From Marinobacter sp. SS13-12 (GTDB lineage: Bacteria; Pseudomonadota; Gammaproteobacteria; Pseudomonadales; Oleiphilaceae): 64,000 bases of DNA. The position numbers were made by a program, and so were the translations under genes. The notes beneath the pieces are model-generated. The model was not told where the DNA came from. It worked only from the letters and a program-made list of their open reading frames with translations, and did not search any database. The DNA is taken from assembly GCF_030227115.1 (NCBI RefSeq), contig NZ_JASSUA010000001.1, forward strand, positions 372,001-436,000, written 5' to 3'. The stretch's first letter is position 1, and the number at the start of each line of letters is the position of its first letter. Shown piece after piece: positions 1 through 64,000 of this stretch.

Positions 1-1038
1 GGTCCTGCCAAGCATGGCAAGCAGCCGGGTATCCAGCTCAAAATCTTCGTCCCTGGCGCCAAATTCGGCCTTCGCCTTGTCCATCAGGGTCGATACTTCA
101 CCAAAATAAAGGCCCAGATAACACCGGGCCAACGCCATACCATCAAATTCCGGGCGCGCATACTCCACGCCGTGCCCGAGAGCCTCCAGCACACGGGCAG
201 TGTCTTCAACCGCATCCACACACTCCCGCGCCACATCGGTGTCATAGGGAGAAGACGTAAAGACGCCGATTCTGAGGCGTCGCGGTGACTGCTGCATCAG
301 CTCTGCATAGGGCGCTGCCGGCGGTGCAATAACGAACGGATCTCCCACCGCGGGACCGGACAACACGTCGAGCATGGCGGCACTGTCCCGCACAGTTCGC
401 GTTACCACGTGGTCGGTTGAGGCACCGGTCCAGGCTTCGCCAACCAAGGGGCCAGAGGAAATACGGCCACGGGAGGGCTTGAGCCCGAACAGCCCGTTGT
501 AGGCAGCCGGAATACGAATGGACCCGCCACCATCATTGGCACCCGCCATGGGCACGATGCCGGCGGCCACGGCAGCGCCGGAGCCACCACTGGAGCCGCC
601 GGGAGTAAGTTCGGTATTCCAGGGATTACGGGAGGGCCCCCAGAGTCTGGACTCGGTAACCGCCTTGAGACCAAACTCGGGGGTGGCAGTACGGCCAAGA
701 AACACCAGCCCGCCTGCACGGGCCCGCCGAACATACTCGGAATCCTGCCGTGCAACGTTGTTTTTCAGCCCACGGCTGCCGAATGTACAGGGATGGCCCT
801 GTTGCTCCTGGGACAGATCTTTAAGCAGCATGGGAACGCCGGAAAAGGTACCATCAGGCGGGTATGCCTGGCCCAGTGCCTCGGAGAACTGGGGATAGCA
901 GATCGCATTGAGCTTGCCGTTTACTGCAGCTGCCCGGCTGATAGCCGCCTCAGAGACTTCCCGGGCTGACACTTCGTTACGGCGAATCAGGTCGGCAAGC
1001 GCTACCGCGTCGTACCGGAGGTATTCGGATTGCTTCAT
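1..1038 (-). CDS. Amidase signature family protein, C-terminus cut by window edge
   Basis: Amidase-signature (AS) family hydrolase, which cleaves amide bonds with a Ser-cisSer-Lys triad. 346 residues are visible; family members are usually about 450-500, so roughly a quarter is missing beyond base 1. The catalytic Lys is in LLKD (about residue 73). The glycine/serine signature GGSSGGSG lies at about 147-154 and supplies the cis-Ser, and the nucleophile Ser is in GGGSIRIPA (about 173). The start is the ATG at 1038, where the protein opens MKQSEYLRYDAVALADLIRR. It is divergent from the transglycosylase gene, with about 50 bp between start codons. The substrate cannot be told. GatA is unlikely because no gatB/gatC gene is nearby. 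Confidence 0.9.
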   Translation of the reverse strand, partial: MKQSEYLRYDAVALADLIRRNEVSAREVSEAAISRAAAVNGKLNAICYPQFSEALGQAYPPDGTFSGVPMLLKDLSQEQQGHPCTFGSRGLKNNVARQDSEYVRRARAGGLVFLGRTATPEFGLKAVTESRLWGPSRNPWNTELTPGGSSGGSGAAVAAGIVPMAGANDGGGSIRIPAAYNGLFGLKPSRGRISSGPLVGEAWTGASTDHVVTRTVRDSAAMLDVLSGPAVGDPFVIAPPAAPYAELMQQSPRRLRIGVFTSSPYDTDVARECVDAVEDTARVLEALGHGVEYARPEFDGMALARCYLGLYFGEVSTLMDKAKAEFGARDEDFELDTRLLAMLGRT

Positions 1039-1090
1039 GATCGATTCCGTTTGTTATTCTTAACTCTGGAGATTGAGGGAACTAGCGTCT

Positions 1091-2209
1091 ATGAACAAGA
1101 GTCCCGGGCGTCGCTCACTTGCTGTCGCTTTCGTAGTCACGTCCATTATTGCACCGATTCTGTGCGCCAGCGAACAACCGCCGGAGCCAGCAGATAACTG
1201 GACCAGTATCGTCCGCAGCTCTCCCTACTGGGTAAGCCAGGGGGTTTATCACAACATCATCACTATCCGGCGCTGGGTGCTGAAGGAGTCCGGGTACTGC
1301 TCTGACACAGACCGCCATATTCTGTTCGATATGCACGGCCAGTTCCTTGGCTATATTGACGATGAGAGCAGCCGCGAAGGTACCCAGAAGCGGCTGAATG
1401 ACACCAGGCGTTCACTGGCCGCCAGCGGGCGTGCCGAAAACTGGGCCATCGGCGGCCCTGGCACAACCGGCTACCCTTTTGCACTCGCCTGCGACCAGCC
1501 CCACGTCAATCTGGACGAAGCCGTGGCCCGTTATCTCGGCACGCTGCCCTCCGAGTTGATCTGGGGTGCCTGGGATGACCTTTCGTTTGCGTCACAGGGT
1601 AAACCCGAGCCCCTCCACGATGCCCTGATGTATGTCTATGGAACACGCCAGCAACAGCAACGAAACAACGTGCCGGCAACACTGCCAAAATACCTTGCCG
1701 GACAGGTGCTGATCGAAAGCAGCGGCCAGCAAAGGGCCCACTCCACTGCGGATGCCAAAGGCATACTGCAGCTGTCACCGTCGGCGCTCAGCGACTGCCA
1801 GATCAAGCCGTCCAACCACTGGCACCGACTGGCACAGATTGATTGTGCCCTCAGGTTAATGAACCAGAATGCGCGCAACCTGCAGGAACCGTTTGACCGG
1901 CGCTTTGGCGAGTTACCTGCAGACAAACGCGACCAGCTCTTTACCCTGCTGCTGGTTCAGGCCTATCACGGCGGTGCGGGCCGTGTAGAAGCCTTGCTGG
2001 ACGATGACACCCTGTCCAGGCCTGCCGCCTACTTTGCCCGTGAGCATGAGAACTTCAGTGCCGGTGATATCGCGTTTGGTATGGTATTTCACAATCTGGG
2101 ACGGGACCGTTTCGGCCTGGCGTCGTTGTACTATGTGGCGGACGTTCAGCTCGCCACGGAAGCTCTGTGCAAAACTGCGCGTCTTGGCAAAACGCCTTTC
2201 TGCGAGTAA
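1091..2209 (+). CDS. Exported lytic transglycosylase-like protein (SLT domain)
   Basis: Predicted periplasmic murein lytic transglycosylase of the soluble-LT fold, 372 residues. An N-terminal signal sequence (basic start, hydrophobic stretch about residues 9-24, ending near Cys25-Ala) points to export. Cys25 could also be a lipoprotein Cys. The SLT-like motifs are the catalytic Glu in VLIESSG (about 209), followed by AKGILQLSP (about 222-230) and a later QAYHGGAGR segment. The ATG at 1091 is preferred over an upstream TTG at 1073 because GAGGGA lies about 10 bases before it. The N-terminal 190 residues match nothing I know. It is followed after 15 bp by the permease gene and may be cotranscribed. 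Confidence 0.75.
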   Translation: MNKSPGRRSLAVAFVVTSIIAPILCASEQPPEPADNWTSIVRSSPYWVSQGVYHNIITIRRWVLKESGYCSDTDRHILFDMHGQFLGYIDDESSREGTQKRLNDTRRSLAASGRAENWAIGGPGTTGYPFALACDQPHVNLDEAVARYLGTLPSELIWGAWDDLSFASQGKPEPLHDALMYVYGTRQQQQRNNVPATLPKYLAGQVLIESSGQQRAHSTADAKGILQLSPSALSDCQIKPSNHWHRLAQIDCALRLMNQNARNLQEPFDRRFGELPADKRDQLFTLLLVQAYHGGAGRVEALLDDDTLSRPAAYFAREHENFSAGDIAFGMVFHNLGRDRFGLASLYYVADVQLATEALCKTARLGKTPFCE

Positions 2210-2224
2210 TACCGGGAGTCCGCG

Positions 2225-2989
2225 TTGGAACTGACATTCATTCCGGAGGGCCTGACCACCACTACCGCCGGTATCCTGCTGATAAGTTCGGTCATAACCT
2301 CCATGATCACCGCCAGCCTGGGCGCCGGTGGTGGCGTGCTGTTACTGGTGTTGATGGCATTGTGGATCCCGCCTGCGGCGATCATTCCGGTCCACGGCAT
2401 GATCCAGCTGGGCTCCAATACCGGACGGGCAACCCTGACCTGGCGCCATACCGACTGGAAAGCCATAGCGGCGTTCGCACCCGGGGTACTGGTGGGCGCT
2501 GCACTGGGCGCCTGGGTATTGGTGGATCTGCCAACCTACCTCTGGCAGCTGACCATCGGCCTGTTCGTACTCTACCTGTGCTGGGGGCCGGCATTGCCGC
2601 GGGGAGTCTTTGGCAGCAGCGGCATATTCCTGGCGTCGGGCCTGACCAGTTTCATCAGCCTGTTTGTGGGAGCAACGGGCCCGCTGGTGGCATCCTTTAT
2701 CAAACAGATGCACGCTGACCGATTCACCACCGTGGCTACTTTTGCCACGGCCATGACGCTTCAGCATGCTCCGAAAGCCCTGGTGTTCGGGCTTGCCGGC
2801 TTTATGTTCCGGGACTGGCTGTTGTTTATCCTGGCAATGATTGCCTTCGGTTTTGCCGGTACCTGGCTGGGGCTTCATGTGCTCAGATCCATGAGCAACC
2901 GGCACTTCAGCCGCATGTTCAATATCCTGCTCACTCTACTCGCCCTGCGCCTGCTCTGGCAGGCAGGGGGCTCCGCAGGCTGGTGGTAG
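2225..2989 (+). CDS. TauE/SafE-family membrane permease
   Basis: Inner-membrane protein of the sulfite exporter TauE/SafE family (254 residues, about eight hydrophobic segments), a group that moves sulfur-containing or organic anions. The N-terminal half carries the glycine-rich stretch SLGAGGG followed by a hydrophobic helix; the second half repeats the pattern with GATGPLVA. The start appears to be TTG at 2225 after a CGGGAG ribosome-binding site. It sits 15 bp behind the transglycosylase gene and converges on the diguanylate cyclase gene. The family assignment is firm; the substrate cannot be told. Confidence 0.8.
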   Translation: MELTFIPEGLTTTTAGILLISSVITSMITASLGAGGGVLLLVLMALWIPPAAIIPVHGMIQLGSNTGRATLTWRHTDWKAIAAFAPGVLVGAALGAWVLVDLPTYLWQLTIGLFVLYLCWGPALPRGVFGSSGIFLASGLTSFISLFVGATGPLVASFIKQMHADRFTTVATFATAMTLQHAPKALVFGLAGFMFRDWLLFILAMIAFGFAGTWLGLHVLRSMSNRHFSRMFNILLTLLALRLLWQAGGSAGWW

Positions 2990-3007
2990 AGACCTTCCGG
3001 GGCATGG

Positions 3008-5365
3008 TCAGACAGTGCGGTTCTGGTGCGGCAGAGGAACAGTGACTACCTGGTTGCGACCACGGGCTTTGGCGGCATATGTACCATCATCAGCTCTCGC
3101 CATAACTTCACGTGGGCCGGAATCGGCTTTGGACATTTCCGTCAAGCCAATGCTCGCCGTGACACCAAAGGATTTGCCGTCCTGCTCGATGCGGATGGAT
3201 TCAATGCCCCGGCGAATGGACTCTGCCATTTCCTCAGCCCGCTGCAGGCCACAGGCGGGCAGAATAATGCCGAACTCATCACCACCAAGGCGAGCTGCTG
3301 TATCGGATTGCCTCACGGATGCCCTGAGCAGATCCGAAAGACGTCCGAGCAGGTCATCCCCCATCAGGTGCCCACCTTCGTCATTGACCGGTTTGAAGTG
3401 GTCCAGGTCAATCAGCATCAACACACTGGAAACCGTCTTTTTGCTAGCATCACCCAGGCATTTCACCAGGGATGAGTTGAAAGCACGTCGATTGAGCAAC
3501 CCGGTGAGGCTGTCGTGGGTTGCCTCCCAGGACAGCCGCTCTTCTTCACGGCGGCGCTCGCTGTCATCCCGGATCACCAGTGTCAGCTGATGATTGTCAC
3601 TGCCCCGGTGCAGATGCAGCATGGCAAGGTCCACATCGAAGGCCCGCCCGCGATTGTTCCTCATCGTCGCGTAAAGGCTGTCTGCATCCGCGCTGCGCAG
3701 GTAGTCGTCTGGCTCCCAACGGTGGTTTTCGCTTTCTATCTCGACGCGCTCAAAGAAATTGGCCTGCTCGCACCCCTCCGGCAACCCCAGGAAACCACAG
3801 GCAGCCGCATTGGCATAGCGAATAACACCGTCAACATCCAGCATCAACACACCTTCCTGAAGGACACCAAGAATGCTGTCGGCCCGCTCCTGCTCTTCAG
3901 CCAGCTCCGCCTCGATTTCCAGTTCATGGGTGATATCCCGGACCACCGTAATGGTACCCAGCGTTCGCTCTTCCGTACCAAATACGGCCGTCATCACATC
4001 CGCCCACACCAGTTGCTGGTCGTTCCGGGTCTTCAGGCGGAAACGACCGAGGAAAACAGCGTTGTTATTCAGCGCCCCCCGCCAGTCGTCCACGGCACTG
4101 GCACGGTCCTCCTCATACACCTTTCCAAGCAGCGGAGTATGCAGCAGATCATTGGCGTCTATGCCGACAATCCGTTCGAAAGCAGGGTTAACGAATTCAA
4201 TCCGGCCCAGCACATCGGTCTGGATAATGCCAATTGGCGCACTCTGGGTAAGAGAACGGAAGAACGCCTCGCGCTCCGCCAGCGATGCCATCACTTCATC
4301 CCGCTCTTCCATAACGGTGTTGAAAGTTTCTGCCACCTGGCGGATTTCCGAACCACCGGCAACGTCCACAGGCTCGGTGCGGATCCCCAGGTGACGCTCA
4401 CTGATCTGCAGCCCGAGTTTGTGAAGGGGCGCCATCAGGCGCCGGAACACCACCAGCGCCAACGGCGCCGCCACCAGAATGACAATCAGCAACACCTGCA
4501 CAAAACTGTCAGTCAGCCGGCTGACGGGTGCGTAGGCTTCCCGTTCGGGCCATACGGCAGCCACAAACCAGGGCACCTGAGACATCTGCCGTACCGACAT
4601 TATGGTATCCGTACCTTCCTGGTTGCTGGTTCTCAGTGTGCCTTCAAATCCTCCCATGGCATCACGCAGTACCGGGTTTTCGAGCCGTAGTGGGGTCATC
4701 GTTTCACCGGTTCGCCCGTGGGCAAGGGTCACACCGTTGCGGGTCGCAATGCCGATATAGCCGGTCTTGCCGATGCGCACCCCGCTTATTTCCTTCATGA
4801 AATTGTCTCCGGCAAGAAACACCGCACCACCGAGAACCCCGATAAACCGCTGACGATGATCAAAAATGGGCGAGGTAATCATGATCGCCGGCTGGTCCTG
4901 GTAGTTCGACACATAGGGTTCGCTGATAACCGGAGTCAGCTGGTTCGAGGTTTGCTGGAAATACTGGCGCTCACTCACGTTCAACCCGACCTGCTGGTAT
5001 TGCTCCGGGTATTCGGCAATAACATCGCCGCTGGTATCGAACAGGTAGATCCCATCAAACAGATGCTGGAGCGCAATTTCACGTCTGATAAGTACGCGGG
5101 CCCGGGCGGTCAGTACGCTCTCTTCCATGGCAAACCCCTCGGCAACATGGGCGAGCATATTCCTTCGTTGCGCGAGGCGCGTATCCAGATCACCAGCGAC
5201 GAGATCTGCGATCGTCCCCACCTGCTCGCTGGCCTGGGCCTCAAGTTCAGCACGACTGACCAGCGAGCTGACCACCGCCACTACCACTGCTGAAAGCACA
5301 ATGGCAAAGAGCACAAAGGCGACAGCCCGGTTGACGAGACTGACAAACCAGCGCTTCCTCAACAC
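3008..5365 (-). CDS. Membrane diguanylate cyclase (Cache-HAMP-PAS-PAS-GGDEF)
   Basis: Makes cyclic di-GMP from GTP in response to an extracytoplasmic signal. Order along 785 residues: a TM helix (about 13-35), a periplasmic double-Cache-like sensor (about 40-275), a second TM helix (about 285-307), a HAMP-like linker, two PAS domains (about 365-480 and 490-610), then a GGDEF domain. The active-site GGDEF (about 694-698) is intact. RQSD lies five residues before it and matches the RxxD inhibitory site, so product inhibition is likely. There is no EAL domain. It stands alone between the convergent permease gene and the divergent exb operon. The ligand is unknown. Confidence 0.92.
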   Translation of the reverse strand: MLRKRWFVSLVNRAVAFVLFAIVLSAVVVAVVSSLVSRAELEAQASEQVGTIADLVAGDLDTRLAQRRNMLAHVAEGFAMEESVLTARARVLIRREIALQHLFDGIYLFDTSGDVIAEYPEQYQQVGLNVSERQYFQQTSNQLTPVISEPYVSNYQDQPAIMITSPIFDHRQRFIGVLGGAVFLAGDNFMKEISGVRIGKTGYIGIATRNGVTLAHGRTGETMTPLRLENPVLRDAMGGFEGTLRTSNQEGTDTIMSVRQMSQVPWFVAAVWPEREAYAPVSRLTDSFVQVLLIVILVAAPLALVVFRRLMAPLHKLGLQISERHLGIRTEPVDVAGGSEIRQVAETFNTVMEERDEVMASLAEREAFFRSLTQSAPIGIIQTDVLGRIEFVNPAFERIVGIDANDLLHTPLLGKVYEEDRASAVDDWRGALNNNAVFLGRFRLKTRNDQQLVWADVMTAVFGTEERTLGTITVVRDITHELEIEAELAEEQERADSILGVLQEGVLMLDVDGVIRYANAAACGFLGLPEGCEQANFFERVEIESENHRWEPDDYLRSADADSLYATMRNNRGRAFDVDLAMLHLHRGSDNHQLTLVIRDDSERRREEERLSWEATHDSLTGLLNRRAFNSSLVKCLGDASKKTVSSVLMLIDLDHFKPVNDEGGHLMGDDLLGRLSDLLRASVRQSDTAARLGGDEFGIILPACGLQRAEEMAESIRRGIESIRIEQDGKSFGVTASIGLTEMSKADSGPREVMARADDGTYAAKARGRNQVVTVPLPHQNRTV

Positions 5366-5539
5366 GGCAAGCAGCCCCCCGATTCCGAAAACCGTTGACG
5401 GGACACAATGATTTTTTCACAGGGTTTACCAGAGATCTGGCTCACAGGGCAAAGCACCGTTTGTTGTAATTAGTTGTAATTGATCGTCATTCAGCAGTTT
5501 AACAGACAGTTGGCATCCAGGAGGTTACGGACTTGCAAA

Positions 5540-5558
5540 TTCAATGATAATCGTTATT
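5540..5558. promoter_or_regulatory. Fur box upstream of exbB-exbD-exbD-tonB
   Basis: The 19 bp centred on AATGATAATCGTTAT match the classical Fur operator GATAATGATAATCATTATC at 14 of 19 positions by eye. It lies 34 bp before the exbB start codon in an AT-rich stretch, where a promoter is expected. Fur with Fe(II) would repress the TonB system when iron is plentiful. Confidence 0.75.
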
Positions 5559-5591
5559 ATTTAGATCTATTTAACGATTGAGGTTCTCCTG

Positions 5592-6389
5592 ATGTCAGAC
5601 CCCCTGCTCACCGACGCCACCGGACTCAGTGCCGGCCCGGTCAGCCAGCTGATGGAAATGGGCGGCCCTGTAATGATGGTGCTGCTGGCAATTGCCGTTG
5701 CGGGCATGGTGACCTTCGTTTACCTCATGTTATTCGGGACTTTTTTTGCCCCCAGATTCACCGCAAAACTTAAAAAGGCCATTACGGTTTGGCAACAAAA
5801 GCCCGGCGGTGAAGTGCCCGTTCAGCTGCAGCGCAGCGCCGGCCGCTACCGCCGTCTGAACCCGCTGCATGGTCTGGTTGTTGATACCATGAACGCCCGC
5901 CTGAAAGGCACCGACCCACAGCAGATACGGGAAACCGTCGCCAGAGATGCCCATCACGCCCTCGAGCCTTTTGAGGCGCCGCTGAAGATCATTGAGGTGA
6001 TCGCTGCACTGGCACCGCTGCTGGGACTGCTGGGCACGGTAATAGGCATGATGGAAGCCTTCAGCGCCATGGCCGCCACCGAAGGCCGGGCCAATGCGTC
6101 CCAGTTGAGCGGAGGCATATACGAAGCATTGACCACCACCGCAGCGGGCCTGGTGATTGCCATTCCGTTTGCCGCGCTGGCAGCCTGGATTGAATTCCGC
6201 CTTCGGCGGATCCAGAAAACCATCAACAGTGCGCTTGTCAGCGTATTATCCGTGCCACTGGGAGCGCCCGAAAGTTACGAAGCCACGGAGAACGCAGAGC
6301 CTGCCACAGACACCACGCAGGCCCCCCGTCGTTTTGCCGATTATTCCGGAACCGGACAGCAGGGCCGCCTGGCCAATGCAACTGGTTGA
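5592..6389 (+). CDS. exbB: ExbB-type proton channel subunit (MotA/TolQ/ExbB)
   Basis: Inner-membrane proton-channel subunit that, with ExbD, energises TonB using the proton motive force (265 residues). It has three hydrophobic segments: about 22-45, about 133-155 and about 170-195. The family hallmark is the run LAPLLGLLGTVIGMMEAF followed by the later ALTTTAAGLVIAIP. It is the first gene of a tight four-gene operon, overlapping the next gene by 14 bp, and has a Fur box just upstream. The accompanying tonB and iron-type control favour ExbB over TolQ. Confidence 0.9.
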   Translation: MSDPLLTDATGLSAGPVSQLMEMGGPVMMVLLAIAVAGMVTFVYLMLFGTFFAPRFTAKLKKAITVWQQKPGGEVPVQLQRSAGRYRRLNPLHGLVVDTMNARLKGTDPQQIRETVARDAHHALEPFEAPLKIIEVIAALAPLLGLLGTVIGMMEAFSAMAATEGRANASQLSGGIYEALTTTAAGLVIAIPFAALAAWIEFRLRRIQKTINSALVSVLSVPLGAPESYEATENAEPATDTTQAPRRFADYSGTGQQGRLANATG

Positions 6390-6777
6390 ACCAAGACCGG
6401 CACGGCCGGTTCCCATCCGTATTACCCCATTGATTGATGTGGTTTTTATCCTGCTGGTGTTCTTCATGCTCACCAGCCGCCTGCTGCCCGTGAGTTTCAT
6501 GGAGCTGAGCAACAGCACCGGCGATACCAGCCAGGTCACTGGAGAACCCGTGCCCGAAGTAACGGTACAGCGGGATGGCAAAGCTCAGTGGCAAGGGGAA
6601 ACCTGGGCAGTTGAGGCGCTTGTCAGCGAGCTGAGAGCCAGCGGTGTGAACGAGATCAATCTGGCAACTGCATCCGCTACACGCCTGACAGATTTCACCA
6701 CCGCCTACAGCCGGTTATCAGACAGCGGCATCACCACCCACTGGAAGCGTACACCGCAGCCCGCGGAGCAACCATGA
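6376..6777 (+). CDS. exbD: ExbD-type biopolymer transport protein (first copy)
   Basis: Single-pass inner-membrane partner of ExbB, 133 residues. After a short cytoplasmic tail the segment ITPLIDVVFILLVFFMLTS (about 15-33) holds the conserved proton-carrying Asp. The C-terminal part is periplasmic. The frame stays open far upstream, but the ATG at 6376 gives the normal ExbD length and N-terminus. It overlaps the end of exbB by 14 bp and shares ATGA with the next gene, so translation is probably coupled. Confidence 0.88.
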   Translation: MQLVEPRPARPVPIRITPLIDVVFILLVFFMLTSRLLPVSFMELSNSTGDTSQVTGEPVPEVTVQRDGKAQWQGETWAVEALVSELRASGVNEINLATASATRLTDFTTAYSRLSDSGITTHWKRTPQPAEQP

Positions 6778-7183
6778 ACGATCTGGTACCACCGCCGGTC
6801 ACCTCCGGCAAGTCCCTCATGGAGCGCCTGGAAGATGCCCTGCTGCCGCTCATCAACCTGGTGTTCCTGCTGCTGATGTTTTTTATCGTGGCAGGCCAGT
6901 TGTCGGATACGCCGTTACCGGATCTTCCCGGCACCGGGGATCAGGCAGGCAATGAACAGCCCCACGCGGACCTGATCGTTACCGCAGCCGGGGAGTGGCT
7001 GGTAGAGGGGAGAACCGTTGAGGCCCGAGACTTTCCATACGCGCTGCCGGCTCCGGATGAACAGTCCCCCCTTAAAATAGCGGCCGAACAGGACATTGCC
7101 ATGACAGACCTGGAAACCCTGCTTCGCGTGCTTGAGGACAACGGCTACGGGGAAGTCATCCTGCTGACGGAGCCTGCCAGCTG

Positions 7184-7184
<1 letters not shown>
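6774..7184 (+). CDS. Second ExbD/TolR-like protein
   Basis: 136 residues, with the same layout as the gene before it: a cytoplasmic N-terminus, one membrane helix ([19 protein letters not shown], about 22-40) and a periplasmic tail. In the helix the usual acidic residue of the ExbD signature (IDVVF) is replaced by Asn (INLVF). The paired-ExbD arrangement may therefore have one subunit that does not relay protons. It overlaps the first exbD by 4 bp and ends at the TGATG junction with tonB. Confidence 0.82.
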
Positions 7185-7963
<779 letters not shown>

Positions 7964-8081
7964 GCAACTTATTGCCCGGCCAGCAATATCTCGCCCCGAA
8001 GCCAGCAACAGATTGCCTGAGCAACCTCGATCCATCTGCCAGAATAATCTTACTCACTGTTATTAAACACTTTTTCATTTC

Positions 8082-8097
8082 TGGCACGGCCCTTGTT
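8082..8097 (+). promoter_or_regulatory. Putative sigma-54 promoter of hcp
   Basis: TGGCACGGCCCTTGTT matches the -24 element TGGCACG exactly. The -12 element is one base off (TTGT for TTGC). It lies about 65 bp before the hcp start, a normal leader length. Some type VI secretion hcp genes, such as those of Vibrio cholerae, are known to be RpoN-dependent. The change in the otherwise nearly invariant GC of the -12 element lowers confidence. Confidence 0.5.
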
Positions 8098-8160
8098 ACG
8101 TGGGAAGCGTCCAGGGAGAACCCGAGGACACTTATTCATTCAATCGTCATGGAGCAGACT

Positions 8161-8679
8161 ATGCCAACTCCTTGTTATATCAGCATCGAAGGCCAGACCC
8201 AGGGTAACATCACCGCCGGCGCATTCACGTCCGATTCCGTAGGCAACATCTACGTTGAAGGTCACGAAGACGAAGTGCTGGTTCAGGAATTCAGCCACGT
8301 TGTAACCGTTCCGACTGACCCCCAGTCCGGTCAGCCTTCCGGTCAGCGCGTTCACAAGCCGTTCAAGTTCACCTCTGCGCTGAACAAAGCCACACCGCTG
8401 ATGTACAACGCCCTGGCGTCCGGTGAAATGCTGCCGAAGGTAGAGCTGAAGTGGTACCGCACCTCCGTTGAGGGCAAGCAGGAGCACTTCTTCTCCACTA
8501 TCCTGGAAGATGCCACCATCATTGACATCCAGTGCAACATGCCGCACTGCCAGGACGCCGCCAGCGCTGACTTCACCCAGCTGGTCACCGCTTCCCTGTC
8601 CTACCGCAAAGTGACCTGGGAACACGCTGTTGCCGGCACTTCCGGTGCTGACGACTGGCGCTCGCCGATCGAAGGCTAA
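8161..8679 (+). CDS. hcp: Hcp family type VI secretion tube protein (orphan)
   Basis: 172 residues of the Hcp1 family, the hexameric ring protein that stacks into the inner tube of the type VI secretion system and is itself secreted. It has the typical opening MPTPCYISIEGQTQGNI, the VHKPFKFTSALNKATP segment, and the closing YRKVTWEH. The ATG at 8161, with GGAG seven bases upstream, gives the canonical start. An in-frame upstream extension is non-coding. It is monocistronic: it has its own candidate sigma-54 promoter and an intrinsic terminator right after the stop. No other type VI gene is in the window, so this is an orphan copy. Confidence 0.9.
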   Translation: MPTPCYISIEGQTQGNITAGAFTSDSVGNIYVEGHEDEVLVQEFSHVVTVPTDPQSGQPSGQRVHKPFKFTSALNKATPLMYNALASGEMLPKVELKWYRTSVEGKQEHFFSTILEDATIIDIQCNMPHCQDAASADFTQLVTASLSYRKVTWEHAVAGTSGADDWRSPIEG

Positions 8680-8700
8680 GCCCTCCGGTCCAGTCAGTCA

Positions 8701-8734
8701 CAACGGCCAGCCCTTGCTGGCCGTTGTTGTTTTT
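8701..8734 (+). terminator. Intrinsic terminator after hcp
   Basis: Perfect 11-bp stem (CAACGGCCAGC pairing with GCTGGCCGTTG), a 4-base loop and a T-rich tail, starting 21 bp after the hcp stop codon. Confidence 0.88.
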
Positions 8735-8803
8735 ACGGGAAGCCCAGTACAAGGTATTATCAGGGGATGGTTGCTTTCCCCTCCTTCTGCACGCGTCTGG
8801 CCC

Positions 8804-9505
8804 ATGACTATTGAACCTTCCAAAGCCCACAGGTTGGGCCAGCTTATGTGCGAAACGACCAGTGCCATTCTCTGGCCCCCCGCAAAAGACTGGGTCCGCA
8901 AACAGGCCCCGGCCACAACCCTGCTATGCCGGGTCGGCTCCGGCCAGGCTACCTATCATCGATTTGACCCGCGCCTGAAACAGCACCAGATCACCTACGG
9001 CAAACGCATGATCATGGCCAAGCACCAGCCTGACGCGGTGGCCGGCTGGCTTTCCGGGCGTGAGATACGGCAGCGCAAGTATTTTGACGGCGAGGTCACC
9101 ACACTGAACCTGCTGGCGCACACCTGTTGCCACGAATTTGCCCACCTGCTCCAGCATGTATCCGGCCAGCGCTATCGTGGCTCCGTGCACAACACGCACT
9201 TCTACCGGATACTGGATGAACTCCACGGCAGCGGCGGGGCCGACGCCGCCAGGCGCCATCTGGCAGAGCAGGCAGAGAGTGCCGGCATTCCGGTACCCGA
9301 CGAGACCATCCAAGCTCCGGATACTCGCCAGTTAATGTTGAAGTGGGCGGTAGGGGACGCGGTTGGCTTTGGTGCCGGCAGGCGCCAACTGCAAGGCACG
9401 ATTATCCGGGTGAACCGCAAGACCTGCACGGTGGAGGGTACCGGGGCGTGCCGGGGATTAAGGTACCGGGTGCCGGTGGTTCTGTTACGCGCTCTCGCCG
9501 ACTGA
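8804..9505 (+). CDS. SprT-like putative zinc metalloprotein
   Basis: 233 residues. The centre carries HEFAHLLQH, an HExxH zinc motif, and a third possible ligand in VHNTHFYRIL about 20 residues later. This is the arrangement of SprT/Wss1-type minimal metalloproteases. The region before it lacks the long N-terminus of typical proteases. The C-terminal 60 residues (WAVGDAVGFG...GTIIRVNRKTCTVEG) read like a small beta-barrel, SH3- or KOW-like. The start is ATG at 8804. The last 21 bp overlap the convergent end of nasA. Function is not established. Confidence 0.65.
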   Translation: MTIEPSKAHRLGQLMCETTSAILWPPAKDWVRKQAPATTLLCRVGSGQATYHRFDPRLKQHQITYGKRMIMAKHQPDAVAGWLSGREIRQRKYFDGEVTTLNLLAHTCCHEFAHLLQHVSGQRYRGSVHNTHFYRILDELHGSGGADAARRHLAEQAESAGIPVPDETIQAPDTRQLMLKWAVGDAVGFGAGRRQLQGTIIRVNRKTCTVEGTGACRGLRYRVPVVLLRALAD

Positions 9506-12148
9506 GGCTTCAATCAGGTGTCGCAGCTCCGGAATGCAGGAGCCGCAGTTGGTCCCGCAGCGAAGCTGTTCTCCCAGCGCTGCCACGGATCCAACACCGC
9601 CGGCAATGGCGGCTCCGATCTGGTGTTCACCCACCTGAAAACAACTGCAGATAATGGCTCCCGGGTCTTCCACATCCACATCCCGGGCCGCCAACAGGGC
9701 TCGCCGGCTGGATTCCGACAGCGTCGGCTCGGAAAAACAGTCATCCAGCCAGCCTGCGTCGGGAATTCTGGCGGGGTCCTTATCCACCATCAACACGGCC
9801 TCCAGCTGGCCATTGACGATACGGGCTGCACGGAAGCACCCCTGTGCCGGGTCGGACATAACCACATGGGCCGTCCCGCCAAGCCAGTCATGCATCGCAT
9901 CCAGCCACTTGATGGGCTGGCGGCCGGCAATCCACCAACTTTCACAGTGGTTCAACGGTACATGACACCAGTAATCCGACGTCCAGCGCCGGGGGCGTTC
10001 ACATCGAACCAGTAGCCGCCCGTGCCAGCGGGCACGGAATGGCGTTATGGCAGCGCGACCGTGTTTTGCTTCGGGCTGGCCGGAGACGGGATCCGTTACC
10101 GGTTCAGTCAACACGGTAGCCACGCCGCTGGAGGCAAACTGGCGGTTCCAGTGGATGGGAATGAAGACTTCCCCCGGTCGCTGCCCACCACTCTGACGCA
10201 CACGCCCCACGAATTGCTCATTGTTCAGGGTCAGCCGTGCAAGATGGCCTTCCACCAGGTTCAGCCTGGCCATGTCGTGATGATGAATTTCAACAAATGG
10301 CTCTGAACGGTGAGCTAGTAATCGCGGTGCATTGGCGGTTCGGGTCATGGTGTGCCACTGGTCCCGGATACGACCGGTATTGACCACCATGGGGTAGTCG
10401 TCACAGATTTTCTGTTCGGGCAGTACGGTGTTGATGGCAATGAAGCGGGCGCGATGGTTGTCGGTAACAAAACGACCGTCCGCAAAAAGCCGTGTCGAGT
10501 CGGTGGCACCAGAGCCCGCCAGTACGGGCCATTGCACCGGCTCCAGAGCGTCGTAGTCATTGTCAGTCAGGCCTACCAGGCCGGCGAGATTGAGGATGCG
10601 CTCGCCACGGTTTTCATGGGCCGACAGGGCGGCGTGTTCACGGAATATGTCAGCAGGCTTGCCGTAATCAAAGGCACCTCCGAAGCCCAGCTTTCCCGCC
10701 ACCGCGCTGATTATCCACCAGTCCGGTTTCACCTCGGCTGGCAGGGGCAGGAAGCGTCGCTGGCGGGAAATCCGCCGTTCCGAGTTGGTTACCGTGCCGT
10801 CTTTCTCACCCCAGCCTGCGGCAGGAAGCAGGATGTCCGCCAGGGCGGTGGTATCGGTATGAGCCACGCAATCAGACACAATCACCGTCGGACAACGTGC
10901 CAGAGCGACCCGGACCCGTGCAGAATCCGGCAGGCTGACCGCCGGATTGGTGCCCATGATCCAGATCACCCGGATATCGCCCCGGTGAACCGCTTCAAAC
11001 ATGTCCACGGCCTTCAGGCCAGGACCATCAGCCACCTGGTTGGTTCCCCAGAACTCTGCCACCCGCGATCTTGCCCCGGGGCTGTCGTAATCCATGTGGG
11101 CCGCCAGTGTGTTGGCCAGACCGCCCACCTCCCGGCCACCCATGGCGTTGGGTTGGCCAGTCAGCGAAAAGGGCCCGGCACCAGGCTTGCCAACACGGCC
11201 GGTGGCCAGGTGGCAGTTGATGATGGCATTGCCCTTGTCGGTGCCGGCGACGGACTGGTTAACCCCCTGGGAGAAGCCGGTGACCGTGCGTGGCGTCGAT
11301 GCAAACCAGCGATAGAAGGTTTCCACATCTTCCGGCGACAGGTCACACTGCTCGGCCACTGACCCGACATCCGGGGCTGCAGCCCGCGCGCTCACCAGAG
11401 CTTCATCGAATGCCTGGCAATGGGCATCAATATAGGGCTCGTCCAGCCCACCCTGATCAGACAGCCAGCTCAGTAAGCCGTTAAACAATACCGTGTCAGT
11501 ACCGGGGCGCAGGGCCAGGTGCAGGTCCGCCAGCTCGCTGGTTGCGGTGCGACGGGGGTCGATGACCACTACCCGGCGCCCCTCCCGGGCCGCGGCTTTC
11601 ATGCGTTGGTATAGCACCGGGTGTGCCCAGGCCGCATTACTGCCCGCCAGCACCAGCAGATCCGCCAGCTCCAGGTCTTCATAACAGCCGGGCACCACAT
11701 CGGCACCAAACGCCCGCTTGTGGGCCGCAACCGCAGACGACATGCAAAGCCGGGAGTTGGTGTCTACATTGGCCGTGCGCAGAAAGCCCTTGGCCAGTTT
11801 ATTGGCCACGTAATAGTCTTCCGTCAACAACTGGCCCGACAGGTAGAAGGCCACAGACTGCGGCCCGTAAGTTTCAATGCTGTTGCGGATAGCGCCCGCC
11901 ACTTCGTCAAGCGCATGGTTCCAGTCAGACTTCCGCCCCCTGACCAGCGGATACAGCAATCGCCCTTCCTGCCCGGTGGTCTCGTGCAGGCTGGCACCCT
12001 TGACGCACAAGCGCCCATAGTTCGCGGGATGGTTGGCGTCTCCGGCTACCGGCTTGCGGGCGTCAGGGTTTGCCATAACGCCACACCCGACCCCGCAATA
12101 GGGGCAGGTGGTGTGAACAGATGGGTTGCTGGCTTTCTGCGAATCCAC
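9485..12148 (-). CDS. nasA: Assimilatory nitrate reductase catalytic subunit
   Basis: Cytoplasmic molybdopterin enzyme that reduces nitrate to nitrite for nitrogen assimilation. 887 residues: an N-terminal [4Fe-4S] site (Cys15, Cys18, Cys22, Cys48), a central molybdopterin oxidoreductase domain, a dinucleotide-binding domain (about 600-710), and a C-terminal BFD-like [2Fe-2S] domain (Cys834, Cys836, Cys868, Cys871) that takes electrons from a reductase. That reductase is probably the FAD protein at 18437. It is transcribed away from nasTS. Its leader carries two tandem sigma-54-like promoters and an intrinsic terminator just before the ribosome-binding site, so expression depends on antitermination. 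Confidence 0.93.
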   Translation of the reverse strand: MDSQKASNPSVHTTCPYCGVGCGVMANPDARKPVAGDANHPANYGRLCVKGASLHETTGQEGRLLYPLVRGRKSDWNHALDEVAGAIRNSIETYGPQSVAFYLSGQLLTEDYYVANKLAKGFLRTANVDTNSRLCMSSAVAAHKRAFGADVVPGCYEDLELADLLVLAGSNAAWAHPVLYQRMKAAAREGRRVVVIDPRRTATSELADLHLALRPGTDTVLFNGLLSWLSDQGGLDEPYIDAHCQAFDEALVSARAAAPDVGSVAEQCDLSPEDVETFYRWFASTPRTVTGFSQGVNQSVAGTDKGNAIINCHLATGRVGKPGAGPFSLTGQPNAMGGREVGGLANTLAAHMDYDSPGARSRVAEFWGTNQVADGPGLKAVDMFEAVHRGDIRVIWIMGTNPAVSLPDSARVRVALARCPTVIVSDCVAHTDTTALADILLPAAGWGEKDGTVTNSERRISRQRRFLPLPAEVKPDWWIISAVAGKLGFGGAFDYGKPADIFREHAALSAHENRGERILNLAGLVGLTDNDYDALEPVQWPVLAGSGATDSTRLFADGRFVTDNHRARFIAINTVLPEQKICDDYPMVVNTGRIRDQWHTMTRTANAPRLLAHRSEPFVEIHHHDMARLNLVEGHLARLTLNNEQFVGRVRQSGGQRPGEVFIPIHWNRQFASSGVATVLTEPVTDPVSGQPEAKHGRAAITPFRARWHGRLLVRCERPRRWTSDYWCHVPLNHCESWWIAGRQPIKWLDAMHDWLGGTAHVVMSDPAQGCFRAARIVNGQLEAVLMVDKDPARIPDAGWLDDCFSEPTLSESSRRALLAARDVDVEDPGAIICSCFQVGEHQIGAAIAGGVGSVAALGEQLRCGTNCGSCIPELRHLIEASVGESA

Positions 12149-12175
12149 GATATCTCCTGAGCATCACTAACACAC

Positions 12176-12227
12176 AAAAAAGCCCGCGATGCCCGATCTG
12201 TTGCGGAACAGACTGGGCATGCGGGCT
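12176..12227 (-). terminator. Leader terminator of nasA (antitermination target)
   Basis: Read on the minus strand, a long hairpin (AGCCCGC, then a bulge and ATGCCC, then TCTGTT, each with its complement, around a 4-base loop) is followed by a run of T and then the nasA ribosome-binding site. Upstream in the transcript is a second strong hairpin, with stem CACCGGGC/GCCCGGTG at 12245-12269. A terminator placed before the gene it precedes is the classic target of NasT-type ANTAR antiterminators. Confidence 0.8.
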
Positions 12228-12293
12228 TCTTTGCCACAATTAAGCACCGGGCCTGCATCTTGCCCGGTGTTTTCACGAGGTGTTCTCGCTTAT

Positions 12294-12325
12294 TTGCAAT
12301 TCCAGGGCCTTGCAATTCCAGGGCC
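12294..12325. repeat. Perfect 16-bp tandem duplication
   Basis: TTGCAATTCCAGGGCC occurs twice with no spacer (12294-12309 and 12310-12325). On the minus strand each unit reads as a sigma-54 -24/-12 element. Confidence 0.95.
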
Positions 12326-12326
12326 A
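12295..12326 (-). promoter_or_regulatory. Tandem sigma-54-like promoters of nasA
   Basis: On the minus strand the upstream copy (12326-12311) reads TGGCCCTGGAATTGCA and the downstream copy (12310-12295) reads AGGCCCTGGAATTGCA. Both have the GG-N10-GC spacing and a perfect TTGCA -12 element. Transcripts would begin near 12284-12300 and pass through the leader hairpins before nasA. Confidence 0.65.
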
Positions 12327-12515
12327 TCATCGGCAGAACGTATCGCCGACAGCACTTCCGCCCCTGTGAGCGGGGGATTTACCGGGCAATCCGGACTCAA
12401 AACAGTGCAAAACCGCAGGAAATGCCCAACGACCGCGCAGGTTTTCATCCGTGAAGGACTGAAAAAGAATGGTGAATTCGGCTGACGTCCCGATAACAAG
12501 GGCCCTCCAACACCC

Positions 12516-12531
12516 TGGCAGATTTATTGCT
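12516..12531 (+). promoter_or_regulatory. Putative sigma-54 promoter of nasTS
   Basis: TGGCAGATTTATTGCT keeps TGGCA of the -24 element and a perfect TTGCT -12 element at the correct spacing, 83 bp before the nasT start codon. Confidence 0.65.
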
Positions 12532-12613
12532 TTCACCTCTGTACGAGGCAGAAAACGCTTTGCCGAATGATTAGCCATTCGCAGTCAACGACTGTTCAGT
12601 TAAGGAAACCACC

Positions 12614-13240
12614 ATGAATTCGCCAGAACCCCTTCGCATCCTTCTGATCGACAAGGACCCCGAACGGGCAAGCCAGGTTTGTGCCGCACTCAGGCACGAG
12701 GGCCATGAGGTAATCCGCCAGCGCCCGGATGCCACTGGCCTGACTGCAGCGGTGGCCCGTGACCAGCCGGACATGGTGATCATTGATATGGACTCGCCAG
12801 ACCGGGACACCCTGGAAAACATGAGCACCCTCAATGCCCACGCACCCAGGCCCATCGTCTTTTTTGCCGACCAGCCTGGCGACCGTGCCACCATTCATGC
12901 AGCAGTAAAGGCAGGCGTCAGCGCCTACGTTGTGGACGGCATACAGCCGGAACGGGTTCGCTCGATTATTGATTCGGCGGTTGCTCAGTTCGAGTCCTTT
13001 CAGGCGTTGCGGACCGAGTTAGAGGAAACCCGCTCGGCACTGGAAGATCGCAAGACGATCGAGAAGGCCAAGGGCATGATCATGCGGCATGAGCGCTGTG
13101 ACGAGGAAACGGCCTATCGCATGCTGCGCAGTTCCGCCATGGAGCACAGCGAACGCCTGGCGGTTATGGCGCGCCGCGTTATTACCCTGATCGAAAGCCG
13201 CAGCCAGAAATCGGGCAGACCAATCCAGAAAGCCTCGTAA
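12614..13240 (+). CDS. nasT: NasT-like ANTAR antitermination response regulator
   Basis: 208 residues. The N-terminal receiver-like domain (about 1-125) has the usual acidic residues (IDKDPER near the start, VIIDMDSPD near residue 58). A coiled linker (about 130-150) leads to a C-terminal ANTAR RNA-binding domain (about 150-205) with KAKGMIMRHERCDEETAYRMLR. In known NasST systems NasS binds and inhibits NasT; nitrate frees NasT, which then binds leader RNA and prevents termination. The next gene is nasS, 20 bp downstream. The three leader terminators in this window (before nasA, nrtA and the nirB operon) are its likely targets. Confidence 0.9.
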   Translation: MNSPEPLRILLIDKDPERASQVCAALRHEGHEVIRQRPDATGLTAAVARDQPDMVIIDMDSPDRDTLENMSTLNAHAPRPIVFFADQPGDRATIHAAVKAGVSAYVVDGIQPERVRSIIDSAVAQFESFQALRTELEETRSALEDRKTIEKAKGMIMRHERCDEETAYRMLRSSAMEHSERLAVMARRVITLIESRSQKSGRPIQKAS

Positions 13241-13260
13241 CTGCCCCGGACGGAGTCGCA

Positions 13261-14517
13261 ATGGTTCACCCCACCCCGCTTCACAGACACCCCGGATTCC
13301 ATGTCCGGCTTGGCTTTGTGCCACTGCTGGACAGCGCTCCACTGATTGTGGCCCGCGAACTGGGTCTGTTTGATGCTGAGGGGCTCGACGTAGAACTGGT
13401 GCGGGAGGGCTCCTGGGCTTCTCTGCGGGACAAGGTCACCTTCGGGCTTATCGATGGCGGCCACATGCTGGCACCCATGCCGCTGAGCATGTCCCTGGCT
13501 ATTGACCGGCCGAAAGTACCGGTCGTGGTGGGCATGGTGCTGAGCCGCAATGGCAATGGCATCACCCTGGGTAACAGACTGTTTGGCGAGCTGCAGCGCT
13601 CGGCAACGAATCTGGACAATCCCATCGCCACTGCTCGCGAACTGATCAGCCTGGCAAGACACAGAGGGGAACCAATACGCCTGGCCTCTGTCGCTCCCTG
13701 GTCCAGCCACGACCTCCAGCTTCGTGACTGGCTGGCATCCGCCGGCCCGGATGCGGAACATCATATCCAGATTATCCCGGTGTCCCCGATTCAGATGGTC
13801 GATGCCTTCCGCTCGAATGCCATTGAAGGCTGTTGCGTTGGCGAACCCTGGAACAGCCTGCTTGAGTACGAAAATCTGGGGCGCATCCTTCATTCCGGCC
13901 ACCAGATATGGCAGAACGCGCCGGAAAAAGTCCTGGGCATGCGGGCAGACTGGATGTCGCAGCACGGCGTGATGTACCGACACCTGGTGCGCGCCCTGCT
14001 CGCTGGCTGCCGGTGGCTGGACAACCGCCACAATCATCGCCTGCTGCGTGAGATTCTGGCGAAACCGGAATACCTCGGCGAGCAGATCAACGTACTGGAT
14101 GACCATCCCTACAGCCTGTTCCATCCACGGCTGGAACAACACTTCTTCCGTCATTCCGCCAACTTTCCCTGGCTCTCCCAGGCGCACTGGCTGGCCTCAC
14201 GGCTGACACTCCGGGGACAACTGGGCCCCGTCAGCGGTGCCATGGTGCGCCAGGTAATCCGGCCTGACCTGTTCCGGGATGCTGCGGCCTCCATGGGTAT
14301 AGACACGCCGGTTATCGACAGCAAGATGGAGGGGCGACACCAGCTGCCGTTTACTCTGTCGGGGCGTTACGGCCCCGTTGCCGTGGCCAGTGACAGACTA
14401 CTGGGAGAACGGCTTCACGACTGGAGGGCGGACAACCAGGACCATACCAGCCCGCCCAACAATGAGGCGCTGCGCACTAAAACGGCCACCAGAACCGGGC
14501 CGGAACAGGGAAACTGA
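13261..14517 (+). CDS. nasS: NasS-like cytoplasmic nitrate/nitrite sensor
   Basis: 418 residues of the NrtA/CmpA nitrate-binding fold but with no signal peptide, which distinguishes the cytoplasmic sensor NasS from the transport protein. The family landmarks LGFVPLLDSAPLIVARELGLF, DGGHMLAPMP, CCVGEPWN and PEKVLGMRADW are present and parallel those of the nrtA product downstream. It partners NasT (stop-to-start gap 20 bp) and releases it on binding nitrate or nitrite. The C-terminal 60 residues are less conserved. Confidence 0.88.
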   Translation: MVHPTPLHRHPGFHVRLGFVPLLDSAPLIVARELGLFDAEGLDVELVREGSWASLRDKVTFGLIDGGHMLAPMPLSMSLAIDRPKVPVVVGMVLSRNGNGITLGNRLFGELQRSATNLDNPIATARELISLARHRGEPIRLASVAPWSSHDLQLRDWLASAGPDAEHHIQIIPVSPIQMVDAFRSNAIEGCCVGEPWNSLLEYENLGRILHSGHQIWQNAPEKVLGMRADWMSQHGVMYRHLVRALLAGCRWLDNRHNHRLLREILAKPEYLGEQINVLDDHPYSLFHPRLEQHFFRHSANFPWLSQAHWLASRLTLRGQLGPVSGAMVRQVIRPDLFRDAAASMGIDTPVIDSKMEGRHQLPFTLSGRYGPVAVASDRLLGERLHDWRADNQDHTSPPNNEALRTKTATRTGPEQGN

Positions 14518-14563
14518 AACCGGAAGTCTGTATAAATCTATAAATTTCAACGTATTGGAGAAC

Positions 14564-14579
14564 TGGCACGACGTCTGCT
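14564..14579 (+). promoter_or_regulatory. Sigma-54 promoter of nrtA operon
   Basis: TGGCACGACGTCTGCT has a perfect -24 TGGCACG and a one-base mismatch at -12 (CTGC for TTGC), with exact GG-N10-GC spacing. An AT-rich stretch with an IHF-like sequence (14545-14557) lies just upstream. Transcription would start near 14590, leaving a leader of about 130 nt. Confidence 0.75.
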
Positions 14580-14605
14580 TAATAGACTACAGACGATCTT
14601 GCATC

Positions 14606-14628
14606 CACTGCACGGTTAATCGGCAGTG
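14606..14628 (+). promoter_or_regulatory. Leader hairpin of nrtA, candidate NasT binding site
   Basis: Stem CACTGC/GCAGTG with an 11-base loop beginning ACGG. It lies between the expected transcription start and the leader terminator. ANTAR proteins recognise paired hairpins whose loops have A at position 1 and G at position 4. This loop fits that at its start but is not a clean six-base loop, and I see no convincing second hairpin. Confidence 0.45.
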
Positions 14629-14657
14629 AGAGAAACTGAAAATCATCAGGCATTGGC

Positions 14658-14693
14658 GCCTGCGCTCCGGAAACGGAGGGCAGGCTTTTTTTT
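14658..14693 (+). terminator. Leader terminator upstream of nrtA
   Basis: Stem GCCTGC, mismatch, CTCCG pairing with CGGAG, mismatch, GCAGGC around a GAAA loop, followed by eight T. It ends 26 bp before the nrtA start codon, so it must be read through for nrtABD expression. Confidence 0.88.
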
Positions 14694-14719
14694 GCCTGAA
14701 ATAACACCGGGAGAGCACC

Positions 14720-16075
14720 ATGCAACTGAAAACACTGGCAGCCACATTATTGATCCTGACAGGAACCGGCACGGCACAGGCCGAAATCGGCCCTGCGGAG
14801 AAGCCGGACCTGAGGCTCGGTTTCATCAAACTGACCGACATGGCGCCACTGGCCATCGCCTGGGAGCAAGGTTTCTTTATGGATGAGGGCCTGTTTGTGG
14901 AACTGGAAGCCCAGGCCAACTGGAAAGTGCTGCTGGACGGCGTGGTGACCGGCACTCTCGACGGCGCCCACATGCTCGCCGGCCAGCCATTGGGGGCCAC
15001 CATCGGCTACGGCACCCAGGCAGACATCATCACCGCGTTCAGCATGGATCTGAACGGCAACGGAATCACCGTCTCTGACGACGTCTGGGAACAGATGACC
15101 CCACACATCGACAAGAATGAACAAGGTAAGCCCGTCCACCCCATCGGTGCTGCCGCCCTGAAACCGGTAATCGAACAGTACCGTGACGAGGGTGAACGCT
15201 TTCGCATGGGGATGGTGTTCCCGGTCTCCACCCACAATTACGAGTTGCGTTACTGGCTGGCGGCCGGCGGCCTGAACCCGGGTTTCTATGCCCCGCAACG
15301 GGGTGACACCAGCGGCAACATAGGCGCCGATGTGCACCTGTCCGTCACCCCGCCACCGCAAATGCCGGCCACTATGGAGGCCGGCACCATCCAGGGCTAT
15401 TGCGTGGGCGAACCCTGGAACCAGCAAGCGGTTTTCAAGGGCATCGGAGTGCCAGTCATCACGGATTACGAGATCTGGCCCAATAACCCGGAGAAGGTGT
15501 TCGGGGTTACGGAAGCCTGGGCCGAAGAGAACCCCAACACCCACCTTCGACTGCTGCGGGCATTGATTCGTGCTGCCCACTGGCTGGACGAGAACGACAA
15601 CGCCAACCGCGAGGAAGCAGTGAAAATCCTGTCCCGCTCCAGCTACGTTGGCGCTGACGAGGAAGTGATTGCCAACTCCATGACCGGCACCTTCGAGTAC
15701 GAGAAAGGCGATGTGCGGAAAGTACCTGACTTCAATGTCTTCTTCCGCTATTACGCCACCTACCCCTACCCCTCCGATGCCATCTGGTACCTGAGCCAGA
15801 TGCGCCGCTGGGGCCAGATCCCGGAGCCGAAATCCGACGACTGGTACATGGAAACGGCCGCCAGGGTCTACCGCGCCGACATCTACAAGGAAGCCGCCCG
15901 CTCGCTGATTGAAGATGGCACCCTGAGTGCCGACGACTTTCCTGACCTGGACGGCGAAAACTTCACCCGCCCACACCAGGGTGAGCTGATCGACGGCGTG
16001 GCCTTCACTCCGAGGGAGCCTAACGCCTACATCGACAGTTTCGAGATTGGCCTCAAAGGCTCGCAAACCCCTTAA
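14720..16075 (+). CDS. nrtA: Nitrate ABC transporter substrate-binding protein
   Basis: Periplasmic nitrate/nitrite-binding protein of the NrtA/CmpA family, 451 residues. The signal peptide (about 1-21) ends AQA-E. The mature protein carries [41 protein letters not shown] and [12 protein letters not shown], the same landmarks as nasS upstream. The two probably share ancestry, one exported and one cytoplasmic. It is the first gene of the transporter operon nrtA-nrtB-nrtD, behind a sigma-54 promoter and a leader terminator. The start has GGGAGAGC upstream. Confidence 0.92.
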
Positions 16076-16099
16076 GCATTGAGTGTCAGGAGACATCAC

Positions 16100-17095
16100 A
16101 TGACCACGCTCAGCCAGACCGACTCGTTATCACAAGGCCAACGATGGCTTCGTGCGCTGACTGAAAAACTGTCCGGCCAGAACCTGGCCGAAACCGGCCG
16201 CCAGCTGCTGCTGCCGGCCATCGGTATCGCGCTGTTCCTGGGTTTCTGGCACCTCGCCGCACCCCAGGTGCAGACTTCCCTGGGTGCATTTCCGGGCCCG
16301 GCCCAGGTACTGGAGCAAACCGGTCAGCTCTGGCAGGAACACAGCAACCAGCGGGACCGGGCCGCCCAGTTCGTCACCATGCAGGAACAACGCAATGAAC
16401 GCATCCTGGCGGAGAACCCGGACGCGGAAGTAAAGATCCGCGACTACCCCGGTGCGCCAACGTTTATCGACCAGGTCGTCACCAGCCTGGGTACCGTACT
16501 GGCCGGTTTTGTTCTGGCCACCATCATCGCCGTACCACTTGGTGTCATCATCGGCCTGAACCGCCACTTCTCAGCGGCCGTGAACCCGCTGATCCAGATC
16601 TTCAAACCGGTATCACCGCTGGCCTGGCTGCCACTGGTCACCATGGTGGTCTCGGCCACCTACGTCAGCGACGACCCGATGTTCGAGAAGTCGTTCCTGA
16701 CCTCGATGATCACCGTCACTTTGTGCAGCCTCTGGCCCACGTTGATCAACACCAGTGTGGGTGTTTCAGCAGTCAATCCGGATCTGCTGAACGTGTCCAA
16801 AGTGCTGCAACTGTCTTTCTGGACCCATGTCCGAAAAGTGGTGCTGCCATCTTCGGTCCCCATGATCTTTACTGGTCTGAGGGTGTCTCTCGGTATTGCC
16901 TGGATGGTCCTTATCGCCGCCGAAATGCTGGCCCAAAGCCCGGGACTCGGCAAATTCGTCTGGGACGAGTTCCAGAACGGCAGCAGTGAATCCCTGAGCC
17001 GCATTATGGTCGCCGTTCTCGCTATCGGCTTTATCGGATTTTTACTGGACCGAATCATGCTACTGATTCAGAAAAAAGTAGCCTGGAACGAATAG
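16100..17095 (+). CDS. nrtB: Nitrate ABC transporter permease
   Basis: Inner-membrane channel subunit of the nitrate ABC importer, 331 residues. A first helix (about 38-55) is followed by a hydrophilic stretch of about 60 residues, then the binding-protein-dependent permease domain with about five helices. That domain includes the EAA-type motif (AAEMLAQSPGLGKFVW) that contacts the ATPase. The hydrophilic insert makes it longer than the cyanobacterial NrtB. The ATG at 16100, with AGGAGA seven bases before, is chosen over an upstream in-frame TTG. It starts 24 bp after nrtA. A large inverted repeat separates it from the ATPase gene. Confidence 0.9.
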   Translation: MTTLSQTDSLSQGQRWLRALTEKLSGQNLAETGRQLLLPAIGIALFLGFWHLAAPQVQTSLGAFPGPAQVLEQTGQLWQEHSNQRDRAAQFVTMQEQRNERILAENPDAEVKIRDYPGAPTFIDQVVTSLGTVLAGFVLATIIAVPLGVIIGLNRHFSAAVNPLIQIFKPVSPLAWLPLVTMVVSATYVSDDPMFEKSFLTSMITVTLCSLWPTLINTSVGVSAVNPDLLNVSKVLQLSFWTHVRKVVLPSSVPMIFTGLRVSLGIAWMVLIAAEMLAQSPGLGKFVWDEFQNGSSESLSRIMVAVLAIGFIGFLLDRIMLLIQKKVAWNE

Positions 17096-17106
17096 GACTC
17101 GGCATA

Positions 17107-17212
17107 GAGCTGGCAGGGAGGGTGGTCCGGGGACGTCAAAAACAGGGATGTTTTTGTCCAGCGTACAGGGACGTATTCACAGCGTGCCCCGGACCACCCT
17201 CCCTGCCAGCTC
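17107..17212. repeat. Long perfect inverted repeat between nrtB and nrtD
   Basis: Two 26-bp arms (17107-17132 and 17187-17212) are perfect reverse complements around a 54-bp centre. The centre holds two related direct units beginning ACAGGGATG (17142) and ACAGGGACG (17165). It lies inside the apparent operon and would fold into a large hairpin in the nrtBD transcript. Its centre differs from that of the five-copy family elsewhere in the window. Confidence 0.95.
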
Positions 17213-17239
17213 GTACTCCGAAACAAGAGGAGAAAGAAC

Positions 17240-18145
17240 ATGAGTAAGTCACACCTCGAATTGACCAATGTACAGATGGCCTTCGACACGCCTGGAGGGC
17301 CTTTCGTAGCACTGGAGAATATCGATCTTAAAATTCGTAAAGGCGAGTTTGTATCGCTAATCGGGCATTCCGGTTGCGGTAAATCCACTGTGCTCAATAT
17401 CGTCGCTGGGCTCTTACAGGCCACCCGTGGAGGCTGTGTGCTGGACGGGCATGAGGTGAATACGCCGGGGCCGGAGCGAGCTGTGGTGTTCCAGAATCAT
17501 TCGCTGATGCCTTGGCTGACGGTGTACGAGAACGTGGAGCTGGCCGTACAGCAGGTATTCCGTAAAACCATGACTAAGACCGAGCGACGGGACTGGATTC
17601 TGCACAATCTCAAGCTGGTCAATATGGACCACGCGCTCGACAAGCGCCCCGGTGAAATTTCCGGAGGTATGGCGCAGCGGGTGGGTATTGCCCGGGCACT
17701 GGCGATGAAGCCCAGTGTGCTGTTGATGGACGAGCCTTTCGGGGCACTGGATGCGTTGACTCGGGCCCACCTTCAGGATTCGCTGATGAAAATCCAGCAG
17801 GACCTGAACAGCACGGTGATCATGATCACCCACGACGTGGACGAAGCGGTGCTGTTGTCGGACCGGATTGTGATGATGACCAACGGACCGGCTGCCACCA
17901 TCGGCGAGGAATTGCACATTGAACTGGAGAGGCCCCGCAACCGGGTCACCCTGGCCGATCACCCCGAGTACGTGCGTTATCGGCAGGCCGTGCTGTCCTT
18001 CCTTTATGAGAAGCAGCGCTTCCCCGGCAAAGGCCAGGAAGAACAGGGAGAGGCACGCACCGAGGAGACTGCCCCGGCTCAAGCTGAAGAAACGCCGGAG
18101 GTGGAAAGCAGCCAGCCGGAAATCCCGGTTCGCCGCATCGCCTGA
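17240..18145 (+). CDS. nrtD: Nitrate ABC transporter ATP-binding protein
   Basis: ATPase of the nitrate importer, 301 residues. Walker A is GHSGCGKST (about 43-51), followed by the Q-loop (VVFQNHSLMPWLTV), the signature EISGGMAQRVGIARA, Walker B VLLMDEPFGALD and the switch His in ITHDVDEA. It lacks the substrate-binding domain fused to NrtC, so it corresponds to NrtD or to single-ATPase systems. The last 40 residues are a Glu/Ala/Pro-rich tail outside the family core. It is the last gene of the transporter operon. Confidence 0.9.
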   Translation: MSKSHLELTNVQMAFDTPGGPFVALENIDLKIRKGEFVSLIGHSGCGKSTVLNIVAGLLQATRGGCVLDGHEVNTPGPERAVVFQNHSLMPWLTVYENVELAVQQVFRKTMTKTERRDWILHNLKLVNMDHALDKRPGEISGGMAQRVGIARALAMKPSVLLMDEPFGALDALTRAHLQDSLMKIQQDLNSTVIMITHDVDEAVLLSDRIVMMTNGPAATIGEELHIELERPRNRVTLADHPEYVRYRQAVLSFLYEKQRFPGKGQEEQGEARTEETAPAQAEETPEVESSQPEIPVRRIA

Positions 18146-18183
18146 GCTCATTGGGGCATCGCGGGCTCTCGCGCCGGTTCAAA

Positions 18184-18198
18184 GCACTCATCCGGTGC
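18184..18198. promoter_or_regulatory. NtrC-type binding site upstream of the nirB operon
   Basis: The dyad GCAC-N7-GTGC (GCACTCATCCGGTGC) matches the enteric NtrC site consensus in arms and spacing. It lies about 86 bp upstream of the sigma-54 promoter at 18284, a normal enhancer distance. Confidence 0.6.
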
Positions 18199-18283
18199 AC
18201 GTCGCCCTGTCAAAGCGCATGAATTCCGTGCCAGCCTCAAAGCCTTCCGGCATAACTAGCTGTAAATACTAGAATTATTATGT

Positions 18284-18299
18284 TGGCACGGCCTTCGCT
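18284..18299 (+). promoter_or_regulatory. Sigma-54 promoter of the nitrite reductase operon
   Basis: TGGCACGGCCTTCGCT has a perfect -24 element and TCGC (one mismatch) at -12, with correct spacing. The expected start is near 18310, giving a leader of about 125 nt. Confidence 0.72.
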
Positions 18300-18323
18300 A
18301 TTACAAACATAGGGAAGAACGTC

Positions 18324-18342
18324 CCGGCCACGGATCGGCCGG
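18324..18342 (+). promoter_or_regulatory. Leader hairpin of nirB operon, candidate NasT binding site
   Basis: Perfect stem CCGGCC/GGCCGG with the 7-base loop ACGGATC. The loop opens with ACGG, as does that of the nrtA leader hairpin. A smaller hairpin (GGGA/TCCC) can form immediately upstream but competes for one or two bases. Confidence 0.45.
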
Positions 18343-18371
18343 ACCATCAGATCATTGTTGTTGGCATTGGC

Positions 18372-18418
18372 GCCGGACCATCGAGTCCCTTCGGGGATCA
18401 GATGCTCCGGCTTTTTTT
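18372..18418 (+). terminator. Leader terminator upstream of the nirB operon
   Basis: Long interrupted stem: GCCGGA with TCCGGC, CATC with GATG, and TCCC with GGGA, capped by a TTCG tetraloop and followed by seven T. It ends 18 bp before the first gene of the operon. Confidence 0.85.
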
Positions 18419-18436
18419 GTTTGGGCAGAGAAGGGG

Positions 18437-19675
18437 ATGACGATCGTGAGAGCAGCAACAGGACAGACTCTCGTTATCTGCGGGCACGGCATGGTGGCCC
18501 AGCGTCTGCTCGAAAAGCTGGTTGAGCAGCCGCAGAACCCTTTCGAGCAGATCGTGGTGTTTAACGGTGAAGCAACGCCGGCCTACAACCGCATCCAGCT
18601 TTCGGCCGTACTGGCGGGCGATGCCAGTGAGGACAGCCTGCAACTGCAGCAACCCGATTGGTACCGGAAGCACAATATTGAGGTGCACCAGGGCGATCCG
18701 GTTATTGCCATCAACCGCGCGAAGAAAACCGTCAGCACCGAGAGCGGGGTGGTTCAGCCGTACTCCCGCCTGGTTCTGGCCACCGGTTCCCGCCCGGCCA
18801 GCCTGGGCCTGGAGGGCGAGCACCTGGAAGGCGTGATGGGCTTCCGGGACCTGCAGGACACCCGCCAGCTCATCAGCATCAGCCAGCGCCAGCGCCGGGC
18901 TGTGGTCATCGGTGGCGGATTCCTGGGCCTGGAGGCCGCCGAGGGGCTTCGAAGCCGCGGCATGGCGGTCACGGTTCTGCACCGCAGCAGCCACCTGCTG
19001 AACCGGCAACTGGATCGCGCCAGCGGGGCGCTGCTGGAAGATGCCCTGACTGACCGCGGACTGTCGGTTCGCACCAACACCTGCCCCGTGGCCCTGCTTG
19101 GCCGCAATCTGGTGCGCGCGGTGCAACTGGATGACGAAACCCTGATAAGCACCGACCTGGTGGTGACAGCAGCCGGTATCACCCCGAACGCAGAACTGGC
19201 CCGGGGGGCCGGCCTGGACTGCGACAGGGCCATCCGGGTGAACGCGCAACTGCAAACCAGTGATCCCCACATCCATGCGCTGGGCGAATGCTGCCAGGTC
19301 GAAAGCCAGACCTTTGGACTGGTAGAGCCAGGCTATCAACAGGCGGAAGTGCTGGCCCAGGTGTTGTGCGATCCGGACAGCCAGGCTGCCTTTGAGCCAT
19401 CCATTATTGCCACACGCCTGAAAATCAGCGGCATTCCCATTTTTTCCTGCGGCCAGACTGAAGCGGACGCGGATACCGAATCCGTGGTCTGGCAGGACTA
19501 TGAAACCAATCGTTACTGCCGGCTGCTGGTTCGCAACCAGCGCCTGACTGGCGCCGTGCTGTTCGGCGAAACCAGCGACGGCCCCTGGTACAGCGAACGT
19601 ATTCAACAGGCCGATGACATCAGCCCTTACCGGGCCCATCTGGCCTTTGGCAAGCACTACTGCGAAGCCGCGTAA
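18437..19675 (+). CDS. FAD-dependent reductase partner of assimilatory nitrate/nitrite reductase
   Basis: 412 residues resembling the N-terminal FAD/NAD(P)H half of NirB. An FAD-binding segment (LVICGHGMVAQRLLEKL, about 11-27) is followed by ATGSRP, an NAD(P)H-binding glycine motif VVIGGGFLGLEAAE, and TAAGITPNAELA. It lacks the [2Fe-2S] and siroheme domains of NirB. It is most likely the electron-transfer subunit that feeds NasA, equivalent to Klebsiella NasC. It precedes nirB by 29 bp in one operon behind a sigma-54 promoter and leader terminator. Confidence 0.82.
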   Translation: MTIVRAATGQTLVICGHGMVAQRLLEKLVEQPQNPFEQIVVFNGEATPAYNRIQLSAVLAGDASEDSLQLQQPDWYRKHNIEVHQGDPVIAINRAKKTVSTESGVVQPYSRLVLATGSRPASLGLEGEHLEGVMGFRDLQDTRQLISISQRQRRAVVIGGGFLGLEAAEGLRSRGMAVTVLHRSSHLLNRQLDRASGALLEDALTDRGLSVRTNTCPVALLGRNLVRAVQLDDETLISTDLVVTAAGITPNAELARGAGLDCDRAIRVNAQLQTSDPHIHALGECCQVESQTFGLVEPGYQQAEVLAQVLCDPDSQAAFEPSIIATRLKISGIPIFSCGQTEADADTESVVWQDYETNRYCRLLVRNQRLTGAVLFGETSDGPWYSERIQQADDISPYRAHLAFGKHYCEAA

Positions 19676-19704
19676 GGCGGCCGGGAACAGAGAGAGGAAT
19701 TACC

Positions 19705-22218
19705 ATGAGCAAAAAAACCCTGATCGTGATTGGCAACGGCATGGTCGGCCACCATTTCCTGGAGCAACTGGTGGCAACGCCCGCTGCAGCGGACTTCGAC
19801 ATCAAGGTATTTGGCGAAGAGAAGCTGCTGGCGTATGACCGGGTTCACCTGTCCGAATATTTCGGCGGTTCCACCCACGCCGACCTGGCCATGGGCACCG
19901 CCGACTGGTACGCGGAAAACAATATCGACCTGCGCCTGGGCGAACAAGTCACCGGCATCGACCGCGACAACCAGACCATCACCACACCGATGGGCGAGTA
20001 CAGCTACGACGAACTGGTGCTGGCCACCGGCTCCTACCCGTTTGTCCCCCCGATCAAGGGCAACGAGCACCCCCACTGCCTGGTGTACCGAACCCTGGAA
20101 GACCTGGACAGCATCCGCGCCAGCGCTGACGGCGCGAAAACCGGCGTTGTGGTGGGTGGCGGCCTGCTGGGTCTGGAGGCGGCCAATGCCCTCAAGACTC
20201 TGGGGCTGGATGCCCACGTGGTGGAATTTGCACCCCGCCTGATGCCGGTGCAGCTCGACAGCGATGGCGGCGCCCTGCTCAAGCACAAGATCGAGGAACT
20301 GGGGGTGCAGGTGCACACCGAGAAAGCCACCACCGAGATCATCGAAGGCGAAGACGCCCGCCTGCGGATGAACTTCAGTGACGACTCTCACCTGGAAACC
20401 GATCTGATCGTTTTCTCCGCCGGCATCCGGCCCCAGGATGCCCTGGCCCGCAGTAGTGACCTGGCCATGGGCGAGCGCGGCGGCATTGTCATCAACGACC
20501 AGTGCACCACCTCGGACCCGCACATCCACGCCATTGGTGAATGCGCCCTGTGGAGTGAGAAGATTTTTGGCCTGGTGGCCCCCGGCTACACCATGGCCCG
20601 CACCCTGGCCTCCGTGCTCAACGGTGACGAGGAAGCGGCCTTCACCGGCGCCGACATGAGTACCAAACTCAAGTTGCTGGGTGTGGATGTGGGCTCCATC
20701 GGCGATGCCCACGCCCAGACCCCGGGTTCCCGCAACATCCGTTTCAACGATGAGCAGGCCGGCCACTACCGCCGCATGGTGATCAGTGAAGACGGCAAGA
20801 CCCTCCTGGGTGCCATCCTGGTGGGCGACAACAGCCACTACGACACTCTGCTGCAATACGCCCTTAACGGCATTGAACTGCCGGAACAGCCGGAAACCCT
20901 GATCGTGCCGGAAAGCCAGGGCGGTGCTCCGGCCCTGGGCCCCGATGCGCTGCCGGAAACGGCCTCGATCTGCTCCTGCCACAACGTCTCCAAGGGCGAT
21001 ATCTGCGGCGTGATCGATGCCGGCTGCAGCGACCTGGGTTCGGTCAAGGCCGAAACCAAGGCCAGCACCGGCTGCGGCGGTTGTGCCGCGTTACTGAAGA
21101 ACGTGGTGGATAACGAACTGGAAAAACGCGGCGTGGAAGTCAGCAAGGACATCTGCGAGCACTTCCCGTACAGCCGCCAGGACCTGTTCAACATCGTCAA
21201 GGTCAACGGCATCCGCACCTTCCGTACGCTGATCCGCGAACACGGCAAGGGTCACGGCTGCGACATCTGCAAGCCGGCGGTGGGCTCCATTCTCGCCACC
21301 TGCTGGAACGAACACATTCTGGCCACCGACCACGTACCCCTGCAGGACACCAACGACACCTTCATGGCCAACATGCAGAAGAACGGCACCTATTCCATCG
21401 TGCCGCGCATTCCCGGTGGCGAAATCACCCCGGACAAGCTGATCGTGCTGGGCGAGGTGGCCAAGGAATACAACCTGTACACCAAGATCACCGGCGGCCA
21501 GCGGGTGGACCTGTTCGGCGCCACCCTGAGCGAGCTTCCCGAAATCTGGGAGAAACTCATCGCCGCCGGCTTCGAAACCGGCCACGCCTACGGCAAGTCC
21601 CTGCGCACGGTGAAGTCCTGCGTCGGCAACACCTGGTGCCGCTACGGCGTACAGGACAGCGTGGGCATGGCGATCACCCTGGAGAACCGCTACAAGGGCC
21701 TGCGAGCGCCCCACAAGGTAAAAATGGCGGTGTCCGGCTGCACCCGTGAATGCGCGGAAGCCCAGAGCAAGGACTTCGGCGTGATTGCCACGGAAAACGG
21801 CTGGAACCTGTATGTCTGCGGCAACGGTGGCATGCGCCCGCGCCATGGCGACCTGTTCGCCACCGATCTGTCGGACGAGGAACTGATCCGCACCATTGAC
21901 CGGGTGGTGATGTTCTACGTACGCACGGCGGACCGCCTGCAGCGCACCAGTGTGTGGATGGAAAACCTGGAAGGGGGTCTGGACTATCTGAAGCAGGTGG
22001 TTCTGGAGGACAGCCTGGGCATCTGTGACGAGCTGGAGCAGCACATGGCGGATCTGGTGGACACCTATCAGTGCGAGTGGAAGACGGCCGTTGAGGATCC
22101 TGAGAAGAGGAAGCGGTTCCGGGAGTTTGTTAACGCTCCGGAGAAGAAGGATCCGGTTCAGGAGTGGACCACCGAGAGGGATCAGCGTCGGCCTCTGCTT
22201 GAGGGGGAGCCTGCTTAA
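19705..22218 (+). CDS. nirB: Assimilatory nitrite reductase large subunit
   Basis: Reduces nitrite to ammonium with NAD(P)H in the cytoplasm. 837 residues: FAD/NAD(P)H domain (about 1-400, with GNGMVGHHFLE and VVVGGGLLGLEAAN), BFD-like [2Fe-2S] domain (about 425-480, CSCHNVSKG then CGGC), ferredoxin-like half domain, and the siroheme/[4Fe-4S] domain with Cys639, Cys645, Cys679 and Cys683. The length is normal for NirB. Its FAD portion is clearly related to the protein encoded just upstream. The small subunit gene nirD follows after 199 bp that contain a long inverted repeat. Confidence 0.95.
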   Translation: MSKKTLIVIGNGMVGHHFLEQLVATPAAADFDIKVFGEEKLLAYDRVHLSEYFGGSTHADLAMGTADWYAENNIDLRLGEQVTGIDRDNQTITTPMGEYSYDELVLATGSYPFVPPIKGNEHPHCLVYRTLEDLDSIRASADGAKTGVVVGGGLLGLEAANALKTLGLDAHVVEFAPRLMPVQLDSDGGALLKHKIEELGVQVHTEKATTEIIEGEDARLRMNFSDDSHLETDLIVFSAGIRPQDALARSSDLAMGERGGIVINDQCTTSDPHIHAIGECALWSEKIFGLVAPGYTMARTLASVLNGDEEAAFTGADMSTKLKLLGVDVGSIGDAHAQTPGSRNIRFNDEQAGHYRRMVISEDGKTLLGAILVGDNSHYDTLLQYALNGIELPEQPETLIVPESQGGAPALGPDALPETASICSCHNVSKGDICGVIDAGCSDLGSVKAETKASTGCGGCAALLKNVVDNELEKRGVEVSKDICEHFPYSRQDLFNIVKVNGIRTFRTLIREHGKGHGCDICKPAVGSILATCWNEHILATDHVPLQDTNDTFMANMQKNGTYSIVPRIPGGEITPDKLIVLGEVAKEYNLYTKITGGQRVDLFGATLSELPEIWEKLIAAGFETGHAYGKSLRTVKSCVGNTWCRYGVQDSVGMAITLENRYKGLRAPHKVKMAVSGCTRECAEAQSKDFGVIATENGWNLYVCGNGGMRPRHGDLFATDLSDEELIRTIDRVVMFYVRTADRLQRTSVWMENLEGGLDYLKQVVLEDSLGICDELEQHMADLVDTYQCEWKTAVEDPEKRKRFREFVNAPEKKDPVQEWTTERDQRRPLLEGEPA

Positions 22219-22242
22219 GACTTAGAGCTCGGGGTGGAGCGC

Positions 22243-22325
22243 GGGGGTGCGTTGTATTTTTCCTTGGGAAAAGAACTCGCTTCGCTCAGACACCTTTTCC
22301 TGGCGGAAAAATACAACGCACCCCC
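22243..22325. repeat. Long inverted repeat, shared-core family, copy A
   Basis: 21-bp perfect arms (22243-22263 and 22305-22325; left arm begins GGGGGTGCGTTG). Inside are a shorter stem (GGAAAAG/CTTTTCC) and the family core in reverse orientation at about 22273-22294. On the minus strand the core reads GTGTCTGAGCGAAGCGAGTT. It lies between nirB and nirD within the operon. Confidence 0.95.
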
Positions 22326-22417
22326 ACACTCATCGGGTCACGAGTTATCGCTGCTCGCAGACTCGAACGGGCCCAAGCCAACATTTTGAGTAAACCGTAT
22401 TGAAATTGGAGAATGTT

Positions 22418-22786
22418 ATGAAAGCACGCACTTCCTGGGATGTTGTTTGTACCGTTGAGGACCTTGTGCCGGAGTCCGGTGTGGCGGTCTGGACCGAGGA
22501 TGGGCCGGTGGCGGTGTTTTACTTGCCGCATCGGTTGCCGGCGTTGTTTGCCATCAGCCATACCGATCCGTTTACCGGCAAGAATTTGCTGGCGCGGGGT
22601 ATTACCGGCGACCTGAAAGGACAGCCGGTGGTGGCTTCACCACTTTACAAACAGCACTTCAACCTGCAGACCGGTCAATGCCTGGAAGATGAGGAGGTAG
22701 CCGTTAAAACCTACCCGGTCCTGCTGGATGGCACCAACGTCCGGGTAGAAATCCCGGCAGCGAACAAAGAATCAGTCGCAGCGTAA
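22418..22786 (+). CDS. nirD: Nitrite reductase small subunit
   Basis: 122 residues of the Rieske-fold NirD family, the small partner of NirB. The N-terminal WDVVCTVEDLVPESGVAVW and the SPLYKQHFNLQTGQCLEDE segment are typical. As usual for NirD, the Rieske Cys/His cluster ligands are absent. The ATG at 22418, with GGAGA about five bases upstream, is the start; an in-frame TTG at 22400 is less likely. Inverted repeats of the same family lie on both sides of the gene. It is convergent with the RND efflux genes. Confidence 0.9.
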   Translation: MKARTSWDVVCTVEDLVPESGVAVWTEDGPVAVFYLPHRLPALFAISHTDPFTGKNLLARGITGDLKGQPVVASPLYKQHFNLQTGQCLEDEEVAVKTYPVLLDGTNVRVEIPAANKESVAA

Positions 22787-22841
22787 CCGTTCATCACCAT
22801 GTCCTGAAAGCGGCCCGGCACAATGCCCGAAAAGCCGATTT

Positions 22842-22926
22842 GGGGGTGGGGGTATTTTTTCTGCCAGGGAAAAGGTGTCTGAGCGCAGCGAGTTCTTTTC
22901 CCCAAAGAAAAAATACCCCCACCCCC
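22842..22926. repeat. Long inverted repeat, shared-core family, copy B
   Basis: 21-bp perfect arms (22842-22862 and 22906-22926; left arm GGGGGTGGGGGTATTTTTTC plus T), an inner stem (GGGAAAAG/CTTTTCCC), and the core on the plus strand at 22874-22895 with a single variant base (GCA for GAA). It lies between the convergent ends of nirD and the RND permease gene. Confidence 0.95.
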
Positions 22927-22943
22927 GAAGCGGCGACTCCCCT

Positions 22944-25900
22944 TTACCGAACGGGCCGCTTGGCACGCCACCCGAGGACAAACACCGTAAGCGCCGGCAA
23001 GAAGGTAACAGTCACCGTAGCCGCACCAGCCAGACCGAACAGCACGATGGCACCCACGCCGCGGTATAACTCGGTGCCTTCGCCCGGCAGGAAGACCAGC
23101 GGGGACAGGCCGCAGATGGTGGTCAGGGTGGTCATGGCGATGGGTCTCAGGCGGGTTTCCACGGCGCCGATGACTGCATCCACCACCGACACGTCCTTGT
23201 GCCGCAGATTCTGCCTTGCCTGTTCCACCACCAGGATCGGGTTGTTGACCACCGTTCCCATCAAAATCAGAAAGCCCAGCATGGTGATCATGTCGAAGGG
23301 CTGGCTCAGAGGCAGCAGGCCGATTTTTGGCAACAGACCGCCCACCAGGTTCATCAGCGCCAGGCCGACGATGCCGCCAGCAATGCCCAGGGGAATGGCC
23401 GTCAGGATCAGCAGCGGGAAGCCCCAGTGGGCGAAGATGGCCACCAGCAGCAGGTACACGATCACCACCGCAATCATGAAATTGCCACTCAGGGCATCAC
23501 GGGTGGCGTTGAGCTGGTCGCTGGCGCCGGAGATGTCTATGGACACACCGGTTGGCAACTCGCCGCTGTCGCGCATGGCACCCAGAAGTTCTGTCCGCAC
23601 CCGTTCAACCCCGGCCTCCAGCGGCACATCATCCGGCGGGATGACGTTGAGGGTCACGGTACGGCGGCCATCCAGCCGGCGCACAGTGCTGGTGTCCACG
23701 GTTTCCTCGATGGTCGCCAGGCTCGACAACGGCAGGGTGGCGCCCTGGGGCGTGTGCACCATCACATCCGGCAGCTCGTCCAGGCTCGGGTTCCTGCCCT
23801 CGCTGCCATAAATGTAAATGTCGATCTTGTCGTCATCCAGGAAGAAGTCGTCGACATAGGATCCCTCCGTCAGCGACGCTACGGTGAAACCGATGGCCTC
23901 GGTGCCAAGGCCCAGTTCTGCGGCCCGGTCCCAGTCTGGCCGCACCTGGATCAACGGCTGGGCCAGGGAAAGGGTGACGGGCTGGGTCTGGATGCGGGGG
24001 TTGTCGAAAATCTCCCGGGCGCGGCCGTATGCGGTGTTGGCCACTTCGTAGATGGATACCAGGTCAGGCCCGGAGATATCCAGGTTAATGCTGCGGGTAC
24101 CGCCGTCGTTGCTGGAGATAATGGAGCCCTTGGCGGCAAAAGCCCGCATTCCCGGAAACTGCTCGTAGAAACCGGTGATCTGGTCCATCAGCACTTCGAT
24201 GTGTCGGGCGTTAACCGTTTCCGCGATGATCCGCACGTTGGTGGGGCTCACCTGCATGTTCAGATAGGCCAGGGGCGGTATCGGGGTGTCGCCGCGTTCA
24301 TAGGCTTCCGGGTCTGCCTGCACATGGGGCAGGAAGTGGTCTTCCACCTGTTTGGCGATGCTCTCCATCTCGGCCAGGTTGTAACCCGGCGGGGCATTCA
24401 TGGAGGCAAAGGTTTTTGGCTCTTCGCCTTCAGGCAGGTATTCAGCCGGCGGGGTGAGGAACAGGATGATCCAGGTACTCAGCGCAATGGTGCCCAGAAT
24501 AACCACGGCGCGCCTGAACGGCCCGCTGACCATCCGCCGCACGGCACCCACGATGGCGCCAGCCCATCCGCCAGATACCGTATTGCCGAACTGGTCGGTG
24601 TCGGTTTCACTGATGCCAAAATCAAGCCGTGCACTCAGCATCGGAATGACGGTGACGGCCACCAGCATCGACGCGAAAATGGCTGAGGAAATGGCAATCG
24701 CCACGTCGGAATACAGCTGCCCGGCTTCCTCCTCGATAAACAGGATCGGCAGAAACACCAGGATGGTGGTCATGGTGGAGGCGAGCACGGCCGGCCAGAC
24801 CTCCTGCACGCCTTTCAGCGCCGACTCGAACTTGTCCAGCCCCAGGCGACGATGCCGCTCGATGTTCTCCAGCACCACGATACTGTTATCCACCGTCATG
24901 CCAATGGCAAAGGCAACGCCGGCCAGGGAAATCACGTTGATGGTACGGCCGGTGATCATCAGACCGAGGAACGCCGCGATGGCACACAAAGGAATACCCA
25001 CCACGCCCACAAAGGTTGCCCTGGATGAACGCAAGAACAGGAACATCACCAGGGTGGCAAACACGGCACCGATGCCCAGGTTGGTCCAGACATTGGCAAC
25101 TGACGCTTCCACATAGCGGGCATCGTCGGCGGTCAGGGCCAGCCGCATTCCTTCCGGCTCCAGCACTTCCCGGTTGATGTTCTCCACCTCCTCCATCATC
25201 GCCCACTTGATATCGATGACGTTGGAGCCGCTCTCCCGCCGCACCTGCAGGCCCAAGACCCTCTGGCCGTTGATGTACGACAGCTCTCGGATGCGGGAAT
25301 GATCCTGTCGCACGCTCGCCACCTCAGACAGCCGGACCACACTGTCTCCGGTACGGGAGACGACCAGAGCACGCAGCTCCTCGATGTCGCGGAATCGCCC
25401 GACGGTACGCAGCAGGTAGCGGCGTTTGCCGGCATCCACTTCACCCCCTGACACGTCCTGGTTGCGGCTGGTGATGGCATCCCGCAGGTCCAGCAGGCTA
25501 AGGCCACGCTGAGCCAGCTTTGCTTCATCCACGGTGATCTGCATCTGCCGGTCGGCGCCGCCACCCACGGACACTTCGGAAACCCCGCGCACGCTTTCCA
25601 TGCGGGGGCGGACACGGTCCTCCACAAAATCGCGCATCAGGTCAATATCCAGCTCCCGGGGATTGCCCGGCAAGGTGGAAACCCGGAAATACATGAAGGC
25701 ATTGGAGGAGAACGAAGCCGCCACAATACGCGGCTCGTCGACGTTGGTGGGGTAGTTGGAAACCTGGCTGAGGGCGTTGTTCACCTGGATCAGGGTCTCG
25801 GTAATATCAACACCGAAGGGAAACTCCAGCTCGATTTCAGCGGCGCCGCTGGAAGCAGAGGATGCCATCTCGCTGAGATTCGGTACGTTGCGGAGATACC

Positions 25901-26099
25901 GCTCCTGCTCAATCAGGATTTCCTTCTCGATGTCCTGAGGTGTTGCCCCCGGCCACTGGGTTTCCACGGTGACCGTGCGGGTTTCCAGGTCCGGAATCAT
26001 CTGCACCGGAATGCGCAATGCCGCTGCAGCACCGATAACCGCAATAATCAGCGTGACCACGGTCACCAGGGTGCCGTGGCGAATGACTCCGGCAAACAT
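22944..26099 (-). CDS. RND efflux pump permease subunit
   Basis: Inner-membrane proton-driven pump of the resistance-nodulation-division superfamily, 1051 residues. TM helix 1 is at about 10-28, with large periplasmic porter domains at about 30-330 and 550-860. Two blocks of TM helices (about 335-540 and 860-1040) contain GVAFAIGMTVDNSIVVLENI, the helix-4 proton-relay region. The sequence is closest to the AcrB/MexF-like multidrug branch with some features of marine RND pumps. It overlaps the adaptor gene by one base (TGATG), so the two are cotranslated. No outer-membrane TolC partner is adjacent. Confidence 0.9.
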   Translation of the reverse strand: MFAGVIRHGTLVTVVTLIIAVIGAAAALRIPVQMIPDLETRTVTVETQWPGATPQDIEKEILIEQERYLRNVPNLSEMASSASSGAAEIELEFPFGVDITETLIQVNNALSQVSNYPTNVDEPRIVAASFSSNAFMYFRVSTLPGNPRELDIDLMRDFVEDRVRPRMESVRGVSEVSVGGGADRQMQITVDEAKLAQRGLSLLDLRDAITSRNQDVSGGEVDAGKRRYLLRTVGRFRDIEELRALVVSRTGDSVVRLSEVASVRQDHSRIRELSYINGQRVLGLQVRRESGSNVIDIKWAMMEEVENINREVLEPEGMRLALTADDARYVEASVANVWTNLGIGAVFATLVMFLFLRSSRATFVGVVGIPLCAIAAFLGLMITGRTINVISLAGVAFAIGMTVDNSIVVLENIERHRRLGLDKFESALKGVQEVWPAVLASTMTTILVFLPILFIEEEAGQLYSDVAIAISSAIFASMLVAVTVIPMLSARLDFGISETDTDQFGNTVSGGWAGAIVGAVRRMVSGPFRRAVVILGTIALSTWIILFLTPPAEYLPEGEEPKTFASMNAPPGYNLAEMESIAKQVEDHFLPHVQADPEAYERGDTPIPPLAYLNMQVSPTNVRIIAETVNARHIEVLMDQITGFYEQFPGMRAFAAKGSIISSNDGGTRSINLDISGPDLVSIYEVANTAYGRAREIFDNPRIQTQPVTLSLAQPLIQVRPDWDRAAELGLGTEAIGFTVASLTEGSYVDDFFLDDDKIDIYIYGSEGRNPSLDELPDVMVHTPQGATLPLSSLATIEETVDTSTVRRLDGRRTVTLNVIPPDDVPLEAGVERVRTELLGAMRDSGELPTGVSIDISGASDQLNATRDALSGNFMIAVVIVYLLLVAIFAHWGFPLLILTAIPLGIAGGIVGLALMNLVGGLLPKIGLLPLSQPFDMITMLGFLILMGTVVNNPILVVEQARQNLRHKDVSVVDAVIGAVETRLRPIAMTTLTTICGLSPLVFLPGEGTELYRGVGAIVLFGLAGAATVTVTFLPALTVFVLGWRAKRPVR

Positions 26100-27181
26100 C
26101 AGCGCGATCCCCGCTCTGCCAGCCGCACCCTGGCGCCATCCTCCAGGGATTCGTTGCCGCGGATCACCACCCGCTCGTCGCCATCGAGACCACTGAGAAT
26201 CTCCATGCGGTTATCGAAGCTGGCGCCCACTTCCACCCGTTTTTCACGCACTTCGTAGAGATCTTCATCTGCCGGATCGGCGATCCACACTGTGACGCGG
26301 CCGTCGGGATAGCGGTTAATGGCATCCCGGGAAACGGTTAGTCCCTGCTCACCCGTGGACACCCTTAATGTTGCCTGTACTGCCATGCCGGGCAGTACCT
26401 TCAGCGCTTCCGGCCCGGTGGCCCGCAGCAGGAACGTTCTGGCCCGGGTATCGCTGACCGGCACCAGGGATTCGATGGTGACCGGAACCGGTTTCTGGTC
26501 CACACCTTTGGCCTGAACCAGCAGTTCGGAAGCGTCAGTGATGCGCTGGTAGTAATCCTGGGGTACCCGAAAATCCAGCCTGAGGTTGGTGATATCCACC
26601 AGGGTCAGCAACTCGTCACCAGGCGTCACCCACTCTCCCAGGTCACTGGCACGGTTGCTGACAACGCCATCGAACGGCGCTTCAATGCGATGACGGTCCA
26701 GCACAACCTGGCGCCGCTTTTCTTCGGCACGCAAACGGGCAAGGGCGGCCTCCGTGGCGGCAACCTCGCTCTCGCGGGCGCTGACTTCTGTCGCCGCAAT
26801 ATTACGGCCTGCCCCCACCGAACGGGCTTCGGCCAGCCGGCGTTGCGCCTCCTCCAGCCGGACACGGGCTTCTGACGCCTCCGCACGGGCGCTTTCGAGC
26901 TCGAACTCTGCCTGCTCATCGTCCAGACTCATCAACAGATCGCCCCGGGCAACCCTGCCCCCGGTTTCGACCCGCACACCGTCAACAAGCCCTGCCACCG
27001 CCGTGGACAGCCGGGAGGTACGCAGGGCATTGACGGTACCGTTCAGGCTGACTTCGCTGATGATATCGGATGTTTCAACCTGCTCCAGTTCAACCCCGGG
27101 GCGATCCTGCGCCTGGACCTGCGATAGCGCAAAACACCACAATCCGGCCAGAAAGCCCAGTCGCATGACGAGTGGTTTCAC
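26099..27181 (-). CDS. RND efflux periplasmic adaptor (membrane fusion protein)
   Basis: 360 residues linking the RND pump to an outer-membrane channel. A signal peptide (about 1-24, ending VQA) is followed by the first lipoyl half, a coiled-coil hairpin (about 85-150, rich in Ala/Glu/Arg heptads), the second lipoyl half (HRIEAPFDGVVSNRASDLGEWV), a beta-barrel, and a membrane-proximal domain. It is the first gene of a two-gene operon with the permease. It diverges from the wax ester synthase gene, about 200 bp away. The substrate cannot be told. Confidence 0.9.
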   Translation of the reverse strand: MKPLVMRLGFLAGLWCFALSQVQAQDRPGVELEQVETSDIISEVSLNGTVNALRTSRLSTAVAGLVDGVRVETGGRVARGDLLMSLDDEQAEFELESARAEASEARVRLEEAQRRLAEARSVGAGRNIAATEVSARESEVAATEAALARLRAEEKRRQVVLDRHRIEAPFDGVVSNRASDLGEWVTPGDELLTLVDITNLRLDFRVPQDYYQRITDASELLVQAKGVDQKPVPVTIESLVPVSDTRARTFLLRATGPEALKVLPGMAVQATLRVSTGEQGLTVSRDAINRYPDGRVTVWIADPADEDLYEVREKRVEVGASFDNRMEILSGLDGDERVVIRGNESLEDGARVRLAERGSR

Positions 27182-27385
27182 TGAATGTCCCCTTTTGTCC
27201 TGCGCTGCTGCCGCGCTGAATTCTGTCTCTTGAAGCCACCATGAACCTACGTCGTGAAATCCCGGGCAGACCTGTCAAAGTCGGAGTTTCAGGCCTGTTC
27301 GGCCAGCAACCGGTACTTCCACCGACTCCTAAATGCTGCAACACTGTCTGCCAGACAACAACCAGAACAATGCGAGATTCATACC

Positions 27386-28753
27386 GTGAAACCACTGAGC
27401 CCGATAGACCAGGTGTTTCTGTGGCTGGAAAAACGCCAGCAACCCATGCACGTTGGTGGCCTGCAGCTGTTCTCGTTCCCTGAAGATGCACCGGACGACT
27501 ATGTCGCACAGCTGGCAGACCAGTTGCGGGAACAGTGTACGGTGACCCCGCCGTTCGACCGGCGCCTGAACAACCGGTTCGGCCAACCATTCTGGGTGGA
27601 AGACGAGCACCTGGACCTGGAGCACCATTTCCGGTTTGAAGCCCTGCCCACCCCGGGCCGTATCCGGGAACTGCTGGCGTTCGTCTCCGCAGAACACAGC
27701 CACCTGATGGACCGGGAACGGCCGATGTGGGAGTTCCACCTCATTGAGGGCCTGAAAGACCGACAGTTCGCCGTCTATATCAAGATACACCACTCCCTGG
27801 TGGACGGCGTTTCCGCCATGCGGCTGTTCCAGCGCATGCTGTCCCAGGACCCGGAACAGCGGAACATGCCCCCGATATGGGCACTGCCGCTGCGCAGCCG
27901 CAACAACAATGGCGACAACGGCCCGTCCATGTGGCGCAACGTCGCCCATCTGCTGGGGGAGTCCGGTAAACAGCTGGGTACGGTGCCGGCTGTGTCCAAG
28001 GCACTGTTGAGTACCGTCAACCGCGCGCGAAAGGACCCGGCCTACGACTCCATTTTCCACGCCCCCCAATGTGTCCTCAACGGCAAGATCACCGGCTCCC
28101 GACGCTTTGCGGCCCAGTCCTACTGCCTGAAGCGCATCAAGGCGGTGTGCAAGGCCTACGAAACAACAGTCAATGACGTGGTCATGGCCATGTGCGCCAC
28201 GGCACTGCGAACCTATCTGATGAACCAGGATGCACTGCCGGAGAAGCCACTGGTGGCGATGGTGCCCGTCTCCCTGCGCAAGGATGACAGCTCGGGCGGG
28301 AACCAGGTGGGCATCATCCTGGCGTCGCTGGGCACTCATCTGAACGACGCGGCTGAGCGGTTGCGCTATATCCATGAAGACGTGAAAGCCTCCAAAGAGC
28401 GCTACGCCAACATGTCTGCAGAGGAAATCCTGAACTACACCGCTTTGTTGCTGGCACCGGCAGGCTTCAACCTGCTGACCGGCCTGGCGCCGAAGTGGCA
28501 GACCTTCAACGTGGTAATTTCCAACATACCCGGGCCAAAGGAACCCAGCTACTGGAACGGAGCGAGGCTTGAGGGGATGTATCCGGTGTCTATTGCCATG
28601 GACCGGATCGCCCTGAACATGACCCTGACCAGCTACTGCGACCAGATCGAGTTCGGCCTGATCGGCTGCCGCCGCACCCTCCCCAGCCTGCAGCGGATGC
28701 TGGACTATCTGGAAGAGGGCCTGGCCGAACTGGAAAGCGCAGCCGGGATTTGA
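27386..28753 (+). CDS. Wax ester synthase / diacylglycerol acyltransferase (WS/DGAT)
   Basis: Bifunctional acyltransferase that esterifies fatty alcohols or diacylglycerol with acyl-CoA to make storage wax esters or triacylglycerol. 455 residues. The catalytic motif HHSLVDG is at about 135-141. Other family marks are FLWLEKRQQPMHVGGLQLF near the N-terminus, AYDSIFHAP, NDVVMAMCA and NVVISNIPGP. The start is GTG at 27386, giving VKPLSPIDQ and the family's normal length; the frame is open further upstream without similarity. The protein reads very like Marinobacter wax synthases and is the main clue to the genus. Confidence 0.93.
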   Translation: MKPLSPIDQVFLWLEKRQQPMHVGGLQLFSFPEDAPDDYVAQLADQLREQCTVTPPFDRRLNNRFGQPFWVEDEHLDLEHHFRFEALPTPGRIRELLAFVSAEHSHLMDRERPMWEFHLIEGLKDRQFAVYIKIHHSLVDGVSAMRLFQRMLSQDPEQRNMPPIWALPLRSRNNNGDNGPSMWRNVAHLLGESGKQLGTVPAVSKALLSTVNRARKDPAYDSIFHAPQCVLNGKITGSRRFAAQSYCLKRIKAVCKAYETTVNDVVMAMCATALRTYLMNQDALPEKPLVAMVPVSLRKDDSSGGNQVGIILASLGTHLNDAAERLRYIHEDVKASKERYANMSAEEILNYTALLLAPAGFNLLTGLAPKWQTFNVVISNIPGPKEPSYWNGARLEGMYPVSIAMDRIALNMTLTSYCDQIEFGLIGCRRTLPSLQRMLDYLEEGLAELESAAGI

Positions 28754-28756
28754 GGT

Positions 28757-29164
28757 TTAACCGAACCTTACCTCCCGGTTACGCTGCGAAATCTGGTCAT
28801 TCAGCGTCCAGAAGTCATAGAGCACGCCCACCAGGAACAAACCACCGGTGAGCAGGTAGAGGATCCCGGTGATCCACTTGCCCATGTACATCCGGTGGAG
28901 CCCAAACACCCCCAGGAAGGTCAGCAGAATCCAGCCAATGTTGTAACTCACTTCACCGGACTCATACCGTATGTCGGCTTCCCGGTCCATGGCGGGAATC
29001 AGGAACAGGTCGATGAACCAGCCGATAAACAGCAGCCCGAGCGTCAAGAACCAGATGGTGCCGGTAATCGGCTTGCCATAGTAGAACCGGTGTGCGCCCA
29101 GGAATCCGAAGATCCAGAGCAGGTAGCCGATGAGTTTGCTGTGGGTATCCTGATTGATTTCCAT
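28757..29164 (-). CDS. TM2-domain membrane protein
   Basis: 135 residues with two related membrane hairpins. The first is LIGYLLWIFGFLGAHRFYYGKPITGTIWF (about 10-38), the second a similar stretch (about 76-110, with GVFGLHRMYMGKWITGILY). This is the TM2 domain pattern, glycine-rich helix, H-R-F/M-Y, G-K. Function is unknown. The ATG at 29164 follows AGGAAA. An in-frame extension upstream runs through inverted repeat copy C and is judged non-coding. Its 3' end lies 4 bp from the wax synthase stop codon, on the opposite strand. Confidence 0.85.
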   Translation of the reverse strand: MEINQDTHSKLIGYLLWIFGFLGAHRFYYGKPITGTIWFLTLGLLFIGWFIDLFLIPAMDREADIRYESGEVSYNIGWILLTFLGVFGLHRMYMGKWITGILYLLTGGLFLVGVLYDFWTLNDQISQRNREVRFG

Positions 29165-29232
29165 TTGGTTTCCTTTTGGCGGTTTGCTGGCCTGAATCTT
29201 TAGCCCTAGCCTGCTGGTGCTGGTGCCTGGCT

Positions 29233-29317
29233 GGGGGGCTGGTTTATTTTTCCTTGGGAAAAAGAACTCGCTGCGCTCAGACACCTTTTTCCTGGCGGAA
29301 AAATAATCCAGCCCCCC
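29233..29317. repeat. Long inverted repeat, shared-core family, copy C
   Basis: 21-bp arms with one mismatch (29233-29253 and 29297-29317; left arm begins GGGGGGCTGG), an inner stem (GGGAAAAAG against CTTTTTCC), and the core in reverse orientation at 29264-29285 with the GCA variant. Confidence 0.93.
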
Positions 29318-29409
29318 ATCCGTCAGACAGTTAGGGCATAGTCCCCGATTACAAGCTGAAAGCAAGTGAACGAAACGAAAGACAGCCTTCTCCCACGGTC
29401 ACTGGGTGT

Positions 29410-29494
29410 GGGGTGGGGGTATTTATTTTTCTCGTAAAAAATGGTGTCTGAGCGAAGCGAGTTCATTTTTCGAAAAAATAAATACCCCCACCCC
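29410..29494. repeat. Long inverted repeat, shared-core family, copy D
   Basis: 21-bp perfect arms (29410-29430 and 29474-29494; left arm begins GGGGTGGGGGTATTTA), an inner AAAAATG/CATTTTT stem, and the core on the plus strand at 29443-29464. Confidence 0.95.
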
Positions 29495-29541
29495 GCAACC
29501 ACGCTCCCAAGCCAGAGGCACAGCAGGCCAGGGCACCAAAG

Positions 29542-30648
29542 TCACGGCCCAACTTCAGGAGCAGGGTCGGGACCGCCTTCGCGGAATTCGCTGGCGGACT
29601 TGCCGGTCCACTTGCGAAAGGCGCGGCTGAAGTTGGACAGGTCGGCGTACCCCAGCTCGTAGGCGATCTCGCTGACTGACTGGTTAGTGTAGCGCAACAG
29701 CTGAATGGCGCGGTCTTTCAGTACGGCTTCTACTATCTCCCGGTAAGTCGTGTCCTTTTCCGCCAGCCGCCGCTTCAGGGTTCGGGACGATACGCAGAAA
29801 CGTTCAGCCATGGCCTCCAGGGAGGGCAGTGGGCCCGGCATCATGTGGAGCATGTTGCGGATGGCGTAGGTGATGTCGCCCTGGTCTTTCAGGGCTTTTT
29901 GCAGCTCGAATTCGCACTGGTCCCGGGCCATCCGGGATGCTTCCGCGTCTGCCAGCCGCATCCGGGTGTCCAGCAGGCCCTTGGGGAACACCATGGTTTC
30001 TTCCGGCTGGCCGTATTCGAACGGCACCGGCAGCTGGGGAGCGAATTTGCGGTAGTAAGCCGGTTCCGGTGATGTCAGTTGCACTTTCACACCGGGAAGT
30101 TTGCCATCCACCAGCGCAAATCCCTGTTTTTCCGCATCTTCGCGGTCGATCAGTTGCTCTGCCAGCATCATCAGGGTCGCGCTTACGGTTTCTGACAGGA
30201 AGCGGTACTGGGTAGGTACGTCGAACTCGGACCGTAACCGCACCAGCACGTGGTCACCGGTGTCGGTCAGGGTCATGGTCAGGAAAGGCACCCGCAGTTG
30301 CAGATAACGCCGCACCGAATCCAGCGCGCCTGCCAGGGTGGGGCTGGTCAGGGCGGCGAACCCGAGTGTGCCGTGAATGGTGACCCGCAGCTCGCGGGCC
30401 AGCATGAAGCTCAGGCCGTCTTTACCGGCCAGATCCAGGGCCCGCTCTACCATCACAATGGCGTCGGTGACGAACACCCGGCTGTCGTTGGACTTCAGGT
30501 CCTGGGGGGCGACGTCCATGCCCTCGTAAAGGCTGCGGTCATTGTAACCCAGTTGTCGCACCACATCCGCCAGCACCCGCAGATACACACCGGGAACCAG
30601 GAACACTCCCAGCATCTGCCGTTCTTTTTCCGGGCCCGGGTTCGCCAT
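29542..30648 (-). CDS. AraC-family transcriptional regulator
   Basis: 368 residues. The N-terminal two thirds resemble the arabinose-binding-type sensor domain found in OruR/ArgR-like AraC regulators (about 20-215). The C-terminal ~100 residues form the double helix-turn-helix (MAERFCVSSRTLKRRLAEKDTTYREI and SVSEIAYELGYADLSNFSRAFRKWTG). The ATG at 30648 with AGGATC upstream is preferred; an in-frame ATG lies at 30681. It diverges from the PF10118 hydrolase gene, a common regulator-target layout, so that gene may be its target. The inducer is unknown. Confidence 0.9.
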   Translation of the reverse strand: MANPGPEKERQMLGVFLVPGVYLRVLADVVRQLGYNDRSLYEGMDVAPQDLKSNDSRVFVTDAIVMVERALDLAGKDGLSFMLARELRVTIHGTLGFAALTSPTLAGALDSVRRYLQLRVPFLTMTLTDTGDHVLVRLRSEFDVPTQYRFLSETVSATLMMLAEQLIDREDAEKQGFALVDGKLPGVKVQLTSPEPAYYRKFAPQLPVPFEYGQPEETMVFPKGLLDTRMRLADAEASRMARDQCEFELQKALKDQGDITYAIRNMLHMMPGPLPSLEAMAERFCVSSRTLKRRLAEKDTTYREIVEAVLKDRAIQLLRYTNQSVSEIAYELGYADLSNFSRAFRKWTGKSASEFREGGPDPAPEVGP

Positions 30649-30879
30649 GCAGGATCCTTTTGTTGTTGTGGGAGCACTCATTGCTACCGATGCTATCAGA
30701 AGCCCGACACAGCGGCACTGTGACTGGAGGCACCTGCAGGCACGTCAGCACAGTCAATTGAGGCCAGCGCTGGCCCCTACTCCACGATGGCCGTCCCCTT
30801 TTCGCATTCAAAGGCTGCATTGACTCACCCACACTGGAATCATCACATCAGCCATAGCGCCAAGCGCAGGAGTACAGAC

Positions 30880-31770
30880 ATGCTGAGAACCAAAACCACT
30901 GAGTCCAGGCCGGTTGCCCGCACACCGGAGAACGTCGCCATCAAGCCTCAACGCATGGGTTTCGAGTTCGGGGAGAAAGTGCCGCACTACTGGGTGGACA
31001 ACAGCTACACCCTGAGCCACACCATGAACGCTCTTTCCGTGCTGTTTCCACAGGGCGAACAGTTTTTCGTGGATTCGGTCCGCTACTTCCAGGACCAGAT
31101 CAAGGACCCCAAGCTGAAAAAGGACGTGCGGGGCTTTATCGGCCAGGAGGCCATGCATTCCCTGGAGCACAAATCCATGAACCAGCATGTGCGGGATCAG
31201 GGTATGCCGGTGGAAGAGCTGGAAGAGCATCTGGAAGTGGTGTTGGGCATTGCCAAAAAGCTGCCTGAACGCCACCAGCTGGCCATCACCTGTGCCCTGG
31301 AGCACATGACGGCGATGATGGCGGACATGCTGCTGGCTCGGGATGACGTACGCGAAGACATGCACGAGACCATGCGCCCGCTCTGGGTATGGCATGCCAT
31401 TGAGGAAACCGAGCACAAGGCGGTGGCCTACGATGTGTTCAACCAGGCCGGTGGCACCTACGCCGAGCGCACCTTCTACCTGGCGTTCAGCACCGCGGCA
31501 CTGGGCATGATGGCCAGTTACTTCACCACGCGGATGATGCTGAACGACCGTAAGAACTTTTCACTGAAGGACAGCGCCCGTGGTCTGTGGCAGCTGTGGG
31601 GCAAGAACGGAACCTTTTCCAGCCTGATTCCGACCTGGCTGGAGTACTTCAAGCCTGGCTTCCACCCCTGGGACCACGACAACAGTGAGCTGATTGCCCG
31701 GTTCAAGGAACAGATCAATGAGTATATTGCGCCGGAGTATCGTAAGGGGAATCGTCGGACCATTCAGTGA
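30880..31770 (+). CDS. Predicted metal-dependent hydrolase (PF10118 type)
   Basis: 296 residues of the YP-type 'metal-dependent hydrolase' family. It is helical, with acidic/His clusters that look like a ferritin-like di-metal site: FIGQEAMHSLEH (about 82-93), LEHMTAMMAD and HAIEETEHKAVAYD. The family is common in oil-degrading and lipid-storing bacteria, but its reaction is not established to my knowledge. The start is ATG at 30880 with GCAGGAG upstream; the open frame continues a further 90 bp upstream without support. It is divergent from an AraC regulator, and a long inverted repeat follows the stop. Confidence 0.78.
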   Translation: MLRTKTTESRPVARTPENVAIKPQRMGFEFGEKVPHYWVDNSYTLSHTMNALSVLFPQGEQFFVDSVRYFQDQIKDPKLKKDVRGFIGQEAMHSLEHKSMNQHVRDQGMPVEELEEHLEVVLGIAKKLPERHQLAITCALEHMTAMMADMLLARDDVREDMHETMRPLWVWHAIEETEHKAVAYDVFNQAGGTYAERTFYLAFSTAALGMMASYFTTRMMLNDRKNFSLKDSARGLWQLWGKNGTFSSLIPTWLEYFKPGFHPWDHDNSELIARFKEQINEYIAPEYRKGNRRTIQ

Positions 31771-31791
31771 TCTATAAGTCCGTGCAGTCGC

Positions 31792-31891
31792 AAGCGGCCA
31801 CCTTCTGCCAAAACACGCCTCGAGACGTCCCTGTGCGGCTCGGGCTCCGCCATCCATGGCTCCGCACGGTTTTGGCAGAAGGTGCCCGCTT
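31792..31891. repeat. Long inverted repeat G
   Basis: 23-bp arms with one mismatch (31792-31814 and 31869-31891; left arm begins AAGCGG and ends CTTCTGCCAAAAC) around a 54-bp centre containing CCATCCATGG and partial complements (GTGCGG/CCGCAC). It lies between the convergent hydrolase and GGDEF genes. It lacks the core of copies A-E; CCATCCATGG is shared with repeat H. Confidence 0.93.
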
Positions 31892-31938
31892 ACGACCCGA
31901 ATTTGGGAGTGATACTGAAAGAAGCTCAGCTTCTTGAA

Positions 31939-33039
31939 TTAAACAGGTCCGCCCGCAAGACGCGGCCCTTTGACGGCAGACATACCAGCTCTGGCAACCA
32001 TGTTGCGTCCAGCGCGTTTGCAGCTGAAAAGACAGCGATCTGCAGTTCGGAACAGTGTTTCCGCGTCGCTGCCGTGCTCGGGGTAGTGGGCAATACCGAA
32101 AGACGCTGTTACCCGGATAACGGCTTCGCCGTAGCATAGTTCGCTGTCAGCAATGCGCTGGCGCAGTTCGTCCATCAGTTCGAACGAATCCTCCGGCTTT
32201 ACATCCCGCAAAATCAGTCCGAACTCCTCTCCACCCAATCGCCCGACGGAGTCGGTCGTGCGCAGACGTTCGGTCAGGCGGCGGCTTATGTTACGCAGCA
32301 CCTGGTCGCCAGCGTCATGCCCCATGGTGTCGTTGACGACTTTGAAGTAGTCGATATCCATGATCACCAGGGCAAACCCGGAACCGCTGCGTTTGCACTC
32401 GGCGAGGGTCCGGCCCAGGGTGCTCTGGAAGCTTGAGCGGTTGGACAGGCCGGTGAGTGCGTCAGTCTGCGCCAGGGTGAACAGTTTCTGTTCGGCTTCT
32501 TCGCGGCGGGTTTCGTAGAGATGGATGAAGCCCAGCATCAGCACGGCGCAGAGCACCATGTTCAGCAGGTCAATCATGCTACGTGCGTTGGCAATGAATT
32601 CGAGGTGGAAATAAAAGGCGACACAGCCCGCTACCATGAAAGGCACACTGAGAAAGAAGCCTTCCTTCTTGCCGAGAAGGAGATAGGCCAGGACCGGCAT
32701 CATCAACACCCAGACGAAGGCGGTTACCGAGGCGTCGGGCACCAGCATGATCAGCAGAAAGAAGGAAAATCCGGTGACCAGGTAACCGTATATCCAGCCC
32801 TGCAGATGCGGCGTCCGGTTGATCCGGGCGACTCCAAGGAACAACACCCCACTGGCAACAAACTCCCCGGCAGCGAGCCAGAGGTAGCCGTTGAGAATCT
32901 GCAGGCTGCCGAAAATAACCAGGGCGGACCCGGTTACCAGGAACAGCGCCCGCATCAGTGAGCGGCGATGGGTGTCCCGCAGCCCTGAGCGGCTTTGCTC
33001 AAGCGACGCACCAAGGTCCGGGTGCTGTGGTGTTTTCAT
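31939..33039 (-). CDS. Membrane diguanylate cyclase (GGEEF)
   Basis: 366 residues with about six membrane helices in the first 185 residues, then a GGDEF-type domain. The active site is RLGGEEFG (GGEEF about 269-273), with RTTD five residues upstream, an intact inhibitory site. It probably makes cyclic di-GMP under control of a signal perceived in the membrane. The 7-TM-like sensor is not one I can name. It is convergent with the PF10118 gene and monocistronic as far as can be seen. Confidence 0.9.
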   Translation of the reverse strand: MKTPQHPDLGASLEQSRSGLRDTHRRSLMRALFLVTGSALVIFGSLQILNGYLWLAAGEFVASGVLFLGVARINRTPHLQGWIYGYLVTGFSFFLLIMLVPDASVTAFVWVLMMPVLAYLLLGKKEGFFLSVPFMVAGCVAFYFHLEFIANARSMIDLLNMVLCAVLMLGFIHLYETRREEAEQKLFTLAQTDALTGLSNRSSFQSTLGRTLAECKRSGSGFALVIMDIDYFKVVNDTMGHDAGDQVLRNISRRLTERLRTTDSVGRLGGEEFGLILRDVKPEDSFELMDELRQRIADSELCYGEAVIRVTASFGIAHYPEHGSDAETLFRTADRCLFSCKRAGRNMVARAGMSAVKGPRLAGGPV

Positions 33040-33173
33040 GCTGCCTCTTTCCCTGAATTACAGCGGGCGGGAACTCCCCCTGTACGTAAAATATACAGGG
33101 CCAGTTACCGGGCATCAATCACTCCGGCAACCGGACTGCAAACCAGGGTCTTCGGCAATGACTGCCTGGCAGG

Positions 33174-33989
33174 TCAGATGTAGAGATTTTTGCGGGAAAA
33201 CCGCTCCACCAGAGGTTGATAGGCTGACCCGAGCACCCGGTTCAGGGCATCAATGCCCCAGGCATCCGGCCCCACGAGAATGCGCGATTCATCCTTCAGA
33301 ATGCCTTTCACAATGGTCGTGGCCGCTTTTTCCGGCGTGGTCATGGCAATCTTGTCGAACCCCTTGCGCTGGGCGTCGGCATTCTCGGACTTGCCCATGC
33401 GGGCCGAATTGGCAATATTGGTGCGGATACCACCGGGATGTACGCAACTCACTGCAACCGGCTGCTCTTCCAGCTTCATTTCCTGGCGCAGGGACTCGGT
33501 GAAGCCGCGAACAGCGAACTTGGCTGCGTTGTAGGCGCTCTGTTTGGGTACACCAATCAGACCAAACACACTGGAAATGTTAACCACGTGGCCGTCCCCG
33601 GAGGCAATCAGGTGCGGCAGAAATGCCCGGGTGCCGTGGGCCACGCCCCAGAAATCGATATCCATGATCCACTTGAAGTCCTCGTCGGTCATTTCCCGCA
33701 CACTGGACGACAGGGCCACCCCGGCATTGTTGATCACCAGATTGACCTGTCCGAAATCACTCACGACCTGATCGGCGTGGGCATAGATCGCATCACGGTC
33801 CGACACATCCAGACGGTAGGTTCTGACCTCGGCAGCGCTGCATTCGGCTGCCGTTTCGGCAAGACCAGCTTCGTTGACGTCCGATATCGCCAGACGACAA
33901 CCCTTTGCCGCCAGTGCCACGGCCAGTGCCCGACCAATACCGGAACCCGCGCCGGTTACCACAGCTACCCTGTTGTTCAGATCCTTCAT
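33174..33989 (-). CDS. Short-chain dehydrogenase/reductase (SDR)
   Basis: NAD(P)-dependent oxidoreductase of the classical SDR family, 271 residues. The cofactor motif VTGAGSGIGRALA is at about 11-23, NNAG at about 86-89, the catalytic Ser in ISSVFG and Tyr/Lys in YNAAK (about 153-157). The C-terminal ~60 residues (LVGPDAWGIDALNRVL) are typical of the branch that acts on acyl or alkyl chains in Marinobacter and Pseudomonas. The substrate is not determinable. It is divergent from nfeD. Confidence 0.9.
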   Translation of the reverse strand: MKDLNNRVAVVTGAGSGIGRALAVALAAKGCRLAISDVNEAGLAETAAECSAAEVRTYRLDVSDRDAIYAHADQVVSDFGQVNLVINNAGVALSSSVREMTDEDFKWIMDIDFWGVAHGTRAFLPHLIASGDGHVVNISSVFGLIGVPKQSAYNAAKFAVRGFTESLRQEMKLEEQPVAVSCVHPGGIRTNIANSARMGKSENADAQRKGFDKIAMTTPEKAATTIVKGILKDESRILVGPDAWGIDALNRVLGSAYQPLVERFSRKNLYI

Positions 33990-34167
33990 CGTCGATGACC
34001 TCTTGTTATGCGATGGGTGACTTACTCTAACAGGTGTCGGGCCAGGGGATATGGCAATAATGCACTCCCCCCGGGGGCAATAGAGCCACTTTCTGTGACC
34101 CGCGCACCGGTGACAGGGTACAATTGCCGCCTCTCATCACTTGTCTGTCACCAACGGATGTTTCTGT

Positions 34168-34626
34168 ATGGAATGGAGTCTTACGCATTTCTGGCTGATT
34201 CTCGCCCTCGTGCTGAGCCTCGCGGAGCTGACGTCAGGCGTACTGGTGCTGCTGGCTCTGGGTATCGCGGCCGCGCTGACGGCACTGCTGACTGTTCTGG
34301 GTGCTCCGTTTGAGTGGCAACTGGTGGGCATGGGCGTGTTTTCCGGCATTCTGGTGCCCGTCGCCATTCGCTGGATCAAGCCACGATTTTCGCCCAAAGG
34401 CGTGGCATACGGGACCACCGGCACGGGTGTCGAGCAGGGCAGGCCCTACAGGACGGTGAAGCGGGATTTTGACGGCGCCAGCGGCATTAAAGTCAACGGC
34501 GATTTTTACCGCCTGCGCACCAGCGATACCGACATGACCGAGTTGCCGCAAGGCACCGAAGTCATTTTCGAACGTTTTGACGGCACCACCGCCGTTGTTC
34601 ACACGATCAATCACAAGGAACAGTAA
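34168..34626 (+). CDS. NfeD-family membrane protein
   Basis: 152 residues: two or three membrane helices in the first 70 residues (FWLILALVLSLAELTSGVLVLLALGIAAA and WQLVGMGVFSGILVPVAI), then a small OB-fold-like C-terminal domain. This is the short NfeD type that is nearly always paired with a stomatin-like gene. The next gene is exactly that, 2 bp away. The pair is thought to organise membrane microdomains. The start is ATG at 34168. Confidence 0.85.
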   Translation: MEWSLTHFWLILALVLSLAELTSGVLVLLALGIAAALTALLTVLGAPFEWQLVGMGVFSGILVPVAIRWIKPRFSPKGVAYGTTGTGVEQGRPYRTVKRDFDGASGIKVNGDFYRLRTSDTDMTELPQGTEVIFERFDGTTAVVHTINHKEQ

Positions 34627-34628
34627 AC

Positions 34629-35663
34629 ATGGAATCGGTTATTTCCCCCGGGCTGGTTATCAGCCTCATTCTCGTGGTCATTGGCATTTTCATCATCGCC
34701 AAAGGCCTGGTTATCGTGCGCCAGTCCGAGGTGATGGTTATCGAACGGCTGGGTTCATTCAACCGGGTCCTGGAAAGCGGCGTGAACATCATCATTCCGT
34801 TCATTGAGCGCCCCCGCGCCATCATCATGACCCGCTACGTCCGCATCGGCGACGAGTACCATCCCAGCAGCAGCTTCGAGACCCGGATTGATCGCCGCGA
34901 AACGGTCATGGACTTTCCCGGCCAACCGGTAGTGACCACCGATAACGTAACCGTGAACATCAATGGCGCACTGTATTACCAGATCATTGACCCGCGCCGT
35001 GCGGTGTATGAAGTGGCCAACATGAGCCAGGCCGTGGAGGTACTGGCAAAAACCACACTGCGTTCCGTAGTGGGCAAGATGGAGCTGGACAAGCTGTTCG
35101 AATCCCGCAGTGAAGTAAACAACGCCATTCAGGCGGAGATGGAAGAAGCCGCTTCCAAATGGGGTGTAAAACTGACCCGCGTTGAGGTTCAGGACATCAG
35201 TATGCCCGAAGAGGTGGAAGAGGCCATGCGCCTGCAGATGGCCGCCGAGCGAAAGCGCCGTGCCACGGTCACCGAGGCAGAGGGTGAAAAGTCCGCCGCC
35301 ATTGCCATGGCCCAGGGCCAGCGTGAATCGGCCATTCTCAATGCCGAGGGTGACAAGGAATCCGCGATCCTGCGCGCCCAGGGTGAGCAGGAGTCCATTC
35401 GCCTGGTGCTCAGCGCCATAGGCGATACCGAGGACAACAAGCAGACCGTTATCGGCTACCTGCTGGGTCAGAGCTACATCAAGGTGCTGCCCAATATGGC
35501 CAAGGACGGCGAGCGCGTCTTCGTGCCATACGAATCCTCCGCTCTGCTGGGCTCCATGGGCATGTTCCGGGAACTGGCCGGCAGCCCCGAGGATATCGTA
35601 CGCCAGAGCGTAAAGCAGGATGGCCTTCGCGGTGGCATGGTGGCTTCAGCCGGTAACAGCTGA
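34629..35663 (+). CDS. Stomatin/SPFH-family protein (QmcA-like)
   Basis: 344 residues: an N-terminal membrane anchor (about 7-25), an SPFH/Band 7 domain (about 28-190, with VIERLGSFNRVLESG and VRIGDEYHPS), then a long coiled coil rich in Ala, Glu and Gln (about 190-270). It forms ring-like membrane oligomers in related proteins and is the partner of the NfeD-type protein encoded just upstream. Resemblance is to QmcA/stomatin-like proteins rather than HflK/HflC. Confidence 0.9.
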   Translation: MESVISPGLVISLILVVIGIFIIAKGLVIVRQSEVMVIERLGSFNRVLESGVNIIIPFIERPRAIIMTRYVRIGDEYHPSSSFETRIDRRETVMDFPGQPVVTTDNVTVNINGALYYQIIDPRRAVYEVANMSQAVEVLAKTTLRSVVGKMELDKLFESRSEVNNAIQAEMEEAASKWGVKLTRVEVQDISMPEEVEEAMRLQMAAERKRRATVTEAEGEKSAAIAMAQGQRESAILNAEGDKESAILRAQGEQESIRLVLSAIGDTEDNKQTVIGYLLGQSYIKVLPNMAKDGERVFVPYESSALLGSMGMFRELAGSPEDIVRQSVKQDGLRGGMVASAGNS

Positions 35664-35699
35664 CGTCCTTCCGGGTAACTGACGCAGCCGCCGAAAGCC

Positions 35700-36293
35700 T
35701 TATTCCAGAAGGCTGTCGAGCGGCTGCTGGTAACCCGGCGCAAACACCTCCAGAAAGTACATCACTTCCGCCAAGCCCTCGTCTTCCAGCTTTTTCAGGA
35801 TGTGACCTGCGGCTGGCTCGAACTCCTTGTTACCCGCCTGCATTTCCGCCTGGCATTTCAACAGTGCCGACAGCCGGTCCGCTGCCTTGATCAGCTCCTT
35901 TTCTTCCGGTGCCCAACGGGATTCGCGGATGTAGGGGTCAAATTCATCACGGAGATCGTCGGGTAACAGAGCCAGCAATTCGCCCTCCGCTTTGTGCTCT
36001 ATGTCCCCAAAAGCTTCCCGCATGACCCTGGAGTGGTATTTGACCGGTGTTGGCATATCACCCGTTATGACTTCGGTGGCATCGTGATAGAGCGCGGCTG
36101 CCGCAATCCGGTCAACATCCACTTGCCCTCCAAAGTGCCGGTTGCGGATAATAGCAAGGGCATGGGCCAGGGTTGCTACCTCCCAGGAATGGGTGGCAAC
36201 GTTCTCTTCGATGGCATTGCGCATCAACCCCCAGCGTCTGATCCAGCGAAGCCGTGATACGTAGGCAAAAAAATGGCTGAGAGGGCGGCTCAT
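35700..36293 (-). CDS. yfbR: 5'-deoxynucleotidase (HD domain)
   Basis: Hydrolyses deoxyribonucleoside 5'-monophosphates, helping to balance dNTP pools. 197 residues. The metal-binding HD pattern includes HSWEVATLAHALA (about 35-47), YHDATEVITGDMPTP (about 69-83) and the later Asp in KAADRLSALLKC. Length and sequence agree well with Escherichia coli YfbR. It is convergent with the stomatin gene (36-bp gap) and divergent from the binding-protein gene. Confidence 0.9.
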   Translation of the reverse strand: MSRPLSHFFAYVSRLRWIRRWGLMRNAIEENVATHSWEVATLAHALAIIRNRHFGGQVDVDRIAAAALYHDATEVITGDMPTPVKYHSRVMREAFGDIEHKAEGELLALLPDDLRDEFDPYIRESRWAPEEKELIKAADRLSALLKCQAEMQAGNKEFEPAAGHILKKLEDEGLAEVMYFLEVFAPGYQQPLDSLLE

Positions 36294-36399
36294 AGAGATT
36301 TCCCGTTTTGCATGAGTTTATAATTGACCCCTTATGACAATGAACTAACAGTGCTAATCTGAATACACGTTCAACTTTTACCAATGCGGAACTGCAATT

Positions 36400-37212
36400 T
36401 TGAACTTCAGACGCCTGCTTAAAACCGCCCTTCCGTTTCTCTGCCTGCCGGTGGTCCTGGGTTTTGCAACCGGCGTCTCGTCGGGGACCGAGATCGCTGT
36501 CGGCGTCTATGATTTCCCACCTCTGGCTGCCGTGCATGAAAACACCAAGGTAGAAGGTTTGCTGGGCGAGCTCCTTACCGAACTTGAAACTGCTGATCGG
36601 GACATCACCTTTCGCATCGTACACACCTCTCCCAAGCGCAGGCACCTGGATTTTGAAGCGGGATTATACGACGTCATCTTCTTTGAGAGCCTGGACTGGG
36701 GTTGGAAGTCTCGGCCTGTCTCTGCCACGCGCCCGATATTGATGGACGAAGACGTCTACGTAGCCCTCGACAAGCCCGGTCGGGATCAGAGCTTTTTCGA
36801 TAATGTTACTGACCGGGCTATTGTGGCGATTTCCGGTTACCACTATGGCTTTGCGGGCCTTTCCACAGACAACGCCGATCTGGAAGAACGCTTCCGGATC
36901 GAATTTTCCCACAGTCACGACCGCAACCTGAATCTGATAAAGGCCGACCGGCCGTCGCTGGCGGAAGTGGCTATCATCAACCGCTCTTATATCCAGATGT
37001 ATCTGGAGCAACACCCGGAGGACAGGGGTCGATTCCTGGTGTCCGAAGTGGCTGACCAGACCTATCAGCTCAGTATCATGGCCCGCAAAGGCGGGCCGAT
37101 AACGGCCGCGACTGTGGAGCGGCTGTTATTACCATTGATCGAAGACGGGCGTTATCAGCGCATGGTTGAGCGTCACGGGCTTCAGTTACCGCCCGAACTG
37201 GCTGGGCGCTGA
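36400..37212 (+). CDS. Periplasmic solute-binding protein-like (family 3 type)
   Basis: 270 residues: a signal peptide (about 1-30), then a fold like that of amino-acid-type ABC binding proteins (EIAVGVYDFPPLAAVHENTKVEGLLGELLTELE; LYDVIFFESLDWGWK). No transport genes are nearby, so it may be a sensor-like or solitary binding protein. The start seems to be TTG at 36400, because no ATG gives a complete signal peptide, but no strong ribosome-binding site is visible. Ligand unknown. Confidence 0.65.
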   Translation: MNFRRLLKTALPFLCLPVVLGFATGVSSGTEIAVGVYDFPPLAAVHENTKVEGLLGELLTELETADRDITFRIVHTSPKRRHLDFEAGLYDVIFFESLDWGWKSRPVSATRPILMDEDVYVALDKPGRDQSFFDNVTDRAIVAISGYHYGFAGLSTDNADLEERFRIEFSHSHDRNLNLIKADRPSLAEVAIINRSYIQMYLEQHPEDRGRFLVSEVADQTYQLSIMARKGGPITAATVERLLLPLIEDGRYQRMVERHGLQLPPELAGR

Positions 37213-37222
37213 GCCCGGAAAC

Positions 37223-40129
37223 TCAGCGGGCATCCAGCTCAAAGCTGATGGTGACATTCCCATTCTCATCGGCACTTGCATCACGCACGGGATCGAGCAG
37301 GTAGACCTGGCTTTCCGGCACCTCGTAATCCTCCAGCATTTGCCGGCGCAGCCAGACCCCCCGTGCGGAGGCCAGATTACCAAGGGCCTCCGGCGGCAGC
37401 TCGATATCCGTAACCAGCCTTTCCACCAGCGCCTGCTCCCATTCCGACTCACTGACCCGGCCATCCTCACCGGCAACGTTGTCGCGGAAGGCCCCCAGCG
37501 AGGCACGGTTGTCCGAGCGGCCGTAGGCCTGTTCCAGCCCGGTGATACGCTCGGCGGCGGGTGCTGTGTCTGCGATACCCAGTTGATCGAACAGCCGCTG
37601 CCGCCTCAGTCCGCTGGCATCGGCCTCCGGTGAAACCGCACCACGAACCTTCAACACCAGCGCTGGCCGATCGTTCAGCGCTGCGCCCAATGCCTCCAGT
37701 TTGACGTTTTCGCCTTCGGCCAGTTCCACCCGGCCGGGCTCGAAGCTGATTTCGCCCAGATCCTCTCCCGACAACCCGGCCAGATCCACAATGGAACCCA
37801 GCATGCTGAAGGGTGATGTTGCCGCTTTTGCAACCAGGTTGACGAAGGCGTTCATGACCACCTGGCTGACACTGAACTCCGGGCTGTCGAGATCACCACT
37901 GACGGGAAGATTGATATCAATGACCCCGTCGCGGTTTCTCAGCAGGGCCAGGCCTAGCTTGACCGGCACGCTGACCGCGTCGTCACTGGCTACCGCTTCG
38001 CCGAGCTCAAGACCATCCAGGATCACACTGTTGCCGGCATCAATAGTGCTACCGGTAAATGTGTAATCCAGGTCGAGGTTCAGTTTGCCGCTGTCGACCC
38101 CATAACCGAGATAGCGGCCGAAGTAGGGCGATAACATGGGCAGGGAAACATTCTCCATACTCAGCTTGAGTTCACTGGTATCGTCTGTTCCCAGAGCCCC
38201 CACGGAACCATCAAGGGTCATGCTGGCAACGTCCCCAACGCGGCCCTGGATCGATACCTTACCCTGCTGCGGTGCAATGTTGCTCAGGCCGGTTACGGAG
38301 CCACGCAGCTGATCAAACCGGGTGGCAAAAGTCGGATCCATGGTGCGGTCAGTATAGGACACAGTGCCTTCTTCCAGCATGACCTGACCGATACGGAAGA
38401 TAAACTCTGACTCGCTGTCATCCGCCACAGAGTTCCCGGCGGAGTCTTCCGTCGCCGTCGACCGCACCATACGCTGCAGATTGTGAACCCCGTCCCCTGC
38501 ACGAACCACATTGACCGTGGGCCCCGCCAGAGTGACCGTTCCGATTTCCAGCCGTGCCGGGGCCACATTGTACTCCACCGGTGCCAGGCGCAGGTTCTGC
38601 CAGCCAATCAGCCTCTCATCGCTGTCACCGAGACGAGCATCCAGCGACACCACCTCACCGGTGCCGCTGAAGGTGCCCGTCAACGGATCCTGCTGTTGGT
38701 CCAGATCCAGATTTCCGTCCACACTCAGGCGCCCGTCCCTGATATCCAGGTTCGCCATTTCGCTGATATAGGCACCGAACTGGGCCAGGACAATGTCGGA
38801 ACCGGCAATTCCGGCTTCCAGAGTAAAAGGTACCAGTGTGGTCTGGCCGTTGAACACCAGGCGGCCGCCATCGCCCAGAGTGGACTCAGCCTTATAGTTA
38901 ACCGGGTCTTCCAGGTGATGGGAAAGCTCGTCAACCTGGATATTCAGATCCTTTAACGACAGATTCGCCTCGGTCTGCAACTGCTCATCCCGCCAGTTCA
39001 CGGTACTGTTGCCAAGTTCCACACCAGCCACCGACCAGCGGAAAGGCATGTCGCTGTCTCCAGAGTCCTCTGTCGGCTCATCGTCGTCACTTCGCTGAAA
39101 CGGTTCGAGCAGGTTGATTGACCCATCCGGGTCGCGATGCAGTGACAGGTTTACACCGTCGATATTGACGGTTCCGGTGGCGGCTTCACGGCTATTCAGT
39201 CCGAACCGTATATCGCCGATCCGGATGCTCTGCGTGGTAAGCAGTTCGTCATCGCTATCCGCCAGGCCAAGACCCAGGTTTTCAATGATGAGCTGTCCAT
39301 TGGAGGTGCTCAGGAACAGCTCATCGACAGACTGCAGCTGGTACTCGGAGCTCAGAGTGACGCTACCGTTGCGGAGCTGATAGGGAAGATAGGGTTTGAG
39401 GAAGTGCTGTAGCGTGGTGTGAGTCACTCCGCCCAGCTTGATAAACCCCTTCGAATACAGCGGAGCAATGCTCAGGTCCCCCTCCCACTCGATGGTCTGG
39501 CTGCCGACCGCGGCCAACAGGTAATAGTTGCTGTCGGCTTCGTCCCGGGGCCAGGTGGCCAGATCGTTGATCGCCAGATCCAGCGGTGACACCCGGAACT
39601 CTTCCTGACCCTCCTGGCTGAAATCCCGGAACAACAGCTCACCCCCGGCGACCCTGACACGGTCAAAGTACAGACGAACCGGCTCTGCGGATGCGCTCTC
39701 GTCGTTGCCGGTTTCCTCACCCGGCGGGTTGTTCGCCTGCCAGTCCCTGGCATAATTCACACTGTAGTCTTCCAGCAGGTCCAGGCGGATGTAGGGTTCT
39801 TCCAGCTCAATATTCTGTAGCGCAACCACACCGGTAACCAGCCGCCAGAGCCCGAGATTGGTGAAAAGGCGATCAAAAGCGACAACACGCTCACCATCAC
39901 TGTCATCCGCTGTCAGGTTCAGAATCTCAACACTCATGGTGAACGGGTTCACCTGGATGTCTTCCACCTCTGCCTGCCATCCCATGTGCTGTTCCAGCCG
40001 CTCTGGCAAGGCCCGCTCCAACCACCAGGGCAGACCCACAAACCCGATAAGGGCATAGATCACGACCAGAACCAGTACAACTACCGAGATATTTCTGGCG
40101 GACAATCGTCGTGTGCGGTTTACAACCAC
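37223..40129 (-). CDS. Large DUF748/AsmA-like envelope protein
   Basis: About 968 residues: one N-terminal membrane helix (about 10-30), then a long periplasmic region of repeating beta-strand character with DUF748-type segments (for example QNIELEEPYIRLDL and RVRVAGGELLFRDFSQ). This is the AsmA/TamB-like group now linked to lipid transport between membranes. The GTG at 40129 follows AAGGAG and is preferred over an in-frame ATG at 40201. The C-terminal ~120 residues include an OmpA-like tail pattern (FRDNVAGEDGRVSE). Its 3' end faces the binding-protein gene, 10 bp away. Confidence 0.75.
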   Translation of the reverse strand: MVVNRTRRLSARNISVVVLVLVVIYALIGFVGLPWWLERALPERLEQHMGWQAEVEDIQVNPFTMSVEILNLTADDSDGERVVAFDRLFTNLGLWRLVTGVVALQNIELEEPYIRLDLLEDYSVNYARDWQANNPPGEETGNDESASAEPVRLYFDRVRVAGGELLFRDFSQEGQEEFRVSPLDLAINDLATWPRDEADSNYYLLAAVGSQTIEWEGDLSIAPLYSKGFIKLGGVTHTTLQHFLKPYLPYQLRNGSVTLSSEYQLQSVDELFLSTSNGQLIIENLGLGLADSDDELLTTQSIRIGDIRFGLNSREAATGTVNIDGVNLSLHRDPDGSINLLEPFQRSDDDEPTEDSGDSDMPFRWSVAGVELGNSTVNWRDEQLQTEANLSLKDLNIQVDELSHHLEDPVNYKAESTLGDGGRLVFNGQTTLVPFTLEAGIAGSDIVLAQFGAYISEMANLDIRDGRLSVDGNLDLDQQQDPLTGTFSGTGEVVSLDARLGDSDERLIGWQNLRLAPVEYNVAPARLEIGTVTLAGPTVNVVRAGDGVHNLQRMVRSTATEDSAGNSVADDSESEFIFRIGQVMLEEGTVSYTDRTMDPTFATRFDQLRGSVTGLSNIAPQQGKVSIQGRVGDVASMTLDGSVGALGTDDTSELKLSMENVSLPMLSPYFGRYLGYGVDSGKLNLDLDYTFTGSTIDAGNSVILDGLELGEAVASDDAVSVPVKLGLALLRNRDGVIDINLPVSGDLDSPEFSVSQVVMNAFVNLVAKAATSPFSMLGSIVDLAGLSGEDLGEISFEPGRVELAEGENVKLEALGAALNDRPALVLKVRGAVSPEADASGLRRQRLFDQLGIADTAPAAERITGLEQAYGRSDNRASLGAFRDNVAGEDGRVSESEWEQALVERLVTDIELPPEALGNLASARGVWLRRQMLEDYEVPESQVYLLDPVRDASADENGNVTISFELDAR

Positions 40130-40308
40130 CCTGTTCTCCTTGTTGGTTATCGGTGACGGGCCCAGCGCAACCCATTCCAGTTTAACAAGGATAGTCCGCA
40201 AGTGACGGTTTTGTCAGCCAGAACCGCTGGCGGACTGACAAGGCCCGATGAACCCGATATTCTGTCCTGACCGTATTAACCAGCGAATCCCCTATACAGG
40301 AAACCTGA

Positions 40309-40944
40309 ATGGACATTAGCGATATGCGCCGCGACTTCGAGAGCGAAGGCCTGGATCGCGACGCTCTCGATAGCAACCCGGTCAAACAGTTCCAGACCTG
40401 GTTCGGCGATGCCCGTGAAGCAGGTATTCTCGAACCCAATGCGATGTCACTGGCCACCACCGGCAGCGACGGCATGCCGGACATACGAACGGTATTGCTG
40501 AAATATTTCGACGAATCCGGCTTTGTGTTCTACACCAATTATGGCAGCCGCAAGGCCCGTGAGCTGGCAGAAAATCCGAAAGCGGCCCTGCTGTTTCCCT
40601 GGATTGGTCTTAATCGCCAGGTACGGATACAGGGCAAGGTGGAGAAGGTGAGCAAGTCCGAGTCACTACGTTACTTTGCCTCCCGCCCACGGGGCAGCCA
40701 GATCGGTGCCTGGGTATCGGAACAAAGCCGGGCGATAACCTCCCGGGGGCTGTTGGAGCAGAAAGTGGCGGAGATGAAGCGTCGCTTCAGCGCCGGCGAG
40801 ATTCCTCTGCCAGATTTCTGGGGTGGTTACCGCGTAGTGCCTGAACGCATAGAATTCTGGCAGGGCAGGCCGAGCCGGCTGCATGACCGGTTTGAATACG
40901 TGAAACAGAACGATGGGTGGATCATTGACCGGCTCCAACCCTGA
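40309..40944 (+). CDS. pdxH: Pyridoxamine 5'-phosphate oxidase
   Basis: FMN enzyme that oxidises pyridoxamine or pyridoxine 5'-phosphate to pyridoxal phosphate (vitamin B6 pathway). 211 residues, the normal length. The FMN and substrate residues sit in RTVLLKYFDESGFVFYTNYGSRKA, QVRIQGKVEKV, SRPRGSQIGAWVSEQS and the C-terminal EFWQGRPSRLHDRF. Its last 32 bp overlap the next gene, a phosphopantetheinyl transferase. Confidence 0.95.
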   Translation: MDISDMRRDFESEGLDRDALDSNPVKQFQTWFGDAREAGILEPNAMSLATTGSDGMPDIRTVLLKYFDESGFVFYTNYGSRKARELAENPKAALLFPWIGLNRQVRIQGKVEKVSKSESLRYFASRPRGSQIGAWVSEQSRAITSRGLLEQKVAEMKRRFSAGEIPLPDFWGGYRVVPERIEFWQGRPSRLHDRFEYVKQNDGWIIDRLQP

Positions 40945-41674
40945 CACCGCCCCCACCGTCTGGCTGTGCCGGGAACCGGAGTCACAGAGCCCGGCCGCAC
41001 CGCAATGGCTGACCGCCTTCGAGCAGGCCACAGTTGCCGGCTTCAGTGGCCTTCGGCGGCGGGAATACCTGTGCAGCCGCTGGCTGATTCGCCAGGCACT
41101 GGCTGGCACCTCCGGCACCGCCGGCGGGGAGTGTCGCCCCGTTAACGGTCGCCCGGTTTGCTCGGAGCATCCCCCGGGATGGCATTTGTCCCTCAGCCAC
41201 AGCCACGGACTATCAGCCTGTGCCGTGTCCGCCACGCCGGGCCTGGGGCTGGATATCGAGCCCCGCAACCGGCATCCACACTGGCAGAAAGTGGTTCAGC
41301 GATGGTTCACACCCGGTGAGCAGGCCTGGCTGCTCGCCGCCAACCGCTGTGAAGACTTCCTCAAAGTCTGGACTCTCAAGGAAGCCTGGCTGAAAGCAAC
41401 CGGGCGTGGTATTGCCGGCAATCTGCAGACACTGGAGGTAACCGCTGATTTCCAGCTGTTCGGCGATCGCGGCGACAAGCGCTGGATGGCCTCCGCAGGC
41501 CAGGCTGGCGATTTCCTGGTGGCGCTGGTCTACCATCAATCCGGGCATTCGTTACCTTCGGGGTCCCTTTTACAGACCCCGGCGGGGCAATTGCAGGCCA
41601 GCCAGCCGGCCCGGCCCATTGCTCCGGTAGACTGGCTGTTCCACAATCCCGTCATCATTCGCGAGCAGGAGTGA
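40913..41674 (+). CDS. 4'-phosphopantetheinyl transferase superfamily protein
   Basis: Transfers phosphopantetheine from CoA to a carrier protein (Sfp/AcpT-like). 253 residues. Conserved pieces are LSLSHSHG (about 93-100), GLGLDIEP (about 111-118, with the Mg-binding Asp and Glu), and FLKVWTLKEAWLKATG (about 150-165). The ATG at 40913 overlaps pdxH by 32 bp; a later start is possible but would lose little. No PKS/NRPS is nearby, so the carrier-protein partner is unknown. Confidence 0.85.
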   Translation: MGGSLTGSNPDTAPTVWLCREPESQSPAAPQWLTAFEQATVAGFSGLRRREYLCSRWLIRQALAGTSGTAGGECRPVNGRPVCSEHPPGWHLSLSHSHGLSACAVSATPGLGLDIEPRNRHPHWQKVVQRWFTPGEQAWLLAANRCEDFLKVWTLKEAWLKATGRGIAGNLQTLEVTADFQLFGDRGDKRWMASAGQAGDFLVALVYHQSGHSLPSGSLLQTPAGQLQASQPARPIAPVDWLFHNPVIIREQE

Positions 41675-41676
41675 TT

Positions 41677-42264
41677 ATGGAAAATCCGCAACGCTGCCCC
41701 TGGTGCGGCGACGACCCTCTCTACATGGATTACCACGATAACGTCTGGGGCCGGCCGGAATACGATGATCTGGCGCTGTTCGAAAAACTGTGTCTCGACG
41801 GCCAGCAGGCAGGGCTGAGCTGGATTACTATCCTTAGAAAACAGGAAAATTACCGCGCAGCCTACGACCACTTCGACCCGCAACGCATCGTCCTTTACGA
41901 CGACAGCAAGATTGAATCGTTGCTGCAGGACCCGGGCATCGTCCGCAACCGCCTGAAGGTAAACTCCATAGTCCGGAACGCCAGGGGTTATCTGGAACTG
42001 CGGGACCAGGGCCACTCGTTCAGCGACTTCCTGTGGTCGTTTGTGGACCACGCGCCGATCCAGAATCACTGGGAAAGCTTTGATCAGGTCCCGATATACA
42101 CCCCGGAAGCAGAGGCCATGTCCAAAGCGCTGAAACAGCGGGGGTTCAATTTTGTGGGTCCCACCATTGTTTATGCCTTCATGCAGGCGGTGGGAATGGT
42201 GAACGACCACCTGACCTATTGTCCCCAACATGCAGTATGCCGGGAGCTTGCCGACAAGGTGTGA
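41677..42264 (+). CDS. tag: DNA-3-methyladenine glycosylase I
   Basis: Base-excision repair enzyme that removes 3-methyladenine. 195 residues. The N-terminal zinc-binding residues are in RCPWCGDDPLYMDYHDNVWG (about 6-25). The C-terminal HLTYCPQHAVC supplies the other ligands. The ALKQRGFNFVGPTIVYAFMQAVGMVNDH motif is typical of Tag. ATG at 41677 with AGGAG upstream is chosen over an in-frame GTG two codons earlier. It starts 2 bp after the transferase gene. Confidence 0.95.
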   Translation: MENPQRCPWCGDDPLYMDYHDNVWGRPEYDDLALFEKLCLDGQQAGLSWITILRKQENYRAAYDHFDPQRIVLYDDSKIESLLQDPGIVRNRLKVNSIVRNARGYLELRDQGHSFSDFLWSFVDHAPIQNHWESFDQVPIYTPEAEAMSKALKQRGFNFVGPTIVYAFMQAVGMVNDHLTYCPQHAVCRELADKV

Positions 42265-42373
42265 ACCCCCGTTTTTCCTGCCGCTTCCAGGCCGCCAGAT
42301 GATCCCAAACCATCCGTCGCTCGTAAGTCCGTGGGTAGCACATCATCCCTCGAGCACTAATGAGAGCAAAACG

Positions 42374-42679
42374 GTGAGACTAACCCTGGAAGAACTCAGG
42401 CACATACCTGACCTGACCATAGACCTGCTGGAAATCATCTCTCTGGAGGGCCAGCAGTATATGGCAAGGCTGGTAATCGATGAGAAATACCACCTGCTAT
42501 CCGACGCCGGGGGACAGACCCGACTGTTTCGCAGTAGCTGGCAGATTCAGGACACCCTGGCGGCATTCAGTATTATCTCCACCGACGTGGTTCACCCGTC
42601 TGCCTACCACGAAATGGTTGGTATGGAGCCGGCTGACATCGAACCCATGAGAATACGGGTGCAGGGGCGCGGCTCGTGA
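42374..42679 (+). CDS. Small conserved protein of the DUF6482 type
   Basis: 101 residues starting VRLTLEELRHIPDLTIDLLEIISLEGQ. It resembles the short conserved hypothetical proteins grouped as DUF6482 in Marinobacter and Pseudomonas; the match is by recall only. No membrane segment or catalytic motif is seen. The GTG at 42374, with GAGAG upstream, fits the usual length; the frame is open further upstream from 42230. It overlaps the next gene by 4 bp (GTGA), so the two are coupled. Confidence 0.6.
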   Translation: MRLTLEELRHIPDLTIDLLEIISLEGQQYMARLVIDEKYHLLSDAGGQTRLFRSSWQIQDTLAAFSIISTDVVHPSAYHEMVGMEPADIEPMRIRVQGRGS

Positions 42680-43128
42680 TTGCGGTCGCCAGGCTGGCGA
42701 TTGTCGTTGGCATTGCCGGGTTACTGCCTTTCCTTGCAGCCATACTCGGCCTGTTCATGATGCCCGCCAAAAGTGTGGCCATTATCAGTTACTTCTACCT
42801 TTACAGCGCCGGTATCCTGGCCTTTATGGCGGGTATCTACTGGCCACTGGCAATGCAACTGGAGAACCGCTGCTACCCGATTTCACCACTGGTGACCATG
42901 CTGCTCAGCCAGGTCTTCTTCGTCTCGGCTGGTATCGGGCTTTTGCTGCCCGTTGCAGCGCAGATCGTGCTTTACACCGTCGCCTATATGGCACTGTATG
43001 TGGTTGATGCACGCTGGATGAGGGTCTATTGGCCGGACTGGTACCTGAAACTGAGATTGTTACTGACCGCCGTTGTGTTGTTGTGTCAGGTAGCGGCCGG
43101 TACCTGGTTTTTTATCGCTCATGGCTGA
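42676..43128 (+). CDS. DUF3429-type integral membrane protein
   Basis: 150 residues with about five hydrophobic helices. The stretch AGILAFMAGIYWPLAM (about 47-62) is typical of DUF3429 proteins. Function unknown. The start is GTG at 42676, overlapping the previous stop. It is convergent with the sigma factor gene, 23 bp away. Confidence 0.72.
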   Translation: MIAVARLAIVVGIAGLLPFLAAILGLFMMPAKSVAIISYFYLYSAGILAFMAGIYWPLAMQLENRCYPISPLVTMLLSQVFFVSAGIGLLLPVAAQIVLYTVAYMALYVVDARWMRVYWPDWYLKLRLLLTAVVLLCQVAAGTWFFIAHG

Positions 43129-43151
43129 GAACCAGCCTGAACCTCCGGAGC

Positions 43152-44150
43152 CTAGCTCCGGAGTGCCGCTTCCGGGCTTTCAACCAGATTTCTCAGTTTC
43201 TTGAGGGCGCCCTTTTCAATCTGCCTTACCCGTTCGCGGCTGATACCGAGATGGTCGGAAATCACCTGCAGGGTCTCCGGCTCTGGCAGGCCAAGCCCGA
43301 AGCGCCGAGCCAGTACGTCCTGTTCCCGTGAACTCAGATCGGCCAGCAGCGCCGCCAGTGTGCGCTTGCGGTCCCGATGGAGCATGTCATGGTCCGGCGC
43401 GGACTGCTCACCCGCACTGAGGCTGTCACCAAGGGTGATGCCACCTTCGGTGGTCACCGGCATATCCACAGACACTTCCATGCTCGCCAGGGCCCGCAGT
43501 TCTCCGATGCGCGATGGCGATACCTCAATTTCCCGTGCCAGCTCGCTCTGTGACGGCGTACGGCCCAGGGTCTGGTGAAGCGCCAGGGAGGTTTTCTGAA
43601 GCAGACGGATTTCATCCACCACGTTCTCGGGGGTGTGCACCAGACGGGTGCCCCGCTTCATGCAACGTTTGACCTCTTCGCTTATCCACCAGTAGGCGTA
43701 GGTAGAGAAACGGAAGCCTTTGGTGGGATCGAATCGCTCAACGGCCTTGATAAGGCCAACATTGGCATCCTGGATCACATCCGACATCGGGATGCCGCGG
43801 TTGGCGTAACGCCGCGCAATATGGACGGCAAGCCGCAGGTTACTGCGGATCAGCCGCTGCCGGCTGTCGGTGGCAAGATGGTAGGCGCGACGGCACCGGG
43901 TAGAGAAGGCGCAGGCATCCCCCAGGCTTCCGATAACTTCACGAAAGGTTTGGGGAGTGTCCTCCGGCAAGCCCATCTCCGCAGAGATGACCCGATAACA
44001 GAAAGATAATCTGCGGGAAAGGCGACGCTCACCTTCGTTGGTCAGCAATTCGTAACGGGACGCATCCCTGAAGTACAGCCCTACAAGGGAGTCCGTTTCG
44101 CCGGAGTGGGCTATGGTCGGAGATGGCCCCGGGCTCTGAACTTCAGTCAT
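43152..44150 (-). CDS. RpoS-like alternative sigma-70 family factor
   Basis: 332 residues with regions 1.2, 2, 3 and 4: YFRDASRYELLTNEGERRL near the N-terminus, SNLRLAVHIARRYANRGIPMSDVIQDANVGLIKAVERFDPTKGFRFSTYAYWWISEEVKR (region 2, about 105-165), and the C-terminal DHLGISRERVRQIEKGALKKLR (region 4.2). This is a group-2 factor like RpoS/SigB, likely directing stress or stationary-phase promoters. The ATG at 44150 is chosen; the open frame extends 31 codons upstream without similarity. It is downstream of the ectoine genes on the same strand, an association that makes osmotic-stress control possible but unproven. Confidence 0.82.
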   Translation of the reverse strand: MTEVQSPGPSPTIAHSGETDSLVGLYFRDASRYELLTNEGERRLSRRLSFCYRVISAEMGLPEDTPQTFREVIGSLGDACAFSTRCRRAYHLATDSRQRLIRSNLRLAVHIARRYANRGIPMSDVIQDANVGLIKAVERFDPTKGFRFSTYAYWWISEEVKRCMKRGTRLVHTPENVVDEIRLLQKTSLALHQTLGRTPSQSELAREIEVSPSRIGELRALASMEVSVDMPVTTEGGITLGDSLSAGEQSAPDHDMLHRDRKRTLAALLADLSSREQDVLARRFGLGLPEPETLQVISDHLGISRERVRQIEKGALKKLRNLVESPEAALRS

Positions 44151-44269
44151 GGCACAGGTTCCGATCGTAAGTTTATAAAAGATACGCGCGGAACAGTGCC
44201 GTGGATCCCCGGCTACCGGGGGTTCAGTAGCTACTTGCGGCAATTACGGACGGGATGAATCCCGCCCGG

Positions 44270-45712
44270 TTATGCTGCGACGATAGCGTACTCGTGATTG
44301 TAGGGCTCAATCAGCACGCCGTGGAGCGCCACGATGGTCTTCTTGTAGGCGTCTTCATCCACCACAAACTGGATGTCGACCTGGCGCATGCACTGGTGCA
44401 GGGCCAGAATACTGATTTCCTCATCCGCCAGGGCCTTGACGGACTTTGCGAGGATGCCCGGTATCTTGATATCACTACCAATGGCAGAAACAATCGCCAC
44501 TTTGCGGGTACTGATTTCCGCGTTGGGGAACTCATCCTTCAACGCCCGTACCACCCGCTTGACGTGCTTGAGCGTGCTGTCGACGTAATGGGTAATGGTG
44601 TTGGCGTTGGTGTCCTTGGAGATAAAGCGCACCTTGAAACGGCCAAGCACTTCCAGAATGCGACGGTCCGAGCCCGGCTCGCCCTGCATGTCCTGGTCAA
44701 ATACCTCAATGGCAAACACGCCTTTGTTGCCGGCGATGATCTCCACCTGCGGCTTCTCACTGACGTAGTCGCCGGTGATCAGAGTACCGGTATGCTCTGG
44801 CTCGAAGGTATTCATCACCCGCAGCGGAATTTCATTCTGGCGCATGCCTTTGCCGGCACGGGGATGGATGGCTTCCATTCCCAGGTTCGCCAGCTGGTCC
44901 GCCACGTCGTAATTGGTACGGCCAAGGGGCACCACCTTGTCTGCGCCGACAATGTTGGGGTCGGCAGAGCTGAGATGGTATTCCTTGTGGATGATAGCCT
45001 CTCGGGCGTTGGTGATGACCGCCACCCGGCTGAAGGTCATCTCGCTATAGCCCCGGTCAAAGGTGCGCATCAGGCCTTCCTTGCACTGTGCATACCCGGT
45101 GACGATGGGCAACTCACGGGTCAGGTCCACGGCATCGAAGGCCTGTTTGAGCTTTTCGTCCAGTGGCAACAACTCGTTGTCGCGCCAGCCTGTCAGGTCC
45201 ACAAAGCGTGCGTTGATACCTTCCTGCTGAAGCTTGAGGGCGGTGTTGAAGGCGCTGTGTGCCTCGCCAATGCCAGCCAGCATTTCACGCACCGTCAGCA
45301 GGTGTTCTTCCAGTTGGAACTGGCCGTAGGAACACAGGCGCTGCAGATCGATCAGGCAACCACGAACACCTTCAATCCGATCAGTAATGAACTGGTCCGC
45401 CTGCTGCTTGAGCATGGGGTCCCCGAACAGTTCGCCGTTGATGTCGGTCAGGAACTTGATCAGCTTGGTGAGGTCGTCACCCCAGGCCCAGTCGGACTCC
45501 GCATCGGCAAACAGGGCATAAACGCCCGGCTCGCCGGTTTTCTTGTGCTCCAGCAGTTCATCGGTGACACCGCCATAGGCGGAGACCACGAATATGCGCT
45601 GGTAGAGGTCGTCCTTTTCGCGCCCGCCGAGAATGATATTGTCGCGCACGGCCTCGTAGTTACTCATCGAGGTGCCGCCGATCTTCTCTACGGTATGTCG
45701 TTCGCTAGTCAT
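44270..45712 (-). CDS. ask: Ectoine-cluster aspartate kinase
   Basis: Phosphorylates aspartate in the first step toward aspartate semialdehyde, the ectoine precursor. 480 residues. The N-terminal kinase domain has VEKIGGTSMSN (about 8-18) and later GFDRGYSEMTFS-like and SSADPNIVGADKVVPLG segments. Two ACT domains follow (about 320-480). It belongs to the specialised Ask_Ect branch found next to ect genes. It starts 52 bp after ectB stops. The ectC gene usually placed in that gap is missing. Confidence 0.92.
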   Translation of the reverse strand: MTSERHTVEKIGGTSMSNYEAVRDNIILGGREKDDLYQRIFVVSAYGGVTDELLEHKKTGEPGVYALFADAESDWAWGDDLTKLIKFLTDINGELFGDPMLKQQADQFITDRIEGVRGCLIDLQRLCSYGQFQLEEHLLTVREMLAGIGEAHSAFNTALKLQQEGINARFVDLTGWRDNELLPLDEKLKQAFDAVDLTRELPIVTGYAQCKEGLMRTFDRGYSEMTFSRVAVITNAREAIIHKEYHLSSADPNIVGADKVVPLGRTNYDVADQLANLGMEAIHPRAGKGMRQNEIPLRVMNTFEPEHTGTLITGDYVSEKPQVEIIAGNKGVFAIEVFDQDMQGEPGSDRRILEVLGRFKVRFISKDTNANTITHYVDSTLKHVKRVVRALKDEFPNAEISTRKVAIVSAIGSDIKIPGILAKSVKALADEEISILALHQCMRQVDIQFVVDEDAYKKTIVALHGVLIEPYNHEYAIVAA

Positions 45713-45764
45713 AGTGTTACCGTTGTTATCCTGCAGAATGAATGGTTGGGGAATGGCAGGCGTC

Positions 45765-47033
45765 TCAGGACGCCTTGCTCATCCCTTCCTGCATGATTTC
45801 GTCCACGCTCTGTGCCAGAAGTTTAGCACCTTTGCGCAGATCATCCTCGCTGGTGGTCAGCGGCATCAGGCATTTGATCACTTCGTCGTTGGGGCCACTG
45901 GTTTCAATAATCAGCCCCTTTTCAAAGGCACGGCTGGTAATCTTGTCTGTCAGCTCGGCGTGGGTCGCTTCGATGCCACGCATCAGGCCGCGGCCCTTCA
46001 TTTTGAACTCGCCCGGATACTTGTCACAGATGGCCTGCAGACCTTCACCCAGCACCTCGGTTTTGGCCTTCACCTCGTTGGCAAAAGCGTCGTCTTTCCA
46101 ATACGTCTCGACGGCTGCCCGAGCCGTCACGAAAGCCATGTTGTTGCCACGGAAGGTGCCGTTGTGCTCACCCGAACTCCAGATATCAAACTCCGGCTTG
46201 AACAGCACCAGCGCCATGGGCAGGCCGTAACCACTCAGCGACTTGGAAACGGTGACAATGTCCGGCTTGATACCGGCAAATTCAAAGCTGAAGAACTCAC
46301 CGGTACGGCCGTTACCCGCCTGGATGTCATCCAGAATCAGCAGGATATCGTGCTTCCTGCAAAGCTTCTCAAGCCCTTGCAGCCACTCGGCGCGGGCGGC
46401 GTTAAGGCCGCCTTCACCCTGGACCGCCTCGACAATCACCGCAGCCGGCAGCTCAAAGCCGGACGAACCATCGGACAGCACCTTGTCCATGATCTCCAGG
46501 GTATCGACGTTCTCGCCCAGATAGCCGTCGTAGAACATGAAGTCCACATTGCCCAGCGGGGTACCGACACCACCACGGTGGTGCTTGTTACCGGTAGCGG
46601 CAACTGCACCCATGGTCACGCCATGGAAACCGTTGGTAAAGGAAATGATGCCATTTCGACCTTTCACCTTGCGGGCCAGCTTCAAGGCTGCTTCCACGCA
46701 GTTGGTGCCGGTGGGGCCGGTAAACTGCATTTTGTAGTTCAGGCCACGGGGGTCCAGGATGCGATTCTTGTAGGACTCAATGAAATCATGCTTGGCGGTG
46801 GTGAACATATCCAGGCCCTGACTGACACCATCGTTTTCAATGTACTCCAGCAGGGCTTTCTTGAGAATGTCGTTGTTGTGGCCATAGTTCAGTGACCCGG
46901 CGCCAGCCAGAAAATCCAGGTATTCCTTGCCATCTTCGGTGTAAAGGTGCGCATTCTTGGCGCGGTTGAAAATCACCGGAAAGGCACGGGAATAAACACG
47001 TACTTCGGATTCAGTCGACTTGAAAAGTTCCAT
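45765..47033 (-). CDS. ectB: Diaminobutyrate-2-oxoglutarate transaminase
   Basis: PLP enzyme converting aspartate semialdehyde to 2,4-diaminobutyrate, the first committed step to ectoine. 422 residues, the normal EctB length. The cofactor-binding segments include [54 protein letters not shown] and the PLP-Lys in [14 protein letters not shown]. The ATG at 47033, with GAGG upstream, agrees with the family start. It lies 134 bp after ectA and 52 bp before ask. Confidence 0.95.
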
Positions 47034-47167
47034 GGTCTTGCCTCTTAGCATGTCAGGTTCGAGGTAGTTGTGCGGTGGCACGTTGGTTGAGGCCGTTGTG
47101 ACAGATTCACCTCAGCAATCTGCCGGCCAGTCCAAACAGGGGTATCGATCGTTCGGGAAGGCTGCTG

Positions 47168-47683
47168 TTACGCCGGCTTTGTGAAAGGCCCGATGCGGAG
47201 CAGAAACTCGGAGTCGTGCTTGCCGCCAAAGTGGGTGTCTTTCTCAAAGTGCTCGTGATAGGTGAGCTCGGCACCCATGTCACGGGCAAACGACCGGAAC
47301 AGCGCCCAGGAAGCCTCGTTGTCTTCGGTGATGGTGGTTTCCATATGGGTCACGTTTTTGCACGCGTCCCGGGCCACGATCGCCTTCAGCATTCGCTTGG
47401 CCAGACCCTGACCACGACCTTTCTCGTGAACGGCCACTTGCCAGACAAACACGGTTTCGGGCTGTTGGGGGGGAATATATCCGGAAATAAAGCCGACCAG
47501 ATCGCCGTCTATCTCCGCCGCCACGCCGGTTTCGGCAAAGTGGCTGCACTGCAGGAGGTTGCAGTAGATCGAGTTGGGGTCCAGCGGCGGGCACTGTGCC
47601 ACCAGCTGGTGGAGCCTGTAGCCATCATCCTTGACCGGTGTGCGGAGGTTGATGGCGGTGGTATTCGAGCCTTCTGATGTCAT
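47168..47683 (-). CDS. ectA: Diaminobutyrate acetyltransferase
   Basis: GNAT-family acetyltransferase that acetylates 2,4-diaminobutyrate at the gamma nitrogen using acetyl-CoA. 171 residues. The family block QLVAQCPPLDPNSIYCNLLQCSHF near the N-terminus and the acetyl-CoA loop EKGRGQGLAKRML identify it as EctA. An in-frame ATG at 47704 gives 7 more residues; 47683 is preferred by family alignment from memory. It is the first gene of ectA-ectB-ask, behind a strong sigma-70-type promoter. Confidence 0.92.
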   Translation of the reverse strand: MTSEGSNTTAINLRTPVKDDGYRLHQLVAQCPPLDPNSIYCNLLQCSHFAETGVAAEIDGDLVGFISGYIPPQQPETVFVWQVAVHEKGRGQGLAKRMLKAIVARDACKNVTHMETTITEDNEASWALFRSFARDMGAELTYHEHFEKDTHFGGKHDSEFLLRIGPFTKPA

Positions 47684-47718
47684 AACGTGATCGATTCGCC
47701 TCAAAAAGTTAGCGTTAA

Positions 47719-47746
47719 ATTATATAGACCACAAAATATATTTCAA
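47719..47746 (-). promoter_or_regulatory. Sigma-70-type promoter of ectA
   Basis: On the minus strand TTGAAA, a 16-bp AT-rich spacer, then a perfect TATAAT, placed about 35 bp upstream of the ectA start codon. Confidence 0.75.
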
Positions 47747-47832
47747 GTCAGGCTTACTGGCGACCCTGCCAGGAATGCTGGCCTGCTCTCTAAGAATAGA
47801 CCGGATTGTGGCGCGCGCCAGTGACAAATTTG

Positions 47833-48783
47833 TTAAACAGCAGGAGGGAAAACAATACGATCTGACGTCAGGGATGTACCGCCGACGATGCGGCTCCGGT
47901 AAGACACTGCAGCGGCCGAACCACCGGGCCACAGCTGATCGAATCGCGGTAGCCACGCTCCCAGATCGTAGGCAACGGGCACCAGGGATACGTTCAGCCC
48001 TCGCCGCTCAAGACCGGCAACGGCCTCAAACTGCGGACTTGTCAGACCAATGCGGGTAACCAGGCCCCGCGGGTCCTGCTCCAGGTTCCCCATACCCGCG
48101 GAGCCGTTATTAACCACGACGCAACTGCGCCCTTCCACCGTTCCTGACCAGAGCACCGGCAGGCAGGTGTGGGTGGAGGCGATCACATCAGCACCGGACT
48201 CGGCAAACCATTCCGCCAGCTGCAATTCGTTGCCCGCCCCAAACGACTCATGGGCCAACCCCCATCCCGCCAGGGACTCCGGATCGCCGTGCACCACTAA
48301 AATCTTTAGGCCTCCAAATAACAGGCAGCGATAGCGTGGCAGCAGGCGGAGTCGTTTCTGGATGTCCGGGTGGTCACCAGCCACTCCCTGCAGCCGCTCA
48401 ATGATGTCATTGGAGCGCTCGACCACGCCCTGGTCAACAAAGTCCGGGTAGGCACAGCCACAGCCTGCACCGTCACTCGGGGTGGCCAGCTCATAATCCA
48501 CATTCCCCAAGCTGACCATATGATCCAGCACCCGGCAATTGATTTCCCTGAACAGGGTATCGCTGGCATTGAACCAGTTGAAATCGCCATTGAAGATCAG
48601 CTTGACCCGGTGCCCCTGGCGTTCCTCTTCAAGCGCCATCCGCTCTATTTCATCAAGAGCGTATGGGTTTCCGTAGAGCCCGCCGATGATATAAAGCACG
48701 TCCTCGGTGACCTGCCGGGGTTCCCGGCACAAGTCGGAAGGTCTGTATCGATAAGCCAGGGGGCAGCTTCTGCCTTCGTTCAT
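47833..48783 (-). CDS. Metallophosphoesterase-like protein with altered first metal motif
   Basis: 316 residues with the calcineurin-like order of motifs: LYIIGGLYGN (about 31-40), FNGDFNWFNAS (about 63-73), SLGNVDYELA (about 92-101), LVVHGDPES (about 166-174), ASTHTC (about 203-208) and NNGSAGM. In ordinary metallophosphoesterases motif I is GDIHGN. Here the metal-binding Asp and His are Gly and Tyr, so a metal centre may be incomplete or the fold modified. It starts 8 bp after the symporter gene ends and forms an operon with it. Confidence 0.7.
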   Translation of the reverse strand: MNEGRSCPLAYRYRPSDLCREPRQVTEDVLYIIGGLYGNPYALDEIERMALEEERQGHRVKLIFNGDFNWFNASDTLFREINCRVLDHMVSLGNVDYELATPSDGAGCGCAYPDFVDQGVVERSNDIIERLQGVAGDHPDIQKRLRLLPRYRCLLFGGLKILVVHGDPESLAGWGLAHESFGAGNELQLAEWFAESGADVIASTHTCLPVLWSGTVEGRSCVVVNNGSAGMGNLEQDPRGLVTRIGLTSPQFEAVAGLERRGLNVSLVPVAYDLGAWLPRFDQLWPGGSAAAVSYRSRIVGGTSLTSDRIVFPPAV

Positions 48784-48791
48784 ACCAATTC

Positions 48792-50195
48792 CTAGGCCTC
48801 ACCGGCCGCAAGCGATCGACCGGCCAGCCTGCGGGCCACCAGTGGCAGGAAGAAGCCGGCCGTACAGAACAGGAAGCCGTAGGCGTTGACCCCGAGGAGC
48901 ATCGCGTAGGCTCCGTCACCAATGGCCCAGCTCGCTGGAATCAGACCCAGGGCAAGCAACACGCCCAGCCCCAGGCCAGTCCAGAAACTCAGATGAAAAC
49001 TCCACGGTGACCAACGGGTAAAGCCGTAGAACAGGAATACCGGCGCCAGCCCCATCACCATGGTGCCAGAAATAGTCGTAGCCTTGAGGATGTCGGTACC
49101 CGCAAACATCGGCAGGTTACCCAGGAGCGCAAAGACAATCATGATCACGGCACCCACGCGCACGCTGGGCAACCGGTCCTTCGCCCGCCTCGCCAGCCGC
49201 GGCAGATCCACCGCCAGGGATTTGGCCAGTGAACTGAAGGTGGAATCCAGCGTTGAGCCGGCCGACGTCATCATCACCACACTCATGAAGAACAGCGCCG
49301 CCAGCCCCAGCGACTGACCCACCGCCGCCGGCGCATTGCCCATGGCCTCGATACCGTTGAGGCGGGCGTGCACACCCACCAGGCTGAAGATAAACACCGC
49401 CACAAAACCCAGAAGCCCGGCAACCACGAAGCTCTTGAGCATGGTCTTCTCCTTGTTCACGAAGCCCCGGTCAGTCAGTACCGGATCATGAAAGGGATAA
49501 CTGAACATCTGCAACAACGCCACCAGCAAGAGGTCAAATCCGGCGTTGAGCTTGAACTCACCATTGCTCAGCAGTGCACTGGTATCGTTGGCCGGGACAA
49601 TGAGAAACAGCACTGCGCCAACAAAGAACACAAACACAAAGGCCTGGATCACATCGGTAAAAATCGACGACCGCAAACCGCCCTTGAGGCTGTAGGCCAG
49701 GGTAAACATGGTAAATAGCATGGCAGCGCCGTAGTACTCCCACTCACCCGGCAGCCCGAAATAACCACCCACCACCGCGGTATTGCTCCAGACCTCGTTG
49801 TACAACCGAATCAGAATCGCCGCCGCAAACGCCAGACTGGCAAGCCGGCCAAAACGGGACGTCAGAAAATCCTGCAGACTGCGGGCCCCGGTCTGGGTAC
49901 GAATCAGGTAAATGATGTAACCCGCCACCGGAATCGACAGCCAGTAACTGGCATAGGCAAGCCCGCCGGTCACCCCGTAAGCGGCACCCAGGTTGGCGGC
50001 GTTGGTCACCGACTTGGCAAAAATCCAGCTGATAAAAATACTCGCCGTCAGCGACCACTGGCCTACCGGGTTGCCCTCGTCATCCGCTCCCTTGTAGAAA
50101 GAATTGGCGTTCTTGCTCTTCGGCGACAACACATACATCACCACCCCATAAACCACCAAAAATCCCCAAAACAGGGAGGCTTCCGTGAAATTCAT
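48792..50195 (-). CDS. Sodium:solute symporter family transporter
   Basis: Inner-membrane cation/solute symporter of the SSS family, 467 residues with about 12-13 helices. Typical marks are GVTGGLAYASYWLSIPVAGYIIY (about 72-94), the RSLQDFLTSRFG motif, YSLKGGLRSSIFTDVIQAF, and SAGSTLDSTFSSLAKSL near the Na+ site. The frame is open further upstream but the family-like N-terminus begins at the ATG at 50195 (MNFTEASLFWGF). Solute unknown. The metallophosphoesterase gene follows after 8 bp; two inverted repeats precede it. Confidence 0.88.
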   Translation of the reverse strand: MNFTEASLFWGFLVVYGVVMYVLSPKSKNANSFYKGADDEGNPVGQWSLTASIFISWIFAKSVTNAANLGAAYGVTGGLAYASYWLSIPVAGYIIYLIRTQTGARSLQDFLTSRFGRLASLAFAAAILIRLYNEVWSNTAVVGGYFGLPGEWEYYGAAMLFTMFTLAYSLKGGLRSSIFTDVIQAFVFVFFVGAVLFLIVPANDTSALLSNGEFKLNAGFDLLLVALLQMFSYPFHDPVLTDRGFVNKEKTMLKSFVVAGLLGFVAVFIFSLVGVHARLNGIEAMGNAPAAVGQSLGLAALFFMSVVMMTSAGSTLDSTFSSLAKSLAVDLPRLARRAKDRLPSVRVGAVIMIVFALLGNLPMFAGTDILKATTISGTMVMGLAPVFLFYGFTRWSPWSFHLSFWTGLGLGVLLALGLIPASWAIGDGAYAMLLGVNAYGFLFCTAGFFLPLVARRLAGRSLAAGEA

Positions 50196-50268
50196 TGTCT
50201 GTTCTGTCCTCGTTCTTTGTTGTCCGGGGCTTTTCCCCGTGTCTTCAAGTTCGGGAGTTATCGGGGCC

Positions 50269-50365
50269 GGTGGGTCGGGGTTCAAAAAAACGCCCGTGAA
50301 CCCATCCATGGGGGGCTTGGTCGCGCCATCCCTGGCGCTCCACATTTTTTGAACCCCGACCCACC
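50269..50365. repeat. Long inverted repeat H
   Basis: 21-bp perfect arms (50269-50289 and 50345-50365; left arm begins GGTGGGTCGGGGTTCA), extendable outward with one mismatch. The ~55-bp centre holds CCATCCATGG, also present in repeat G, and GCCATCCCTGGC. Confidence 0.95.
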
Positions 50366-50475
50366 GCCCCCTTGTCCAAATGCAGTCTTGCCTTCCCCGG
50401 TTTCGCTGGCAGGCAAAGCAACAGCAAAAAACGTTCTTGTCCTTACCCAACGAATTGCAGTGATTCAACCGCGGT

Positions 50476-50562
50476 CTGGGGGTGGTGTTTTATTTCCGCC
50501 AGGAAAAAGGTGTCTGAGCGAAGCGAGTTCTTTTTCCCAAGGAAATAAAACACCACCCCCAG
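50476..50562. repeat. Long inverted repeat, shared-core family, copy E
   Basis: 22-bp perfect arms (50476-50497 and 50541-50562; left arm begins CTGGGGGTGGTGTTTT), an inner GGAAAAAG/CTTTTTCC stem, and the core GTGTCTGAGCGAAGCGAGTT with flanking bases at 50509-50530 on the plus strand. Confidence 0.95.
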
Positions 50563-50605
50563 GCCGCCAATATCCATCAACCAGTCTTAAAAAAAGCCAG
50601 AAAAC

Positions 50606-51568
50606 TCACCCAGGCGCCGAACAACTAGCCCCAAACCGATAACAGGAAAAACACCGGTGATGCCGCAACATAATGCGCTCATCCATACTCTCCGCAAGCG
50701 TCCCCCCGAGGTCATACTGCGGATCGTCATCCACCAACGTACAGGCATACACCCGCACCTGGTCGCCCCGCTTTACCAGCATGCGCGTATAAGTGCACAT
50801 GAAGTGGGAACGGGCCTCTTTGGTAGGGTATTTCTCCATACAGGTTTCAGTAATTTCCGGGCTGCCGTCCTCCGAACCCGGCGTTCCCAGATCCGGGAAT
50901 GCGGTAAACGCCAGGGTTTCCGGAATGCCCCATTCACGGAAGATGCCGCGAAACGCGGACTCCACATTGGAGACAATCTCATCCGGGTCGGTCTGGCGGG
51001 CGATGGAAACCTTGAAGCCCTGGTGCACCAGCCAGCGGATACCTTCCAGAGCCTTGTCGAAACTGCCCTCGCCCCGATCAACGTCGTGGCGGGCGCGGTC
51101 CGGGAAGTCCAGGCTGACACGGAAATGGATCGGGTAAGGGTTATCCAGCAACGGCAACACCTGATGGCGGCGTTTCAGCAGCGGGTCGGTGGCGTTGGTG
51201 AGCACGAAGCACGGCCGGTGATGGCTGGCATAATCCAGGATATTGATAAAGTCGCGGATCACAAACGGCTCGCCGCCGGTAAAGGAAAACTGCTCGACGC
51301 CCATGTCCAGCGCTTCGTGGATAAACGGTTTCACGTCGCTGAGCTTCATGCCCGGAATGCGACCGTCACCAGGGTGTGAACCCTCAAGGCAGAATGGGCA
51401 CGCCAGGTTGCAGGCAGTGCCGGTATGAATCCACAGCTCCTTGAGCTTATCCGAGTCAATAAAGCCGCGCGGATCGCCGTTGCGGGTGTGGGTCCAGCTA
51501 TCGCGGGCCCGGGGTTCCAACACCTCCACGGCGGGGATACGTCTTTCGGCGGTTTCGGTCAGGGGCAT
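50606..51568 (-). CDS. Radical SAM protein
   Basis: 320 residues. The SAM-cluster motif CNLACPFC (Cys53, Cys57, Cys60) is followed by FTGGEPF (about 95-101), both typical of radical SAM enzymes. The C-terminal ~60 residues are rich in Cys (CTYTRM, YACTLVD, CFSCYRFGASC), which suggests an auxiliary cluster as in SPASM/twitch proteins. No peptide substrate gene is adjacent. The start is ATG at 51568 (MPLTETAERR). The Na+/solute symporter and metallophosphoesterase genes lie downstream on the same strand, 410 bp away. The reaction is unknown. Confidence 0.82.
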   Translation of the reverse strand: MPLTETAERRIPAVEVLEPRARDSWTHTRNGDPRGFIDSDKLKELWIHTGTACNLACPFCLEGSHPGDGRIPGMKLSDVKPFIHEALDMGVEQFSFTGGEPFVIRDFINILDYASHHRPCFVLTNATDPLLKRRHQVLPLLDNPYPIHFRVSLDFPDRARHDVDRGEGSFDKALEGIRWLVHQGFKVSIARQTDPDEIVSNVESAFRGIFREWGIPETLAFTAFPDLGTPGSEDGSPEITETCMEKYPTKEARSHFMCTYTRMLVKRGDQVRVYACTLVDDDPQYDLGGTLAESMDERIMLRHHRCFSCYRFGASCSAPG

Positions 51569-51653
51569 AGCTGCTCCGTGTTGATACAGTGAATCTCTTG
51601 GTACAGACAAACCTGGCGCACTGGCGTTACATTCCCGGTGCGCTTTCTTTGTT

Positions 51654-53843
51654 TTACGTCGTCGCTTCTTTTACGGCCTTGTCGCGGGGCTGCTTGCCAC
51701 GGCGCCAGCCATGAAGCTTCTCAAGCAACCTGAGAATGCCCTGTGGTGCATGCTCACGCTTCCACTCACCAGCGGCATACTTGGCCGATTCATTCCAGGT
51801 CGGGTAGGGGTGGATGGTACCCAGAATCTTGTTCAGGCCCAGGCCGTGCTTCATGGCCAGGGTAAACTCTGCCAGGATTTCGCCGGCATGCATGCCTACC
51901 ACCACAACACCCAGTATCTTGTCCTTACCCGGAGGCGTCAGCACCTTGATGAAGCCATAGTCCTCGCTTTCGGCAATGGCACGATCCAGGTCATCCAGGC
52001 CGTAACGGGTGACCTCATAAGCAACGCCCTTTTCCCTGGCTTCCGCCTCACTCAGCCCAACCCTGGCCACTTCCGGCGAGGTGAAAGTTACCCAGGGCAT
52101 CACCCGGTAATCCACCCGGAAGCGCTTGAACTGACCGAACAGACCATTTACCGCTGCGTACCAGGCCTGGTGGGCAGCAGCATGAGTAAACTGATAGGGG
52201 CCCGCCACATCGCCGCAGGCAAATACGTTGGGAAAGCGCATGCTCATGTCTTCTTCCACAGGAACCGTGCCATTGGGCAGGGTTTCTACACCTATTTTCT
52301 CCAAACCCAGACCGGTGGTGTTGGCGGCACGGCCAACGGCCACCAGAACCTGGTCGAATGGAATCCTGACACGCTCGCCATTGTGGTCGCAGTAAGCCAC
52401 TTTCTCGCCATCCTCGATGGTAAATTCTTTGGCAGCATGGTTCAGCCGCAGGTCGATGCCATCCTGTTCAAACTGTTTCCGGACAACCTCTGAGACATCG
52501 CTGTCTTCCTTCGCCAGCAGGCGGTCACCCATTTCCACCTGGGTTACCTTGCTGCCAAGCCGTGCAAAGGCATGGGCCAGTTCCGAGCCGATGGGGCCAC
52601 CGCCAAGCACCAGTAAACGCTCAGGCTGGATGTCCAGCGACCACAGGTTGTCAGAGGTCAGCGGCTCCATATCCGCCAGCCCGGGAATCGGTGGCACTGC
52701 CGGGCGGCCGCCGGTAGCGACAACAATGCTGCGGGCGGTCAGGCGCTCGGTGCGCCCGTCGTTATGGACTACTTCCAGCTCCCAGGGCGATACGAAGCTG
52801 GCCGTGCCGGAGATGCAGTCCACGCCCAGTTTCCGATACCGCTCCGGCGAGTCGTGGGGTTCCACCTTGGCAATCACGTCCTGGACACGGTTCATAATGT
52901 TCCTGAACGAACCTGTCACCGGCACGGACTCCAGGCCGTAACGGTTGGCGTGGCGCAGGGTGTCTGCAGCCTTGGCGCTGCGGATCAGTGCCTTGGACGG
53001 CACGCAGCCGGTATTCAGGCAGTCACCGCCCATCTTGTCTTTTTCGATCAGCGCCACTTTGGCCTTGACCGCCGCGGCAATGTAGGCCGACACCAGGCCC
53101 GCAGAGCCGCCGCCAACAACCAGCAGGTTGTAATCAAAAGACTCCGGTTTCTGCCAGCCGGCATACACCCGGCGCTTGCGGATAAAACCGACAATAAACT
53201 TGGCAATCAGCGGGAACAGGCCCAGCAGTGCGAATGACAGCAACAGATCGGCAGAAAGGATGTCACCAGTGGACTCGATTTTTGACAGCTGCGTGCCCGC
53301 GTTCACGTAAACAAACGTCCCGGGCAGCATGGCCACCCAACTCACCAGCGCGTAGGTCTTCAGCTTCATGGCCGTCAGGCCCATGGCCAGGTTGATCAGG
53401 AAGAACGGAAACACCGGAACCAATCGCAGGGTCGCCAGATAGAATGCACCGTCTTTTTCGATGCCTCGATCCATTCTGGCGACGGTTTCCGCGTATTTTT
53501 TCCGCAGAGTGTCCCGCATCAGGAATCTGGCCACCAGGAACGCCAGAGAGGCACCGATGGTTGACGCCACAGAGACCGCAATCAGACCGTAAATGTTGCC
53601 AAAAAAGGCGCCGCCGGCAAGAGTCATAATGGCTGCGCCAGGGAGGGACAGCGCGGTGACAACCACATAAACGGTGGCAAAACCGAGCACTGCGACCAAA
53701 AGATTCTGGCTGATCCATTGCTCAATGGTTGACTGGTGCTTCTGCAGGTTTTCCAGGGTCAGTATCTCCGGGCCGCCGAAGCCGATAAACAGTGCAACCA
53801 CAGCACCGATAGCGACAATCAGAATGAGCTTTTTCGAGTTCAT
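51654..53843 (-). CDS. TVP38-domain / FAD disulfide reductase fusion
   Basis: 729 residues joining two proteins. The N-terminal ~230 residues are a membrane domain of the TVP38/TMEM64 (DedA-like) type with about six helices (for example LPGAAIMTLAGGAFFGNIYGLIAVSVAST). The C-terminal ~490 residues are a flavoprotein disulfide reductase like dihydrolipoamide dehydrogenase or mercuric reductase: VVGGGSAGLVSA, redox pair CLNTGC (about Cys275 and Cys280), NAD(P)H site, and a dimerisation domain ending HPYPTWNE. It lacks the His-xxxx-Glu pattern in its usual spacing, so the substrate is uncertain. The ATG at 53843 is chosen over one four codons upstream because GGA precedes it. Confidence 0.85.
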   Translation of the reverse strand: MNSKKLILIVAIGAVVALFIGFGGPEILTLENLQKHQSTIEQWISQNLLVAVLGFATVYVVVTALSLPGAAIMTLAGGAFFGNIYGLIAVSVASTIGASLAFLVARFLMRDTLRKKYAETVARMDRGIEKDGAFYLATLRLVPVFPFFLINLAMGLTAMKLKTYALVSWVAMLPGTFVYVNAGTQLSKIESTGDILSADLLLSFALLGLFPLIAKFIVGFIRKRRVYAGWQKPESFDYNLLVVGGGSAGLVSAYIAAAVKAKVALIEKDKMGGDCLNTGCVPSKALIRSAKAADTLRHANRYGLESVPVTGSFRNIMNRVQDVIAKVEPHDSPERYRKLGVDCISGTASFVSPWELEVVHNDGRTERLTARSIVVATGGRPAVPPIPGLADMEPLTSDNLWSLDIQPERLLVLGGGPIGSELAHAFARLGSKVTQVEMGDRLLAKEDSDVSEVVRKQFEQDGIDLRLNHAAKEFTIEDGEKVAYCDHNGERVRIPFDQVLVAVGRAANTTGLGLEKIGVETLPNGTVPVEEDMSMRFPNVFACGDVAGPYQFTHAAAHQAWYAAVNGLFGQFKRFRVDYRVMPWVTFTSPEVARVGLSEAEAREKGVAYEVTRYGLDDLDRAIAESEDYGFIKVLTPPGKDKILGVVVVGMHAGEILAEFTLAMKHGLGLNKILGTIHPYPTWNESAKYAAGEWKREHAPQGILRLLEKLHGWRRGKQPRDKAVKEATT

Positions 53844-54063
53844 GTCAGAATCCATCAGTTAAGAAATAAAACAGGTTGCCCAGAAAGACACGGCCAAACG
53901 CTGGATGTTACACCGGCGTACGGCTAGAATTTTTTGAGCAATTGCTCACTTAGACCGGAACTATTCATGCCAAACATGGACATACCATTGTCCAGCCGGC
54001 TCTGGATGTCCAATAACATCTTTATAACAACGCTCTAACGCAGGTCTCCCGGGGGTATACGGA

Positions 54064-54684
54064 ATGGAAACCGCAACGCATCAATCTGATGAAGATATCC
54101 TGATTCAGGGCCTGAAATCCGGCAGCGAGGCCGATTTTCAAAAAGCAGTCCGCCTCTATACGCCGGGCATGATGGCAGTAGCCAGGTATTACCTTGACAG
54201 GGCTTCTTCCGAGGAAACCGTGCAGGATTGCTGGGTGACAGTTATTGATGCCATTCAGAATTTTGAAGGCCGGTCAGGCCTGAAAACCTGGTTGCACCGA
54301 ATTGTGGCTAACCGGGCCAAAAACCACCTCAGAAAACACAAACGGGAAGTCAGCGCTGATTTTTCCGAAGCCCTGGATCCGGAACTGGCTAACCGCTTTC
54401 GCCCGAACGGCCGCTGGGCAACGCCGCCGAGCCTGAGATTCGATGAGGACGCCGAATCACTTATGGAAAACGGTGCCCTGAGCGACTGCCTGGATCAACA
54501 TCTTGCCAGGCTTCCCGAAACACAACGATCCGCCCTGATGCTTTACGAAGCCCATCAGCATAAGTCCGATGACGTGTGTAACATTCTGGGTGTCAGTGCC
54601 TCTAATCTTCGTGTACTTTTACACCGTGCCAGGCAGAAGATATTTCTTATGGTGGAAACCTTTCAGGAGACGGGCGAATGCTGA
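54064..54684 (+). CDS. ECF-type sigma factor
   Basis: 206 residues. Region 2 (AVRLYTPGMMAVARYYLDRASSEETVQDCWVTVIDAIQNFEGRSGLKTWLHRIVANRAKNHLR, about 29-92) and region 4 (LPETQRSALMLYEAHQHKSDDVCNILGVSASNLRVLLHRARQKI, about 154-200) match extracytoplasmic-function sigma factors. It overlaps the next gene by 7 bp; that gene encodes a small zinc-finger anti-sigma-like protein, and the pair forms a typical two-gene unit. The target promoters are unknown. Confidence 0.9.
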   Translation: METATHQSDEDILIQGLKSGSEADFQKAVRLYTPGMMAVARYYLDRASSEETVQDCWVTVIDAIQNFEGRSGLKTWLHRIVANRAKNHLRKHKREVSADFSEALDPELANRFRPNGRWATPPSLRFDEDAESLMENGALSDCLDQHLARLPETQRSALMLYEAHQHKSDDVCNILGVSASNLRVLLHRARQKIFLMVETFQETGEC

Positions 54685-54938
54685 TGTGCCGGGATCTGGC
54701 CAGGATCGCCAGTGACTACATTGATGACGAGCTGGGCACAGCACAAAAGCTGTCGGTAAAAATGCATCTGATGATGTGCAAGGACTGCCGCTCGTTTATC
54801 GGTAACCTTCGCGCCAGCACCACCCTGATGCAAGCCCACTCCAGCCAGAACTTGGACGAAGAGTTCCTTCGCCGAATCGAAGAACGCGTTAGCGAGTCAC
54901 TGAATGCGCGGAACACGGGAAACCGCAATCCTGAGTGA
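54678..54938 (+). CDS. Small zinc-finger anti-sigma factor (ZAS type)
   Basis: 86 residues. The C(3)...HLMMCKDC pattern (a His-xxx-Cys-xx-Cys motif with an upstream Cys in MCRDLARI) is the zinc-binding anti-sigma domain, which holds an ECF factor until an oxidative or thiol signal. There is no membrane helix, so it is cytoplasmic. It is translationally coupled to the ECF sigma gene. Confidence 0.82.
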   Translation: MLMCRDLARIASDYIDDELGTAQKLSVKMHLMMCKDCRSFIGNLRASTTLMQAHSSQNLDEEFLRRIEERVSESLNARNTGNRNPE

Positions 54939-54964
54939 TCCCCCTCCAGTCCTGAGCCCTGCTG

Positions 54965-55909
54965 CTAATCCGCTTCAAATATCTTTGTTTCCGGATGGAA
55001 GGTATACCAGGCAAACCAGAAGGCCCTTGTAGCGGGAAGTAATTCGCCGGATTCATCGCGCAGCTCGGCGGAGGGCACGTCAGGATCATAATGAATGCTG
55101 ACTGCCTTTCCACCTACCCGGTCCTCAAGCTCCCGGTCACCATGCTCTGCAAGCTCCGGGAAAGGCCACGCCTTGCTCTCACCGTTATGAGTCCAGCCCA
55201 ATACCCAGGTTTTCGGATGGTATTTCCGGCTGGTGCTGGATACCGGAAAGTACAGCCGTTCCGAGTGGTCATAGTCGCCGTAAGGGGACTGGCGGTAATT
55301 CCTGCGATGGCCGGTATCGGTGGAAAGTACCTGGCCGTTATCACCAACCCGGGCCCGCCACTTCTGCCACAGCTCATGGCGAATGGCCACCGGCTCCAGT
55401 TCTGTGCCCGCCATAGGGCCTGAAATGGCACGCCCTTCAATCTGTGACCACAGGGATTCGGTCTGGTGATCGTACATCAGAAGGTCACTGTTATAGAGCA
55501 GTCCGGAAACCCCGAAGGTCAGATGACGGCCCTCCGCCACCGGGTCAAAGGCCATACCGGTGCCGCACAGCGGACAAAAAGTGATGAGCACCGGCTCACC
55601 GCCCGATTCGTGATTGACGATTTCATGCCAGTTCAGAATACCGATCGGGAAGGCATACCGCGCCTGTCCCTGGTCATAGGTCATTAACAGGTCGTCTTCC
55701 CGCCACGGCAGGGAATCCCCTGCAGGTTCAAACTTCGGGTCATTGATGGAGGGAATGCCATCGCGGGGTGGCCCGCCACTGAGAATCTCATCCACCGGTA
55801 TCAATGAATTGCTCAGGTCAAACCCGTTTTTTTCCTGGGCCAGGCCCGGACGGGCAGCCACCAGAAGTAATACAGACAACACGAAAAAGAGCTGATATTG
55901 CATCTTCAT
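54965..55909 (-). CDS. Exported DUF3179 protein
   Basis: 314 residues: a signal peptide (about 1-24, ending LAQ), then a DUF3179 domain. The mature part carries FCPLCGTGMAFDP (about 112-124), and GLLYNSDLLMYDHQTESLWSQ; both are typical of the family, whose function is not known. It shares a TGATG junction with the glutaredoxin-like gene, so they are cotranslated. The Cys pair in FCPLC could be a redox or metal site, which would fit that partner. Confidence 0.85.
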   Translation of the reverse strand: MKMQYQLFFVLSVLLLVAARPGLAQEKNGFDLSNSLIPVDEILSGGPPRDGIPSINDPKFEPAGDSLPWREDDLLMTYDQGQARYAFPIGILNWHEIVNHESGGEPVLITFCPLCGTGMAFDPVAEGRHLTFGVSGLLYNSDLLMYDHQTESLWSQIEGRAISGPMAGTELEPVAIRHELWQKWRARVGDNGQVLSTDTGHRRNYRQSPYGDYDHSERLYFPVSSTSRKYHPKTWVLGWTHNGESKAWPFPELAEHGDRELEDRVGGKAVSIHYDPDVPSAELRDESGELLPATRAFWFAWYTFHPETKIFEAD

Positions 55910-56277
55910 CAGTTTTCCTCCAGGAAACCTGCCTCCTGTAATCGCTGCTCAACCGCAGGTATCGAAAAGCCATGCACTCGACGACCATCAATCAGTAGCA
56001 GAGGCGTCCCACGACCTCCAAGGCGCTCAAATGTCGTTCTGGCTTGGGTAGAAGCCGTGATGTCGAACTCCAGATAGGGAATGTCGTTATTGTGGAAATA
56101 GGCTTTCGCCGCCTCGCAGCCTGGACAGAAAGGCTGTGAAAACAGCGCTACCTGTGGAACAGCCCGATCTGGTGGTTTCTCGTAGACCTCAGCCGCACCG
56201 GAAAGGGCCGGTAACATCGCCACGAGAAAAGCGCCTATGACAACGGGTGATCTGATTGGTCGTAAAGACATAGTCAT
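55909..56277 (-). CDS. Exported glutaredoxin-like protein
   Basis: 122 residues: a signal-like N-terminus (about 1-27, ending GAA), then a glutaredoxin-fold domain with active-site CPGC (about 45-48), the cis-Pro loop GGRGTPLLLIDG, and HGFSIPAVEQRLQEAG. It is likely a periplasmic thiol-disulfide protein that works with the DUF3179 protein encoded downstream, overlapping it by one base. The ATG at 56277 has AGAGGGG upstream. Confidence 0.8.
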   Translation of the reverse strand: MTMSLRPIRSPVVIGAFLVAMLPALSGAAEVYEKPPDRAVPQVALFSQPFCPGCEAAKAYFHNNDIPYLEFDITASTQARTTFERLGGRGTPLLLIDGRRVHGFSIPAVEQRLQEAGFLEEN

Positions 56278-56341
56278 TGCCCCTCTTCCGGGCCTGCAAT
56301 AGCCTTGCTCTAAAACCAGAGACACCCAATGACCGCGAGTG

Positions 56342-56665
56342 TTACAGCGTGGACCGCCGAAATCTTGCTTTCTCTGCCTCCTGATGCACCTCCTGCTCCG
56401 CAATCCGGGACTGGCGCAGCAGATGGAGATCCTTGCTCACGCTGGTATAGGTGGATACCAGATAAGGAACACAGTAGGTCAGCAACACTTTGAGCCAATT
56501 CACCTCCGGCTCCCCTACAACGGCCTCCCACTGGTTGATCAGAACAAGCAGGGTGCCAACCACCAAGGCCAGTTTGGCGGCACGTACTGGAGTACCGTCC
56601 CTGACGGCTAACTGACAGGCTTCCTTGCAGCGGCGAAGAGAATGTCCAGACCGGGAAAAAGACAT
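56342..56665 (-). CDS. nrtS: NrtS-like nitrate/nitrite transporter
   Basis: 107 residues. The core KLALVVGTLLVLINQWEAVVGEPEVNWLKVLLTYCVPYLVSTYTSV (about 31-75) with two hydrophobic helices matches the small NrtS nitrate/nitrite transporters first described in cyanobacteria (recognised by pattern, not searched). The N-terminal 25 and C-terminal 30 residues are hydrophilic extensions. If correct, it is a second nitrate/nitrite carrier separate from NrtABD. The ATG at 56665 has GGAG upstream. It is divergent from the DoxX gene. Confidence 0.65.
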   Translation of the reverse strand: MSFSRSGHSLRRCKEACQLAVRDGTPVRAAKLALVVGTLLVLINQWEAVVGEPEVNWLKVLLTYCVPYLVSTYTSVSKDLHLLRQSRIAEQEVHQEAEKARFRRSTL

Positions 56666-56861
56666 GAATACTCCACGGACAAAAGTATTAATCAGAATAT
56701 GGAACCCTGGTACGTCATCTCTTGGCAAGGCTGATGGGAAACCGGTTGCTCACTGACACACGCTGGGCAACAACGTTACAGAACCTCAATAATTTCATGG
56801 AACTCTTGCACAGGCCCACGGTCTCTGGAACGCTCACTCAAAATTCAAAAGGAGAAAAGGA

Positions 56862-57272
56862 ATGCCCAAGCAGTTACCCCTCGCCCTGTTACTACTTCGA
56901 CTCGGTATCTTTGTTGTCTTCCTGTTCTGGACTCTGGATAAACTGGTCCAGCCAGAACACGCCGCCAAGGTGTTCGGTGCGTTCTACGGTCTTGGTGGCC
57001 TCGGCGAATCCGCCTTCTACATAATGGGCATTGCACAACTGGTGCTGATTCTGCTGTTTGTGGCTGGTCTTCTGAAAACCTGGACTTACGGCGCCATTCT
57101 GATCTTTCATGGTATTTCGACTCTCTCGGCCTTTGCCAAGTACCTGCAGCCCTTTGACAACCTGATGTTCTTCGCGGCCTGGCCCATGCTTGCTGCATGC
57201 GCTGCACTGTTCCTGCTACGTGATTACGATACACTGACGCTTTCAAGGCAACCGGTACCCGCAACGGCGTAG
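56862..57272 (+). CDS. DoxX-like membrane protein
   Basis: 136 residues, four hydrophobic helices (about 8-26, 44-68, 75-96, 103-122). The opening LLLLRLGIFVVFLFWTLDKLVQPEHAAKVF and the charge pattern resemble the DoxX/MauE-type membrane family. Function unknown; DoxX proteins are often near thiol-redox genes, and DUF3179/glutaredoxin genes lie just across the divergent gap. Confidence 0.72.
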   Translation: MPKQLPLALLLLRLGIFVVFLFWTLDKLVQPEHAAKVFGAFYGLGGLGESAFYIMGIAQLVLILLFVAGLLKTWTYGAILIFHGISTLSAFAKYLQPFDNLMFFAAWPMLAACAALFLLRDYDTLTLSRQPVPATA

Positions 57273-57356
57273 ATTGACCCGCCAGGCGCTGTAACAGTCA
57301 TCCCGGTTGTTTGTCTTTGTTTCCAACTGAAACTCCAATAACAACCGGACGATGTA

Positions 57357-58112
57357 ATGTTGCTGAACTGGCTATCGCGGCGGCTGGCCGCCTACCTGTC
57401 GAAACAGGTCACCCGGCATTCGGTGCGTACCTCCACCTGGGAAACGCTGCAAAAGTCGCTTCAGCCCGGCGATGTTCTGTTGGTGGAGGGTAATACGCGG
57501 ATCAGTGCAGCCATCAAGTTCCTGACCCAGTCTACCTGGTCCCATGCCGCCTTATACCTGGGCCCGGAGGCCGGACTGGGCGCAACCGGGAACGGCGAGC
57601 CGCATGTGCTGGTGGAGGCTGATCTTGAGGAGGGGATTCGAACCCTCCCTTTATCGTTTTATCGCCACACCCATACCCGGGTCTGCCGCCCGGTCGGGCT
57701 CAGTGAAGAAGATATCCGCCAGCTTGCCGACTATTCGAAATCCCGGCTGGGGCATCAGTACGACATGAAGAACGTGTTCGACCTGGCCCGCTACCTGTTT
57801 CCGACACCCCCGGTTCCTGTGCGGTACCGGCACAAACTGCTGGCGTTCGGAAGCGGCGACCCGACACGGGCGATCTGTTCAACGTTCATTGCTGAGGGGT
57901 TCCAGCAGTTGCGCTACCCAATCCTGCCAGTTGTCAAAACCCTGCCCAGTGACGACCCGGACTGTGAGGACTGCGTTTACGAGCAGTTCCGGGTTCGGCA
58001 TCACTCCCTGTTCACACCACGGGATTTCGACGCTTCACCCTATTTCAGAATCATCAAGCCAACGCTGGAAGACAATTTTGATTACCGGGCAATTGACTGG
58101 GGTAATCGGTAA
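57357..58112 (+). CDS. YiiX-like permuted NlpC/P60 hydrolase
   Basis: 251 residues of the YiiX/YebB-type cysteine hydrolase fold. The His is in STWSHAALYLGPEAGLG (about 60-76), the Glu in LVEADLEEGI, and the catalytic Cys in AICSTFIAEGFQQL (about 171-184), in the circularly permuted order. The N-terminal 20 residues are a hydrophobic anchor. It may act on cell-wall or lipid amide bonds; the substrate is unknown. Its last 31 bp overlap the convergent GGDEF/EAL gene. Confidence 0.82.
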   Translation: MLLNWLSRRLAAYLSKQVTRHSVRTSTWETLQKSLQPGDVLLVEGNTRISAAIKFLTQSTWSHAALYLGPEAGLGATGNGEPHVLVEADLEEGIRTLPLSFYRHTHTRVCRPVGLSEEDIRQLADYSKSRLGHQYDMKNVFDLARYLFPTPPVPVRYRHKLLAFGSGDPTRAICSTFIAEGFQQLRYPILPVVKTLPSDDPDCEDCVYEQFRVRHHSLFTPRDFDASPYFRIIKPTLEDNFDYRAIDWGNR

Positions 58113-60229
58113 CCATCCGGCTCCGGCCGCCCCAACAGGAATCCCTGAAGCTCATCGCAGCCCGAAGTTGCCAGCCAACTGGCCTGAGCTTCTGTTTCCA
58201 CGCCTTCGGCAATCACCTCACAGCCAAGACTGTGGGCCATGGAAATCATCGTTCGACACAACACCTCGTCCTGCTCGTTATCAGGCAATCCGGTGACAAA
58301 AGCACGGTCAATCTTGATGCGTGTCACCGGTAGCGCCTTGAGGTAGGCCAGCGAGGAGTAACCGGTGCCGAAGTCGTCTACTGCCAGCAACACGCCCAGC
58401 GAACGGAATCCTTCCAGAACCTCCAGTGCCGCTGTGACATCCTCCATCAGAGCAGTTTCGGTGATTTCCAGTTCCAGGTAACCAGGCGCAAGATCGTGGC
58501 TGCCCAGAACGCCACGTATGTGCCCCACCAGCGACGGATCCGCCAGCTGTCGGGCAGAAATATTGATCGCCATGCGACCTGAAAAGCCCTGATCCACCCA
58601 ACGCTTCATGGTGGTGACCGCCTGCTCAATCACCCATAACCCGATAGGGCCGATCAGCCCGGCTTCTTCCGCAACCGGTACGAATTCGTCGGGAGACACC
58701 ATGCCAAATTCCGGGTGGCGCCAGCGCAACAGTGCTTCATAACCCACACAACGCCGTAACCGGTCAAACTGGGGCTGGTAATGAAGTTCAAGCTGCTGCT
58801 TCTCGATGGCACTACGGAGATCCTTGACCATATCCTGGCGTCGCTGGATCTGTTCACCCAGGTCCGAGGAAAAAAACTGTACTTGGGAGTCTGATGATTT
58901 CTTGGCCCGGTGCATGGCGATTTCGGCATGACTGAGCAAAGCACCAGCCTCATTGCCGTCCAGCGGTGCCAATGCAACGCCGGCACTCACATCACACTGG
59001 TATTGTTTGCCAGCTACCTGAACCGGGGCGATGCAGGCATTGATAACAGCGGCGATGTCGGTCTCGAGCAGATCTTCCTTCAGGCCCTGATGGGGTGTCA
59101 GCAACAGTCCGAATACGTCACCCCCCAGCCGTGCAACATATCCTGGCTCGCGACTGAACCCAGCCAGTCGGCGGGCAATCTCCTGCAGCACGCGATCTCC
59201 GGTTTCATGGCCCGCCAGGCCGTTCAGAGCCTGAAAATCATTGAGACCAAGCACCACAAGTGCCGATGGCATGGCTTCCCTGCTGCCAGCCTCCGCCAGA
59301 AATCTGGTCAGCCGCTCTTCAAACAGGTTCCGGTTAGCCAGACCCGTCAGTTGATCATAGAGGCTACGCAGCCGGAGTTCCTGTTCCGTCTGCTTGAGTG
59401 AGCGAGTACGCTCCATCAGCAACTGATCAAGGCGTTTATTCAGGGACTGTAATCGATTGAGGTAGGAGGCATTCTGCTCAAGCATGCTGTTGAAGGCGCC
59501 TTCCACCTCACCGAATTCGTCACAGCGCTCAGGTTCGCGGACATACGTCAGCGGATGCTCAGCATCACCACCCGCCTGCACGATACGGGAACGCAGCCGC
59601 AACAGTGGCGACAGCATCATGCGGTCCACAACAGCCATAGTTACCATGGTGACAAACACAGCTATAAGCAGAGAGAGGCCGAGAATCCGCACAACAAACG
59701 CCGTCAGCTCCCCGGAAACGCCGGTAATATCGACACGGGCCCTGACCGGATAGTCACCAAGCCACTGGCCGGAATTCCAGACCAGGTCCAGCCGTTGATT
59801 CGCAGGGCGCGGCAGGTCCCGCAAGCGCCCTGAAGCATCCCCCACGTCGGTCACCGGCTCCCCGACTCGTAACCAGCGGTCATTCACCATCAACTCAAGG
59901 CCTGTCACCCTTGAGCTATCCAGCAACTTCTGGAGCGACTCAGCGGTCACATCGTCCGGTTTGGTCGCAAGGTAGGTTGTCATGGCCTGCCGCGCCACAG
60001 CGGCGTGCTGGCTTAACAGATCCTCTTCGTAATTGCGGTAGGAAGGTATTAGAATGACAAATTCGATAAGCAGGATGGCCACAAACGCTGCCATGGTAAG
60101 GTTTCTGCAAAGACGGCATGACATTAGCTGCCGCCCCCACTGGGAAACCGACTGCCAGTAATCCCGGGGGCTACCGGCGAGCTGCTCATCACCTTCAAGA
60201 TCTGTATGAATCCCTGCCGGCGACTTCAT
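58082..60229 (-). CDS. GGDEF-EAL protein, probable cyclic di-GMP phosphodiesterase
   Basis: 715 residues: a TM helix (about 45-62), a periplasmic region, a second TM helix (about 175-198), a HAMP-like linker and coiled coil, then GGDEF and EAL domains. The GGDEF motif reads GGDVF, so cyclase activity is probably lost. The EAL residues are present: YEALLRW, EITETALMED, DDFGTGYSSLAYL, KIDRAFV, EGVET. It therefore most likely degrades cyclic di-GMP, with the degenerate domain possibly binding GTP as a regulator. The start is ATG at 60229. Confidence 0.9.
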   Translation of the reverse strand: MKSPAGIHTDLEGDEQLAGSPRDYWQSVSQWGRQLMSCRLCRNLTMAAFVAILLIEFVILIPSYRNYEEDLLSQHAAVARQAMTTYLATKPDDVTAESLQKLLDSSRVTGLELMVNDRWLRVGEPVTDVGDASGRLRDLPRPANQRLDLVWNSGQWLGDYPVRARVDITGVSGELTAFVVRILGLSLLIAVFVTMVTMAVVDRMMLSPLLRLRSRIVQAGGDAEHPLTYVREPERCDEFGEVEGAFNSMLEQNASYLNRLQSLNKRLDQLLMERTRSLKQTEQELRLRSLYDQLTGLANRNLFEERLTRFLAEAGSREAMPSALVVLGLNDFQALNGLAGHETGDRVLQEIARRLAGFSREPGYVARLGGDVFGLLLTPHQGLKEDLLETDIAAVINACIAPVQVAGKQYQCDVSAGVALAPLDGNEAGALLSHAEIAMHRAKKSSDSQVQFFSSDLGEQIQRRQDMVKDLRSAIEKQQLELHYQPQFDRLRRCVGYEALLRWRHPEFGMVSPDEFVPVAEEAGLIGPIGLWVIEQAVTTMKRWVDQGFSGRMAINISARQLADPSLVGHIRGVLGSHDLAPGYLELEITETALMEDVTAALEVLEGFRSLGVLLAVDDFGTGYSSLAYLKALPVTRIKIDRAFVTGLPDNEQDEVLCRTMISMAHSLGCEVIAEGVETEAQASWLATSGCDELQGFLLGRPEPDGYRLPQSIAR

Positions 60230-60355
60230 GCGCCTTCGCTCCTGTTTGGTGTAAATAAAGATTCGACGTACTATCGACACTCAGGAATGAGGATTGTTAC
60301 ATTCCAGTAACCCACGGGGCCCCGGTTACAGAATAATCATCACGAGGTCGCCACC

Positions 60356-61723
60356 ATGCGATTGCCCGAAAAAGCCGACACCATGCCCTGGATGGCAAGA
60401 GCCCTATCGAGCCCTGCAACACGACGTTGCCGGCAGGCCATTCACCGTTTGCGGGCAATCAGGAAAGGTGAGGGCAATGTGGTTGATGTTTTTATCAACC
60501 CCCGCGACCCCTTCAGTTTCGTATTCTTGCAGGCCCTGCCCCAGCTGACTTGCCGATACGATGTTCAGCTCCGCTTTTTCACTGTCTGGCACCAGCCCCG
60601 GGAGATGTTTCCAGAACCCGCAATGTGGACTGACTGGGCCATTACCGATGCCGCCAAGATCGCGCGTCTCTATGGATTGGCGCCGCCAAAGTCATCCGGT
60701 CTGCCTACCGAAAACGCTCTGGAACGCTGCCGCGATCAGCTGCTCGCCCTTGAGGACAGCGACAGTTACCTTACCTGTGCGACAGAGGCGATGAGAGGCG
60801 TCTGGCAGGGCGAAGTAACGTCGGGCGACGACATTACCACCACGGCCAATACCGAACTGACAGAAAGACTGCGAGCAAACGAGCAGCGGCTGGGTGACCT
60901 TGGCCATTGCCAGGGCAGCATGGTGCATTTCCGGGGTGAGTGGTTCTGGGGCGTCGACAGGCTGGACCACCTGGAACGCCTGCTGATTCGTGAAGGGCGG
61001 GCACATCAACCCGAGCAGGCCCCGATATGGGACCGGACCTGGGCAACACTCGGCCAGGATGCCCAGCCTCTGGAAAACCCGGGCCAGACCCTGGAAGTGT
61101 TCTTTTCCATACGCAGCCCCTACTCCTACCTCGGCCTGGAGCGGGCTGTCCTGCTCGCCCGCGCCTGGAACATTCCAGTCCGGCTGCGCCCGGTGCTACC
61201 CATGCTGATGCGCGGTCAATCCGTCCCCGATGCGAAAAAGTGGTACATCTTCCAGGACACCAAGCGAGAGGCCACCAAACTCGGCATCCCCTATGGCTTT
61301 GTCGCCGACCCACTGGGGCCGGGGGTAGAGCGGTGTTACGCGCTCTTTGAACACGCCCGTTCCTGTGGGCGCGAAATCGACTACATGCTCGCCTATGCGC
61401 GAGCCGTCAATGCCGAGGGCATTCGCTCGGAAACCGATTCGGGCCTGCGGACCATCGTAGAGCGTGCCGGGCTGGACTGGCCCAAAGCCCGGGCCCTGTT
61501 GGAAGATCAGGGCTGGCGCGAGTGGGCGGAAGAGAACCGCAAGGCGATGTATGATCTCGGGCTATGGGGCGTTCCAAGCTTCCGTTATGGAGACATCGGT
61601 TGCTGGGGCCAGGATCGTTTATGGCTGATTGAGGAGGAAATCAAAAAAAGGGTGGAGACAAGCTCCACCCAAGAGGTCGTGACGACCAACAATGCAGAGA
61701 GTCACACAGATCCGGCGCAATAA
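60356..61723 (+). CDS. Tandem DsbA/HCCA-isomerase-fold protein
   Basis: 455 residues with two related thioredoxin-fold modules. The first begins VVDVFINPRDPFSFVFLQALPQL (about 41-63), the second LEVFFSIRSPYSYLGLERAVLLAR (about 245-268). The second half, with WGVPSFRYGD and RLWLIEEEI at the end, resembles 2-hydroxychromene-2-carboxylate isomerase/FrnE proteins. Neither module has a CxxC pair (RDPFS and RSPYS occupy that site), so oxidoreductase activity is unlikely. Substrate unknown. The last 22 bp overlap the convergent small secreted-protein gene. Confidence 0.82.
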   Translation: MRLPEKADTMPWMARALSSPATRRCRQAIHRLRAIRKGEGNVVDVFINPRDPFSFVFLQALPQLTCRYDVQLRFFTVWHQPREMFPEPAMWTDWAITDAAKIARLYGLAPPKSSGLPTENALERCRDQLLALEDSDSYLTCATEAMRGVWQGEVTSGDDITTTANTELTERLRANEQRLGDLGHCQGSMVHFRGEWFWGVDRLDHLERLLIREGRAHQPEQAPIWDRTWATLGQDAQPLENPGQTLEVFFSIRSPYSYLGLERAVLLARAWNIPVRLRPVLPMLMRGQSVPDAKKWYIFQDTKREATKLGIPYGFVADPLGPGVERCYALFEHARSCGREIDYMLAYARAVNAEGIRSETDSGLRTIVERAGLDWPKARALLEDQGWREWAEENRKAMYDLGLWGVPSFRYGDIGCWGQDRLWLIEEEIKKRVETSSTQEVVTTNNAESHTDPAQ

Positions 61724-62013
61724 TTCACATAGGTTGGCTCAAACACACCAGAGGCCAGATACTTTCCGCTGTGAGCCTTTCCGTCCCCGTCGCCATTGCT
61801 GGCGTCGGTGCGATAGTTTAGGTAGGCCGGTTCATAGATCCCGGCCCCATCCACGGAGCCAGTGCGAAGAATACTGAAAGCCTCACCGGAAGATTCTGCC
61901 GGATAGTCGTAATTGACGTATCCAGGCTGCGATTCTTCCCGAAGACCTCCTTCACTGGCCAACAATGAACCTGAAACCATCAGTAAAAAAGCGAACGAAA
62001 AAACAGATTTCAT
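61702..62013 (-). CDS. Small secreted protein with three xYxNY repeats
   Basis: 103 residues: signal peptide (about 1-22, ending LLASEGG), then a mature part with three similar units, QPGYVNYDYP, EPAYLNYRTD and EPTYVNYCAG, spaced by 25-30 residues of Gly/Ser/Asp-rich linkers. I do not recognise a family. The ATG at 62013 has GGAGGTG upstream; an in-frame ATG at 62031 lacks a ribosome-binding site. It is the last gene of a same-strand run that includes the two Gly-Glu-Ala repeat proteins. Confidence 0.7.
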   Translation of the reverse strand: MKSVFSFAFLLMVSGSLLASEGGLREESQPGYVNYDYPAESSGEAFSILRTGSVDGAGIYEPAYLNYRTDASNGDGDGKAHSGKYLASGVFEPTYVNYCAGSV

Positions 62014-62097
62014 AGGGCACCTCCAGGGCATTAAACTGCTTTATGTTCCACACTTTATGGACACTGGAGGTACCAGGTTGTTACAGACCAACAGGCC

Positions 62098-62730
62098 TCA
62101 ACGTTGCTTGAATTTCTCCTGTTCAATGCGCATGTACTCCGTCAGGGCAGCCAGCTCTTCGGAATCCCATTCCAAGGGCTCCGCTGCCATGGGAGCAACC
62201 ATGCAGATCTGCACCATCTCATCCAGGTGAACCTTGTCCATGCCGAAATCGCTCTTGCCCATGGCCACAAAATGCGGGTATTCGTTGGAGAAGGTATCAG
62301 CGTAGCCGGCACCGTTAGTATGGCAGGTCGCACAGGACAGGCCATTGGAAGACAATGAGGTATTGCTGAACAGGGCCTCCCCTTTTTTGGCCAGGGATTC
62401 GGCATCTCCCTCATAGGGTTCGTAACCTTCGGGGCGGCGGACCGCCTCTTTCATGGCTTCAGAAGTCCCTTCGCCCTCGGCCTCGCCTTCACCTTCACCC
62501 TCGCCCTCAGCTTCACCTTCAGCTTCTCCCTTTGCTTCACCTTCCGCTTCTCCTTTTGCCTCACCTTCCGCTTCACCCTGGGCAGCTTCCGCCGAAGGAA
62601 TCAGCCCCAGTCCGTTTTCCGATACGGCTGACATACCCGCCATAGCCACTACCGTCATCACGGGCACCGACACCATAAGATTTCGGGAAAGCTTACGCAG
62701 GAGTTCTTTACGATGACTGTCAGTATTCAT
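62098..62730 (-). CDS. Exported c-type cytochrome with acidic Gly-Glu-Ala repeat region
   Basis: 210 residues in three parts. (1) An export region with a basic start (RKELLRKLSRN) and a hydrophobic stretch (about 18-34). (2) A low-complexity segment (about 52-88) built of GEAEGEAKGEAEGE-type units. (3) A monoheme cytochrome domain (about 100-210) with heme-binding CATCH (133-137) and a later QICMVAPMAAEPLEWDSEELAALTEY stretch that may supply the axial Met. It resembles small soluble cytochromes but the repeat is unfamiliar. The same N-terminal and repeat pattern occurs in the 100-residue protein at 63483. Confidence 0.8.
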   Translation of the reverse strand: MNTDSHRKELLRKLSRNLMVSVPVMTVVAMAGMSAVSENGLGLIPSAEAAQGEAEGEAKGEAEGEAKGEAEGEAEGEGEGEGEAEGEGTSEAMKEAVRRPEGYEPYEGDAESLAKKGEALFSNTSLSSNGLSCATCHTNGAGYADTFSNEYPHFVAMGKSDFGMDKVHLDEMVQICMVAPMAAEPLEWDSEELAALTEYMRIEQEKFKQR

Positions 62731-62785
62731 ATGAGCACTCTCCGATCGTCATTGATTCCTGTTTTTTTTGGCGTGAACTTCGGGT

Positions 62786-63349
62786 TCACGCGATTCTCGC
62801 CATCTGCATTTGCAACTGCTGCTGATGACGCAGGGTTGAAGGGTGAACGCCAAACCCGTCACTGACTTCAACCCCACCCTGCTCCGCCAGCATCGCAATG
62901 ATCGCCATGTGGTGAATGGTGTGGCTGGCCAGGAACACCAGTTCCCGGTCAATGCTGGTGGAAACCGTGCGCCGCTGCTCGTCACTGAGATGCTCCATCG
63001 TCAGTAGCGTGTTCTGTGGCACTTCAGCAAGGCGCCCCAGCGAATTGATGATCGCAAGAAGCTTGTTGCAGGCAGCGTGATTATCCAGCTCGAGCCTTTC
63101 CTCACGCTCCCTTTTTTCATAATCAAGGGGCCCTGCGGATTGTCTGTGAGCGGCAGTCAGAAGAGCCATGTAATGATCAATGATGTGGCGCACGTGTTTG
63201 CCGATTACATGCTGATTTTTCGCTCCGAACGTTTGCCGATACAGCTGTCCAGGCACCACAAAAAGCAGCTCTGCAAGCTGATTGATGGCGTGGGCATTTT
63301 CGGCAACGAGCTCTTCGCAATTAAAAGACCCGGAACTTGAATTTGGCAT
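62786..63349 (-). CDS. DinB-fold putative metal-binding protein
   Basis: 187 residues with the helix-bundle His pattern of the DinB/YfiT superfamily: HVRHIIDHYMALLTA (about 52-66) and SHTIHHMAIIAMLAEQGG (about 139-156). Those proteins bind a metal with three His and some transfer thiols such as bacillithiol or mycothiol, but this one has no assigned substrate. It lies between the two Gly-Glu-Ala repeat genes, on the same strand (gaps 55 and 133 bp). Confidence 0.7.
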   Translation of the reverse strand: MPNSSSGSFNCEELVAENAHAINQLAELLFVVPGQLYRQTFGAKNQHVIGKHVRHIIDHYMALLTAAHRQSAGPLDYEKREREERLELDNHAACNKLLAIINSLGRLAEVPQNTLLTMEHLSDEQRRTVSTSIDRELVFLASHTIHHMAIIAMLAEQGGVEVSDGFGVHPSTLRHQQQLQMQMARIA

Positions 63350-63482
63350 TGTTCTTCACCCGTATCGTCTGGGTTGATTCGTTCACTGAAAGCGGCAGAT
63401 TGGCCCCGGCACCAGGGTCACGGAGGAATCCGGTTCACCCCTGGCCGGGCCACTGCCTTGTTCAGGTGCCGCAGATTCCGGC

Positions 63483-63785
63483 TCAGCCTTCAGCTTTACC
63501 CTCTGCTTCACCTACACCTTCTCCTTCGCCTTCACCTTCTCCTTCGCCCTCGGCTTCGCCTTCAGCTTCTCCCTTGGCTTCACCCTCAGCTTCGCCTTTG
63601 GCCTCGCCCTCGGCTTCTGCTTCACCTGCGGCAAGCATCATGTACTCGCTCTCGGCATTCACTTCAGCAGCGGTAGCCGTGCCGAAAGCCGAAGCACCAA
63701 CCACAACAGCCAGCATTGGCCCGGTATAGGTGATACCCCTGGCAAGCTTGCGCAATAACTGTCTTTTCTGAGTATCTCTGGACAT
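63483..63785 (-). CDS. Small exported Gly-Glu-Ala repeat protein
   Basis: 100 residues. The N-terminal 40 residues (KRQLLRKLARG, hydrophobic stretch about 20-35, ending ATAA) resemble an export signal and match the start of the cytochrome protein at 62098 in pattern. After AESEYMMLAA the rest (about 53-100) is almost only Gly, Glu, Ala and a few Lys: EAEGEAKGEAEGEA-type units running into GEGEGEG. There are no Cys or aromatic residues in the repeat. Function unknown. The ATG at 63785 has GGAG upstream. Confidence 0.75.
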   Translation of the reverse strand: MSRDTQKRQLLRKLARGITYTGPMLAVVVGASAFGTATAAEVNAESEYMMLAAGEAEAEGEAKGEAEGEAKGEAEGEAEGEGEGEGEGEGVGEAEGKAEG

Positions 63786-63849
63786 GGTATTTAATCTCCT
63801 TTCCATTTCTCTGGTTAACACCGGGCACAGGTATGCCCGGAACTTCGGG

Positions 63850-64000
63850 CTATTGCCCGAATGCTTGATCTACCTCTGACCTGTCCGCACCCGACAGCTG
63901 GTGCACCACAGCATCAAGATTATCTGTGGCCACCAGGTATCGGTCTGCTGTCTCGAGCCATTCGGCCAACCGCGAGAAACCGGCCGTATCCAGCGGACGG
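63850..64000 (-). CDS. C-terminal fragment of an unidentified protein (cut by window edge)
   Basis: The last ~50 codons of a frame that enters from the right edge, ending at TAG (63850-63852). The visible sequence begins RPLDTAGFSRLAEWLETADR and ends EVDQAFGQ. It lies 64 bp upstream of the repeat-protein gene on the same strand and may be the first visible gene of that operon. No family recognised. Confidence 0.55.
   Translation of the reverse strand, partial: RPLDTAGFSRLAEWLETADRYLVATDNLDAVVHQLSGADRSEVDQAFGQ

Follow-up and report, generated by a model that had tools for sequence, protein, structure and literature searches.

We analysed a 64,000-nt stretch of the Marinobacter sp. SS13-12 genome (hereafter the window) in which five long hairpins lie beside the genes given in Table 1. 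An independent inverted-repeat search returned five elements, with arms of 25-29 nt that were 92-96% complementary and 41-43 nt between the arms. The core, GAGCGAAGCGAG at ≤1 mismatch, occurred five times in the window compared to 0.44 expected, and five occurrences were reached in 0 of 100 shuffles. RNA folding of the five copies gave z-scores of −7.6 to −10.5; none of 200 shuffles per copy folded equally well. The loop was GTGTCTGAGCG[A/C]AGCGAGTT in all five copies. The preliminary description had placed five hairpins at these sites and had noted a G-rich to T-rich trend in their arms. Both observations were confirmed by the sequence. Copies 3 and 4 form an outward-facing pair.

Table 1. 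Hairpin copies in the window, from the core search, the inverted-repeat search, RNA folding and Pfam domains of neighbouring ORFs
Copy	Element	Core strand	Core	Context
1	22237..22331	-	22274-22293	Gap between nirB (end 22218) and nirD
2	22834..22934	+	22875-22894	Between nirD end (22786) and end of AcrB-type RND gene (22944, - strand)
3	29229..29321	-	29265-29284	Start side of - strand TM2-domain gene; no stop codon alongside
4	29403..29501	+	29444-29463	Edge ~40 nt from stop of AraC-type regulator gene (29542-30681, -)
5	50471..50567	+	50510-50529	Edge ~40 nt from stop of radical-SAM gene (50606-51610, -)

All five copies had also been called intergenic. This is likely, although some listed ORFs overlap the elements (for example 22840-23811 on the + strand, 28757-29365 on the - strand and 50217-50642 on the + strand). 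We take these ORFs to be spurious or over-long because Pfam domains sit in the neighbouring ORFs. In ORF 28757-29365, the best TM2 stretch begins at residue 74, beyond the element. The same window also holds a second type of long hairpin that was missed earlier.

Copies across the genome, the genus and other bacteria

The SS13-12 genome contains 31 core copies at ≤2 mismatches (16 forward, 15 reverse), and the core was present in 110 of 120 sampled Marinobacter genomes. The preliminary description had named arms that do not pair and a core at background frequency as observations that would speak against a selected hairpin. Instead, a reversed control pattern had no match genome-wide, and the 31 copies paired with their own arms at a median score of 49, whereas exchanging arms among copies gave a median of 24, and 49 was reached in 16 of 930 such exchanges. 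In 22 copies, none of the 31 partner arms paired better than the copy's own. In the remaining nine, the arm of another copy paired better, so several copies are close relatives. The copies are multicopy, dispersed and extragenic, the properties by which REP/REPIN palindromes are recognised. The suggestion of a replicative origin finds no support, as the copies number in the tens and are scattered in either orientation, and the 16/15 split looks balanced with respect to replication-strand bias. Marinobacter copies cluster 40-330 kb to one side of dnaA, as tested in six of 11 genomes with dnaA located; for the other five, the place lists were incomplete or the assembly was fragmented. The Marinobacter adhaerens plasmid pHP-187 carries one copy, and none of its genes stands out as a partner.

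We examined the orthologous nirB-nirD site using loci found through nirD, independently of the core. The element was kept in 27 of 30 fetched loci with at most one core change (22 with none, five with one); the three loci without the core were excluded from the alignment. In two orthologues (L316 and L319), the core is gone and the arms still pair, as would fit a slippage deletion. Some species have lost the core or the hairpin. With the scored structure derived from the same alignment, the outer stem was paired in 96.5% of cells, and changes on both sides of a pair were seen in 99 cells compared to 33.3 after shuffling (0 of 500 shuffles reached 99). The covariation score was 0.522, compared to 0.168 when shuffled and ≤0.129 when slid. 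Weaker measures were the number of pairs with both-sided change (10 compared to 8.0; reached in 20 of 500 shuffles) and of further pair types (29 compared to 24.9; 9 of 500). Our analysis shows compensatory change and loop conservation at this one site, along with vertical persistence and copy-specific pairing.

The expectation that the core occurs more widely in bacteria was borne out. Outside the genus it recurs in several phyla, rare by species and usually multicopy, with quite different arms. In one Lachnospiraceae genome (G142), ~109 pairs of copies at different loci were ≥88% identical over a median extent of −96 to +105 nt around the core, which shows dispersal as similar copies within a single genome. 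The core pattern also matched seven stretches of viral contigs.

Hairpin anatomy, gene context and strand bias

The anatomy of the hairpin is firm. Its outer and inner stems are variable and are separated by a short asymmetric internal loop, and the inner stem is capped by a conserved apical loop. This apical loop holds a GC-GNA-GC mini-hairpin, d(GCGNAGC), with GA on either side. PMC4686876 reports that DNA mini-hairpins in which two G-C pairs close a GNA loop are exceptionally stable and nuclease-resistant. The N, which was free in the search pattern, was A in 74 and C in 63 Marinobacter copies, and A in 93, C in 50, T in 20 and G in 12 copies elsewhere. Because the copies were gathered with the core pattern (1-2 mismatches allowed), part of their loop invariance is a product of the search. 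One of the 137 Marinobacter copies (L232), which runs into an odd C run at a contig end, was retained.

At least three columns of the internal-loop region were unpaired in 123 of the 137 Marinobacter copies, and seven copies had at most one unpaired column there. By eye, the 5′ side appears to have been the template in four of these seven and the 3′ side in one; two were unreadable. The proposal that one arm is copied from the other therefore holds for rare events and fails as a general explanation. The seven copies, five of them readably rewritten, together with the paired arms that outlived the core in L316 and L319, are what one would expect if the hairpin had no function, template switching (quasipalindrome correction) kept the arms perfect and recent descent fixed the loop. 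We consider this improbable, since most copies keep their unpaired columns and the core is found with very dissimilar arms in several phyla. Correction also gives no reason for the strand bias of stem mismatches described below.

Copies sit just past stop codons. The nearest stop was antisense, on the 3′ side of the core, in 69 of 107 Marinobacter copies, and divergent gaps were avoided (5 of 105 compared to ~29 expected). These counts exclude 30 of the 137 copies that overlap crude ORF calls, and the latter also two without a neighbour on one side. Outside Marinobacter the placement was weaker (27 antisense, 17 sense and 10 with no stop, with 46 inside crude ORFs excluded). An all-against-all comparison of 910 ORFs from 119 loci, Marinobacter included, revealed no recurrent neighbour beyond common families. 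The commonest was an ATP-binding transporter (nine loci), followed by two families in six loci each. The sequence of one of these six-locus families resembles a translated copy of the second long-hairpin type.

We observed that isolated stem mismatches on the core strand were more often G.T than A.C (96:22 in the 137 Marinobacter copies, which share ancestry and are not independent counts). The own-genome row of this mismatch and loop tally (35 copies, four of them from other genomes) was left unused. The ratio was 49:16 in 139 copies from other taxa, where a sign count by locus gave 29:7 (76 of the 112 loci were tied; P = 0.0003); the bias was weak in the Lachnospiraceae genome (27:16). By context, it was 38:7 in tandem-antisense, 13:2 in tandem-sense and 26:9 in convergent copies. 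As the bias is present in all three contexts, it goes with the core strand irrespective of how the neighbouring genes are transcribed. Selection therefore acts on the fold of the core strand, also in places where that strand serves as template for the adjacent gene. Together with the covariation at the nirB-nirD site, this bias supports the selection for a hairpin proposed in the preliminary description.

A wobble bias on the core strand suits RNA as well as single-stranded DNA. The hairpin could accordingly act in core-strand transcripts bound at the loop, as a 3′-UTR stabiliser, an antisense RNA, a barrier or a terminator. The RNA folds are very stable, and a position at gene ends is typical of RNA 3′ hairpins (PMC13155455 and PMC1590033). 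We regard this as unlikely. With most copies antisense to the nearest ending gene and the bias kept there, it is the unselected strand that appears in the flanking mRNA, which argues against an ordinary 3′-UTR RNA hairpin. Promoters were not in excess in two scanned stretches (2 compared to 2.1 expected, and 0 compared to 0.2). Terminator-like sites were near shuffle level (10 compared to 6.9 ± 3.1 in one scanned stretch, 1 compared to 0.9 in another), and the T-runs, which in an intrinsic terminator directly follow a GC-rich stem, lie inside the stem of the main hairpin. The statement that these are not simple terminators mostly stands; three of the 10 weak sites fall on element arms (22238, 22933 and 29227), which makes a minor role in termination conceivable.

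No Rfam family fits the hairpin. The window had no match at gathering score, and permissive scans of six and four loci had no gathering-score match on the hairpins. The best match on one of them was mir-4637 (36.3 bits compared to 89 needed). This and other microRNA or eukaryotic matches were dismissed as generic long-hairpin matches. The single match above cut-off was a 6S RNA in locus L124 at 350-529, away from the core at 78.

BIMEs have been claimed to absorb supercoiling or to bind gyrase or HU. An AT-rich-centred cruciform acting in this way at gene ends would account for the position of the copies, their outward pairs and their clustering on one side of dnaA. We consider such a topological element quite improbable, because it needs neither a specific apical loop nor a single-strand asymmetry.

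Comparison with RAYT transposases and known repeat families

REPs prefer gene ends, and the element shares with them this position, dispersed hairpins and inverted pairs. A RAYT (TnpA-REP) gene lies between two core copies in the SS13-12 genome (C1:2156250-2156822) and likewise in two other genomes (G016 and G080). Genomes with this RAYT subgroup also carry more copies (median 22 compared to 9.5, P = 0.0002, uncorrected for possible shared ancestry). However, GTAGGTCGGATTAG (GTAG-type) repeats flank the RAYT gene in 11 of 12 loci, the SS13-12 locus included, and core copies within its 1.5-kb flanks number two in three loci, one in four and none in five (one of them cut by a contig end). The RAYT subgroup was present in 12 of the 120 Marinobacter genomes, compared to 110 with the element. 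Copy number overall was independent of Y1 transposase presence (P = 0.24), and at least 10 copies were found in 54 genomes without that RAYT and in 36 of 58 genomes without a detected Y1 protein. The tags GTAG and CGTC were not in excess in a fixed 18-nt stretch at the hairpin foot of the 137 copies: the core strand had GTAG in 7 and CGTC in 10 of them and the opposite strand in 2 and 1, with chance predicting 8.0. We therefore rejected RAYT as the partner on the flanking repeats, tags and copy number, with the higher copy numbers in RAYT-subgroup genomes standing against this rejection. A REP/REPIN family mobilised by RAYT, a link the preliminary description had raised, is very improbable.

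Integron attC sites are recognised as one folded strand, and their stems vary in sequence while keeping structure. Unlike the tandem, one-orientation arrays of attC sites, the element copies are dispersed in both orientations, and their conserved part is the apical loop. Like REP/REPIN sequences as described in PMC3733652 and PMC6006769, the element forms dispersed intergenic hairpins and dimers of two copies in several phyla. It differs from them in that its apical loop is conserved while its arms are free, in having no GTAG or CGTC tag above background and no matching transposase found, and in size (~90-100 nt in Marinobacter; copies in the Lachnospiraceae genome share ~200 nt or more). The “atypical secondary structures” associated with subclass 2.6 and class 3 TnpA in PMC6006769, some in high copy number, resemble the element by description. 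Ype, Efa, NEMIS and ERIC are also intergenic stem-loop repeats, of which Ype and Efa lie preferentially near gene 3′ ends; PMC1590033, in its main text, describes them for particular species or groups and does not contain GAGCG. The same motif was absent from the main texts of the palindrome and hairpin papers searched. Within one open-access library, no description of the loop or core was found among the papers listed, as judged by titles and abstract starts; two plant papers that matched the core sequence looked unrelated.

Proposed folded-strand explanation

We tentatively favour, at a little under an even chance, a REP-like dispersed palindrome that is selected as one folded single strand, the one with TGTCTGAGCGNAGCGAGTT, probably as DNA and with a putative recogniser. 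The mini-hairpin and the antisense placement suggest DNA rather than RNA. The strand may extrude, or fold when exposed, and a putative factor probably reads the tip as a folded strand. This factor would be a trans-acting protein, such as a hairpin-binding nuclease, a recombinase or an architectural protein. The tip would be kept, and the arms would need only to pair, because this protein reads the tip. The same protein, or copying of single-stranded DNA, may have spread the repeat, and it may persist at gene ends because insertions are nearly harmless there. Neither the neighbour-family comparison nor Y1 tracking revealed a partner protein beside the core. More speculatively, the element could belong to an unnamed, multi-phylum family of DNA-structure signals, in which a protein reads the core strand by its ultrastable d(GCGNAGC) tip and the arms are free as long as they pair. 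Such signals would mark gene ends and, in Marinobacter, also a stretch on one side of the origin.

The folded-strand model leaves the clustering near oriC unexplained; this clustering offers a way of testing, in Marinobacter, whether the copies take part in chromosome organisation. Should the core strand indeed be read as folded DNA, the copies would be natural, widely scattered signals of single-stranded DNA or cruciform type that carry their own control, as the arms change and the tip is fixed. The hairpin-reading protein could then be fished out directly. Such a reading would also suggest that strongly covarying intergenic hairpins need not be RNA, which bears on RNA-discovery pipelines.

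Hairpin anatomy and compensatory change

All five long hairpins of the preliminary description lie where stated and go well beyond chance expectation: the 12-nt centre had five matches in the window (≤1 mismatch) versus 0.44 expected, and fold z-scores of the five copies were −7.6 to −10.5 as RNA and −7.9 to −9.6 as DNA. On the strand carrying the core, a typical copy has an outer stem, G-rich outside and T-rich inside, then a short asymmetric internal loop (e.g. CGCCA/CAA), an inner stem (e.g. GGAAAAAG/CTTTTTCC) and the apical loop GTGTCTGAGCG[A/C]AGCGAGTT. The strain's own genome holds 31 copies (16 forward, 15 reverse), and the arms are complementary within each copy, as first described (median score 49 matched, 24 when exchanged between copies). 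At least one copy was present in 110 of 120 genus genomes, with 1,408 copies in all 120. Detailed reading covered 137 Marinobacter copies from the 10 genomes with places listed, a convenience sample of the 1,408.

Arm covariation, the check proposed at the outset, was assessed at 27 orthologous nirB-nirD loci. DNA of nirD was present in 92 of the 120 genomes, and we retrieved 30 loci. The hairpin was observed in 27, always in one orientation between the two genes; two others had paired arms but the core was gone, and one had no hairpin. The core was unchanged in 22 of the 27 and had one change in 5. Because these loci were located via nirD, this conservation is not an artefact of a core-based search. 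In the 19-pair outer stem, 96.5% of cells were paired, and both-sided changes occupied 99 cells; shuffling gave 33.3, and sliding one side gave no more than 19. The covariation score, for a stem structure taken from the same alignment as was scored, was 0.522 versus 0.168 shuffled; no shuffle reached this score or the 99 cells. Two coarser measures stood less clearly apart from shuffles: 10 pairs with both-sided change versus 8.0 (20 of 500 shuffles as high), and 29 further pair types versus 24.9 (9 of 500). The nirB-nirD arms show compensatory change at one inherited site and not a comparison of unrelated copies.

The internal loop, usually unpaired, was nearly or fully paired in 7 of the 137 copies. 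By eye, four of these looked like copies of the 5' side and one like a copy of the 3' side; the remaining two were unreadable. Template switching between arms probably happens. The proposal that one arm is copied from the other is apparent in five of seven loop-paired copies but does not extend to most of the 137, where the internal loop is open and something holds it so.

Selected strand and gene ends

A G·T pair on one strand is an A·C mismatch on the other, so an excess of either shows which strand bears the selected fold. Among isolated stem mismatches on the core strand, G·T outnumbered A·C by 96:22 in Marinobacter (137 copies), by 49:16 in other taxa (139 copies) and by only 27:16 in one Lachnospiraceae genome, G142 (36 copies). 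Counted per locus in other taxa, G·T was favoured in 29, A·C in 7, and 76 were tied. Transcription-coupled mutation is an unlikely source of this bias, since the core strand showed it in all three gene settings (tandem-antisense 38:7, tandem-sense 13:2, convergent 26:9).

Context was counted for 107 of the 137 copies, leaving out 30 that overlapped crude ORF calls. A gene end lay on the core's 3' side in 82, within 100 nt of the core in 73 of them. The nearest stop was antisense to the core in 69 copies, sense in 32 and lacking in 6; other taxa showed a similar but weaker trend (27, 17 and 10). Among the 105 classed copies, tandem settings numbered 61 (antisense in 43, sense in 18), convergent settings 39 and divergent settings 5; gaps of 110 bp or more across 340 kb of the strain's genome predict about 60, 17 and 29. 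In the window, a stop codon adjoins four of five copies, copy 3 (29229-29321) being the exception. Pairs no more than 700 bp apart in this genome all pointed outward, minus then plus (4/4), as did all 11 close pairs among the places listed for G142, the pattern expected of convergent genes that each carry a single copy. Exceptions were close same-strand copies in locus L120 and genome G357.

Most copies lie antisense to the adjoining gene end, so the mRNA of that gene bears the unselected strand; in the nirB-nirD case, the template strand is the one with the core. This placement speaks against an ordinary 3'-UTR hairpin. GC-GNA-GC is present in the loop, and its N, free in the search pattern, varied (Marinobacter: A 74, C 63; other taxa: A 93, C 50, T 20, G 12). 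RNA counterparts of GNA mini-hairpins are much weaker. PMC4686876 describes GNA loops on two G-C pairs as exceptionally stable, nuclease-resistant DNA mini-hairpins, of which GCGAAGC melts at 78 °C. Antisense placement and the GNA mini-hairpin together lead us to favour DNA over RNA as the folded strand, with modest confidence, and a protein may read its tip. Of ten weak terminator-like sites within the stretch scanned, three fell on element arms, and the arms may have a minor terminator role.

Known families and wider spread

The link to a REP-associated Y1 transposase (RAYT) sought in the preliminary description did not emerge. A nearby RAYT was rejected as partner, as GTAGGTCGGATTAG repeats flank RAYT in 11 of 12 loci, including that of the strain's own genome (G000). 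Genomes with a Y1 transposase had a median of 8.5 copies and those lacking one 12.5 (P = 0.24), so its presence did not predict copy number. One RAYT subgroup, a contrary point, goes with higher copy number (22 versus 9.5, P = 0.0002). No REP tag above background was found at the hairpin, and no Rfam family fits the hairpins. The elements resemble REP and attC sequences in their folded-strand signal but lack a tested defining feature of each. Anatomy, covariation, choice of strand and position at gene ends are established; a DNA fold, a protein that reads the tip and the mode of spread are inferred. The RAYT gene at G000:C1:2156250-2156822 (loci L042, L162) sits between two element copies.

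An exact 16-base pattern scan, one genome per species, returned at least 119 stretches; by our estimate about as many could arise by chance, and the matches alone are no evidence. Well-paired hairpins around them, unlike bare matches, are evidence of wider spread: the 139 copies outside Marinobacter and G142 had a median pairing score of 26 versus 3 with shuffled arms, and 65 surpassed the best shuffle. The suspicion that the core is more widespread in bacteria was borne out, with Pseudomonadota, Bacteroidota, Bacillota, Nitrospirota and Fusobacteriota among the matches listed. The 34 genomes reached via the listed loci (3 Marinobacter) had 2–144 copies each at ≤1 mismatch, 728 in total versus 6 for a reversed control pattern. 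In an unbiased draw, 13 of 398 Pseudomonadota genomes had the exact core, all in Marinobacter's class and 3 in Marinobacter; 7 of the 10 other carriers had at least four copies. The family is rare by species and usually multicopy where found.

In G142, ~109 copy pairs at different loci were at least 88% identical; the median shared stretch ran from −96 to +105 nt relative to the core. Such near-identity at different loci shows dispersal and not inheritance alone. By eye, arm lengths in three G142 loci (L288, L258, L094) differ greatly between copies, with a 3' edge of GGCGTACCT or GCGTACCT and often a 5' edge of CAGCC, as if arms grew or shrank within fixed ends. Marinobacter adhaerens plasmid pHP-187 carries a copy (L338) ~1.3 kb from a NusG-family gene.

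Origin-side cluster and other hairpins

In the six Marinobacter genomes tested, copies were crowded on one side of dnaA, 40–330 kb downstream: 14/25 on the dnaA contig of the strain's own genome, 12/23 in G103, 8/12 in G015, 12/14 in G076, 5/6 in G027 and 4/9 in G072. Binomial P values, with close copies merged, ranged from 0.0095 to 2e-7 and are indicative only, as the distance window was set post hoc and sites are shared between the genomes. A comparison repeat in the own genome was not clustered (2/24 matches on the same contig in the region; Fisher P = 0.0006). The crowded stretch there is G000:C1 280-561 kb, with matching regions in the five other genomes.

Three further inverted repeats in the window have centres other than the core and look related by eye. 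ACAGGGACGTATTCACAGCG had 37 genome matches at ≤3 mismatches (control 1), spread along the genome and not near dnaA.

Further long inverted repeats in the window (arms 26-28 nt, 54-55 nt between)
Position	Start past stop codon (nt)	ACAGGGACGTATTCACAGCG
17107-17212	12	present
31787-31896	17	absent
50263-50371		absent

A second T-rich/A-rich hairpin of the GGTTACTTTTGG...CCAAAAGTAAC type was seen by eye (L264, L273, L279, L281, L060 and others), often lying 3' of the core hairpin, by ~60–110 nt, in copies from Betaproteobacteria and Bacteroidota. Enriched words were also seen for this second hairpin 3' of the core. Alone, it had matches in Burkholderia and Paraburkholderia replicons, at up to ~40 places each.
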